In this document: positions 1 through 43,133 of the stretch, piece by piece | How positions within the stretch are numbered: position 1 is the first letter of the stretch | How the letters are laid out: each line of letters begins with the position of its first letter | From: Chromatiales bacterium | GTDB lineage: Bacteria > Pseudomonadota > Gammaproteobacteria > Thiohalomonadales > Thiohalomonadaceae | NCBI GenBank assembly: GCA_003251535.1 | Contig: QKFD01000111.1 | Coordinates: 1 to 43,133, forward strand | Direction of reading: 5' to 3' | Length of the DNA: 43,133 bases | Notes under the pieces: model-generated | What the model saw: only the letters and a program-made list of their open reading frames with translations | The model's database searches: none | What the model was told of the DNA's origin: nothing | Program-made: the position numbers and the translations under genes

Positions 1-63
1 CACCCACCTCTGCGGACACCCACCTCTGCGGACACCCACCTCTGCGGACACCCACCTCTGCGG
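1..63. repeat. 16-bp tandem repeat, four copies, cut by window edge
   Basis: The unit cacccacctctgcgga is repeated head to tail without change at 1-16, 17-32 and 33-48. A last copy at 49-63 lacks only its final base. The array may continue to the left of the window. There are no spacers between copies, so it is not a CRISPR. The following bases (ttggggtcagatcataaaa) resemble extragenic 'ggggtcag' elements I associate with short interspersed repeats, which is only an impression. No coding function is visible. Confidence 0.9.
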
Positions 64-187
64 TTGGGGTCAGATCATAAAATTTTGGCGTTGTGATTGA
101 GCGAAGAGGGCTGGGGGGCAATAACAGATATACCGCAGCACAGCTGCGAGTGCGGAGTGACATGGTTACGGTAGGGCAGAACAACAG

Positions 188-232
188 CCCCGTCCCATCC
201 TAGGGCGTTGTGCCCTGGAGGGTGGGACGGGG
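188..232. repeat. Long imperfect inverted repeat (hairpin)
   Basis: The left arm 188-206 (ccccgtcccatcctagggc) pairs with 212-232 around a 5-base loop, with one mismatch and a small bulge. It lies downstream of the minus-strand tRNA-Leu and beyond a second hairpin. It could stop readthrough from the tRNA or be a REP-like extragenic palindrome. No T-run follows on either strand, so a classical intrinsic terminator is not supported. Confidence 0.6.
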
Positions 233-246
233 AGAGGAGGGGGCAG

Positions 247-270
247 GCAGGTTGGCGTATACCAACCTGC
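247..270 (-). terminator. Perfect hairpin downstream of tRNA-Leu, possible terminator
   Basis: GCAGGTTGG at 247-255 and CCAACCTGC at 262-270 form a perfect 9-bp stem with a 6-base loop. It starts 23 bases past the 3' end of the minus-strand tRNA, where a terminator would be expected. The sequence after the stem on that strand is C-rich rather than U-rich, so it could be a weak terminator or a processing structure. Confidence 0.45.
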
Positions 271-292
271 GGGGTGTTGCTCTGTGGCGATT

Positions 293-379
293 TGGTGCCG
301 AGGGTCGGACTCGAACCGACATGTGGTCACCCACGGCTGATTTTGAGTCAGCTGCGTATACCGATTTCGCCACCCCGGC
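293..379 (-). tRNA. tRNA-Leu (anticodon CAA)
   Basis: Read on the minus strand, the sequence folds as a class II tRNA. The 7-bp acceptor stem is GCCGGGG/CCTCGGC with one G-T pair. The D arm is closed by GCG/CGC. The anticodon arm is GCTGA-CTCAAAA-TCAGC, giving anticodon CAA. A long variable arm and a T arm with loop TTCGAGT follow, and CCA is encoded. The long variable arm and anticodon identify a leucine tRNA reading UUG. Its 5' end is only 67 bp from the start of the divergent queA gene, so the two genes share a short intergenic promoter region. Confidence 0.95.
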
Positions 380-389
380 GGAGCCGCGC

Positions 390-418
390 ATTATAAGCAA
401 ACTTGGGCCGTGCGGGAA
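390..418 (-). promoter_or_regulatory. Sigma-70 promoter of tRNA-Leu
   Basis: On the minus strand a perfect -10 hexamer TATAAT (positions 395-390) lies 17 bp from a weak -35-like TTCCCG (418-413). The -10 is 10 bp upstream of the first tRNA base, suiting transcription starting just before the mature 5' end. A GC-rich stretch between the -10 and the tRNA could be a stringent discriminator. The spacing and hexamer are read directly; activity is inferred. Confidence 0.65.
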
Positions 419-446
419 GCCTCGCTTCTGTTATCATCCGCGCCCC

Positions 447-2643
<2,197 letters not shown>

Positions 2644-2716
2644 TGTCGCCCCCGACGGGAACCCCCCATAAGGAGGGGTGTCGTACAGCCAACCACCAGC
2701 GATCCGAAGGAGCGCC

Positions 2717-3052
2717 ATGAGCTTTTTCATCTCCGAGGCGTGGGCCCAGCAGGCACCTGCCGCCGCCCAGCAACCTGACCTCATCAGCGGACTCTTGCCG
2801 TTTGCCTTGCTATTCGTTGTCTTCTACTTCCTGCTCATTCGGCCGCAGCAGAAGCGGGTGAAGGAGCACAAAAAGATGGTAGAGGCGGTTGGCAAGGGGG
2901 ACGAGATTGCCACCAGCGGTGGTCTGGTGGGCAAAGTGACCGCAGCAGGCGAGAACTTCCTCGAAGTCGAGGTGGCGGAGAACGTGCGAGTAAAGGTGCA
3001 GCGCCAGCTCGTTGCCAGCGTTCTACCCAAAGGCTCCATCAAATCTCTCTAA
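2717..3052 (+). CDS. yajC: Sec translocon accessory protein YajC
   Basis: This 111-residue inner membrane protein has one transmembrane segment near residues 23-42 (LLPFALLFVVFYFLLIRPQQ). The segment ends in the YajC hallmark IRPQQKR. A soluble cytoplasmic domain follows (GDEIATSGGLVGKV). YajC associates with SecD and SecF, which help pull translocated proteins across the membrane using the proton motive force. The ATG at 2717 follows the purine-rich gatccgaaggagcgcc, a good ribosome-binding site. It lies between tgt and secD in the standard gammaproteobacterial order. Confidence 0.97.
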   Translation: MSFFISEAWAQQAPAAAQQPDLISGLLPFALLFVVFYFLLIRPQQKRVKEHKKMVEAVGKGDEIATSGGLVGKVTAAGENFLEVEVAENVRVKVQRQLVASVLPKGSIKSL

Positions 3053-3117
3053 CCCTCCCCAGTTGAGTCGCGCGCATCCCGCTGGTCCGAGGGTGGACCG
3101 GCGGGAGAGAGACCGTC

Positions 3118-4980
3118 ATGAACCGATATCCATTGTGGAAAAACCTGCTCATCATCGGCGTGCTGGTGATGGGGCTGCTCTACGCCCTGCCGAACCTGTT
3201 CGGCGATGACGAGGCGATCCAGATAGCCGCTGCCAACCACGGCACCAAGGTCACCGAGCAGACCAAGGAGCAGGTGGTCAAGGTGTTGAGTGATGCCAGC
3301 ATTACCCCCCTCTCGGCCGAACTGTTGGCAGAGGAGGGCGGGTTGCTGGTGCGGTTCGATAGTTCAGAGACCCAGCTCCGGGCCTCGGATCTGGTACGCC
3401 AGGCGCTGGGGACCGACTATACCGTCGCCCTCAACCTGGCCCCGCGCACCCCTGCTTGGTTGGTGGCGCTCAATGCCGAGCCGATGAATCTGGGTCTCGA
3501 CCTACGCGGCGGTGTCCACTTTCTGCTGGCGGTGGATATGGAGGCGGCCATCGGCCAGGCGCTGGAGCGTACGGCCGACGATATCCGCAACCAGCTGCGG
3601 GAGGCCAAGGTGCGCTACATGACGGTGGTGCGCAACAGTGAGCGGGTGGAGGTGCGGCTGCGTAGTGCCGAAGATCTGGCCCAAGCCGAGACACTGCTGC
3701 ACGACGCCGACCGCGCTCTGACCCTGACGACCGAGCAGCAGGGGGAGGAGTTCCGTCTCTATGCGGTGTTGGGTGAGAAGCAGCTGCGCGAGATCCGCAA
3801 CTTCGCCCTCCAGCAGAACATCACCACCCTGCGGAATCGAGTCAACGAGCTGGGGGTTGCCGAGCCCACCATCCAGCAGCAGGGGGATGAGCGCATTGTG
3901 GTGCAGCTGCCAGGGGTGCAGGACACCGCCCAGGCCAAGCGCATCCTGGGGGCGACCGCCACCCTGGAGTACCACGCGGTGGATGAGGATAACAGCGTTG
4001 CCCAGGCCAAGGCGGGCCGTATCCCCATCGGATCACGGCTCTACAAGGTGCGTAAGGGGGGCGAGGTACTGCTGAAGAAGCAGGTAATCGTCTCCGGTTC
4101 TCAGGTGATCGATGCCGCTTCCGGTATTGATCAGCAGAGTGGCAGCCCCATGGTCTCGGTCAGCCTGGATAGCGTGGGGGCCCGCAAAATGGGGCAGTTC
4201 ACCCGCGACAACGTGGGTCATGGCATGGCGGTGGTGTTCATCGAGAACCGCACCGAGTCACGCATGGTGGATGGCAAAGAGGTGCTGGAGACCAAGCGGG
4301 TAGAGGAGGTGATCTCGGTCGCCACTATCCGTGACCACTTCTCCGGCCGCTTCCAGACCACCGGCCTCGACTCCACGGAGGAGGCGCGTGACCTCGCCCT
4401 GCTGCTGCGCGCCGGCGCGTTGGCAGCGCCGATGCAGATCGTAGAAGAGCGGACCATCGGTCCCAGCCTGGGGGCCGATAACATCGAGCGGGGCTTCACC
4501 GCCTCTCTAATGGGCTTCGGGCTGGTGGTGCTGTTTATGGGCATCTACTACCGGGCCTTCGGCCTGGTAGCCGACGTGGCGCTGCTGTTCAACGTGGTGT
4601 TGCTCATCGCGCTGCTCTCTATCCTCCACGCCACCCTCACCCTGCCAGGGATCGCCGGTATTGCGCTGACCTTAGGTATGGCGGTGGATGCCAATGTGCT
4701 GATCTTCGAGCGTATCCGTGAGGAGCTGCGCAATGGCAACTCGCCACAGGCGAGCATCAGCGCCGGCTTTGACCGGGCGGCTGCCACCATCGCCGACTCC
4801 AACATCACCACGCTGCTGGCGGCCGCCGTGCTATTCATCTTCGGCACCGGTCCGGTCAAGGGGTTTGCCGTCACCCTCTCGATCGGCATCCTCACCTCCA
4901 TGTTTACCGCCATCATCGTGAGCCGTATGTTCATCAACTACCTCTGGGGCGGCCGCCGTCTCAGCAGTCTGCCGGTGTAA
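3118..4980 (+). CDS. secD: Protein translocase subunit SecD
   Basis: This 620-residue RND-superfamily membrane protein matches the E. coli SecD length. It has an N-terminal transmembrane helix (residues 8-26), a large periplasmic P1 domain beginning after LGLDLRGGVHFLL (near residue 124), and a C-terminal five-helix bundle. The bundle carries TLGMAVDANVLIFERIREEL near 520, which includes the Asp used in proton transport. SecD and SecF form the complex that promotes late translocation and release. A GGGAGAG ribosome-binding site precedes the ATG. secF starts 12 bp after the stop. Confidence 0.97.
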   Translation: MNRYPLWKNLLIIGVLVMGLLYALPNLFGDDEAIQIAAANHGTKVTEQTKEQVVKVLSDASITPLSAELLAEEGGLLVRFDSSETQLRASDLVRQALGTDYTVALNLAPRTPAWLVALNAEPMNLGLDLRGGVHFLLAVDMEAAIGQALERTADDIRNQLREAKVRYMTVVRNSERVEVRLRSAEDLAQAETLLHDADRALTLTTEQQGEEFRLYAVLGEKQLREIRNFALQQNITTLRNRVNELGVAEPTIQQQGDERIVVQLPGVQDTAQAKRILGATATLEYHAVDEDNSVAQAKAGRIPIGSRLYKVRKGGEVLLKKQVIVSGSQVIDAASGIDQQSGSPMVSVSLDSVGARKMGQFTRDNVGHGMAVVFIENRTESRMVDGKEVLETKRVEEVISVATIRDHFSGRFQTTGLDSTEEARDLALLLRAGALAAPMQIVEERTIGPSLGADNIERGFTASLMGFGLVVLFMGIYYRAFGLVADVALLFNVVLLIALLSILHATLTLPGIAGIALTLGMAVDANVLIFERIREELRNGNSPQASISAGFDRAAATIADSNITTLLAAAVLFIFGTGPVKGFAVTLSIGILTSMFTAIIVSRMFINYLWGGRRLSSLPV

Positions 4981-4992
4981 GGAGTCTGCGCC

Positions 4993-5925
4993 ATGGAACT
5001 GTTTAAGAGACAGACCCACATCGATTTCCTGCGCTGGGACAACGCCGCCATCATCTTCTCGGTGGTGCTCACGCTGTTGGCGGTGGGCTCCTTGGTGGTG
5101 CGGGGACTCAACTTCGCGGTCGATTTCACCGGCGGTCTGGTGATGGAGGTGAGCTATCCCGAGTCGGTGGAGCTGGATGGGATGCGCACCCAGCTGGCCA
5201 ACGCCGGTTATGAGGCCACCTTGCAGCACTTTGGTACCACCAAGACGGTACTCATGCGGCTGGCGCCGGAGGCGGGCAAGGAGAGCGCCCAGGTCAGCGA
5301 GGAGCTGCTCAAGGTCCTGCGCCAGAGTGAGCCCAATGTGGCGGTCAATCGGGTGGAGTATGTCGGCCCGCAGGTGGGTAAGGAGCTGGCAGAGAATGGT
5401 GGCAAGGCGCTCATCATCGCCATCTTCGGTCTGCTCCTCTATGTCTCCATACGCTTTCAGTATCGGTTGGCGGTGGGGGCCATCTTGGCGCTGATCCACG
5501 ACTCCATCATCGTGATTGGGATCTTCTCGCTCTTCCAGATCCCCTTTGACCTCACCGTCTTGGCGGCGGTGCTGGCGGTGATCGGTTACTCCCTCAATGA
5601 CACCATCGTGGTGTTTGACCGGGTGCGCGAGAATTTCCGCAAGATGCGCAAAGGCTCCACTGCCGAGATCACCAACGCCGCCCTCAACCAGACCCTCTCC
5701 CGTACCATCAACACCGGTCTGACCACGGTGCTGGTGTTGGTGGCGCTACTGGTTTGGGGCGGAGAGATGATCTCCGGTTTTGCCCTGGCGCTGCTCATCG
5801 GCGTGGTGTTTGGCACCTACTCCTCGGTCTATGTCGCCACCGTCTCTGCTATCAAGCTGGGGCTCAGCCGCGAAGATCTCCTGCCGGTAGTCAAGGAAGG
5901 GGCGGAGGTGGACGAGCTTCCTTAA
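4993..5925 (+). CDS. secF: Protein translocase subunit SecF
   Basis: This 310-residue partner of SecD has a first transmembrane helix around residues 18-36, the FTGG motif near 46, a periplasmic domain, and a C-terminal five-helix region. That region contains IGYSLNDTIVVFDRVREN near residue 196, the SecF counterpart of the SecD charged helix. An AGGAG ribosome-binding site lies 7 bp before the ATG. It appears to end the queA-secF transcription unit, because two hairpins lie in the next 90 bp. Confidence 0.97.
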   Translation: MELFKRQTHIDFLRWDNAAIIFSVVLTLLAVGSLVVRGLNFAVDFTGGLVMEVSYPESVELDGMRTQLANAGYEATLQHFGTTKTVLMRLAPEAGKESAQVSEELLKVLRQSEPNVAVNRVEYVGPQVGKELAENGGKALIIAIFGLLLYVSIRFQYRLAVGAILALIHDSIIVIGIFSLFQIPFDLTVLAAVLAVIGYSLNDTIVVFDRVRENFRKMRKGSTAEITNAALNQTLSRTINTGLTTVLVLVALLVWGGEMISGFALALLIGVVFGTYSSVYVATVSAIKLGLSREDLLPVVKEGAEVDELP

Positions 5926-5934
5926 CCTGGAGCC

Positions 5935-5970
5935 ATCCCTCCCTCACCCCGAGCTGGTTGAGGGAGGGAT
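5935..5970. terminator. Inverted repeat downstream of secF
   Basis: ATCCCTCCCTCA at 5935-5946 and TGAGGGAGGGAT at 5959-5970 make a perfect 12-bp stem with a 12-base loop, beginning 10 bp after the secF stop. No T-run follows, so it is either a Rho-assisted terminator or an mRNA-stabilising end structure. Its position at the end of the queA-secF run supports a role in 3' end formation. Confidence 0.55.
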
Positions 5971-5992
5971 TGCCCGGGCTGGGCAGGAGATA

Positions 5993-6011
5993 AACGCGCC
6001 GGCTGCGCGTT
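5993..6011. terminator. Second hairpin between secF and the methyltransferase gene
   Basis: AACGCGC at 5993-5999 and GCGCGTT at 6005-6011 form a 7-bp stem with a 5-base loop, followed by gatgatttgg. With the hairpin at 5935-5970 it separates the sec genes from the next gene. Only weakly T-rich sequence follows, so termination is a suggestion. Confidence 0.4.
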
Positions 6012-6134
6012 GATGATTTGGTCACGGCGCTGGGGTTCCTGCCTCTGCTGAGGGGCGGCCCTTCCGCCATATGGCCGATTGTGCCTCGACCGAGGCTGGG
6101 CCAATATGGGGCTCCCGCAGCCGGTTCGGCCCCC

Positions 6135-7679
6135 ATGAGCTACGAAGCGATCCCCTACCACAGCACCCCCTTCCCTGCTACCCACCCAGAGCACTTGGCG
6201 GCCATCGCCCGGCTGTTCGCCATCGACGCCCCCGACCCGCGCCACTGCCGGGTGTTGGAGCTGGGGGCCGCCAGTGGCGGCAACCTCATCCCCTTGGGCC
6301 ACTATCTGCCGCAGAGCCGTCTCCTCGGTATCGATCTCTCTCCGGGGCAGGTGGCGGCGGGGCAGCGGCTGTTGCAGCAGAGCGGGATCGGCAATGTCGA
6401 ACTACAGGTGGCCGATGTGCTCGACTTCGATCCCGGGGCGGAGCGCTTTGACTACATCATCGCCCACGGTCTCTACTCCTGGGTGCCTGCCCCAGTGCGG
6501 GAGGCGCTGTTGGCGCTGATGGGGCGCGCCCTGAGTGACCGCGGGATCGCCTACATCAGCTACAACACCTTGCCGGGTTGGCAGATGCGCGGCATGTTGC
6601 GGGAGATGGTGCTGGATACCGTGCGGGGGGAGCCCCAACCCGAGCGGCGCTTGGCGTTGGCGCGGCGTTTCCTCGATCAGCTCTACCCCGCCTTGGGAGC
6701 GGGGCTCCATGCGGACTATCTCCGCGAGGAGATCCGTAGGATTCGCGCCCACCACCCCAGCTACCTGTTCCATGAGTATCTGGCCCCCACCAACGAGCCC
6801 GTGTTATTTCGCCAGTTTGTTGCCGCGGCGGCCCGCCACGGCCTCGCCTATCTGGCGGATAGCGAACTCCACACCATGTTCCCGGAGACACTGGAGGAGG
6901 GGGCCGCGCCGTTGTTGAAGGAGGCGACCGATGCCATCGATCTGGCACAACGGATGGATTTTCTGGTCAACCGTAACTTTCGCCAGAGCCTGCTCTGCCG
7001 GAGTGGCCTAGCGCGAGAAGGCGAAGCGCAGCCAGATCGGCTAATGGATCTGGCACTGCACACCACCTTACTGCCGCCCAAAAAGATCGACCTACACAAG
7101 CTCAAGGCCGCCCCCTTTACCGCCGCCAACGGCCAGCGCCACGACATCTATCATCCACTCACCAAGGTGGCACTGAGCCTGCTCTATGAGCGTTATCCGC
7201 AGGCGATGGCGGTGGCCGAACTACAGCAGCTGGCAGCAGAGCAGGTGGCCAGTGCGGGCGAACCATTTCTGGCGGGGCAGACGGAGCACCTGGAGGCGGA
7301 GCTGTTCGGCCTGCTGGCCCACGGTCTCGTGGGGGCCGCCCCGCAAACTGAAACCGCCCCCCTCCCCAGCCTGTGTGCCCATCGGCTGGCCCGGGCGCAG
7401 GCGGCCGCTGGGAGCGACCACACCGTGGGCCGCCACCACACCACCGTGCAGCTCGACCCTTTTGCCCGCGCCCTGTTGGGGCTATTAGATGGCACTCGGG
7501 ATCGCGCTGCCCTGGTCGATGCCATGGTCCAGCGCATCGCGGCAGATGCCGAACTGCGGCGCTTGGTGGGGGAGGCGGTGGAGGGCGAGCGGTTGCGGCG
7601 TATGGTGGTAGCCAACGTCGAGCGACTGCTCACCACCTTTGCCCGCCATGGTTTGCTCGGCGGTGTAGGCACGGGCTAA
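6135..7679 (+). CDS. PKMT-like SAM-dependent methyltransferase with regulatory domain
   Basis: This 514-residue protein starts with the pattern typical of its family (YEAIPYHSTPFPATHPEHLA). A Rossmann methyltransferase domain follows, with the SAM motif VLELGAASGGNLIPLG near residue 41 and FDYIIAHGLYSWVP near 107. The middle part (about 215-330) matches the 'methyltransferase regulatory domain' layout. The C-terminal 110 residues (QLDPFARALLGLLDGTRDR) resemble the winged-helix module of Rickettsia outer-membrane-protein lysine methyltransferases (PKMT). I chose ATG 6135 because family homology begins there, although the frame is open to 6018. The second Gly of the usual motif I (GCG/GCA) is replaced in GAAS. 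Substrate is unknown; a protein lysine is plausible. Confidence 0.8.
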   Translation: MSYEAIPYHSTPFPATHPEHLAAIARLFAIDAPDPRHCRVLELGAASGGNLIPLGHYLPQSRLLGIDLSPGQVAAGQRLLQQSGIGNVELQVADVLDFDPGAERFDYIIAHGLYSWVPAPVREALLALMGRALSDRGIAYISYNTLPGWQMRGMLREMVLDTVRGEPQPERRLALARRFLDQLYPALGAGLHADYLREEIRRIRAHHPSYLFHEYLAPTNEPVLFRQFVAAAARHGLAYLADSELHTMFPETLEEGAAPLLKEATDAIDLAQRMDFLVNRNFRQSLLCRSGLAREGEAQPDRLMDLALHTTLLPPKKIDLHKLKAAPFTAANGQRHDIYHPLTKVALSLLYERYPQAMAVAELQQLAAEQVASAGEPFLAGQTEHLEAELFGLLAHGLVGAAPQTETAPLPSLCAHRLARAQAAAGSDHTVGRHHTTVQLDPFARALLGLLDGTRDRAALVDAMVQRIAADAELRRLVGEAVEGERLRRMVVANVERLLTTFARHGLLGGVGTG

Positions 7680-7732
7680 ACGGCACGCCGATAGGTCGCC
7701 CCTTTATCCCCACTCTCACCGGTGGTCGGGGA

Positions 7733-7764
7733 TTAACCCCCTCTTAACCCCCACTCCGCTTAAG
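7733..7764 (+). promoter_or_regulatory. Candidate response-regulator operator (11-bp-phased TTAACCCCC repeats)
   Basis: TTAACCCCC occurs at 7733-7741 and again at 7744-7752, exactly 11 bp apart, with a further TTAAG at 7760-7764. Direct repeats at one helical turn are the usual target shape for OmpR/PhoB-family dimers. An OmpR-type regulator is encoded in the operon that begins 52 bp further on. The repeats are seen directly; binding by the regulator at 13544-14233 is inferred. Confidence 0.45.
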
Positions 7765-7815
7765 CTGGCCCCCTCAACCACTCCATCCGCCAGCGTGGCG
7801 GGGAAGGGAGCCACC

Positions 7816-9201
7816 ATGCGTCGTTCATCAATCCCGTTGCGCTCACTGCCCCTGGTGGCACTGCTGGCAACCGCCTGTAGCGTCACCCCGGAGCGGACCG
7901 ACTACCCCGCCCTTATCGACCAAGAGTTGGCACAACTGCCCGCTTGGTCTGCCACTGCCAGCGCGGAGTCACCCGCCTCGCTCGCGCAGCTGATCCACTC
8001 GCCGCAACTCGATGCCTTGGTGGCGGAGGCGCTGGCCGCCAACCCCTCGCTGCAACAGACCGCCTTGACCTTGGCGATCCGCCGCCAAGAGCGGCGCCAG
8101 AGCGAGGCGGCGCGCCTGCCGACGGTGACCGGCAGCATGGGGGCGAGCACCGATCAGGAGGGGAGTGAGGGCTACAGCGCTGGCCTGAGCGTGAGCTGGG
8201 AGGTGGATCTCTGGCAGCGTTTGGCCGCTGGGGTGGCCGCCGCCGACTATGATGTGGCGGAGCAGGCGGCCCTCTACCGTGCCGCCCGCGACAGCTTGGC
8301 GGCGGAGGTGATGAAGGGGTGGCTGGGGCTCATCGCCCAGCGCCACGCCATCACCATCGAGCAGAATCGGCTCACCACGCTGGAGCAGAACGAGCAGTTC
8401 ATCTTGCAGCGCTATCGCAACGGCCTCGGCTCGCTGGAGGACCTGGATAGCGCCCGCAGCTCCACCGCCAGCTCCCGCGCCACCTTGGAGCAGTACCGCG
8501 AGACCCTGGCCCAACGGCAGCGTTCGCTCCAGGGGCTGTTGGGCCGCAGCACACCGTTGCCGCCCAGCGTAGCCACCGACTACCCGGCGGTGGCGCTGCC
8601 CCCGGCGGATCTGCCCCCGCAGAGCCTGCGGCGGCGGCCTGATCTGCTGGCGGCCTACCAGGCCATCGCCGCGGCAGAGGCGCGCAGCGCCGTCGCCTAC
8701 CGGGCGCTACTCCCCTCCCTGGACCTATCGGCAGCGCTGCAATCGGCCACCTCATCGCCGCAGATGACCCTGTTCACGGACCCGGTCTGGTCGCTGCTGG
8801 CCCAGTTGACCGCGCCGCTCTACCAGGGGGGGAAGTTGCGGGCGGCGGCGGAGATCGCCGATCTACAGGGGGCGCAGGCCTACCAAGGCTATCGCCAGAC
8901 CCTCATCACCGCCGTCACTGAGGTGGGGAATGGGCTCGGCCTGGAGCAGTCGTTAGGTCGTCGCCTACACCACACCGAGACCGCCCTGGCCGCCGCCCGC
9001 AGCAACTTGGATCACTATCAGCGGAGCTATCGGGCCGGTCTGGCGACCCTGCTCGATCTCTTGGCGGTGGAGCGCCAGACCTACGACCTAGAGGCGCAGT
9101 ACGACAACCTCTACTACCAGCAGCTGACCAACCGGATCGATCTGGGCCTCGCCCTGGGGCTGGGGGTCGCCGATGCCGAAGGGCAGGCGGTGGCGCCATG
9201 A
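7816..9201 (+). CDS. Outer membrane efflux lipoprotein (TolC/OprM-like)
   Basis: This 461-residue protein is the outer membrane channel of the tripartite efflux system encoded here. The signal peptide ends in a lipobox (LLATAC) with the lipidated Cys at residue 21 and Ser at +2, consistent with outer membrane sorting. Two OEP repeats follow, visible as long Ala/Gln-rich helices such as LVAEALAANPSLQQTALTLA and LAAAYQAIAAAEARSAVAYR-type segments. ATG 7816 is preceded by GGGGAAGGGAG at good spacing; an in-frame GTG at 7795 would add seven residues ahead of the signal peptide and is less likely. It overlaps the adaptor gene by 4 bp (ATGA). Confidence 0.9.
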   Translation: MRRSSIPLRSLPLVALLATACSVTPERTDYPALIDQELAQLPAWSATASAESPASLAQLIHSPQLDALVAEALAANPSLQQTALTLAIRRQERRQSEAARLPTVTGSMGASTDQEGSEGYSAGLSVSWEVDLWQRLAAGVAAADYDVAEQAALYRAARDSLAAEVMKGWLGLIAQRHAITIEQNRLTTLEQNEQFILQRYRNGLGSLEDLDSARSSTASSRATLEQYRETLAQRQRSLQGLLGRSTPLPPSVATDYPAVALPPADLPPQSLRRRPDLLAAYQAIAAAEARSAVAYRALLPSLDLSAALQSATSSPQMTLFTDPVWSLLAQLTAPLYQGGKLRAAAEIADLQGAQAYQGYRQTLITAVTEVGNGLGLEQSLGRRLHHTETALAAARSNLDHYQRSYRAGLATLLDLLAVERQTYDLEAQYDNLYYQQLTNRIDLGLALGLGVADAEGQAVAP

Positions 9202-10415
9202 GACGCCAGCTGACGCAGGGAATTGGGGTGCTGTTGGCGTTCGGGCTGCTGGTGGGGGCGGTGTTCTACCTGCGCCAGCAGCTACCGCCCCCCGGTGCGG
9301 GGGGGCCCCCGGCAGCCGAGGGGCCGGCTGCGGCCGGCGCCCCACCACCCAGCGCGGCGACTGCCACCAGCACCATCGCCCCCGATGTGGCGGTGGTGAC
9401 GGCGACCCCCGGCAACTACACCGCCCAGGTCCAGGGCTATGGCACCGCCCAGCCCCACTACCAACTCACCCTGACCGCCCAGGTGGCGGGCCAGGTGACA
9501 ACGGTGGCCGCTGCGCTGGCCTCCGGGCGCCAGGTGGCCAGTGGCGCCACGCTGCTCCAGATCGACGATGGTGACTACCGGGCCGCCGTAGCCAGTGCCG
9601 AAGCGGCGCTGGCGCAGGCCCAATTGGCGCTCCTGGAGGAGGAGCGCGAAGGGGCGCAGGCGCGGGCCGAGTGGCGCGCCTCCGGGATGCAGGGGGAGCC
9701 CGATTCGGCCTTGGTGCTGCGCGCCCCGCAGCTGGCAGTGGCCAAGGCCGCGGTAAACCAGGCGCGGGCCGAGCTGGCCACCGCCCGGCGCGATCTCGCC
9801 CGCACCCAGGTCAGCGCCCCCTATGACGCCCTGGTGGTGGCGCGGCTGGTGGCGCCGGGCAGCTATGTGCAGCTGGGCAGCGAACTGGCCACCCTCTACA
9901 GCACCGATCAGATGGAGATCGCCATCCCGCTGGCGGCCCACGCCTGGCAGCAGCTGCCGGCCGAGGCGCAACTCACGGCCGGTGACTGGCCGGTGACGCT
10001 GGTGGGGGTGGAGGATGGTCGGCAGTGGCAGGGGCGGGTGGTGCGCAGCGAGCAGCACCTGGATGAGACCACCCGCCAGCGGGTACTGGTGGTGGCGGTC
10101 GATGGACCATTGGCGGCCACCCCGCCACTCCTGCCGGGCGCCTTTCTGGCGGCGCAGGTGGCGGGCCGTAGTGAAGAGGGGCTGTGGCAGCTACCCAGCT
10201 CCGCCCTCAGCCAGCGAGGGGAGATCTGGTATGTCGATGGCGACAACAGCCTGCGCTCCTTCGCGGCGACACCCCGCTTTAGCCGTGAGCAGGCGATCTT
10301 CATCGCACCACCGGCGGCGCTGGCGGCCTCGGCTCAGCGGGTGGTGATCCACCCCCTGAACGGCTACCTCCAGGGGATGGCCGTTCACCCCGTGGCGGAG
10401 GTGGACCATGAGTAA
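9198..10415 (+). CDS. RND efflux periplasmic adaptor subunit (HlyD/MFP family)
   Basis: This 405-residue membrane fusion protein links the pump to the outer membrane channel. Residues about 8-26 form an N-terminal membrane anchor. A Pro/Gly/Ala-rich linker follows, then the lipoyl/hairpin region (VTTVAAALASGRQVASGATLLQIDD near 95) and an Ala/Glu-rich coiled-coil hairpin near 130-200. The second lipoyl half is DLARTQVSAPYDALVVARLVAPG. The beta-barrel and membrane-proximal domains complete the protein. The start overlaps the lipoprotein stop by 4 bp and the stop overlaps the pump start by 8 bp, so translation is likely coupled. Confidence 0.92.
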   Translation: MRRQLTQGIGVLLAFGLLVGAVFYLRQQLPPPGAGGPPAAEGPAAAGAPPPSAATATSTIAPDVAVVTATPGNYTAQVQGYGTAQPHYQLTLTAQVAGQVTTVAAALASGRQVASGATLLQIDDGDYRAAVASAEAALAQAQLALLEEEREGAQARAEWRASGMQGEPDSALVLRAPQLAVAKAAVNQARAELATARRDLARTQVSAPYDALVVARLVAPGSYVQLGSELATLYSTDQMEIAIPLAAHAWQQLPAEAQLTAGDWPVTLVGVEDGRQWQGRVVRSEQHLDETTRQRVLVVAVDGPLAATPPLLPGAFLAAQVAGRSEEGLWQLPSSALSQRGEIWYVDGDNSLRSFAATPRFSREQAIFIAPPAALAASAQRVVIHPLNGYLQGMAVHPVAEVDHE

Positions 10416-13400
10416 CCGGCCACGCGGGCTCATCCCTTGGTTCGCCGCCAACCCGGTGGCGGCCAATCTGCTGATGATCTTGGTGATCGCCCTTGGGGTG
10501 ATGCAGATGGGGAGCCTGCGCAAGGAGGCCTTCCCGAGCATGGAGCCGGATCGGATCACCATCTCGGTCTCCTACGACAGCGGCTCGGCCCAGCAGTCGG
10601 AGGAGGGGATCGCCATCAAGATCGAGGATCAGCTGGAGGGGGTGGCGGGGATCAAGTCGATCACCAGCTCCTCCACCGGCAGCGGCGCCACCGTCACCGT
10701 GGAGAAGCGCTCGGCATATGACCTTGATCAGCTACTGCGGGACGTCAAGGCCAAGGTGGATGCCATCTCCACCTTCCCGGCCGACGCCAAGCGGCCGGTG
10801 ATCGAGAAGGCGGAGCGGGAGGAGCACGCCATCTGGCTGCAACTCTATGGCGATGCCGACCGCACCACCTTGCAGCGGCTGGCCGATAACCTCAAGGCCG
10901 ATCTCCTGGCGCAGCCCAACATCAGCCGGGTTGGCCTCTCCGGCTGGCTGGATCCCATGATGGCGGTGGAGATCGACGAGGGTCGCTTGCAGGCCCACGG
11001 CCTCTCCCTCAGCGCCGTGGAGGAGGCGATCAACGCCGGCTCCTCCAGCACCATGACCGCGGTGCTGCGGGATAGCCAGCTCTATCTGCAACTCAAGGCG
11101 GCACAACAGGCCTACCGCCAACAGGAGTTTGCCGCCATCGCACTGCTGGATGCGGGCGACGGGCGTCAGCTGCGGCTGGGGGATGTGGCCACCATCCGCG
11201 ACACCTACGACGACAGCACGGCACTCCTCTCCCGCTTCAACGGCCACAGCAGCATCGCCCTCCAGGTGATCACCACCGGCACCGACGACATCACCGACTC
11301 AGTGGCCGACGCCCGCCAGGTGGTGGCGCGTTGGCAGGCCGAGGGGCAGCTACCGCAAGGGGTGGAGTTGACCACCTGGTCTGATCGCAGCAGCTCCATC
11401 AGCCAGCGCCTGGAGCTACTGGTGAGCAACGCCGCCAGCGGTATCTTCTGGGTATTTCTCCTGTTGGCGCTGTTCCTCAACCTGACGGTCGCCTTCTGGG
11501 TGGCGATGGGGTTGCCGTTTATCTTCTTTGGCACCCTCTACTTCATGGGCGACAGCTACCTGGCGCTCTCCCTCAACGAGTTCACCACCTTCGGCTTTAT
11601 CCTCGCCCTCGGCATTGTGGTGGATGACGCCGTGGTGGTGGGCGAGAGCGTCTATAGCGTGCGTCGCGCCCACGGCGACACCCTGGCCAACACCATCCGT
11701 GGCACCCTGCGGGTGGCGATCCCCACCCTGTTTGGGGTCTTCACGACGGTGGCGGCCTTCTGGTCACTCGCCCAGATCAGCGGTGGGCTAGGGCAGATCT
11801 ACTCACAGTTTGCCGCCGTAGTGGCCACTGCCCTGCTGCTCTCGGTGTTGGAGTCGAAGCTGATCCTGCCGGCCCATCTGGCCCACCTCAACACCCACCG
11901 CAGCCTCAGCCGCCACGCGCTGTTACGCGGCTGGCAGTACATCCAACACGGCGCCGATGGGGCATTGAACTGGTTCAGCGAGCGCCTCTACCGCCCCACC
12001 ATCAGCCTGGCGCTCCACCACCGCTACGCCGTGGCACTGCTATTCATGGCGCTATTCCTGCTGGTGGTGGCGATGCCGTTGACCGGCGCCATCCGCATCA
12101 GCTTCTTCCCCGATATCCCCGGCGACACGGTGCGGGCCGAGCTGACCATGCGCAACGACGCCAGCTTCGGCCAGACCCACGCCGCCCTAGAACTCCTGGA
12201 GCTGCGTGCCCGGCAGGCCGATCAGGAGCTGCGCGGGGGGGATGCCAGCGAGAGCGCCATCGCCCACCTGCAACTGCTCTCCGAGTCGGACCAAGCCGGC
12301 AAGGTGACGGTGGAGTTGCAGGCCGACGCCCCCTATGACATCGGGCGCTTCACCCAACGCTGGCGCCAGTTGGCGGGGCTGCCGGAGGGGGTGCGCACCC
12401 TGAGCGTGCAGAATAGCCCGCGCATGGTGGACGCCCTGCGGGTGGAGCTGCGGGCCAACGACGACCTCACCCTGACCCAGGCGGGGGAGGCACTGAAAAG
12501 GTATCTGCAACAGCTGCCGGCGGTGTTTGGGATCGATGACAACCTGGAGCCCAGCCAGCCGCAGCTACACCTGGAGTTGACCCCCCAGGGGCGGGCGCTC
12601 GGCATGACCACCGAGGGGCTGGCGCGGCAGGTGCTACAGGCGTTCAACGGCCAGGTGGTGCAGCGCTACCAGCGCGATAGTGATGAGATCGAGGTCAAGG
12701 TGCGCTATCCAGAAGCGGAGCGCGGCAGCGTCGCCGCGGTGTTGGCGGCCCAGGTGCGCACCGACGCCGGCGCGGTACTCCCCCTGGCCAGCGTCGCCAG
12801 TGTCACCTACGGCTACGCCCGCGACACCATCACCCGCATCGACGGCAAGCGGGCGATCTACCTCTCTGCCGATGTCGATAAACAGCGCCTCTCCGCCACC
12901 GAGCTGGTCAATGAGCTGAAGCAGCAGCTGGTGCCGCAGCTAGAGCGGCAGTACCCGGGGCTCACCATCCACTTCGGTGGTGAGGCGGAGCAGCAGGCGG
13001 AGACCCAAAACTCCATGGGGCAGATGTTCCTGCTGGCGCTGCTGGTGATCTACCTGCTGCTGGCGGTGCCGCTGCGCTCCTACATCCAGCCGTTGCTGAT
13101 CATGACCGCCATCCCCTTTGGCATCGTCGGCGCCATGCTCGGCCACTGGTGGAACGACCTCACCCTCGGCATCCTCTCGCTCAACGGCATCATTGCACTG
13201 AGCGGCGTGGTGGTGAACGATAGCCTACTGCTGGTGGCCCGTTTCAACGAGCTAAAACCGGACGCCGACCACCTCCATCAGGCCATCTCCCTGGCCTGCC
13301 GCGAGCGGCTGCGGGCGGTGCTGCTCACCTCCTTCACCACCTTTGCCGGCCTGATGCCGCTGTTGGGAGAGACCTCGATGCAGGCCCAATTTCTCATCCC

Positions 13401-13566
13401 GGCGGCGGTCTCCCTCGCCTATGGGATTATGTTTGCCACGGTGATTACCTTGATCCTGATCCCGGCACTGCTGCTCATCCAGCACGACATCGCCACCCTA
13501 TTGGGGCGCTGTTGGCGCGGGATCCTCGCCCTGGGGGCCAGAGATGCTCAATCTCCTGCTGGTTGA
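10408..13566 (+). CDS. RND efflux pump permease (AcrB/HAE-type)
   Basis: This 1052-residue protein has the 12-helix, two-large-loop architecture of RND drug pumps. The first helix is residues 15-30. The transmembrane-4 signature GIVVDDAVVVGESV places two adjacent Asp at residues 406-407, equivalent to the AcrB proton-relay pair. In transmembrane helix 10 the segment GVVVNDSLLLVARF (near 933-946) has no Lys at the AcrB Lys940 position but carries Asn-Asp-Ser at 937-939. This points to a non-AcrB branch of the family. It probably exports drugs, envelope-active compounds or other amphiphiles with the two preceding gene products. It overlaps the response-regulator gene by 23 bp. Confidence 0.93.
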   Translation: MSNRPRGLIPWFAANPVAANLLMILVIALGVMQMGSLRKEAFPSMEPDRITISVSYDSGSAQQSEEGIAIKIEDQLEGVAGIKSITSSSTGSGATVTVEKRSAYDLDQLLRDVKAKVDAISTFPADAKRPVIEKAEREEHAIWLQLYGDADRTTLQRLADNLKADLLAQPNISRVGLSGWLDPMMAVEIDEGRLQAHGLSLSAVEEAINAGSSSTMTAVLRDSQLYLQLKAAQQAYRQQEFAAIALLDAGDGRQLRLGDVATIRDTYDDSTALLSRFNGHSSIALQVITTGTDDITDSVADARQVVARWQAEGQLPQGVELTTWSDRSSSISQRLELLVSNAASGIFWVFLLLALFLNLTVAFWVAMGLPFIFFGTLYFMGDSYLALSLNEFTTFGFILALGIVVDDAVVVGESVYSVRRAHGDTLANTIRGTLRVAIPTLFGVFTTVAAFWSLAQISGGLGQIYSQFAAVVATALLLSVLESKLILPAHLAHLNTHRSLSRHALLRGWQYIQHGADGALNWFSERLYRPTISLALHHRYAVALLFMALFLLVVAMPLTGAIRISFFPDIPGDTVRAELTMRNDASFGQTHAALELLELRARQADQELRGGDASESAIAHLQLLSESDQAGKVTVELQADAPYDIGRFTQRWRQLAGLPEGVRTLSVQNSPRMVDALRVELRANDDLTLTQAGEALKRYLQQLPAVFGIDDNLEPSQPQLHLELTPQGRALGMTTEGLARQVLQAFNGQVVQRYQRDSDEIEVKVRYPEAERGSVAAVLAAQVRTDAGAVLPLASVASVTYGYARDTITRIDGKRAIYLSADVDKQRLSATELVNELKQQLVPQLERQYPGLTIHFGGEAEQQAETQNSMGQMFLLALLVIYLLLAVPLRSYIQPLLIMTAIPFGIVGAMLGHWWNDLTLGILSLNGIIALSGVVVNDSLLLVARFNELKPDADHLHQAISLACRERLRAVLLTSFTTFAGLMPLLGETSMQAQFLIPAAVSLAYGIMFATVITLILIPALLLIQHDIATLLGRCWRGILALGARDAQSPAG

Positions 13567-14233
13567 GGACGACCTCGATCTGGCGCAGACCATCATCCAG
13601 TACCTGGAGCTGGAGCAGATCCGCTGTGACCACGCCAGCAACGGCCTGGCCGGGCTGCACCTGCTCCAGCAGCAGCGTTACGACCTACTGCTGCTGGACC
13701 TCAACCTGCCACGGCTGGATGGCATCAGCCTCTGTCAGCGGCTGCGGGCTAATGGCGACGACACCCCGGTGCTGATGCTCACCGCCCGTGATCGGCTGGA
13801 CGACAAACTGGAGGGGTTCCGCGCCGGGACCGACGACTACCTGGTAAAACCGTTTGAACTGGAGGAGCTGGTGGCCCGCTCCCGCGCCCTGGCGCGCCGG
13901 CGCAGCGGGCAGGTGCAGCGGTTGCGCTGCGCCGATCTGGAGATGGACCTCACCGCCCGCACCGTGCAGCGTGCCGGCCAGCCGTTGCGCCTCTCGCCCA
14001 CCGGCTGGCGCCTGCTGGAGGCGCTACTGCGCGCCGCCCCGCAAGTGGTGAGCCGGCAGGCCCTGGAGGCGGCGGTGTGGGGGGAAGAGGTGCCCGATAG
14101 TAATAGCCTCAAGGTCCATCTCTTCCATCTGCGGCGGCAGATCGACGCCCCCTTTCCCACCCCCCTGCTGCACACCGTGGCGGGCCACGGCTTTGTGTTG
14201 AGGGCCACCGATGAGAGTACAGCTCAGCCTTAA
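13544..14233 (+). CDS. OmpR-family response regulator
   Basis: This 229-residue two-component regulator has a receiver domain with acidic residues in LLVEDDLDLA, the phospho-acceptor Asp52 in LLLLDLNLP, and the conserved Lys in DDYLVKPFELEEL near residue 104. The C-terminal winged-helix DNA-binding domain (about 130-225) includes LSPTGWRLLEALLRAAPQVVSR and NSLKVHLFHLRRQID. The gene starts inside the pump gene and its end overlaps the kinase gene by 23 bp. That arrangement makes it the likely local regulator of the efflux operon, probably through the phased repeats at 7733-7764. Confidence 0.95.
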   Translation: MLNLLLVEDDLDLAQTIIQYLELEQIRCDHASNGLAGLHLLQQQRYDLLLLDLNLPRLDGISLCQRLRANGDDTPVLMLTARDRLDDKLEGFRAGTDDYLVKPFELEELVARSRALARRRSGQVQRLRCADLEMDLTARTVQRAGQPLRLSPTGWRLLEALLRAAPQVVSRQALEAAVWGEEVPDSNSLKVHLFHLRRQIDAPFPTPLLHTVAGHGFVLRATDESTAQP

Positions 14234-15515
14234 ATGGTTTATCAGCCTCTCCCTACTCGCCATCGGCGGGGTGCTGGTGGTGGGCTACTCCCTGCTGACC
14301 GCCCAATACTTTATCCGCGGCATGGACAACATCGTGGCCAGCCACATGGAGCAGGCGGGGATCGCCTACCTCGCCCACAGTGAGGCGACGGAGGCCGGGG
14401 GGGAGTACAACGGCTACTACGTGGCGCGCCGCTGGGAGGGGCTGCCGCTGGCCATTCGGCAGGCCTTTGGCCAACCGCCGTCCCAGGTGGGGGTGCTGCT
14501 GAAACATGACGATTCAGGCTGGCTACAACGGCCGAGCCAGCTGCACTTTCTCCTGCGCCTACACCTGCGGCGCAGTGGTGAGACGCTGTTCGTCGCCCAG
14601 ACCAACTCCGCGGCGAAGGTCTCGCGGATGGTGGTGCACAACATGGTGTCGAGCCGCCAGGCACTGCTACTCATCAGCCTCTTCAGCGCCGTGGCCTTGG
14701 CCCTCATCATCTGGCTGCTGTTGCGGCGCGTCTCCCGTCCAATGGCGGCCTTGGTGGCCTGGACCCGGGCGCTGCAAGTGGAGCAGCTCGATCAACCGCC
14801 CCCAGACTTTGCCTATCCCGAACTGAATCAGCTGGCCGAACTGATCCGCACCAGCCTCTCCTCGGTGCAGCAGGCGTTGGCGCGGGAGCACCGCTTCCTG
14901 CGCCACGCCAGCCACGAACTACGGACACCCATCAGTGTCATCCGCAACAACATCGAGCTGCTGCACAAGCTCCAGCAGCAGGCGGTCGAGCCGCTGGCGC
15001 CGCGCCAGGCGCAGATCGTTGACCGTATCGACCGCGCCAGCCTCACCATGCGCCACCTCACCGAGACCCTGCTCTGGCTGAGCCGGGAGGCGACCGAGCC
15101 GCTGGCGCAGCGTGAGGTGGCGCTCGACCAACTGCTGCGCCAGCTGGTGGAGGAGATGAGCTATCTGCTGGCGGACAAGCCGGTCACCCTGACACTGGAG
15201 ACCTCGGCGTGGCGGCTACAGCTCCCCGACGCCGCCGCCCGCATCGTCCTCGGCAACCTGATCCGCAACGCCTTCCAACACACCTGGAGTGGTCGGGTGG
15301 TGATCCAGCAGCAGCGCCAGCGGGTGGTAATCACCAATCAAGCCGCCGAGTCGGGCCCCCCCGAGACGGAGGGGGAGAGCGGCTTCGGTCTCGGTCTACA
15401 ACTGACCGAGCGGCTCACCGCCCGTCTCGGTTGGCCCTATAGCAACCAGCTGTTGGCCGGCGGCCGGCAGGTGACGCTAGAGATCGCGCCCGCCGCGGAG
15501 GGGAGGGGGGAATAG
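14211..15515 (+). CDS. Membrane sensor histidine kinase
   Basis: This 434-residue kinase has transmembrane helix 1 around residues 10-32, a periplasmic sensor of about 120 residues, and transmembrane helix 2 around 150-171. A HAMP-like segment follows. The H box RHASHELRTPISVIRNNIEL has the phospho-acceptor His at residue 235. The ATP-binding part has an N box (LGNLIRNAFQHT) and a glycine box (GFGLGLQL). It is the cognate partner of the upstream regulator. The periplasmic sensor does not resemble a ligand-binding domain I can name. The stop lies 8 bp from the end of the convergent exonuclease gene. Confidence 0.94.
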   Translation: MRVQLSLKWFISLSLLAIGGVLVVGYSLLTAQYFIRGMDNIVASHMEQAGIAYLAHSEATEAGGEYNGYYVARRWEGLPLAIRQAFGQPPSQVGVLLKHDDSGWLQRPSQLHFLLRLHLRRSGETLFVAQTNSAAKVSRMVVHNMVSSRQALLLISLFSAVALALIIWLLLRRVSRPMAALVAWTRALQVEQLDQPPPDFAYPELNQLAELIRTSLSSVQQALAREHRFLRHASHELRTPISVIRNNIELLHKLQQQAVEPLAPRQAQIVDRIDRASLTMRHLTETLLWLSREATEPLAQREVALDQLLRQLVEEMSYLLADKPVTLTLETSAWRLQLPDAAARIVLGNLIRNAFQHTWSGRVVIQQQRQRVVITNQAAESGPPETEGESGFGLGLQLTERLTARLGWPYSNQLLAGGRQVTLEIAPAAEGRGE

Positions 15516-15523
15516 CGGCGGGG

Positions 15524-16105
15524 CTACTGCTCTTGACCGCCCTCGCCGCGGTTCTCCCGCATCATGTTGATGAACAGCAATCCCTGCTCACGGGCGTCCT
15601 CCAGGGCGACATGGGTATGGGCCTGGGCCGGGAACCAGCGGCGCGGCAGATAGTGTTTACCGGTGTGGCGGAAATCGGCGCGCCGCATCCCCATGGCGTA
15701 GGAGCGCATATCGACACCGTGCTCCGAGAAGGGGCGGCGGCCGGTGAAGCGGATCAGATACCAGTAGATCCACATAAAGTCCCAGGTGGCCGGCCAGGCC
15801 ACAAAAATGGGGGTACCGGGCAGCGCCTCCAGCCAGTCGGCAAAGCGGGTCATCACCTCTGCGGGTGGCTGTGGCGCCTGCCGGCAGGCCGCCCACGCCT
15901 CGGGAAACTTGGCCCACCAGGCCGCCGTGGTGGGATCGGCACTCGCCTCCGGCAGGGTCTCCAGATTGGCACTGAACTCGCCCACCTCCTCTCCGGTCCC
16001 TTTGAGCGCCACCGCACCGAGGCTCAACATGGAGTGGGGTCCAGGGATCGGGCCGTCCGCCTCAATATCGACACTCACGTAGATCTCGGGACCGCGTTTG
16101 GCCAT
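15524..16105 (-). CDS. DEDDh-type 3'-5' exonuclease (RNase T/DnaQ-like)
   Basis: This 193-residue nuclease shows the DEDDh motifs in order. Exo I is VSVDIEADG at residues 10-18, with the catalytic Asp-x-Glu. Exo II is FVAWPATWDFMWIYW with its Asp near 109. Exo III is HVALEDAREQ near 167-176, supplying His and Asp. These proteins remove nucleotides from DNA or RNA 3' ends using two metal ions; the natural substrate of this small group is not known to me. The ATG is preceded on the minus strand by TTGGAGAG. It is monocistronic and convergent with the kinase gene. Confidence 0.85.
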   Translation of the reverse strand: MAKRGPEIYVSVDIEADGPIPGPHSMLSLGAVALKGTGEEVGEFSANLETLPEASADPTTAAWWAKFPEAWAACRQAPQPPAEVMTRFADWLEALPGTPIFVAWPATWDFMWIYWYLIRFTGRRPFSEHGVDMRSYAMGMRRADFRHTGKHYLPRRWFPAQAHTHVALEDAREQGLLFINMMRENRGEGGQEQ

Positions 16106-16189
16106 GAATCACTCTCCAAGCAAGTTAAAGGGCGGTCAAGATGAACCATTCCTGCCTGGCTGCCAACCGTAGCGCCTCTGAGTGCCTCG

Positions 16190-17060
16190 GTGCGCCCCGT
16201 CAACGCAACCTTGGCGCCCTCCGTATTGGCCCTTATCTCAGCCAATTTTGCTGAGGGCGAAGAGCGGACCCATGCCCTCGCCTACTACTCCATGGTCGCC
16301 GGTGCCGGCGCCAGTCTCGGGTTGGTGCTGGGCGGGGTGTTCGCTGAACTCCTCTCCTGGCGAGTCGGTTTTCTGATGAACGTGCCGCTGGGTCTGGTCC
16401 TTTGGACGGCGGCTCGCCACCGGCTCGTCGAAACCGATACACACACTGGCTCGCGTCAGTTCCGCCGATAACGGCTGGACCGCTGCGAGCACGCTGTGGG
16501 GCCTCGGTCTAGGTATCGGCCTCGTGGCGATCTTCGTTCGCCACGAGGCCATAGTGGCGAACCCAATCATGCCGTTGCATCTGTTCGATGGCCGGGAGCG
16601 CTCCGGTGCCTATGCCGCGAGAATGCTGTTTCTCGGCGCCATGGTCAGCTGCTTCTTTTTCACCATGCAGCTCCTCCAGGGTGTGTTGGACTACTCGCCG
16701 CTGCAAGCCGGCTGCGCATTTTTGCCGATGACCATCCCCACCTTCATTACCGCGATGGCTGTGCCGGCAATGACCCGGCGCTTGGGTAACGGCGGGTTGA
16801 TGGCGCTGTCGTTCGGTCTGCTGGTGGTGGGTCTGGGCTGGCTCGGGGTCGCCGGCACACACGCGGAGTTCGCCACCGAAATCGCCCTACCGATGATCCT
16901 GATCGGTATAGGTAATGGGGGTGTGCTTGGCCCACTGACCATTGCCGGCGTCAGCTCCGCGGCGTGGAGCTACTCAATCATCAGATCAACGCAGCGATTG
17001 CTCGGCCGTCCGCCCATGACCAAGGGCGACATTGTGGAGGTGCTGCGCTCCGTGTTGTGA
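16190..17060 (+). pseudogene. Decayed MFS drug:H+ antiporter (DHA2/EmrB-like)
   Basis: Two reading-frame fragments match one DHA2-family transporter. Residues from 16190-16471 (LAPSVLALISANFAEG, VAGAGASLGLVLGGVFAELL, WRVGFLMNVPLGLVL) correspond to the middle of the N-terminal half. From about 16452 the match resumes in another frame (DNGWTAASTLWGLGLGIGL, then ANPIMPLHLF) and continues to GNGGVLGPLTIAGVSS near 16960. Roughly the first 110 residues, an internal block and the C-terminal helices are missing. After SSAAWS near 16974 the sequence no longer looks like a transporter. The gene is inactive, and its decay suggests past insertion or deletion at this spot. Confidence 0.75.
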
Positions 17061-17415
17061 ACGGCAACATAATGCATTGCAAATGAATAGGGCAGGGAGC
17101 GGGTCGTCCAGCCTTGGCGGGAGTGCCGGGAGATCACATAGGGCATGGGGTCGGCCCGAGGGGCGGGGTTCCAGTGGCGGGTCGAGGACGCCGCTATCGT
17201 AGCTCGGCCGGGGGATATCTTAATGGCTGGTTTAGATCTTGCCGGCGAGGGTCGCGGGGTAGAAAAAATCTTAACGGTGGCGTAAGTAAATGGTTGCATC
17301 CCACCCTTAACCACGGAATCATATGCCCCCTTGCGTTCCCCCTTATCCCTTGCGCGTCACTGGTGGTTGACCATCAGCCAGTGTGGCGAAGCGACACCCT
17401 TAGGCTGACTGCTAA
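17061..17415. other. Gene-free stretch upstream of the biosynthetic operon
   Basis: I see no convincing gene here. A minus-strand frame across 16970-17314 has no recognisable domain and overlaps the pseudogene end; it could be a decayed transposase but I cannot support that. A plus-strand frame near 17223-17284 (MAGLDLAGEGRGVEKILTVA) is too short to name. The promoter of the downstream 13-gene operon should lie here. No strong -35/-10 pair stands out; TTGACC at 17367 is the best -35-like hexamer but lacks a good partner. Confidence 0.5.
17358..17383. promoter_or_regulatory. Inverted repeat ahead of the ABC exporter gene
   Basis: CACTGG at 17358-17363 and CCAGTG at 17378-17383 flank a smaller palindrome TGGT-tg-ACCA (17364-17373), with a 4-base bulge on the right side. 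It ends 32 bp before the GTG start of the first operon gene, where an operator or a leader hairpin could act. Only the symmetry is seen; no regulator is identified. Confidence 0.3.
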
Positions 17416-19266
17416 GTGCCCAGCGCATCCCCCAAGCGAGAGCAGCTGCTGCGACCCATTAAGCATCTCAACGAGCTGCGCCATCTGCCGCGGGCGCTGC
17501 GCTTGGTGTGGGAGGCGGCCCCTGGACGCGCCTCGCTCTACGCCCTGCTGCTCTTTTTACAGGGGGTGCTGCCGGTCTTTTTTATCGCCCTCTCGCGCTA
17601 CTTCATCGACGGCCTCACCCAGGCCATCGATCAGCCGGGTATGGGGTGGGGGAGTTGGTGGCTGCCGGGTCTGTTGATGCTGCTGCTCTTGGCGCTGATG
17701 GAGGCGGCGGGGCAGTTTACGCCCTATATCCGTCTCCTGGTGGGGGAGCGCTGGCAGGGGCATATCTACGGCCTCTTGCAGCAGCAGGCGATACGGCTGG
17801 ATATCGGTTTTTACGAGACCACGGAGTACTACGACCTGTTACAGCGGGCCAGCAAAGAGGCGATCGATGGCCCGGTGCAGCTGTTGGAGAGCCTGGGCAA
17901 GTTGGCGCAGAACGCCATCACCTTCCTCTCTATGATGGCGGTGCTGGCGCTATTCGCCTGGTGGTTGCCGCTCATCCTGCTGTTGGGGACCGGACCGGCG
18001 CTTTCCGTCTCCCTGGCCTCTACTTGGCGTCTCCACCGTTGGCGGCTACGCACCACCGTGCTGCGGCGGCAATCCGACTACTACCACGAGACCCTGCTCT
18101 CGGCCCAGAGCGCCGCCGAGGTGCGAATCCTGGGGCTTGGTGACTACCTGCGGGAGCGGTTTGCCCGTTTGCATGGGCGGCGCTTGGGCGAGCGGGTGGC
18201 ACTGGCGCGGATGGAGTTGGCCTGGGGGCTTGGCGCCGGCCTGTTTGGCACCCTGTTGGGGGTGGCGGCGATGGCCTGGATGGCGTGGCAGGTGGCGCAG
18301 CAGCGCTTCAGCCTAGGCCAACTGGCGATGTTTTGGCAGGCGCTGAGTCAGGGGCAGAAGCTGATGCACACCCTCTTGACCCAGGTCAGCACCTTCTACC
18401 GCAGTCTGCTCTTCCTCGATGATCTCTTCTCCTATCTGGATATCCAACCGCGCCTGCGGGACCCAGAGCTGCCCCAGTCGCCCCCCCCTGGCCTGCGCGA
18501 GGGGGTGCGGCTGGAGGGGGTGGCGTTCCGCTACCCCGGTAGTGAGCGGCAGGCGCTGGCGGGGTTTGACCTGCTGCTACCGGCCGGCCAACTGGTGGCC
18601 ATTGTGGGTGAGAACGGGGCCGGCAAGAGCACCTTGGCCAGGCTCATCTGCCGGCTGCACGACCCTGATAGCGGACACATCACCTGGGATGGGATCGACC
18701 TACGGGCGATGGCGCAGGCCGATCTGCGTGGACGGATCGGTCTGCTGATGCAGCGGCCGCTGCTCTATCAGGCCAGCTGTGCGGAGAATATCGCCATCGG
18801 TGAGCTGCGCCAGCCGCCAACCGCCGAGCAGCTGGCCATGGCCGCGGCGGCCAGCGGCTTTGCTGCCGTTGCCGCGCGTCTGCCGGATGGTCTCGATACG
18901 GTGCTAGGCAAGATGTTCGGCCAGGCCGAGTTGAGCAGCGGCGAATGGCAGCGGCTGGCCTTGGCTCGTATCTTGGTGAGACAGGCCGAGCTGCTGATCT
19001 TGGATGAGCCGACCAGCGCAATGGATCCCTGGGCGGAGGCGGAGTGGATGCAACGCCTGCGTTCCGTACTGGCGGGTCGCACTGCCCTCATTATTACCCA
19101 CCGCTTTACCACCGCCATGCAGGCCGACACCATCCATGTCATGGCCGAGGGGCGCATCGTGGAATCTGGGAGCCATCGCCAACTGTTGGCGGCCGAGGGG
19201 CGCTATGCCCGCTCTTGGCGTGCCCAGATGGAGCGCCGCCAGGAGGTGGAAAGTGTTACGAGCTAA
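17416..19266 (+). CDS. ABC exporter, fused permease and ATPase
   Basis: This 616-residue half-transporter has about six transmembrane helices in residues 35-330, then a nucleotide-binding domain. Walker A is GENGAGKST at 398-406. The signature is LSSGEWQRL near 506, with Glu-Trp where Gly-Gln is common. Walker B is LLILDEP at 526-532, and the switch His lies in LIITHRF. It should work as a homodimer exporting a lipid, glycolipid or small molecule. The only plausible start is GTG at 17416, and the ribosome-binding site is weak. It opens the 13-gene run and is separated from the next gene by 9 bp, so its cargo is likely the cluster product or a lipid-linked intermediate. Confidence 0.9.
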   Translation: MPSASPKREQLLRPIKHLNELRHLPRALRLVWEAAPGRASLYALLLFLQGVLPVFFIALSRYFIDGLTQAIDQPGMGWGSWWLPGLLMLLLLALMEAAGQFTPYIRLLVGERWQGHIYGLLQQQAIRLDIGFYETTEYYDLLQRASKEAIDGPVQLLESLGKLAQNAITFLSMMAVLALFAWWLPLILLLGTGPALSVSLASTWRLHRWRLRTTVLRRQSDYYHETLLSAQSAAEVRILGLGDYLRERFARLHGRRLGERVALARMELAWGLGAGLFGTLLGVAAMAWMAWQVAQQRFSLGQLAMFWQALSQGQKLMHTLLTQVSTFYRSLLFLDDLFSYLDIQPRLRDPELPQSPPPGLREGVRLEGVAFRYPGSERQALAGFDLLLPAGQLVAIVGENGAGKSTLARLICRLHDPDSGHITWDGIDLRAMAQADLRGRIGLLMQRPLLYQASCAENIAIGELRQPPTAEQLAMAAAASGFAAVAARLPDGLDTVLGKMFGQAELSSGEWQRLALARILVRQAELLILDEPTSAMDPWAEAEWMQRLRSVLAGRTALIITHRFTTAMQADTIHVMAEGRIVESGSHRQLLAAEGRYARSWRAQMERRQEVESVTS

Positions 19267-19275
19267 GGAGAGCCT

Positions 19276-20298
19276 ATGACGATTGCACGTCAGACCCGCG
19301 CCATCACCCCACCGCCGCGGCAGCTGCTGCTGGTGGTGGTGGCCATCTGGTTAGTCTGGGGGAGCTGGATGACCCTCCACCACACCTGGGGGCTCTACGC
19401 CAAGGAGGGCTTCATGGCGGTGACCATGGTCTTTGGCTCTTTCATCGCCGGTGCAACCGCCGAGGGGGGCGGGGCGGTGGCGTTTCCCGTGATGACGCTG
19501 CTGTTCCACATCGCGCCGGCCACCGCCCGTGACTTCTCGCTGATGATCCAGTCGGTGGGTATGACCACCGCCGCCCTCTCTATCTTTCTGCTGCGGATCC
19601 CGGTGGAGCTGCGCGCCATTGTCATTGCCGGTGCCGGTGGCGCCCTCGGTATCATCTTCAGCCTCACCTACATCGCGCCGGCCATCCCACCGGTCTACGC
19701 CAAGCTCTTCTTTACCAGCTTCTGGCTCTCCTTCATCGCCGCCCTCTACTGGGTCAATCGTGACAACGAGCGCTCGGTGGCCACCCGGCTGCCCCCCTTG
19801 GGCGGCTTGGGGGGGATCACACTATTGGGCGTGGGGATGTTGGGCGGGATGGTGAGTGGCATCATCGGCACGGGGCTCGATATCACTGTCTTCTCGCTGT
19901 TGGTACTGCGCTTTCGTATCTGCGAGCGTATCGCCACCCCTACCTCAGTGGTGTTGATGGCCAGCAACTCCCTGGTGGGCTTCTTCTGGCAGGGGGCGGT
20001 ACTCGATGCCATCGCCCCCAAGGCGTGGGAGTTCTGGTGGGTCTGCATCCCGGTGGTGGTTGTCGGGGCGCCGCTGGGGGCGTGGCTGGTGCAATATCTG
20101 AGTCGCCACCGGATCCGCCACCTGCTCTACGCCTCCATCGTTGCCCAATATCTGCTAGCGCTATTTATCCTGCCGCTCACCCCCGCGCTCTATCTATTCA
20201 GTGGGGTGGTGGTGCTGAGCGGTGTCATCTTCTTTGCCTGGATGGAGCGCAGCGGTGGGTCGCTCTTCCGGCGTACACCCCAACCGGAGACGACCTGA
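19276..20298 (+). CDS. TauE/SafE (TSUP) family permease
   Basis: This 340-residue polytopic membrane protein has about eight hydrophobic helices and the TSUP pattern. The repeat halves each contain a Gly-rich entry loop (FIAGATAEGGGAVAFPVMTL near 56 and GMVSGIIGTGLDITVFSLLV near 193). TSUP proteins move sulfite, sulfonates, sulfoacetate or other small organic anions. The AGGAG ribosome-binding site precedes ATG 19276. The stop TGA overlaps the next ATG by one base (TGATG). Lying next to three sulfotransferase genes, it could handle a sulfur anion, but the substrate cannot be told from sequence. Confidence 0.85.
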   Translation: MTIARQTRAITPPPRQLLLVVVAIWLVWGSWMTLHHTWGLYAKEGFMAVTMVFGSFIAGATAEGGGAVAFPVMTLLFHIAPATARDFSLMIQSVGMTTAALSIFLLRIPVELRAIVIAGAGGALGIIFSLTYIAPAIPPVYAKLFFTSFWLSFIAALYWVNRDNERSVATRLPPLGGLGGITLLGVGMLGGMVSGIIGTGLDITVFSLLVLRFRICERIATPTSVVLMASNSLVGFFWQGAVLDAIAPKAWEFWWVCIPVVVVGAPLGAWLVQYLSRHRIRHLLYASIVAQYLLALFILPLTPALYLFSGVVVLSGVIFFAWMERSGGSLFRRTPQPETT

Positions 20299-21446
20299 TG
20301 GACTTTGCCTGGGATCCCGCGCAGCAGGCGCTCTATGAGCAGACGGTGCAGTTTGCCCGCCAGGCCCTGGGGCAGGGCTTGGCAGAGCGCGATCTCCGCG
20401 GCGAGTTTGATCGGACCGGCTGGCAGCAGTGCGGTGGCCATGGTCTGCTGGGATTGACGCTGCCGACGCAATGGGGCGGCCGCGGACTGGATCCGCTGAG
20501 TGCCGTTGCTGCCCTAGAGGGGTTGGGCTATGGCTGTGCCGACAACGGTCTGGCGCTGGCCATCGGCGCCCACCTGTGGGGCTGCGCGATGCCGCTACTG
20601 GAGTTTGGCGACCCGACCCAGCAGGCGCGCTGGCTGCCTGATCTAGCCAGCGGTAAGCGGATGGGGGCGCTGGCCATCAGCGAACCGGCCGCCGGTTCTG
20701 ATGCCCTTGCCCTGACCACTTCGGCCAGTGTCGAAGGGGAGGGCTACCGCCTGGATGGCCACAAGGTGCTCATCACCAACGCCCCGCTGGCCGATCTTTT
20801 CCTAGTGCTGGCGCGAGTGGATGCCAGCAAGGGGGCCCACGGTTTGGCGGGCTTCCTCATCGAACGCGGCACCCCTGGACTGGAGGCCGATCTACCTCAA
20901 CCGACCCAGGGGATGCGTACCGCCGGCGTGGGTGAGTTGCGTCTGAACAACTGTTGGTTGCCGGCCAGCCACCGCCTTGGATTAGAGGGGGCGGGGATGG
21001 CCATCATCACCGAGGCGATGGGGTGGGAGCGGGGCCTGATCCTGGCGCCGGTGGTGGGTGCCATGCAGCGGCAGCTGGAACAGGCCATCGCCTTCGCCCG
21101 CCAGCGGCGGCAGTTTGGGCAGGCCATTAGCCAGTTCCAGTGGGTGGCGGGTCGCCTGGTGGAGATGCGGCTGCGGCTGGAGCAGGCGCGTGGCCTGCTC
21201 TATCGCTACGCCTGGTTAAAGGGGCGTGAGCAAACGGCCCATCTGGAGGCGGCCATGTGCAAGTTGACCATCGGCGAGGCGTGGCTGGCGTCGTCACGGG
21301 ATGCCCTCCAGATCCAAGGGGGGCATGGCTATCTCGCCGGCAGTGCGGTGGAGCGGGATCTGCGTGACGCCACCGCCAGCACCCTCTACTCCGGCACCTC
21401 CGAGTTGCAGCGGCGCACCATCGCCCAGTGGTTGGGTCTGGGGTAG
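20298..21446 (+). CDS. Acyl-CoA dehydrogenase-like prolyl-S-carrier desaturase (PltE/RedW-like)
   Basis: This 382-residue flavoprotein has the acyl-CoA dehydrogenase fold. The N-terminal helical domain ends near 115. The FAD-contacting beta domain includes LAISEPAAGSDALALTTSA near 125-145. The C-terminal domain has RQRRQFGQAISQFQWVAGRL and the final ATASTLYSGTSELQRRTIAQ. Next to a free-standing adenylating enzyme and a carrier protein, it best fits the group that oxidises L-prolyl-S-carrier to pyrrole-2-carbonyl-S-carrier (PltE of pyoluteorin, RedW of undecylprodigiosin). That assignment rests on context more than on diagnostic residues. ATG 20298 is used; the frame stays open upstream inside the permease gene. 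A generic acyl-CoA dehydrogenase is the alternative. Confidence 0.8.
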   Translation: MDFAWDPAQQALYEQTVQFARQALGQGLAERDLRGEFDRTGWQQCGGHGLLGLTLPTQWGGRGLDPLSAVAALEGLGYGCADNGLALAIGAHLWGCAMPLLEFGDPTQQARWLPDLASGKRMGALAISEPAAGSDALALTTSASVEGEGYRLDGHKVLITNAPLADLFLVLARVDASKGAHGLAGFLIERGTPGLEADLPQPTQGMRTAGVGELRLNNCWLPASHRLGLEGAGMAIITEAMGWERGLILAPVVGAMQRQLEQAIAFARQRRQFGQAISQFQWVAGRLVEMRLRLEQARGLLYRYAWLKGREQTAHLEAAMCKLTIGEAWLASSRDALQIQGGHGYLAGSAVERDLRDATASTLYSGTSELQRRTIAQWLGLG

Positions 21447-21448
21447 GC

Positions 21449-23026
21449 GTGGCGCTACCGGAAACTGCCCATCTGGCGGCGTTGTTGCGTCGCAGCGCCG
21501 CCCGTTCGCCGCAGGCGGAGGCGCTGCGGGATGAGGCCGGGGCGCTGAGCTACCAAGCGCTGGATCGGCAGTCGGATCGCTTAGCCCTGGCGCTGATGGC
21601 GCAGGGGATCGGTCGCGGTCAGCGGGTGGGGATCTACCTGGCCAAATCCTGCAACGCGGTGGTGGCACTGTTCGGGATCTTGAAGTGTGGCGCCGCCTAT
21701 GTGCCGCTCGACCCCGACTCCCCCGCCACCCGCCTGGCGTTGATGGTGGAGGATGCCGCGCTGGCCGCCCTCATCGGCGATGGCGAGTCGCTGGATGCCC
21801 TCTTGCCGCACCTGCGGCAACCGCCGCCCCTGCCCATCAGCGTGGCCGGCGAGGTGACGGCGGCGGGGCGGCGCAGCGGTTGGCAGCCGAACCAAGCACC
21901 GCCTGTCAGCACCCCGCCGGCGCTGGCCGAGGAGCCGACGGCACTGGCCTATATCCTCTACACCTCCGGCTCCACCGGAGAGCCTAAGGGGGTGGCCATT
22001 AGCCACGCCGCCGCCCTCGCCTTTGTCCACTGGGCGGTGGGGCAGTTTGCCCTGCGGCCGGAGGATCGGCTCGCCTGTTCGGCGCCGCTCCACTTCGATC
22101 TCTCTATCTTCGATCTGTTGGCCGGCATCGCCGTCGGCGCTACGGTGGCGCTGGTGCCGGCCACCCGCGCCCTGTTTCCCTACGCCCTGGCGGAGTGGTT
22201 GGCGCACCAGCGCATCAGCGTCTGGTACTCGGTCCCCTCGGCCCTCATCCGCCTGCTGCACCATGGCGATCTGGCGAGTCACGACCTCTCTGCCCTGCGG
22301 CTGGTGCTATTTGCCGGTGAGCCATTCCCGCTGCGCGAACTCAATCAGCTGCGCCAGGTACTGCCGGGACCGACCTACTACAACCTCTACGGACCCACAG
22401 AGACCAACGTCTGCACGGCCTATCCGCTGCCCCCTGGTGGGGCGCCGCTGCCGGCCCCCTGTCCCATCGGGGCGGCGCGGCCGGGGATGGTGGTCTATGC
22501 CCTGGATGAGGCGGGGGCGTCGGTGGCGGTGGGGGAGTGCGGTGAACTCTACATCGGCGGCGATGGCTTGATGGAGGGGTACTGGCACCGCCCAGCGGCG
22601 ACGGCGGCGGCTTTCTGCCGCGGCCCCGCTGGTGAGCGGCTCTACCGTAGTGGGGATCGCGTGCGCCGGGAGGCGGAGGGGGGCTACAGCTTCATCGGTC
22701 GCCGCGACGCCCAGGTGAAGGTCCGCGGCTACCGAGTCGAGCTAGGGGAGATCGAGGCATCTCTCCACGACCACCCCCAACTGTATGGGGCGGCGGTGGT
22801 CCCGCTGGCCGATAGTGAGGGCGGTCAGCGTCTGCTGGCCTACTATGTGCCGATGGCAGGGGCGCCAGTGGCGGTGGCGGAGCTGATCCGTTACTGCCGC
22901 GCCAGGCTGCCGGCCTATATGGTGCCGGAGCGCTGGGAGGCGTGTGCCGCGCTGCCGCTCACCACCACCGGCAAGCTGGACCGGCAGCGGTTGCGTGCGC
23001 TGGCCGCGGCCGTATCTGTGAAATGA
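21449..23026 (+). CDS. Free-standing amino-acid adenylating enzyme, probable L-prolyl-AMP ligase (PltF/RedM-like)
   Basis: This 525-residue ANL-family enzyme shows the A-domain core motifs: A3 YTSGSTGEPKG near 171, A4 HFDLSIFD, A5 YNLYGPTETNV, A7 YRSGDRVRREA, A8 GRRDAQVKVRGYRVELGEIE, and A10 TTTGKLDR with the catalytic Lys near 508. There is no condensation or carrier domain, so it must load a separate carrier, presumably the next gene product. My manual alignment to GrsA gives the ten specificity residues D-L-F-Y-L-A-L-V-C-K. That resembles what I remember for dedicated L-prolyl-AMP ligases in pyrrole pathways; it needs checking. I chose GTG 21449, 3 bp after the previous stop; GTG 21428 is the alternative. 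Confidence 0.85.
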   Translation: MALPETAHLAALLRRSAARSPQAEALRDEAGALSYQALDRQSDRLALALMAQGIGRGQRVGIYLAKSCNAVVALFGILKCGAAYVPLDPDSPATRLALMVEDAALAALIGDGESLDALLPHLRQPPPLPISVAGEVTAAGRRSGWQPNQAPPVSTPPALAEEPTALAYILYTSGSTGEPKGVAISHAAALAFVHWAVGQFALRPEDRLACSAPLHFDLSIFDLLAGIAVGATVALVPATRALFPYALAEWLAHQRISVWYSVPSALIRLLHHGDLASHDLSALRLVLFAGEPFPLRELNQLRQVLPGPTYYNLYGPTETNVCTAYPLPPGGAPLPAPCPIGAARPGMVVYALDEAGASVAVGECGELYIGGDGLMEGYWHRPAATAAAFCRGPAGERLYRSGDRVRREAEGGYSFIGRRDAQVKVRGYRVELGEIEASLHDHPQLYGAAVVPLADSEGGQRLLAYYVPMAGAPVAVAELIRYCRARLPAYMVPERWEACAALPLTTTGKLDRQRLRALAAAVSVK

Positions 23027-23049
23027 CCTGTGTTGAGGAGCCCTGTTTC

Positions 23050-23316
23050 ATGACCGCGATTACCGATCCCGTTGCCGACTACATCCGCACTGAGTTGGCG
23101 CCGCAGAGCCAGGGCCTGGAGCTGACCCCCGACTACCCCCTGATCCAGGCGGGGCTGGTGGACTCTCTCGGCCTGTTCCGCTTGGTCACCTTTCTCCAGG
23201 ATCGCTTCGGCATCAAGATCCGGGCGCAGGAGATCGTCTTCGATCACTTTGCCACCCTCGCCGCCATCGAGGCGCTGGTGGTGGCCAAACAGCAGTCGAG
23301 CGAGGAGGCACCATGA
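23050..23316 (+). CDS. Discrete peptidyl/acyl carrier protein (PltL/RedO-like)
   Basis: This 88-residue carrier has the phosphopantetheine attachment motif GLVDSLGLFRLV, with the acceptor Ser at residue 39. The helices around it are normal for a four-helix carrier, and IRAQEIVFDHFATLAAI forms the usual third and fourth helices. It should carry the prolyl, then pyrrolyl, thioester made by its two upstream neighbours. ATG 23050 follows GAGGAG at about 10 bp; an earlier in-frame ATG at 23023 would add nine residues and is less likely. The stop overlaps the halogenase-like start by 4 bp (ATGA). Confidence 0.88.
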   Translation: MTAITDPVADYIRTELAPQSQGLELTPDYPLIQAGLVDSLGLFRLVTFLQDRFGIKIRAQEIVFDHFATLAAIEALVVAKQQSSEEAP

Positions 23317-24569
23317 ATATTCCCCAGCGTTGTGATGTGGTGGTGATCGGTGGCGGCCCCGCCGGGGCGTTGGCCGCCACCTTCCTCAGCCGCTCCGGCC
23401 ACCATGTGGTGGTGCTGGATCGGCAGCACTTCCCCCGTACCACGGTGGGTGAGAGCCTCATCCCAGATGTCTGGAAATATTGCGATGCCGCCGGGGTGAC
23501 CGAGCGGATCCTCGCCGAGGGATTTGTGCGTAAGGCGGGCGGTCTGGTGGAGTGGAACGGCGAGATGCGCACCCTGTCGTTCCGCGACTTCGGTTACACC
23601 CGCCCGGCGCTGCATGTGGAGCGGGATAGCTTCGACGCCATCCTGCTGGACCATGCCGGCAGCCAGGGGGCGGAGGTCCACCAGGGGATCACCGTCACCC
23701 GGGTGGAGACGGCCGGCGATGGGGAGCCGGTGAGGGTGGAGTTCCGACCCACGGGGAGCGAGCAGCTCAACCAGATCGAGTGCCGCTATGTGGTGGATGC
23801 CAGCGGACAGAATGCCCTCTTGGCGCGCCAGGCGGGGAGCCGGCAGCTGGATGAGGCGTTCCGCTTCATGAGCATCTGGGGTTACTTCGAAAACGCCAAC
23901 TACCTGGCGGTGGATGGGAGCGTCCACTCCGCTGCGGAGGTGACGGAGATCGCCCCCAGCACCTACGTGACCAACATCCCGGACCTGGGCGATTGGGGTT
24001 GGTGCTGGCACATCGCCCTGCGGCGCAACACCAGTGTCGGCCTCATTGTGCCGGTGGATGCGGTGAAGGGGATGCGCGATGAGAAGGAGAGCTGGGAGCA
24101 GTTCTATCTCGCCCAGTGCGCGCGCTTGCCGCGCCTGGCGCAGCTACTGGCGCCGGGCCGCTATATCCCGGGTTCGGTGCGGATCATCCGCAACTACTCC
24201 TACCGCTCTGAGCAGCTGGCCGGTCCCGGCTACTACCTCATTGGCGATGCCGCTGGCTTTCTTGACCCTATCTTCTCGGTGGGGGTGGTGTTGGCGATGC
24301 ACGGCGCCTACGCCGCCGCCTGGGCCATCGATCAGTCGCTGCGGGAGCCCCAGCGGGCCGCCGACTACCGCGCCATCTTCGCGGATCAACTCAAGGGGCG
24401 GATGGAGGTGAGCCGCGCCCTGGCACTGCCTGGTTATCAGTGCAGTGAGCAGGCCAACCGTTTGGCGCAGGATATCGTCAAGTTGACCGATAAGCAGGCG
24501 CAGGCCCTGATGCAGGCCGCCTCCCGGGCGACCGCCCGACCGCACAACTTCGACGCCCTGTTGGCGTGA
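23313..24569 (+). CDS. FAD-dependent halogenase-like enzyme (pyrrole/phenol halogenase group)
   Basis: This 418-residue flavoprotein has the FAD-binding GGGPAG at 13-18 and GESLIP at 46-51. K74 in GFVRKAGGLVEWNG sits where the catalytic Lys of PltA/CmlS-type halogenases is expected. FLDPIFSVGV near 315 matches the Fx.Px.SxG halogenase motif. The WxWxIP motif is altered: the segment near 228-235 reads WGWCWHIAL, with Ala in place of Pro. In families such as PltA these enzymes chlorinate pyrrolyl-S-carrier with FADH2, chloride and oxygen, and the carrier gene overlaps this one. The altered motif leaves open an oxygenase or an inactive relative. No flavin reductase gene is nearby. Confidence 0.75.
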   Translation: MNIPQRCDVVVIGGGPAGALAATFLSRSGHHVVVLDRQHFPRTTVGESLIPDVWKYCDAAGVTERILAEGFVRKAGGLVEWNGEMRTLSFRDFGYTRPALHVERDSFDAILLDHAGSQGAEVHQGITVTRVETAGDGEPVRVEFRPTGSEQLNQIECRYVVDASGQNALLARQAGSRQLDEAFRFMSIWGYFENANYLAVDGSVHSAAEVTEIAPSTYVTNIPDLGDWGWCWHIALRRNTSVGLIVPVDAVKGMRDEKESWEQFYLAQCARLPRLAQLLAPGRYIPGSVRIIRNYSYRSEQLAGPGYYLIGDAAGFLDPIFSVGVVLAMHGAYAAAWAIDQSLREPQRAADYRAIFADQLKGRMEVSRALALPGYQCSEQANRLAQDIVKLTDKQAQALMQAASRATARPHNFDALLA

Positions 24570-25477
24570 CGCAGCTGGGGCCGGTGCCTAGCGCGCAGTG
24601 GGGGAGGGTGGCGCTGCGCCATCTGCTCCCGGCGCCGTTGCGGCGGCGGGGGCGGCAGCTCGTCGCTCGGGGCGGGCTGCTCTGGCTCCACCTGCGCGCC
24701 AATCCCGCTTGGTTGGCGCATCGCCTCGGCCGCACCCTGGAGGGTTCGCGGCGGGTGGTGGTGGTGGGCTCCGGGCACCGGGTCGGCTCCACCTGGCTAT
24801 TTAACCTCCTGCGAGAGCTGGGGGATCTGCGCAACGCCATCGACGAGGTGCCGCCGCATCTCCACCGCTACGGTGCCCTGCTGCCGGGTAGCACCGACTA
24901 CCACTGGCTGGCGGCGATCCGCGGCTGGGCGATCCTCAAGGGGCACGCCGATCCGCCCAGCAACGCCGCGCAGGCGGCGCAGGGGCAGTTTGTCACCATC
25001 TACCGTGACCCGCGTGATGTGCTGGTCTCGGCCGCCTTTCAACGCGCCCGGCTGCCGGTGGCGCAGGGGGGGTGGGGCGAGGCGTTCCAGGCGCTATCGG
25101 TAGCGCAGCGGATCGATCGCCTGCTGGCCGATCCCTGCCCCACGCTGCTGGATGAGCTAGAGCGTTGGTACCGTACCCCGTTCGCCCTGCGGGTGAGTTA
25201 TGAGGCGCTACACAAAAGGCCCGCGGCCACCCTCGCCGGCCTGGTGGAGCCGCTGGCACTGCCGGTGACGCAGCGCCAGATCGAGGCGCTGGTCGCCCGC
25301 CATGACTTCTTTCGGGTCACCGGCCGGCGGCCGGGCGAGGCGGCCGAATCGGCGACGCGCAAGGGGATCATCGGTGACTGGCGCAACCACTTTACGCCGG
25401 CCACCTGCGCCCATTTCCGCAGCGCCCAAGGGGGGCGCTGGGGCCAGATATTGGAGGAGATGGGTTATGGCTGGTGA
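24566..25477 (+). CDS. PAPS-dependent sulfotransferase 1
   Basis: This 303-residue protein has the sulfotransferase P-loop-like 5'-phosphosulfate-binding segment GSGHRVGSTWL at 68-78. The 3'-phosphate-binding segment is YRDPRDVLVS at 146-155, and the C-terminal RKGIIGDWRNHFTP matches the RKGxxGDWKxxFT motif. These features indicate transfer of sulfate from PAPS to an alcohol or amine. The usual P-loop Lys is replaced (HRVGST). GTG 24566 overlaps the halogenase stop (GTGA). The first 50 residues are Arg/Leu-rich and amphipathic, suggesting membrane association and perhaps a lipid or glycolipid acceptor. Confidence 0.88.
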   Translation: MTQLGPVPSAQWGRVALRHLLPAPLRRRGRQLVARGGLLWLHLRANPAWLAHRLGRTLEGSRRVVVVGSGHRVGSTWLFNLLRELGDLRNAIDEVPPHLHRYGALLPGSTDYHWLAAIRGWAILKGHADPPSNAAQAAQGQFVTIYRDPRDVLVSAAFQRARLPVAQGGWGEAFQALSVAQRIDRLLADPCPTLLDELERWYRTPFALRVSYEALHKRPAATLAGLVEPLALPVTQRQIEALVARHDFFRVTGRRPGEAAESATRKGIIGDWRNHFTPATCAHFRSAQGGRWGQILEEMGYGW

Positions 25478-26354
25478 GCGGTCGGTGGCGGCTGCCGGCG
25501 GGCCTGGGGCAGACCCCATCCAGCGCATCTTTTTCGGCCACCACAAGTGCGCCACCCAATACATCAAGGCGGTGGTCAGCCGGGTTGCCGCCTGGTCCGG
25601 GATGGGGTTCGACAGTGTGGTGCTGGTGGCCCAGCCTAGCGCCGCGCCGCAGCTGTGCAACCCGCAGGGCGATGTCGCCAAGGCCGAGCTGCTCTATGTG
25701 GCCAACGCCAATGTCGAGATCACCGCCGCCTTGCGTCAGCGGGGTTCGCTCCGCGGCTTCCACGTCATCCGCGATCCACGCGATATCCTGGTCTCGGGCT
25801 ACTTCTCCCACCGCTACTCCCACCCGGTGACGGTGCACAATCGGGAGCGTATGGCGGTGTGGCGGCAGCAGTTGGCGGAGCTGCCGTCGGTGGAGGAGGG
25901 GTTGCTGCGGGAGCTGGAGTTTGCCGCGGACAACTTTGCCAATCTGGCCGCATGGTCTTATCAGCAGCCCGATATCCACGAGGTGCGCTATGAGGCGTTG
26001 ATTGCCGATCCGTTGGTGCAGTTTGGGCAGATCTTTCGCTTTCTCGGTTTCACTACGCCGCGGCATGGCTGGGGGGAGCTGGCGGATCGACTGTGGCGCC
26101 GCTACAGTATGCGCCCGCTGCGGCGGAGCACCTCGTTACCACAACCCCTGTTGCGTCGTATCCTGGATAACCACGCCTTTGAACGCAAAAGCGGTGGGCG
26201 GGCGCGGGGCGAGGAGGATGTGCGGCACCACTATCGTAAAGGGGTGGCTGGCGACTGGCGCAACTACTTTACCCCCAGAGTAGTGGCCGCGTTCAAGGAT
26301 CGTTACGGTCCGCTCTTGCTACAACTCGGCTATGAGCGATCGAGTGACTGGTGA
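25467..26354 (+). CDS. PAPS-dependent sulfotransferase 2
   Basis: This 295-residue sulfotransferase has IFFGHHKCATQYI at 21-33 as the 5'-phosphosulfate loop, IRDPRDILVS at 101-110 as the 3'-phosphate site, and RKGVAGDWRNYFTP near the C-terminus. It is clearly related to its upstream neighbour in the C-terminal motif, but the rest differs enough to suggest another acceptor or another position on the same acceptor. ATG 25467 overlaps the previous gene by 11 bp; the longer open frame further upstream lies inside sulfotransferase 1 in another frame and is rejected. Confidence 0.88.
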   Translation: MAGERSVAAAGGPGADPIQRIFFGHHKCATQYIKAVVSRVAAWSGMGFDSVVLVAQPSAAPQLCNPQGDVAKAELLYVANANVEITAALRQRGSLRGFHVIRDPRDILVSGYFSHRYSHPVTVHNRERMAVWRQQLAELPSVEEGLLRELEFAADNFANLAAWSYQQPDIHEVRYEALIADPLVQFGQIFRFLGFTTPRHGWGELADRLWRRYSMRPLRRSTSLPQPLLRRILDNHAFERKSGGRARGEEDVRHHYRKGVAGDWRNYFTPRVVAAFKDRYGPLLLQLGYERSSDW

Positions 26355-26379
26355 CGGTCACAGAGAAGGGGTGCAGACC

Positions 26380-27120
26380 ATGTCCAAAGAGCAGCGGAGA
26401 AAATTCATCCTATTTTGCCACGCCCGCACCGGCAGCTCCCTCATGGGGGCGCTGCTGGACTCCCATCCCGATCTCTTTTGGGATGGTGAATCCTTCAAGC
26501 CGTCGAAACGCTGGCGCCGGTTGGGGCGGGCCGTCGGTTGGCCGCAGCGCGCCTATCCTCTCCCCTTTCTGGAGCTGCGGGCGTTGCGCCACCGCAGCTC
26601 GACCTATGGCTGCAAGATCGCCCCCTACTACGTCACCGATCCCAAACAGCTGATCGCCCGCGCCCACCAGCACCGCTGGAGCATCGTCCACCTCTGGCGG
26701 CGGGATATCTTCCACTCCGCCCTCTCCCAGTTGGCCGCTGCCCACTACAACTACTGGGTGCGTCCGATCGAGGAGGAGCAGCCGTTGGCGGAGCCGCTGT
26801 TGAGTGTGGAGCCGGAGCGGCTGCTGCGCATGATGGAGTATCGACTGCACCTCCTGGAGCTGGAGCGCAGCGCCCTCATCGACATCCCCCACCTCAGCTT
26901 TGTCTATGAGAGCGATCTGGCCGATCCGCGGCAGTGGGAGCGTACCACCCACACCGTGTGGGAGGCGCTGGGCCTCAAGGATGTGCCGGTGCGCTCCGCC
27001 ATTGGCAAGACCTGGAATACCCCCTACGCCGAGATGTACGAGAACTACCACGAGTTGACGGCGGCAGTGCGGCGCAGCCACCTCGCCGCCTACGCCCCTG
27101 CGGCGGATGGTGCGGGCTGA
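26380..27120 (+). CDS. Sulfotransferase 3 (Stf0/NodH-like)
   Basis: This 246-residue protein carries ILFCHARTGSSLMGALLDSH at 10-29. That pattern is typical of sulfotransferases acting on glycans or glycolipids (Stf0, NodH/LpsS type). A WRRDIFHSALSQ segment near 108 stands where the 3'-phosphate-binding Arg and Ser are expected. It lacks the RKGxxGDW tail of its two neighbours, so it is a separate subfamily. I chose ATG 26380 because AGAAGGGG lies at good distance; ATG 26332, overlapping the previous stop, lacks a ribosome-binding site. An 81-bp gap follows before the acyltransferase gene. Confidence 0.75.
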   Translation: MSKEQRRKFILFCHARTGSSLMGALLDSHPDLFWDGESFKPSKRWRRLGRAVGWPQRAYPLPFLELRALRHRSSTYGCKIAPYYVTDPKQLIARAHQHRWSIVHLWRRDIFHSALSQLAAAHYNYWVRPIEEEQPLAEPLLSVEPERLLRMMEYRLHLLELERSALIDIPHLSFVYESDLADPRQWERTTHTVWEALGLKDVPVRSAIGKTWNTPYAEMYENYHELTAAVRRSHLAAYAPAADGAG

Positions 27121-27201
27121 GGCGATGCCGATCCGCCTTGCTGCCACTGGTCGATACCGCCCGTCTAGCCCGATGGGGCTGCCGAGTTGTGGAGTGGGCG
27201 G

Positions 27202-28119
27202 ATGAGTTCACGCCTCGCCCTCCTCCTTCGTGCTGTGCTGCTCAGGCTGCTGCGGCTGACCATCGCCGTTGGTCGTGGGCGCGCCGGTCTCCAGTGGTGC
27301 GGCGTTGTGGTGCGCTGGTTGGTGGCCAACCCTTGGCTGCGGCAGCGGCTGCTCGGCCAAGAGCTGGCGCTGCTGCACCGCTTTGCGGTGGTGGTGGGGA
27401 CGACGGCGATCGCGCCGGCGGAGGCAGAGCAGCGCCACGCCCAGCTGCTCCTGTTGCAGCCGCTGTTGTACCGTCTGGTGGAGCAGCCCAGCCGGGCCGA
27501 GGTGGAGCCGCTATTTGAGCTGGTGGGGGAGGCGCAGTTACAGGCCGCCCTGGGGCGCGGTCAGGGGGTGTTGTTGCTCCACAGCCACCTCCTGTTGGTG
27601 CGCACCTTCTGGTTCTGGTTGCGCTGGCAGCACGCCGATCCGGGACCTACCCTCTGGGGCTGGTCCAAGACGCGCCCAGCTGTCGAGCGGGATGACCCCG
27701 CCGTCCGCACCGTGGCGGGGGCCGCCGAGTTGGCCACGGCCCGCGAGCAGCTACTGGCCGGCGGCTTTGTCCATGTGTTGGCCGACGGCTATAAGGGGCA
27801 GCACCCGCTGACCCTCAGCTACTGTGGTCGGGAGCGACCGTTTCAGACCGGCTTCGCCGAGCTGGCGCTGCTCACCGGCGCCGCCATCCTGCCGGTGGCG
27901 GTGACCCTAACGCCGCAACTGCGGTTGAGGATCCAGATCGGCCCTGCTCTCACCCCGGCACCCTCCAGCCAGCCCCACGCGGTACGGGTGGCCCAGCTGG
28001 TGGAGGGCTATGCCGATTGGCTGCAACGGATCTATCGCACCCAACCCTACGAGATGGCCCCCTACCACATGCGGCGCCATCTGGAGCTTCCCCATGCCGT
28101 TGCCGCCGTGCGCCAGTAA
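27202..28119 (+). CDS. LpxL-like acyltransferase (LPLAT superfamily)
   Basis: This 305-residue protein resembles lipid A-type lauroyl acyltransferases. It has a hydrophobic, Arg-rich N-terminus, a central block GQGVLLLHSHLLLVRTFWF where the HX4D/E active site belongs, and the later GGFVHVLADGYKGQHPLTLS and FQTGFAELALLTGAAILPVA blocks. The expected acid five residues after the His is absent (Leu or Arg instead), so catalysis may differ or be lost. ATG 27202 is preferred over TTG 27187. In this operon it may acylate a glycolipid, or release the pyrrolyl group from the carrier onto a sugar, since no thioesterase is present. The second idea is speculative. Confidence 0.7.
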   Translation: MSSRLALLLRAVLLRLLRLTIAVGRGRAGLQWCGVVVRWLVANPWLRQRLLGQELALLHRFAVVVGTTAIAPAEAEQRHAQLLLLQPLLYRLVEQPSRAEVEPLFELVGEAQLQAALGRGQGVLLLHSHLLLVRTFWFWLRWQHADPGPTLWGWSKTRPAVERDDPAVRTVAGAAELATAREQLLAGGFVHVLADGYKGQHPLTLSYCGRERPFQTGFAELALLTGAAILPVAVTLTPQLRLRIQIGPALTPAPSSQPHAVRVAQLVEGYADWLQRIYRTQPYEMAPYHMRRHLELPHAVAAVRQ

Positions 28120-28230
28120 CCCCTGTCGTGGCCACTGGCGCAGGCGGGCACGGTCACCGCTCCGACGACAACCACCTTCTTCACCGGCGGCCTGCGGGCC
28201 TGCCCTGATGCCCACAAGGAGGGCAGCCGT

Positions 28231-29523
28231 TTGAGGATCAGCCTCTTTGGTCTCGGCTATATCGGGACGGTCTCTATCGCCTGTTTGGCACGCCTCGGCC
28301 ACCACGTGGTGGGGCTCGACAGTGACCCCGCCAAGAGCGCCCAAGTGGGGCGTGGTGAGCCGCCACCCATCCACGAGCCGGGGCTGCCGGAGCTGTGGGC
28401 CGAAGGGTGGGCGGCGGGGCGTGTCGGTATTAGCGAGGATGCCTTGGCGGCGGTGGCAGAGAGTGATCTCTCCTTCGTCTGTGTCGGTACCCCCTCTTTG
28501 CCTGGCGGTGGGGTGGACGATGGTCAGCTGCGGCAGGTGGTGGCGACCCTGGCCGAGGGGGTGGTGGCCAAGGGGCGGCGTCATCTCATTGTGGTGCGCA
28601 GCACGGCCCTGCCGCAGGTCCACCACGCCTTGATGGCGCTATTGCAGGCACGGGGCCTGGTGATCGGCCGCGATGTCGGCTATGTGGTCCACCCGGAGTT
28701 CTTGCGCGAGGGGAGCGGGATCGAGGACTTCTTCAACCCGGCGCTGCTCATCCACGGCGGTGCCGACGCCGTGGACCGCACCCTGTTGGATCAGCTCTAT
28801 CCGGGGTTGGCGCCGGCCCACTATGTGGCGTGGGAGGCGGCGGCCCTGGTGAAGTATGCCGACAACCTATTTCATGCCACCAAGATCACCTTCGCCAACG
28901 AGATCGGCCAGCTGGCCCATGGTCTCGGGGTCGATGGTCGGGCGGTGATGGGGTTGGTGGCGCGCAATCTGCGACTCAATCTGAGCGCCGCCTATCTCAA
29001 TCCCGGTCTGCCCTTTGGCGGTAGCTGCCTCCCCAAGGATCTGCGCGCCATCCTCGACCACGCCGAGCACAGCGCGCTGACACTGCCACTCTTAAGCGGC
29101 ATCGCCAGCAGCAACCAACACCAGCTGGCGCAGTTGCTGGATCGGCTGGCGCAGTTGGGTTACCGCCGCCTGCTGCTCATCGGTCTCGCCTTTAAGGAGG
29201 GGACCGATGACCTGCGTGAGAGCCCGCTGGTGCAGTTGGCGCAAGGGTTACTGACGCAGGGGGTGGAGCTGCATATCCTGGCGCCGGAGTTGCGGTATCG
29301 ATCCGCCGTGGCACCGGCAGATCCCTTACTGCCAGCGGCGCTGAATGGATGCTTGGTGAGCGATCTCGCGGCCACCCTCCCGCAGGTGGAGGCGGTGGTG
29401 ATCGGTCGCACCTTGACGCCGGAGATGCAGCGGCTGCTTGAGGCCAGTGGGCGGCCGTTGATCGATCTGGTGGGGGCGCCGCTGGCCGACGGGGTTGGCG
29501 AGACGTGCGGTCTCTACTGGTAG
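28231..29523 (+). CDS. Nucleotide-sugar dehydrogenase, GDP-mannose 6-dehydrogenase-like
   Basis: This 430-residue enzyme has the NAD-binding FGLGYIG at 6-12, HPEFLREGSGIEDF near 158, and the catalytic Cys266 in FGGSCLPKD. The spacing and the LNLSAAYLNPGLPFGGSC context look more like GDP-mannose dehydrogenase (AlgD, Cys268) than UDP-glucose dehydrogenase. It should oxidise the sugar C6 alcohol twice, making a nucleotide-activated uronic acid. Start is TTG 28231 with AAGGAGGG about 8 bp upstream. It supplies a uronate donor, presumably for the two glycosyltransferases that follow. Confidence 0.88.
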   Translation: MRISLFGLGYIGTVSIACLARLGHHVVGLDSDPAKSAQVGRGEPPPIHEPGLPELWAEGWAAGRVGISEDALAAVAESDLSFVCVGTPSLPGGGVDDGQLRQVVATLAEGVVAKGRRHLIVVRSTALPQVHHALMALLQARGLVIGRDVGYVVHPEFLREGSGIEDFFNPALLIHGGADAVDRTLLDQLYPGLAPAHYVAWEAAALVKYADNLFHATKITFANEIGQLAHGLGVDGRAVMGLVARNLRLNLSAAYLNPGLPFGGSCLPKDLRAILDHAEHSALTLPLLSGIASSNQHQLAQLLDRLAQLGYRRLLLIGLAFKEGTDDLRESPLVQLAQGLLTQGVELHILAPELRYRSAVAPADPLLPAALNGCLVSDLAATLPQVEAVVIGRTLTPEMQRLLEASGRPLIDLVGAPLADGVGETCGLYW

Positions 29524-29538
29524 CGGGGCGCGCCGTCG

Positions 29539-30861
29539 ATGCACATCATCTTTTTTGTCCACGATACCCCCCGCCCCGTGGGCAATGGTAGTCACCACCG
29601 CGCCTATCAGGTGGCCCACGACCTCCGGGCGGCGGTGGGGGAGGAGCGATTCACCCTGTTTGACTACTCCGCCGAGTTGGCCAGCCTGAGTGGCGGCGAG
29701 GGGGCCACGGGGGGATCCCTGACTTGGCGCCAGTGGTTGGTGCGGGTGGCCCCCGCTGGGGTGGTGGCGAGCTTGCGGCGGGGATACCGGGCCCTGCGGC
29801 AACTGGTCGCCCGCGCCCGCTTGGGGCGTAAGCTGCTCTGGCTGGCGTTGGGGGGGCCGCTCGGGGCACCGCCGCCCGGCCCCAATCGGGTGCTCGATCG
29901 CTACGCCGATCCCCGCATCTTCGCCCGCTATCGCCAGCGGGTGGCCGAGCTGCCGCGCCCGCTCATCTGTGTGGTACGCCACAGTAGCTTTGCCCGCCTC
30001 GCCTGGTTCAATGCCCGCCTTGGTATCCGCACCGTCGCCTGCCCGGCCAACCTGGAGGCGTTTGATGTCGGTGCCGGCACCTTGCGGGGCAGCGCTCGGG
30101 AGTGTCAACTCACCGCCCTCGACTTCAGCGACGAGCTGCGGGCGCTGGCCGCCTGCGACGCCCGCCTCTTCATCTCCCGGGTAGAGACTGGCCTCGTCAA
30201 CGGCCTCGGCTTCCCCTCCCACTACTACCCCTACCAGCCGGTGGGGGAGATCGCCGCCACCCTACAGCGGATCCGCGCCGAGCGGCGTAGGCGCCCGCCC
30301 GTAGCGGGGTTGTTGGTGATGCTTGGCAGCGGTTATCACCCCACCACCGGCGCCTCGTTTCGCTGGTTTTTACGCCAGACCCAGCGTTATGGCCTGCCGG
30401 CGGGGGTGCGGCTGGTGGTCTGTGGGCACGCGACCGATCGACTGCTGGCGCCGGCGGAGCGACCGGCCCATGTCGAGCTACGCGGCTGGGTCGAGCAGGC
30501 GGAGTTGGATGCCCTGCTGGCCACTGCCCAGGGGGTGCTGCTGCCGCAGCAGATCGGTTTCGGCGGTCTGACCCGACTGGCAGAACTCGCGTGTGCCGGG
30601 ATCCCCTGTGCCGTGTCGGAGCACGCCAGCTACGCCATCACCCCATTACCACCGGGGGTGGTCCCTGTGGCGGATGAGTGGGCCGCTTGGTGGGCGGTGA
30701 TGCAGCAGCTACCCGCCGCTGCCGAGACAGAGGCCTACCAGGCGTGGGCCGCGCAACAGGACAACCCTTGGCAGCGACTCCTGGCGGCCCTCGATCCCGA
30801 TGCCACTCCACCGCCGCCCAGTGGGGCGGCGGCGCGGGGCGCGTCCCGCCACCCCGCCTAA
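29539..30861 (+). CDS. Glycosyltransferase-like protein (GT-B fold, GT4-type)
   Basis: This 440-residue protein begins like many GT-B enzymes (MHIIFFVHDTPRPVGNGSHHR, a Gly-containing acceptor loop). It has a C-terminal half with the nucleotide-sugar-binding layout: GLLVMLGSGYHPTTGA near 255, VELRGWVEQAELDALLATAQGVLLP near 313 and GGLTRLAELACAGIPCAVSEHA near 345. The usual E-x7-E motif is not well formed, so the exact family is uncertain. It follows the dehydrogenase gene by 15 bp and is 5 bp from the next gene. It may add a hexose or uronic acid to the cluster's acceptor. Confidence 0.7.
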   Translation: MHIIFFVHDTPRPVGNGSHHRAYQVAHDLRAAVGEERFTLFDYSAELASLSGGEGATGGSLTWRQWLVRVAPAGVVASLRRGYRALRQLVARARLGRKLLWLALGGPLGAPPPGPNRVLDRYADPRIFARYRQRVAELPRPLICVVRHSSFARLAWFNARLGIRTVACPANLEAFDVGAGTLRGSARECQLTALDFSDELRALAACDARLFISRVETGLVNGLGFPSHYYPYQPVGEIAATLQRIRAERRRRPPVAGLLVMLGSGYHPTTGASFRWFLRQTQRYGLPAGVRLVVCGHATDRLLAPAERPAHVELRGWVEQAELDALLATAQGVLLPQQIGFGGLTRLAELACAGIPCAVSEHASYAITPLPPGVVPVADEWAAWWAVMQQLPAAAETEAYQAWAAQQDNPWQRLLAALDPDATPPPPSGAAARGASRHPA

Positions 30862-30866
30862 GCCAG

Positions 30867-32012
30867 ATGTCCCGCCACCCCCCCACCCCCCCTATCCCAC
30901 CGGCCGCGTTGCCGATCACCCCCGCTGATCAGGGGGACGCCGCGGGGCGGCAGCTCACCCTGTTCGCCTCCACCGGCCTGTGCAATCGGCTGTTGGTTCT
31001 GCTCTCCGGTACCATTTTGGCGCGGGCGACAGGGCGCCAGCTGCGGCTGCTCTGGCCCATCACCCCCGCCTGCGGGGCCGCCTTTGATGAGCTGTTCAGC
31101 AACCCCTGGCCGGTGGAGGTGGTGGATCAGGAGGTGATCGAGCCGCTGCCCTACTACCGGGGGTGGTTCGATCCCCTGCCCGATCTCACGGCGGTCGAGC
31201 AGCCGCAGCTGGTGGTGGGTTTCTGCGGTTGGTTGCTACTCCCACAGCGCTATCCCCACCACCGGCCGCTATGGGCGGCGGCCCACGCCCTCGCCCTGGA
31301 GCTGCAACCCATCCCGCCGCTCCAGGCGACCATCGACGCCTTCATCCGCGACCACTTCCGCCCCACCATGATTGGGGTCCACCTGCGCCGTGGTGACTTC
31401 CTCCAGGCCCGGCCCGATCTGGCTGGCAACATCGGGCCGGCGCTGGCGGCGGTTGACCACTATCTAAGCCAGTGGCCGGAGGCGGGGATCTTCCTCAGTA
31501 GCGACGACGGTGCCCCTGAACCCTACAGCGCGCACCAGTACCACCGGCAAGGGGTGCATGAACGGTTCCGCCAGCGCTATGGCGAGCGGGTGGTCTGGAC
31601 CACCCCGGAGTCGCTCGATCGCTGCGCCGCCGGCGCCATCCAGGCGGCGGTGGTGGACCTCTGGTTGCTGCGCGCCACCAACTGCTTGGTCGGCAGCGAG
31701 GGCAGCTCCTTCTCCGAGTTTGCCCTGTGTGGCCGCCAACGCCCCCACCGTCTCATCGCCGCCCCTCTGCCCGGTTACCGGCGGTGGGAGCGGTGGGCCA
31801 AGTGGAGCGGGCTCCACCGCCTACTGATGGCACTGGGGCGCCGCCACAGCGGACGCACCCTGCCATTCCCTGTGGTGTTTGAACACTACCTGCGGCGTGT
31901 GCCGAGTCTGTGGCTGCGCCGCTTGGCCCACGCCAGCTGTCCACCCTGCTATCGGCTGCTACAGCGGATGCGGCGGCGCTGGTGGGCGCGGCGGGCCCAA
32001 GCGGAGCGTTAG
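30867..32012 (+). CDS. Fucosyltransferase-like glycosyltransferase (NodZ/GT23-like fold)
   Basis: This 381-residue protein has the N-terminal pattern TGLCNRLLVLLSGTILARAT and a central IGVHLRRGDFLQ near 170, the HxRxGD donor-binding motif of NodZ and related alpha-1,2/1,6-fucosyltransferases. GSEGSSFSEFALCG near 280 corresponds to their C-terminal conserved segment. The Arg-rich C-terminus could hold it to the membrane. No GDP-fucose synthesis gene is present, but GDP-mannose chemistry is implied by the dehydrogenase. The true donor is unknown. ATG 30867 begins 5 bp after the previous stop. It is the last gene of the tight operon. Confidence 0.75.
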   Translation: MSRHPPTPPIPPAALPITPADQGDAAGRQLTLFASTGLCNRLLVLLSGTILARATGRQLRLLWPITPACGAAFDELFSNPWPVEVVDQEVIEPLPYYRGWFDPLPDLTAVEQPQLVVGFCGWLLLPQRYPHHRPLWAAAHALALELQPIPPLQATIDAFIRDHFRPTMIGVHLRRGDFLQARPDLAGNIGPALAAVDHYLSQWPEAGIFLSSDDGAPEPYSAHQYHRQGVHERFRQRYGERVVWTTPESLDRCAAGAIQAAVVDLWLLRATNCLVGSEGSSFSEFALCGRQRPHRLIAAPLPGYRRWERWAKWSGLHRLLMALGRRHSGRTLPFPVVFEHYLRRVPSLWLRRLAHASCPPCYRLLQRMRRRWWARRAQAER

Positions 32013-32196
32013 CGTTGGGGTCTGTCACCGCTGCCAGCGGGAGACGGGGAACTCAGTGCTGGCGGACGCCGCGGGCTATATTGCCATCCAAGGCCGCGCT
32101 GGTGCAGCGTAGTGGCCCCAGCGCCACCGATGGTGGGCCGTGGGGCAGCGAGGGTGGGGGGGGCCGTCAGCAGCAGACAAGGAGGGAAAAGCGCCG

Positions 32197-32496
32197 ATGA
32201 ACGGCCGAAGGTGGGGGATACTAATCAGCTATCTCATCGTCCTTGGGATCGGGGGCCTGGCATTGGGATTCGCCAATCTACGCCGAGGACTCTTTCTCCT
32301 GCTGTTTATTTTGAGTCACGCCTTTAGTCATGACTTCTTTCAGATCACCCTGGGCCTGTTGCTCTTGTGGGGGGCGCACTATCTCCTCATCCGGTATACC
32401 TGTCGCTGGGGCCCGATCCGCGCCATCGGGGTGGCCTGGGTACTCACCGGCGCAGTGGCGGTAATGGCCCTCTCCTGGGTACCGATACACCATTAA
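32197..32496 (+). CDS. Small membrane protein of unknown function
   Basis: This 99-residue protein has three hydrophobic segments, near residues 8-24, 30-57 and 74-93. AAGGAGGG lies about 10 bp before ATG 32197. I recognise no family. It is 184 bp downstream of the sulfotransferase/glycosyltransferase operon on the same strand and could be a last, less tightly linked member. The first segment is rich in Gly and Leu. Existence as a gene is supported by the ribosome-binding site and coherent hydrophobic pattern only. Confidence 0.6.
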   Translation: MNGRRWGILISYLIVLGIGGLALGFANLRRGLFLLLFILSHAFSHDFFQITLGLLLLWGAHYLLIRYTCRWGPIRAIGVAWVLTGAVAVMALSWVPIHH

Positions 32497-32755
32497 AATC
32501 GCTGTCCCCGATTAAAAGATCGCCACTCCAGTGCGCCCATAGGTTGTGGGGTGGGGGACACGATTAAGCGACGAAATTCACGCCATGGACGCTTATTTGT
32601 GAATGTTCGGTCAAACTTTCTGTCGATGATGCGGTTGCTATCTGTCCAGCCCACGCCCTTTCCAGTACCCTTCCCCGCACGCTGCCGGTGAGGGGGTTAG
32701 GCGACCTGCGACCGGCGTGCTACGACTCAATAACTAGCTTGGGAGAGAGATTGTT

Positions 32756-34960
32756 ATGTCTAAACTGCTGCGCCATTCGGCGCTGCTCGCCGCTATCCTT
32801 CTGGCGGGCTGCGACCAAGCCTCTTCACCGCCCCCAGCCGCTACCGGCCAGGCCACCCAGCCATCCGCTGCGGTCTCTATGCGGGCGGTCCAACCCGCCA
32901 CTGGTGCGGCCCTGTCAGCGGCCGCCGCGCTACGTGGGGAGCTGCCTGAAGCGGCCTATGCCTACCTGCGCATCCCCAATCTCTGGGGGACCATCGGCGT
33001 CCCGACGGGTGGGGTGCTGGACAAGGCGATCGGCTCCGCCCCCTTCCAGGCGGCGATGCAGGGGATCCGCGGCAGCCTTGGCAAGACGGTAGTGGCAGAG
33101 GTGCCGGATGAGGAGGCGCAGGCGCTGATGCGGCTACTGCTGCTCCACTCCAACTCACCCATCGAGTTGGCACTGCTGCCAGCCCCTCAGCCCGGCACCC
33201 CGCTGCCCCTCCTGCTGCTCACCACGCAGGTCGATTTTGCCGATGCCAACGCCTTCAATCAGGGCTTGACCGAGGCCGCCAACCAACTCCCGCAGCTGGA
33301 GATCACCACGCCGGTAGCCGCCGATGGCAGTGGTGCGATCAGCTGGGAGGGGATCCCCTGTCAGGTGCAGCTGGATAAAGCGCCTGTGCGTCTCTATATG
33401 GCGTGCAGCCCCTTTTTGGCTGAGGGCGATCTGGCAGCAGTGCGCGCCACTTTGCAACCCAACAAGCATCAGCTGATGCAGGCACTGGAGCAGGAGATCG
33501 ACGCCGGCGGTCAAGGTTTCTATCTCTGGATGAATCCCCCCAAGCTCTCTGCCTTGGCCATGAGTTCAGGCGCCTCCTCTTCGGCGATGGCGCCCCTCGT
33601 CGGTATGGCGGCGGTGAAGAACATGGGCGTGGGCATGGGGACCAGTGGTGGCACCCAGCGCCTCAAGGTGGTTGTGGAGATGCCCGCTGGAGGGATGCGT
33701 GGCTTCGTGCCCGTGATGGCCTCAACCCCCACCGTGCAAGCGGCTGGTATGCCGCATGGGGTGGTGGTGATGGGCCTGCCGAGCAGCAGCGATCTCACCA
33801 ACATTGAGGCCAACATCGCCCTGTTAAGCCCCAAGGCGATGCAGAACTATCAGCAGTTCAAGCAGGAGTTTGCCGCCAAGCTCGGCTTCTCGTTCGAGGA
33901 TATCTTCGCCACCTTCGGTCAGGACTTCAGCATCATCGCTGATGAGGCCGGTGAGTATGCGGCGCTGCGCCTCAAGAACCCAGAAAAGTTCCAGGCACTG
34001 CTGACCAACGCCACCGAGAAACTGGGCTTCAAACACGAGCAGCGGGAGATCGGTGGTCACACCTATCACCATCTGATCATGCCGACCACCAACGCCCTGA
34101 TGGGTGAAGAGCTGGATGGCATGGATCAGCCGGAGACGAAGCTGATCATGCGCTTCATGATGGCCCCGGGTCACCTCTACTGGGTGCAGGAGGGGGAGTA
34201 TCTGCTGATGGCCAGTCTGCCGCAGGTGCTCATCGATCGTAACTACATCAGCCAACGTACCCCTATCGATCAGTGGCTCAAAAAGCAGCAGCGCATGGAT
34301 GCCAGTGGGGCACTACTCCTCGCCTCCATGCGCCTCGATGGCGTGCCGGCCTTCATGTACCGCATGAATCTGGAGCTGCTTGGTTTCCTCGGTGATCTGG
34401 TGGAGCAGCCGGTGGATATGTTTGCACTGCCGACGGCACGGGAGGCCGGTCTACCGCAGCAGGGGGCCTATAGCCTTAAGTTCACCTCCAATGAATCGCG
34501 GCTTGGCTTTGAGATCGCCTTTGAGAGCAATCCGATGGAGATCTTGGCATCGGGTGGCAGCGCCGGAGGTATCGCCGCTGTAGGCATCTTGGCCGCCGTC
34601 GCTATACCGGCTTACCAAGACTACACCCTGCGGGTGGAGGTGAACGCGGCCGTGACGGATGTAGCCCCGGTGCGGGACTATATCGAGCGCTTCGCGGAGG
34701 CCAATAATCGCTATCCCACCAGTGAAGAGATCGAACAGCTCGACCTCTCGGACTTCGTAAATGAGAAGTACTCGGTCAGCCTCTCCGCCGATGATGGGAA
34801 TGTCATTATCGATTTCACCGATCCTAAATTGAGTGAGTCGGCTGACCTCGATGAACAACCCTACCTCGTCTTCTCGCCGCAGGCGACAGAGGATGGTATG
34901 GAGTGGATCTGTAGCGACAGTGGCATGGCTAGCAAGTACCTTCCGGCAAGCTGCCGCTAG
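32756..34960 (+). CDS. Large lipoprotein with C-terminal pilin-like domain
   Basis: This 734-residue protein has a lipoprotein signal (LLAAILLAGCD) with Cys19 and Asp at +2, which in E. coli favours retention in the inner membrane. Residues 60-590 form a large domain that looks like the DUF3352-type proteins, from memory. Near 597-617 a hydrophobic stretch reads GIAAVGILAAVAIPAYQDYT, almost identical to the end of a type IV pilin N-terminal helix. About 115 residues with a pilin-like layout and a terminal Cys pair (WICSDSGMASKYLPASCR) follow. The prepilin cleavage motif (GFTLIEL) is missing, so it cannot be processed as an ordinary pilin. GGGAGAG precedes the ATG. Confidence 0.75.
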   Translation: MSKLLRHSALLAAILLAGCDQASSPPPAATGQATQPSAAVSMRAVQPATGAALSAAAALRGELPEAAYAYLRIPNLWGTIGVPTGGVLDKAIGSAPFQAAMQGIRGSLGKTVVAEVPDEEAQALMRLLLLHSNSPIELALLPAPQPGTPLPLLLLTTQVDFADANAFNQGLTEAANQLPQLEITTPVAADGSGAISWEGIPCQVQLDKAPVRLYMACSPFLAEGDLAAVRATLQPNKHQLMQALEQEIDAGGQGFYLWMNPPKLSALAMSSGASSSAMAPLVGMAAVKNMGVGMGTSGGTQRLKVVVEMPAGGMRGFVPVMASTPTVQAAGMPHGVVVMGLPSSSDLTNIEANIALLSPKAMQNYQQFKQEFAAKLGFSFEDIFATFGQDFSIIADEAGEYAALRLKNPEKFQALLTNATEKLGFKHEQREIGGHTYHHLIMPTTNALMGEELDGMDQPETKLIMRFMMAPGHLYWVQEGEYLLMASLPQVLIDRNYISQRTPIDQWLKKQQRMDASGALLLASMRLDGVPAFMYRMNLELLGFLGDLVEQPVDMFALPTAREAGLPQQGAYSLKFTSNESRLGFEIAFESNPMEILASGGSAGGIAAVGILAAVAIPAYQDYTLRVEVNAAVTDVAPVRDYIERFAEANNRYPTSEEIEQLDLSDFVNEKYSVSLSADDGNVIIDFTDPKLSESADLDEQPYLVFSPQATEDGMEWICSDSGMASKYLPASCR

Positions 34961-34974
34961 TCTTTTGTAGTAAG

Positions 34975-35017
34975 GGTACGCCCGGGGCCGGCGACAGTTC
35001 CGGCTGCCGGGTGTACC
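34975..35017 (+). terminator. Hairpin after the pilin-fusion lipoprotein
   Basis: GGTACGCCCGG at 34975-34985 pairs with CCGGGTGTACC at 35007-35017 with one mismatch. An inner stem gccgg/ccggc extends it. It begins 15 bp after the stop codon and is followed by tctccccc. The position suits a transcription end, though the T-tract is poor. Confidence 0.5.
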
Positions 35018-35161
35018 TCTCCCCCAATCCCCGCTGTAATGGCCACGTTGTCCGCCCTGTGGATAGGACGGCATGGCTCACCCCACACACAAACGCCGTG
35101 GGTCAGCCCCGAAGGTTGAGCACTGCGCTGGTCTTATGATAGTAGCGCCCGGCAGTTGCCC

Positions 35162-35836
35162 TTATTCCGGCGGATCCGGCGGGTTCACCGGCACATTCTG
35201 ACAGCAGTCATTGGTTGGACAGTAGGTGTTGACGCAGGCATTGTAGCTGGCGATGGTGGTGGCCATGCAGCAGGCCTGGTCGTCGCCACCAGCGCAGGCG
35301 ATGGTGAAGGTGGTAACCGCCGCCCAGGTCTGCCACCCCTTGATGCAGCAGCCATTTTCACAAGACGAGGTGGACTCTAGTTGCAGCGGTTTGGCGCGAC
35401 TAAGGTGGCTAGGCAGCAGCGCGGAGTAGGAGGGGCTATTGCGGTAACCCTGGACCCTCGTGGCGAGTTCGGCTGTCGTGCGCTTCAGGGCGGCGCTATC
35501 TATCTTACCCGCGCAGTGTTTGGCCCTCTCTACCATCTCTTGCAACATCGCCTGCTGCGCATCGCTGAGCATACCGCTATCAGGCGCATCGGAGGCCACG
35601 ATCGCCTTGATGGCATCGGTTTGCGAGGCGATGGCAGCCTCTAAATTTTGACCCATAGTGGCGCAGTCAGTGGATTGCCCCACGGCATCCGCGATGGCCA
35701 TACCCAGCGCCTCGCTTTGGGCCACAGGGGCAGCGGTAGAGGGGAGCGCTGGGGGTTCGGCCAGGGCTAGGTGGGCATAGCCAAGGGCGACGGAAGGCAG
35801 CAGTAGGCCGCGGATAACCGAGCGGGAAGTGATCAT
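35162..35836 (-). CDS. Secreted protein with Cys-rich C-terminal module
   Basis: This 224-residue protein has a signal peptide ending near residue 26 (VALGYAHLALA-EPP). A helical region of about 125 residues follows, with two Cys. The last 70 residues hold ten Cys in the pattern C-x3-CC-x16-C-x6-CC-x8-C-x4-C-x4-CC, around a hydrophobic TWAAVTTFTIACAGG. It ends in a Pro-rich tail. Ten even-numbered Cys in an exported protein suggest five disulfides. I do not recognise the family; an antimicrobial or binding peptide released from a precursor is one idea. AGGAGAGG precedes the ATG on the minus strand. Confidence 0.75.
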   Translation of the reverse strand: MITSRSVIRGLLLPSVALGYAHLALAEPPALPSTAAPVAQSEALGMAIADAVGQSTDCATMGQNLEAAIASQTDAIKAIVASDAPDSGMLSDAQQAMLQEMVERAKHCAGKIDSAALKRTTAELATRVQGYRNSPSYSALLPSHLSRAKPLQLESTSSCENGCCIKGWQTWAAVTTFTIACAGGDDQACCMATTIASYNACVNTYCPTNDCCQNVPVNPPDPPE

Positions 35837-36012
35837 CTATACCTCTCCTAGTGGGTGCATATCGTGAGACACCGGTCTCCCGGAGAGATGCTAACGCGGC
35901 TGGAGAGGTCGAATCTTACAACACTCTTTCAGCCGATTTTACACGTGGGTTGGTTAGGACGCCTTGTAGTAGGGAGGCTAAATATCATCGAGAAGGGGAG
36001 CGGGGGAGAGCG

Positions 36013-36345
36013 ATGTATCAGATCTGTTTTTACGTCCCAGCGAGCCACCTGGAGCAGGTCAAAGCGGCCCTGTTTGAAGAGGGGGCTGGCCGACTGGGCC
36101 ACTACGACTCCTGTTGCTGGGAGACCGAGGGGCGCGGCCAATTCCGACCCTTGCCGGGCAGTCAACCCTATGTGGGAGAGAGGGACCGCATCGAGCGGGT
36201 GGTGGAATATAAGGTAGAGATGATCTGTCAGGCGCGCTACCTCACCGCTGCCCTGCGGCGCTTACTGGCGGAGCACCCCTACGAGACACCGGCCTATCAC
36301 GCCTATCGGATTGAGATGTTGGCGGGTGGTCTGCTGGGGGAGTGA
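36013..36345 (+). CDS. YqfO/NIF3-C-like domain protein
   Basis: This 110-residue protein matches the small YqfO-type domain inserted in NIF3-family metal proteins and also found alone. Visible features are MYQICFYVPASHLEQVKAAL at the start, AGRLGHYDSCCWETEGRGQF near 25-45, and AEHPYETPAYHAYRI near 86. The fold is like PII and CutA. The stand-alone form has no settled function. ATG 36013 follows GGGGGAGAG; the frame is open upstream but without homology. It is divergent from the Cys-rich gene and convergent with the propeller gene. Confidence 0.85.
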   Translation: MYQICFYVPASHLEQVKAALFEEGAGRLGHYDSCCWETEGRGQFRPLPGSQPYVGERDRIERVVEYKVEMICQARYLTAALRRLLAEHPYETPAYHAYRIEMLAGGLLGE

Positions 36346-36361
36346 GAGGGCCATCAGGGCG

Positions 36362-36392
36362 CTTGCTAGCCCACGGTTGGCTGGCTAGCAAG
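36362..36392. terminator. Hairpin between convergent genes
   Basis: CTTGCTAGCC at 36362-36371 and GGCTAGCAAG at 36383-36392 form a perfect 10-bp stem with an 11-base loop. It sits between the stop of the YqfO-like gene and the stop of the minus-strand propeller gene, so it could serve as a bidirectional terminator. T-runs are short on both sides. Confidence 0.55.
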
Positions 36393-36407
36393 AGTGATGG
36401 GAATGTT

Positions 36408-38942
36408 CTATTGGCTCACATTTAGGTGACTGCCAGTGATGGCGTGAAAACCGGGTTCAAGCCGGATGGTAGGGGCGTGGAGTTGAAGCGTGGCGCCGGA
36501 TTGGATGGTCGTGTTGCCAGCAGTAGTAATGGCGGTGGTGGCAGTACAGGTGGTGGTGCCGCTGTTGTAGTTCTTGTCCTGCAAGAGCAGGTTATCTCCG
36601 TAGCAAGTCTCTGTGGTGACCGCCGCTAAACCGCCGCGGGGAGTACCACTAATCGCCGTGAATTCGCCTAATAGATAGGCTGACCCGAGGCCATCGACTA
36701 CAATTTGCTCAACTCTGCCATTGGCGATCGGCGCCCAACCCGGATCCAATACCCCGTTGCCTGTTGTTTGGATCTTGGCCAAGCGCTGGCGCGGCTGATC
36801 CCCTACCATAGAAAAATCCCCACCCGCGTAAAGATGACCTGAGCCGTCCAATGCCAGGATATAAACCTTGTCATTGATCTGAGGCGCCCAATAAGGATCC
36901 AGTGTGCCGGTGGTGGTAGAGACCTTTGCAATGTTGTAGCGGGTGCTGCCAGCGATATTGTAAAAACTCCCCCCGAGGTAGAGACTGCCACTCCCATCCA
37001 CCTCTAATGCATGGATTTCAAGGCTATAGAGAGCGCTCATGAAATTTGTGTCAACCTGATGGGTGGCTCCATCAATTTTGGTGATACCCCAAGTGCCCCC
37101 CGCGAAAATGTTATGCTCATGGTCAATGACCAGTGCATTTATGTAGTCTAAATCCGAATTCCAGCTGCGATCTTCTACACCTACACCCCCTGTGGTGATT
37201 TGTCGTATTTTGTTGTCGTATCCAGGTAGTCGGGCGACTACCACGTGTTCTGCACCGTCAAAGGCAATCGCTGTGAAGGGTCCATTTGTCTTCGGTATCC
37301 ACGTGGGATCTACAGCGCCACTTGGGAGAGATAGTTTGACAATGGTTGTGCGGGTGGTGCCGCTAATGATGGTGAAGTCGCCACATGCGTAGAGATGATT
37401 GGTATTGTCTATAGTCAGGGCGGTAATGGCTTGATTGGGATCGGGCGTCCAACTTTCATCAAGACTTCCATCGGTATTGATGCGAATGAGATATCTGAGT
37501 ATTTTGCCGCTGCTATAGGTGAAGAAATCTCCTCCTAATATTATGCGGCCATCGCTCTGGCGGGCTGTGCCTGTAATGGTCTTGTCACTGTAGTGGGGCT
37601 GTAGTCGGGCGCCGATGGCAGAAATAAACTGAGTGTCTAGTTGACCCTGGTTGCTTATCCGCGCCAGTCCAATAGTTTTTTCTCCCTGAATTTCTTTAAA
37701 GCTTCCCCCCACATAGAGATTGCCCGCACTATCGGGGAGAAGCGCCGCAATACCTCCCTCCGTGAGTTCGGCATCCCATGTTGCATCGGCCTCACCAATG
37801 CCATTCGTGGAGAGCTTGGCTAAGCTCTGTCGGTAGAGACCACTGATCTGTGTGAAACTTCCCCCCACATAGAGATCGGTGCCATTGAGTTGCATGGTGT
37901 AGATCTGCCCGACCGGACGTGGTGCCCACCAGGTGGGGTCCGCAGCCCCCGTACCGCTATCGGAGATCCGTGCCAGAGCAGGCAGCGCCTGGCCGCCAAT
38001 GGTTGAAAACCCCCCGGCGACATAGAGCTGACCACTGCCATCCAACAGCATGGTTTCAATATATCCATTGGGCGTTGGAGTCCAGTTAGGATCCGCTAGG
38101 CCAGTGCCCGTAGAGGAGAGTTTGGCAAGGTAGGGATGACTCTGATTGCTAATGGTGCTAAAGAAGCCCCCCACGAATAAGTTGTGATTGCTATCTAATA
38201 GTAGCGACATCACTGGGGCGCTGGGTCCGGGTCGCCAGCTATTTTCCGGTGCCCCTACCCCTGATGTGGAGAGTTTGGCAAGGTAGGGCAGTGACTGCTG
38301 GGCGATGGTCCAGAAAAAACCGCCAACATAGAGATAGCCTTCCGTGTCTAGTATGAGTGTTTGCACTATGCTGTTAGGGTTGGGTATCCATTGACTATCA
38401 GCAACACCGCTCCCATTGGTGGATATTTTTGCTAAATTGGTCCGTGTCTGTGTGCCGATGGTGGAGAATGAACCACCGACATAGAGATTGCTGCCTTGGA
38501 TGGCTAAGGTATTGACCGGGCCATCTGGGTTGGGGGTCCATGTAGTGTCAACGGTCCCGTTTGTGTTTAATCGAGCTAAGTTAGATAGAAAGTGGCCATT
38601 GACATAATCAAAACTTCCTCCCACATAAAGGCGCCCCGCGTCATCACGGACAAAAGTGGAGATGGTGCCTTGTATTTGTAGCGCAAAGTTGGGTTTGTCT
38701 AAGAGCGTGGTGGCATGGCTGCTGCCCGTGGTGAGGAGTAAATAAAATAGGCATAGGCACTCTCCTAGCCAGCGGAATAAAGGGATTGGCTGACGGATGT
38801 TTGTGTTGTTGGATTGTGATTCATTCTTCTGGTGTTGTGCCTTCCGGGTGCCCCAGGTGTTTTCTTGTGTTTCCACGGTCAAGGCGTCGATCTGGGTAGG
38901 TAGAACATTCGCTCTGCGCATAGATATGGGCTCCATGGTCAT
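36408..38942 (-). CDS. Secreted delta-60-repeat beta-propeller protein
   Basis: This 844-residue protein has about 14 repeats of roughly 50 residues, each built around a core like LYVGGSFxxIxG (the 'delta-60' or DUF5122 propeller repeat). Fourteen would suit two seven-bladed propellers. A hydrophobic export segment (WLGECLCLFYLLLTTGSSHA) lies unusually far in, near residues 55-75. The true start could differ, but no later Met precedes it. The last 70 residues (NYNSGTTTCTATTAITTAGN, then LEPGFHAITG) look like the small beta-stack module seen at the end of surface proteins. Base composition is clearly less GC-rich than the neighbours, suggesting acquisition by transfer. Function is unknown; adhesion or surface binding is likely. 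Confidence 0.8.
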   Translation of the reverse strand: MTMEPISMRRANVLPTQIDALTVETQENTWGTRKAQHQKNESQSNNTNIRQPIPLFRWLGECLCLFYLLLTTGSSHATTLLDKPNFALQIQGTISTFVRDDAGRLYVGGSFDYVNGHFLSNLARLNTNGTVDTTWTPNPDGPVNTLAIQGSNLYVGGSFSTIGTQTRTNLAKISTNGSGVADSQWIPNPNSIVQTLILDTEGYLYVGGFFWTIAQQSLPYLAKLSTSGVGAPENSWRPGPSAPVMSLLLDSNHNLFVGGFFSTISNQSHPYLAKLSSTGTGLADPNWTPTPNGYIETMLLDGSGQLYVAGGFSTIGGQALPALARISDSGTGAADPTWWAPRPVGQIYTMQLNGTDLYVGGSFTQISGLYRQSLAKLSTNGIGEADATWDAELTEGGIAALLPDSAGNLYVGGSFKEIQGEKTIGLARISNQGQLDTQFISAIGARLQPHYSDKTITGTARQSDGRIILGGDFFTYSSGKILRYLIRINTDGSLDESWTPDPNQAITALTIDNTNHLYACGDFTIISGTTRTTIVKLSLPSGAVDPTWIPKTNGPFTAIAFDGAEHVVVARLPGYDNKIRQITTGGVGVEDRSWNSDLDYINALVIDHEHNIFAGGTWGITKIDGATHQVDTNFMSALYSLEIHALEVDGSGSLYLGGSFYNIAGSTRYNIAKVSTTTGTLDPYWAPQINDKVYILALDGSGHLYAGGDFSMVGDQPRQRLAKIQTTGNGVLDPGWAPIANGRVEQIVVDGLGSAYLLGEFTAISGTPRGGLAAVTTETCYGDNLLLQDKNYNSGTTTCTATTAITTAGNTTIQSGATLQLHAPTIRLEPGFHAITGSHLNVSQ

Positions 38943-39047
38943 CGTGATGTGGTGGTCTTCATCACACTTAGAATCCGATGGCTACTTTCCCTATAAAGGG
39001 ACTGCGCGGCGTTGACGCAGGGGGTCCCGGCGTCTCTTCCCGCAGGT

Positions 39048-39725
39048 TTAGCGGCGACCTCTAGCCCCTTCACCTGGCTCCAGTGGTGTGGTGCGCACGG
39101 CCGTGCCGGAGGCCACCAGAAAGAGCATCGATTTGCCACCCCCGGAGAGTTCGCTGTAGTCGAGATCAACTCCGACGACCGCATCGGCTTCCAACTTTAA
39201 TGCCTCCATCCGTAGCTCCTCCAGGCAGGTCTGGCGGGCATCGCGCAGCACCTTCTGCACGGAGCGGCTACGGCCACCCACAACGTCAGTGATGGCGGCG
39301 GCTAGATCGCGGAAGATGTGCATTCCATAGACGCATTCAGCGGAGATGATCTCTATCACCTCACAGCGATACCCTTCGAGCTGCGGGGTGGTGGTGAGGG
39401 TGATGGCCGCCAGCCGTCGTGCCTGTTCCCGCTCTTCGCGGGTTGAGGCGCTATAGAGAACCCGCTGATAGGCATCCGGATCCAGCTCCACCTCGCTGAG
39501 GGTGAGGCTGAGCCGACCCTGGGGGCAGATGAGGTCGAGGAAGGCCTCCTCACGGATGATGCGTAGTCCGTTCTCATCGCCTGGGGCGTGCTCGATCTCG
39601 TAGAGGAGGGTCTCTACATCAGGGAGCGGTGCGCCGTTATAACTGTCCAGATAGTCGCCGGCTTGTACACCCGCTAGCGCAGCCAGCCCATCGGCATCTA
39701 CCTCATCAACCCGTAATCTACGCAT
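39048..39725 (-). CDS. PDZ-like domain fused to YbjQ/UPF0145 domain
   Basis: This 225-residue protein has an N-terminal part (about 1-72) with PDZ-like sequence, [18 protein letters not shown] followed by [17 protein letters not shown]. The C-terminal part (about 105-215) is a YbjQ/UPF0145 domain: [20 protein letters not shown], then [17 protein letters not shown] and [19 protein letters not shown]. YbjQ proteins form pentamers and have been described as heavy-metal-binding, but their role is unclear. No signal peptide is visible, so it is probably cytoplasmic. The fusion with a PDZ-like module is unusual as far as I know. Confidence 0.8.
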
Positions 39726-40065
39726 GTTGCGTGGTTCCCCCTGTAGTGATTTGAGACTGGTTTTTGCTTGGCTTCACGCTCGCTGCGCTGTCGCCAAGTG
39801 TACCGGCGCAGCGCTCGGATCTCAGCACCCTAACGGCCTCGATTTGGCAGGGGTGACAAGTGGGCTTGGCCATGGATTGCGGGTAGAGGGGCTGTGGTTT
39901 GGTCAACGGTGTCGTGACGACAGGGGGGGGGCGTTGTGGGGGCCAGGTAGGGGGCGGTTGGATGGTGGATTGAGTCCGGCCCAATCTACGGTTATCCGAT
40001 CACTGAGGTCCCCGAGAGCGGGGAGCGTGGCGGCATAGCGGCTGTTGAAGGGGGCGTAGGGCCCC
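39726..40065. other. Intergenic stretch without a supported gene
   Basis: This 340-bp stretch lies between two minus-strand genes, Sir2 upstream and the PDZ-YbjQ gene downstream. A minus-strand frame at 39718-39984 is Pro/Thr-rich, has no ribosome-binding site and overlaps the next gene start, so I do not call it. There is a run of eight G just after 39924 and a palindrome-like ggggccccctaggggc near 40059. It should contain the promoter of the PDZ-YbjQ gene; I see no clear hexamers. Confidence 0.5.
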
Positions 40066-40911
40066 CTAGGGGCAACGGTCCTTCCAATATAGTTCGGTGA
40101 TGCCTGTCAGGGCGCTGAGTGCCCCGAAGGGAAGGGAGAGGCTGTCTGCTTTGGACGTATGGGGTTGCCTAGGGTTGATTCGGATCAGGGTTCCCGTCAG
40201 CTGCTCGCCCATATTTCTTATCGTTGGGAGGGCTGTCCCCGCACCGATTTCAAGAATAGTGAGTCGTGAGATCGGGCTGAGCCAGCGAATAAAATGTGAT
40301 TTCTGGGCGAGGTAGCGTTCGGGGAGCCAGGCGTTATCACCAAAGAGTGCGATGTTGGGTCTGGCGACGTCGCCGCAGTGGGGACAGCGGGGCAGCGGGG
40401 AGGTGATAAGGCAACGGCTGTCGTCTGTTGTGATCGCCAGATCGTCGGCCGACCATATCTCATTCATACAGCCATGGATACATTGAAGGTGATGGATCGA
40501 ACCATGGCATTCCGCTATCTGCGTGGGGGGGTAGCCCGCCTTTTGGAACTGGCCATCAACATTACTGGTAAAGACAAAATATCCATGGGGTTTCTCTTCC
40601 CCCATCTGTTTGATGAGGTTGAACCCCTCATGCGGCAGGGCCTGGCGGTAGAGATTGAGCCGATGGCCATAAAACCCCCAGGCAAGCTGAGGATTTTCGA
40701 TAAAGGTCTCTGGACTGGCTATATCTTGAAATTGGATATGCGCCTTGCGTAGGGCGGGATAGGCCTCCCACAACCCCTCATGACCGCGGAAATCGGGTAA
40801 TCCCGAATCGACGCCCATCCCGGCCCCGGCGGTGATCAGGAGCCCGTCTGCCTGACGGATAGACTCTGCGGCCTGTTCAAGTCGTTGGAAGATATCATGG
40901 CTATCTAACAT
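40066..40911 (-). CDS. Sir2-family NAD-dependent protein deacylase
   Basis: This 281-residue sirtuin has the NAD-binding GAGMGVDSGLPDFRG near 29-43, TSNVDGQFQKAG near 115-126, and the catalytic His136 in ECHGSIHHLQC. A zinc site is formed by two Cys pairs, in CIHGC and CPHCG. Sirtuins remove acyl groups from lysines, making nicotinamide and O-acyl-ADP-ribose. The usual Arg/Tyr pair that marks desuccinylases is not evident. AAGGGG lies 8 bp before the ATG. Its start faces a 517-bp gap toward the nuclease gene. Confidence 0.92.
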   Translation of the reverse strand: MLDSHDIFQRLEQAAESIRQADGLLITAGAGMGVDSGLPDFRGHEGLWEAYPALRKAHIQFQDIASPETFIENPQLAWGFYGHRLNLYRQALPHEGFNLIKQMGEEKPHGYFVFTSNVDGQFQKAGYPPTQIAECHGSIHHLQCIHGCMNEIWSADDLAITTDDSRCLITSPLPRCPHCGDVARPNIALFGDNAWLPERYLAQKSHFIRWLSPISRLTILEIGAGTALPTIRNMGEQLTGTLIRINPRQPHTSKADSLSLPFGALSALTGITELYWKDRCP

Positions 40912-41104
40912 GGGTGATCCCCTTGCTTTTCCCGGATTCGATCAAGCTGACCGTCCCCTGGACGCCATCCACCCGCTCGTGGTGCTTGTGTCTGGGAAGA
41001 CAGCGGGTGCAGCCGATGATAGGCGTGAACCACGCTGCACTCAATGCTGCACTTCCTGAGCTAAAAACTACCTAAAACCCCCTAATTTGGCCACCACATA
41101 GCAC

Positions 41105-41150
41105 AAAAAAAAAGGCGCAACCCACTGTTTTTGCAGTTGATTGCGCCTTT
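41105..41150 (-). terminator. Rho-independent terminator of the nuclease gene
   Basis: Read on the minus strand, AAAGGCGCAA (41150-41141) pairs perfectly with TTGCGCCTTT (41120-41111) and runs straight into nine Ts (41113-41105). The stem is GC-rich at its centre and the loop is 20 bases. It lies about 280 bp downstream of the minus-strand nuclease gene and would end that transcript before Sir2. Confidence 0.85.
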
Positions 41151-41328
41151 ATACATGGTGGAGGGAACGCCGACCTACCGCAAATCAGTCTCAAAGCCCG
41201 CGCTCCTCGTAACTCATTGATAATAAACGCCGAAGTCATCTTGCACAAGCATTTCCCACCAACCCGACCAGAGAAACGATTTTCTCCCCTGATTTCCCGG
41301 CACCGGACGAGGGTGACGGGTTTGCAGT

Positions 41329-41376
41329 AAAACCGGATACCTGGCGCTTCTCAGCAACAACTTTGAATCCGGTTTT
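41329..41376. repeat. Perfect 10-bp inverted repeat with 28-bp spacer
   Basis: AAAACCGGAT at 41329-41338 is matched by ATCCGGTTTT at 41367-41376. It lies just past the end of the nuclease gene. It may be a hairpin of the nuclease transcript end or the trace of a small mobile element; nothing further supports either. Confidence 0.5.
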
Positions 41377-41428
41377 CGGACGCCGGTTCGGTTCCCAAAA
41401 CGGGAATCGAATAGCCGCCCGGAGCGAC

Positions 41429-42388
41429 TTACTGAAGCCCATACTTTTTCTTGAAATCCCCAATCCAGTCTTCGTGTCCGCCCGATTCTTGTATCGCCTC
41501 AACAACCATTTGAATGGTCAACCTGCCAACTCGATGACGTAGGTTCTGCGGGATCGCCTCATGTAGAAACGGCCATAACCCTCCGTGCGCCATCCCATCA
41601 TCCGTTGACCTCAAAAAAGCCGGGTTCCTTGCATCGTGCAGCAATATGAAGGTCCCTTGCTTGGCAAAGGCAAACATCGCCTCACGGAAAAATTGGTAGT
41701 AGTTCGCAAACGGACATATAGCCCCATTGACAAGAGTTGTCTCAGAAAAGCCAAGCTCATCCAAGCGCTGCCAATATTTCCTGCCGATATGGTGCAAGTA
41801 ACATTCGCCAAGCCTGTCTGGATATGGATTCCGACCCTCGCAATCACCGCCAGCAAAAACGGAGCAGCCACCAAACTCTCGTTCCACCAGTTTTGCTTCA
41901 ATGAAGAGGCTGTTGCATGAGCCTGACAGAATGATGTCGATTGAAGTGGGCTGGCCATTGTCTTCGTTAAAGACTGATCGGTCGTCGTGCTCAAAAACCG
42001 CCTCGACATCCCCGCCTGGCCATTCGACACCGAGCCTTTCAATCGCAATCTTCAAAGGTTCGAGATCGTTGCGCACAATCAGAGGGCCAATCAGATTGAA
42101 GGCCATCGCCTGACTGCTTAGTCCGTGATGCAGGTATTTGTGCAGAGGGAACGAATCCTCGCCGCGATGTCTCTCCTGCTCTTGGCGGATGTAATCCGCG
42201 ACATCTTCACAAATGAGGTTCATGGGCCAAAGATCATGACGTGCGAGACAGTACCCCATCCTGGGATGGGTTTCGCATCCTCGCTCGCTGAACCATTGTT
42301 CCGCAGCCTTACGCAGAGATGCCTCGAAATTCTTGTATCGTGTGTAAGGCCAAGTTCTGGCCAATTGCCGACTATTGGTGTTTATCAT
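41429..42388 (-). CDS. PD-(D/E)XK-type nuclease, probable restriction endonuclease (PGN_0703-like)
   Basis: This 319-residue protein contains the nuclease core D151-x12-E164-x-K166 (SIDIILSG, then LFIEAKL). This is the metal-binding motif of PD-(D/E)XK enzymes. The N-terminus (FEASLRKAAEQWFSERG) and the C-terminal WPFLHEAIP and TIQMVVEAI match what I remember of the PGN_0703 family of putative restriction endonucleases. The start ATG overlaps the stop of a 50-codon upstream ORF (ATGA), so translation was probably coupled to a longer upstream partner. A terminator at 41105-41150 ends the unit. GC is lower than in the core genes, in line with a mobile defence module. Confidence 0.7.
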   Translation of the reverse strand: MINTNSRQLARTWPYTRYKNFEASLRKAAEQWFSERGCETHPRMGYCLARHDLWPMNLICEDVADYIRQEQERHRGEDSFPLHKYLHHGLSSQAMAFNLIGPLIVRNDLEPLKIAIERLGVEWPGGDVEAVFEHDDRSVFNEDNGQPTSIDIILSGSCNSLFIEAKLVEREFGGCSVFAGGDCEGRNPYPDRLGECYLHHIGRKYWQRLDELGFSETTLVNGAICPFANYYQFFREAMFAFAKQGTFILLHDARNPAFLRSTDDGMAHGGLWPFLHEAIPQNLRHRVGRLTIQMVVEAIQESGGHEDWIGDFKKKYGLQ

Positions 42389-42537
42389 GAAAGCGGTCCT
42401 TGCTTGCCAATCAGCCTTTCAGTCAGTTTCAAAGCATCCACCGGCCAGAAGCACTCTGGTCGCGGGCGGTTGACGCCGGGATGTCCGGTCTTGGGGCGGC
42501 AGTTCAGGACCTGAGGAATCCCCACGAATTTCATCAT
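42385..42537 (-). pseudogene. Short ORF coupled to the nuclease gene, possible remnant of a truncated gene
   Basis: This 50-codon frame (MMKFVGIPQVLNC at the start, PRPECFWPVDALKLTERLIG near the end) finishes in an ATGA overlap with the nuclease start. It has a protein-like composition but no full domain. Its beginning abuts the transposase stop at 42534. It may be the C-terminal end of a partner gene, such as a DNA methyltransferase, whose front was removed by the insertion sequence. Alternatively its first part may be the frameshifted transposase C-terminus (MKFVGIPQ). I cannot decide between these from sequence alone. Confidence 0.4.
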
Positions 42538-43133
42538 GAAACGCCAGCGCGGAGCGCCTCGGCGATATCGAGTCGAGCCCGCAGCCCCTCCTCAGGCGTG
42601 ATAGTCAAAGGGGCGCGACTGAGGACGCGCAGACCGAGAAAAACGAAGGATAAGACGCGCCGGCTACGCTCGGTGTTGGCTTGGTAGCAGTGGTGCAGTT
42701 TCCGCAGCTCTGCCACCTTACCCATCAACCAGGCGACAAACAGGGCGAGGGCATTGATGAGCAGCAGCACAGTGAAGCGCGTTGCCGAACGCGAACGGGA
42801 GCGATTGAGCCCCAAGCCGTAGTACTCGTCCTTGGTGTCGCGAAACGCCTCTTCAATCTGCATCCGTTTGGTATAGGCCTCGATCACCTGCTGGAGGATG
42901 GCTTTCCCGCCCGACAATGAAGTCACCAACACCCAGGGTTCACGCTCGCGTTGCGCGTGCTTGCGACTTTGGCTACTTTGAGCGCGTTCCCCCCGCAAGG
43001 TCCGGTGGACTCGTCCCTTGGGCGGCTTGCGAAAGCCGTAGACGGTACAGGAGAGCGGCGAGGTCTTGGTCAGTAGGAACGCCCCCATGCACACCGGCGT
43101 ATCGACCTCCAGCAGATGGCCGAGCAGCGTTGC
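42534..43133 (-). mobile_element. IS4-family transposase, C-terminal part, runs off the window
   Basis: The frame is open from the right edge to the stop at 42534, about 199 residues of a longer protein. It contains YTKRMQIEEAFRDTK, the Y-x2-R-x3-E-x6-K signature of IS4 transposases that includes the catalytic Glu. ATRFTVLLLINALALFVAWL and RSRRVLSFVFLGLRVL follow. The N-terminal part with the two catalytic Asp lies beyond the window. I see no terminal inverted repeat just past the stop, so the left end of the element is unclear and may have been lost or frameshifted. Confidence 0.85.

Follow-up and report, generated by a model that had tools for sequence, protein, structure and literature searches.

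What does a bacterial operon produce when the enzymes for a carrier-bound pyrrole stand beside sulfotransferases and sugar enzymes? The window analyzed here, a 43,133-nucleotide stretch of DNA from a Chromatiales bacterium, contained an operon of 13 co-directional genes (Table 1), confirming its existence on the plus strand at 17416-32012. The genes had been described as mostly overlapping or within 25 bp of each other, and 10 of the 12 junctions indeed overlapped or spanned at most 25 bp, the exceptions being those on either side of the LpxL-like gene, after sulfotransferase 3 and before the sugar dehydrogenase. The distances were, in order, +9, -1, -19, +23, -4, -4, -11, -23, +81, +111, +15, and +5 bp, based on gene starts refined from translations, and the nearest gene beyond the operon was 743 bp away. 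Nine of the 13 proteins reached a Pfam cut-off; the LpxL-like protein, sulfotransferase 3, and both glycosyltransferases fell short.

Table 1. Genes of the operon, with positions in the window; the starts of the prolyl-carrier dehydrogenase (desaturase), carrier protein, sulfotransferase 2, LpxL-like, and glycosyltransferase 2 genes are refined starts
Feature	Position	Strand	Evidence
MsbA-like ABC exporter with fused permease and ATPase	17416..19266	+	PF00005 1.5e-31
TSUP/TauE-SafE permease	19276..20298	+	PF01925 6.9e-18, above cut-off
Prolyl-carrier-protein dehydrogenase, acyl-CoA dehydrogenase family	20298..21446	+	PDB 4irn 404 bits; NCBIfam PigA, L-prolyl-PCP dehydrogenase
L-proline-type adenylating enzyme, code DLFYLALVCK	21428..23026	+	TIGR01733 above cut-off; PDB 6o6e_B 357 bits
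Stand-alone type II carrier protein, motif GLVDSLGLF	23050..23316	+	PF00550 24.6 bits vs cut-off 20.8
Flavin-dependent halogenase-family protein	23313..24569	+	PF04820 1.4e-27, 97 bits vs cut-off 21
Sulfotransferase 1	24566..25477	+	PF00685 39.5 bits vs cut-off 22; RDPRDVLVS, RKGIIGDWRNHF
Sulfotransferase 2	25467..26354	+	PF00685 54.8 bits; RDPRDILVS, RKGVAGDWRNYF
Sulfotransferase-like 3	26332..27120	+	PF13469 20.6 bits, below cut-off 27
LpxL-like acyltransferase (proposed O-acyltransferase using the pyrrolyl carrier)	27202..28119	+	PF03279 0.0023, 17.6 bits vs cut-off 22.3
Nucleotide-sugar (probably UDP-hexose) 6-dehydrogenase	28231..29523	+	TIGR03026 280 bits vs cut-off 190
Glycosyltransferase-like protein 1, judged GT-B type by eye alone	29539..30861	+	no Pfam match
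Glycosyltransferase 2, NodZ/FUT8-like, HLRRGD motif	30867..32012	+	Foldseek of low-confidence model

We consider it moderately probable that the product of the operon is an exported, sulfated glycan or glycolipid with a pyrrole-2-carbonyl ester that derives from proline and is probably halogenated. We infer that the ligase would adenylate L-proline and load it onto the stand-alone carrier, that the dehydrogenase would oxidize the prolyl thioester to a pyrrolyl (or pyrrolinyl) thioester, and that the flavoenzyme would halogenate the carrier-bound group, which the LpxL-like enzyme could then transfer from the carrier to a glycan hydroxyl. The acceptor would be built by two or three sulfotransferases, the sugar dehydrogenase, and the two glycosyltransferases, and the product could be exported by the MsbA-like ABC protein. 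The preliminary description had read the operon in a similar way, and it is partly supported: the proline trio, a halogenase-family flavoprotein, two sulfotransferases, and the coupling of the two halves stand, but the sugar dehydrogenase lies nearer to UDP-glucose than to GDP-mannose enzymes. Among the matches listed by a search of the open-access literature, a scope that excludes most subscription papers, there was no described pathway of such content.

Proline activation, oxidation, and halogenation

Protein families suitable for the first three steps could be recognized from the sequence. Judged by its residues, the adenylating enzyme has a proline-type pocket; its specificity code, mapped via known motif positions, was identical in 4 of the 12 related loci compared (L051, L035, L034, and L037). 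An open-access literature search found no paper for DLFYLALVCK. Five of the seven other A-domains tried in the source genome were readable and all differed from this code, with the own-genome A-domains L002 and L004 left out of the pocket-code comparison as unreadable, probably owing to a wrong strand. The codes of L063, L065, L067, and L072 were taken from short motifs without alignment, and L030, L031, L032, and L036, having other pocket codes, were not counted as proline-type. By eye, L034 is a locus with ketosynthase-like genes. The L-proline--PCP ligase 6o6e_B was the sole stand-alone ligase among the best seven PDB matches of the ligase. The carrier retains the phosphopantetheine serine, and its PDB matches were peptidyl carrier proteins including PltL and PigG. 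Together with the prolyl-ACP dehydrogenase 4irn as the best PDB match of the dehydrogenase, this supports the earlier assignment of a ligase, carrier, and prolyl-carrier desaturase trio.

The trio resembles PltF/PltL/PltE, PigI/PigG/PigA, and CloN4/N5/N3, each a proline ligase, a stand-alone carrier, and an acyl-CoA-dehydrogenase-like oxidase of the type II pyrrolyl-carrier systems. In pyoluteorin biosynthesis halogenation takes place on the carrier, and the flavoenzyme of the operon is proposed to act likewise. To our knowledge, the known pathways of this type feed PKS, prodiginine, or aminocoumarin assembly, whereas the trio in the operon is accompanied by sulfotransferases, sugar enzymes, and an LpxL-like acyltransferase. 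The roles of CloN4, CloN5, and CloN3 in clorobiocin pyrrole formation are covered in the excerpted text of PMC11218499.

The flavoenzyme, with PDB matches to 8zop, CmlS, 3e1t, and PltA, was 42.6% identical to Hal2 of L051 over 385 residues. Its naming as halogenase-like is upheld by the family match and by a lysine aligned with Lys71 of CmlS, which we take to be catalytic, but the proline of the halogenase motif WxWxIP is absent: the motif reads WCWHIAL in the operon protein and WAWHIVL in Hal2, and it was intact in five other aligned proteins. This alteration lends some weight to a reading in which the carrier group stays pyrroline (or prolyl), the flavoenzyme is a hydroxylase or oxidase, and the glycan receives another proline-derived acyl group. 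The match to 4irn, presumably the enzyme of the anatoxin pathway, whose oxidation ends with pyrroline, points in the same direction, as does the finding that none of the 22 NCBIfam models listed for the dehydrogenase reached its cut-off. Nevertheless, the models ranked first, though both below cut-off, were PigA (368 vs 500 bits) and L-prolyl-PCP dehydrogenase (355 vs 650 bits), which we assume to be pyrrole-forming, and the flavoenzyme retains the FLDPIFSVGV stretch in addition to the aligned lysine, so that the pyrroline reading seems unlikely but deserves consideration. Among 19 genomes of the same family, there was neither a dehydrogenase match at E 1e-60 nor a halogenase profile match at E 1e-30.

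The sulfated acceptor and its export

Three sulfotransferases had been proposed, and the first two are retained by scores above the Pfam cut-off, but the third falls below it. RDPRDVLVS and the second motif of sulfotransferase 1 are presumably PAPS-binding motifs; the PDB sulfotransferase matches of sulfotransferase 2 were weak (best 8.8e-5). The sugar dehydrogenase had been called GDP-mannose-dehydrogenase-like, which is corrected here: TIGR03026 is a general NDP-sugar dehydrogenase model, the two best narrower NCBIfam models were UDP-glucose 6-dehydrogenases (both below cut-off), and none of the six NCBIfam models listed was a GDP-mannose dehydrogenase. A PDB sequence search with glycosyltransferase-like protein 1 gave four weak matches, none of them a glycosyltransferase (best E 0.14). 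Glycosyltransferase 2 scored 15.9 bits against the O-FucT Pfam cut-off of 31.5, and its fold may be NodZ/FUT8-like, since all 50 Foldseek matches listed for its low-confidence predicted structure (pLDDT 52) were fucosyltransferase structures, with NodZ first (E 1.1e-9). Relatives of glycosyltransferase 2 were present in L015 and G607; tblastn gave no match to it in plasmids and none to A1 in viral contigs. The best NCBIfam model for the exporter was MsbA_lipidA (264 bits, below the cut-off of 602), which suggests a lipid-anchored product. The proposed pathway does not account for the TauE-like permease.

The product could otherwise be a free small molecule, for example an antibiotic or signal containing pyrrole, with glycosylation and sulfation as tailoring steps in the manner of aminocoumarins. 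The excerpt of PMC11218499 describes the same pyrrole group on the small-molecule deoxysugar of clorobiocin, the Pfam scan of the 13 genes detected neither a Wzx nor a Wzy domain, and PKS/NRPS loci elsewhere also contain the dehydrogenase, in many cases together with the ligase and carrier. We nonetheless regard a free small molecule as rather unlikely, given that the same scan detected no PKS, NRPS condensation, or thioesterase domain, as had been claimed earlier, nor any other core-forming domain in the operon, and that relatives lie in a locus with a flippase and polymerase and in other glycan loci.

The LpxL-like protein as candidate transferase

The LpxL family uses carrier-bound fatty acyl groups, with HX4D/E as its catalytic pair. 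In a by-eye comparison of five aligned proteins, the operon protein and four relatives, the histidine was kept and the acid was missing; the activity of the LpxL-like protein is thus uncertain, because its PF03279 score is below cut-off and the motif acid is absent. It was 31% identical to the L015 protein over 113 residues (1.7e-8), itself below the PF03279 cut-off at 18.5 bits, and its similarity to the G473 protein was below BLAST detection. L051 (45.8 bits) and the G385 fusion (29.2 bits) scored above it. The AlphaFold model of the operon protein had a pLDDT of 44. Since LpxL-family proteins above the Pfam cut-off occurred in 33 of the 58 genomes searched, adjacency to such a gene alone is weak evidence.

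Two known systems are comparable, the first being a precedent for the transfer of pyrrole to a sugar. In clorobiocin and coumermycin biosynthesis, CloN2, CloN1, and CloN7, of which CloN7 is an acyltransferase, bring a pyrrole-2-carboxyl group from its carrier to the hydroxyl of a sugar, according to the excerpted text of PMC11218499. A second carrier and CloN2/CloN7 take part there, whereas the operon has one PP-binding match among its 13 genes and the LpxL-like candidate. For aryl polyene lipids, the excerpt of PMC8253772 proposes that a carrier-bound acyl group is joined to an envelope anchor by ApeD and ApeJ (acyltransferase and glycosyltransferase/acyltransferase), similarly attaching a specialized carrier-bound acyl group to an envelope component, but the acyl group is a polyene and the gene table in this excerpt has no proline trio, halogenase, or sulfotransferase. 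The source genome has an aryl-polyene-looking cluster on C62, as judged by eye.

It could also be supposed that the LpxL-like enzyme adds an ordinary fatty-acid anchor, with the pyrrole either set free or moved by a different protein. The lipid A acyltransferase gives the family its name, as seen for the G473 relative, and the MsbA model of the exporter fits a lipid anchor; however, one LpxL relative shares a polypeptide with adenylation and carrier domains (see below) and Pfam found no other acyltransferase domain among the 13 genes, which makes the fatty-acid reading quite unlikely.

Recurrence of the linkage in other bacteria

The earlier proposal that the pyrrole half is coupled to the glycan half was borne out by comparison with other genomes. 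A contig of Litorilinea (Chloroflexota) carried LpxL-like, glycosyltransferase 2, and dehydrogenase genes together in the order LpxL-GT2-dehydrogenase, unlike that of the operon. Because this linkage recurs, reordered, in another phylum, the arrangement in the operon is probably more than chance adjacency. A misbinned Chloroflexota contig is also less likely, because queA-tgt-yajC-secD-secF-like genes lie in the same window (by eye). On another contig of the same Litorilinea MAG, a 964-aa protein combined an AMP-binding, a PP-binding, and a Lip_A_acyltrans domain in a single reading frame; its Lip_A_acyltrans part was above the Pfam cut-off and 43% identical to the LpxL-like protein of L015. 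This MAG gave no halogenase match at E 1e-30. In polysaccharide loci of two further, related Chloroflexota genomes (G473 and G1109), a dehydrogenase, ligase, carrier, halogenases, sulfotransferase, and LpxL-family protein (45.6 and 53.9 bits vs cut-off 22.3) lay within a locus having a flippase and polymerase.

Five further glycan loci contained the trio with other candidate acyltransferases, namely Acyl_transf_3 in G1101 and G1104 and, in Microvirga, G837, and G273, large membrane proteins that are homologous to one another. In Dlt D-alanylation (DltA, DltC, DltB, and DltD), an amino-acid ligase and a carrier feed the decoration of a surface polymer, and by eye the large membrane protein resembles a DltB-DltD pair. 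Pfam and PDB sequence searches found no MBOAT match in these proteins, and a GDSL match, below cut-off, appeared only in that of Microvirga. The operon differs from Dlt in having no DltB-like membrane acyltransferase domain and in adding a desaturase and a halogenase.

Related gene sets in the surface-sugar loci of other bacteria suggest an undescribed kind of glycan decoration. Our results tentatively raise the possibility, which we rate below our reading of the operon itself, that at least two phyla share a decoration in which a carrier-made (halo)pyrrole from proline is moved onto often sulfated glycans by interchangeable acyltransferases (an acid-less LpxL branch, Acyl_transf_3, or the large membrane protein), as a counterpart of D-alanylation, with the operon as a compact example. 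If so, the pyrrole-carrier chemistry of antibiotics and pigments would also decorate cell-surface sugars, sulfated glycans of bacteria would include halogenated heterocycles, and a testable role would be gained both for orphan trios of ligase, carrier, and dehydrogenase that lie in polysaccharide loci and for the LpxL branch without the usual acid residue.

The preliminary description would have been contradicted by sulfotransferase and glycosyltransferase genes kept without the first half, and this is partly realized in G607, where relatives of glycosyltransferase 2 and sulfotransferase 3 (the latter 32% identical, 6e-34) adjoin on a short contig of 4.5 kb without the trio. G607 was absent from the six dehydrogenase matches listed, from a search whose genomes are not all named, and the glycan half can thus perhaps exist without the pyrrole half. 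Two unrelated adjacent pathways, one making a pyrrole small molecule and the other a sulfated glycan, would accord with G607, with the 81 and 111 bp gaps flanking the LpxL-like gene, and with the trio in loci of other kinds elsewhere, but are improbable in view of the dehydrogenase-to-sulfotransferase 3 junctions, which overlap or span at most 23 bp, the independent gene order in Litorilinea, and the joint occurrence in G473 and G1109.

G1111, G1112, and G1113 were rejected as trio loci, their matches being long proteins with two dehydrogenase stretches. In the dehydrogenase tree, with glycan and PKS/NRPS labels assigned by hand (eye, BLAST, and Pfam) and 6 of the 28 rows without a group, the glycan rows did not form one clade; L052 (dehydrogenase, no ligase match) and L055 (trio in an ambiguous setting) were left unlabeled. 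The operon protein was sister to the Litorilinea protein (100/99), and these two formed one clade with that of Microvirga (97/94).

Content and surroundings of the operon

The pyrrole and glycan halves of the operon have a good likelihood of belonging together, and the operon most probably makes a sulfated glycan or glycolipid bearing a proline-derived pyrrolyl ester, which is perhaps halogenated. The operon lies on contig C25 of a host genome of 4.63 Mb in 130 contigs. The preliminary description of its gene content, as thirteen co-directional and mostly overlapping or close genes, proved real, with 10 of 12 junctions overlapping or at most 25 bp after starts were refined from translations. 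The two larger gaps (81 and 111 bp) flank the LpxL-like gene, and the nearest gene after the operon begins 743 bp downstream. Between 16900 and 33000, no sigma-70-like promoter was found (shuffle mean 2.1) and five terminator-like sites were found (shuffle mean 7.4), both giving nothing firm on transcription.

Coordinates of the operon, its neighbors and selected features of compared loci (window positions unless a locus or contig is named)
Feature	Coordinates	Strand	Basis or remark
13-gene operon	17416-32012	+
queA-tgt-yajC-secD-secF-like genes and RND efflux set, upstream	210-15515		by eye
Two-component system, upstream	210-15515		Pfam
MFS-transporter-like gene in pieces, broken frames, just upstream of operon	16100-17060		by eye; two ORFs tried had no Pfam match
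Lipoprotein-like 734-aa protein, pilin domain at C-terminus	32756-34960		PF00114, 1.1e-7
HupE/UreJ-type protein near dehydrogenase and carrier genes	L032 8054-9202		by eye
HupE/UreJ-type protein near dehydrogenase and carrier genes	L036 6402-7538		annotated; locus near-identical to L091
HupE/UreJ-type protein near dehydrogenase and carrier genes	L091 10520-11695		annotated
Aryl-polyene-like cluster L083: carrier, ligase, LpxL-like acyltransferase, large exporter-like protein	C62:68000-86000 (own genome)		by eye; LpxL-family match in genome search

In the glycan half, two of the three proposed sulfotransferases are clear: ST1 and ST2 exceed the family cut-off and contain the motifs RDPRD.LVS and RKG..GDWRN.F, whereas ST3 falls under it. 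The gene previously called GDP-mannose-dehydrogenase-like encodes instead a nucleotide-sugar dehydrogenase nearest to UDP-glucose models. The low-confidence predicted structure of the glycosyltransferase GT2 (pLDDT 52) returned fucosyltransferase structures throughout the best 50 Foldseek matches listed, NodZ at the top, and its Pfam matches to O-FucT, GT11 and NodZ were far under cut-off; Pfam and PDB sequence searches with GT1 gave no useful match.

Proline-type enzymes of the pyrrole half

The ligase passed the NCBIfam model for amino-acid adenylation, and the sole stand-alone ligase among its seven solved (PDB) matches at E 1e-80 was 6o6e_B, an L-proline--carrier ligase scoring 357 bits; in total score this was exceeded by multi-domain synthetase chains, the domains of the first chain scoring 49, 176 and 231 bits. 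Its ten-residue pocket, mapped via motif positions, reads DLFYLALVCK and is identical in a polysaccharide locus of genome G473 (L051), in a locus whose genes look ketosynthase-like by eye (L034), and in L035 and L037; the codes of L053, L054, L056 and L033 are one or two positions off, and those of L030, L031, L032 and L036 are further away. Five of seven A-domains tried in the own genome were readable, all with codes unlike DLFYLALVCK. In L030, L031, L032 and L036, prolyl-dehydrogenase relatives stand beside ligases with other codes (e.g., DIFFLGVGCK), near NRPS-like genes; these ligases possibly have a different substrate.

The best solved match of the dehydrogenase was the prolyl-ACP dehydrogenase 4irn (404 bits), followed by 6cxt_B (named butyryl-CoA dehydrogenase; 276 bits) and the L-prolyl-PCP dehydrogenase 5zw0 (260 bits); its best NCBIfam models, PigA and L-prolyl-PCP dehydrogenase, were both under cut-off. 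Two acyl-CoA-dehydrogenase stretches share one frame in L074, L075 and L076, and PaaK-like genes adjoin in two of these three loci. The carrier resembles peptidyl carriers in PDB, including PltL and PigG, and its best NCBIfam model, an ornithine-lipid acyl carrier, was under cut-off. The halogenase-like protein matched 8zop, CmlS, 3e1t and PltA, and has kept a lysine that lines up with position 71 of CmlS. It is 42% identical to Hal2 of L051, and both contain WxWHI[AV]L in place of the WxWxIP seen in the remaining five proteins of the alignment.

Linkage of pyrrole and glycan genes in other genomes

Of the four dehydrogenase relatives found in the genome-contig scan, the one nearest to the window protein (59% in its best segment) comes from a Litorilinea MAG (G385, Chloroflexota; locus L015), where a 3.1 kb contig has the order LpxL-like (truncated by the contig end), GT2, dehydrogenase. 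The window and Litorilinea proteins share 45-46% identity for GT2 and 31% over 113 residues (2e-9) for LpxL-like. On contig C154 of the same MAG, a 964-aa protein joins AMP-binding and PP-binding domains to a Lip_A_acyltrans domain that exceeds its cut-off and is 43% identical to the L015 LpxL-like protein; because these domains are fused, the arrangement argues that the acyl group used by this LpxL branch would come from a carrier loaded by adenylation, although the fusion's own substrate may or may not be proline. A second adenylation protein follows this fusion (L025/L084). By eye, the five aligned LpxL-like proteins retain the histidine of the motif, with the usual acid missing. BLAST connects the window LpxL-like protein with L015, and gave no link to the G473 LpxL-family protein (best E 3.1).

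G473, found by searching the phylum of G385, has a locus whose order begins with dehydrogenase, PaaK-like, ligase, Hal1, sulfotransferase, Hal2 and carrier genes. Next come polysaccharide-deacetylase-like and LpxL-family genes, and after these WbqC-like, sulfatase, flippase, polymerase and GT4 genes (locus domains by Pfam; the deacetylase-like and WbqC-like genes by eye), with additional sulfotransferases upstream of the locus. G1109, of the same family, carries a copy (73-94% identity in genes compared) with dehydrogenase and carrier present and Hal2 absent from that position. In G385's own family, 4 of 46 genomes had the dehydrogenase at E 1e-80: G385 itself, G1101, G1104 and G1099, the last in what looks by eye like a PKS context. 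G1101 and G1104 each have ligase, carrier, halogenase-like genes, sulfotransferase and two Acyl_transf_3 proteins; their glycosyltransferases were recognized from Pfam matches (G1101) and by eye or from BLAST (G1104). The dehydrogenase, ligase and carrier trio also lies near glycosyltransferases in G273, G837 and a Microvirga plasmid. All three loci encode homologues of one large membrane protein (the Microvirga and G837 versions share 34%; 27-29% against G273), which was read as MBOAT-like with an end resembling SGNH; a GDSL match, under cut-off, was obtained for the Microvirga version alone, and Pfam and PDB sequence searches did not confirm MBOAT. Each of the nine hand-labelled glycan loci, window included, has one of these candidate acyltransferases: four have an LpxL-like protein, two have Acyl_transf_3 and three have the membrane protein.

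Distribution and precedents

The dehydrogenase was found in 6/369 genomes of the window's class (E 1e-72) and 2/398 of its phylum (E 1e-85), own included in both, and in 6/301 of G385's phylum (E 1e-80). It also occurs in PKS/NRPS-type loci, by eye in G232, G171, G312 (these three with pocket codes other than DLFYLALVCK), G266, G1042, G1035 and G1099, and by annotation on plasmids of Streptomyces, Brasilonema and Methylocystis; a Mycetohabitans locus contains a KAS III gene. LpxL-family proteins are widespread (cut-off exceeded in 33/58 genomes), with none at E 0.01 in 14 other genomes tested of G385's family. GT2 relatives are rare, in 2/251 genomes of G385's phylum and 2/398 of the window's, own included, the second match being weak (2e-13). 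Retention of glycan genes apart from the pyrrole half, which had been named as counting against a joint pathway, is partly seen in G607, where GT2 and an ST3 relative share a contig from which the trio is absent.

The component families are already known; their combination, and its recurrence with differing acyltransferases in surface-glycan loci, were absent among the literature matches listed, mainly open-access. Clorobiocin (PMC11218499) is the closest chemical precedent found and aryl polyene lipids (PMC8253772) the closest architectural one. Passages of a marine pyrrole review (PMC8471394), in which glycolipids, glycosides and sulfates were sought, describe sulfated lamellarins, a massadine sulfate and starfish pyrrole oligoglycosides; a bacterial glycan esterified with a proline-derived pyrrole is not among the compounds in these passages.

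Among 28 dehydrogenases placed in a tree, the window and Litorilinea proteins are sisters (100/99), joined by Microvirga (97/94). The glycan label, assigned by hand, falls in more than one clade and requires 4 changes vs 7.3 in shuffles, a value as low being reached in 3 of 500.
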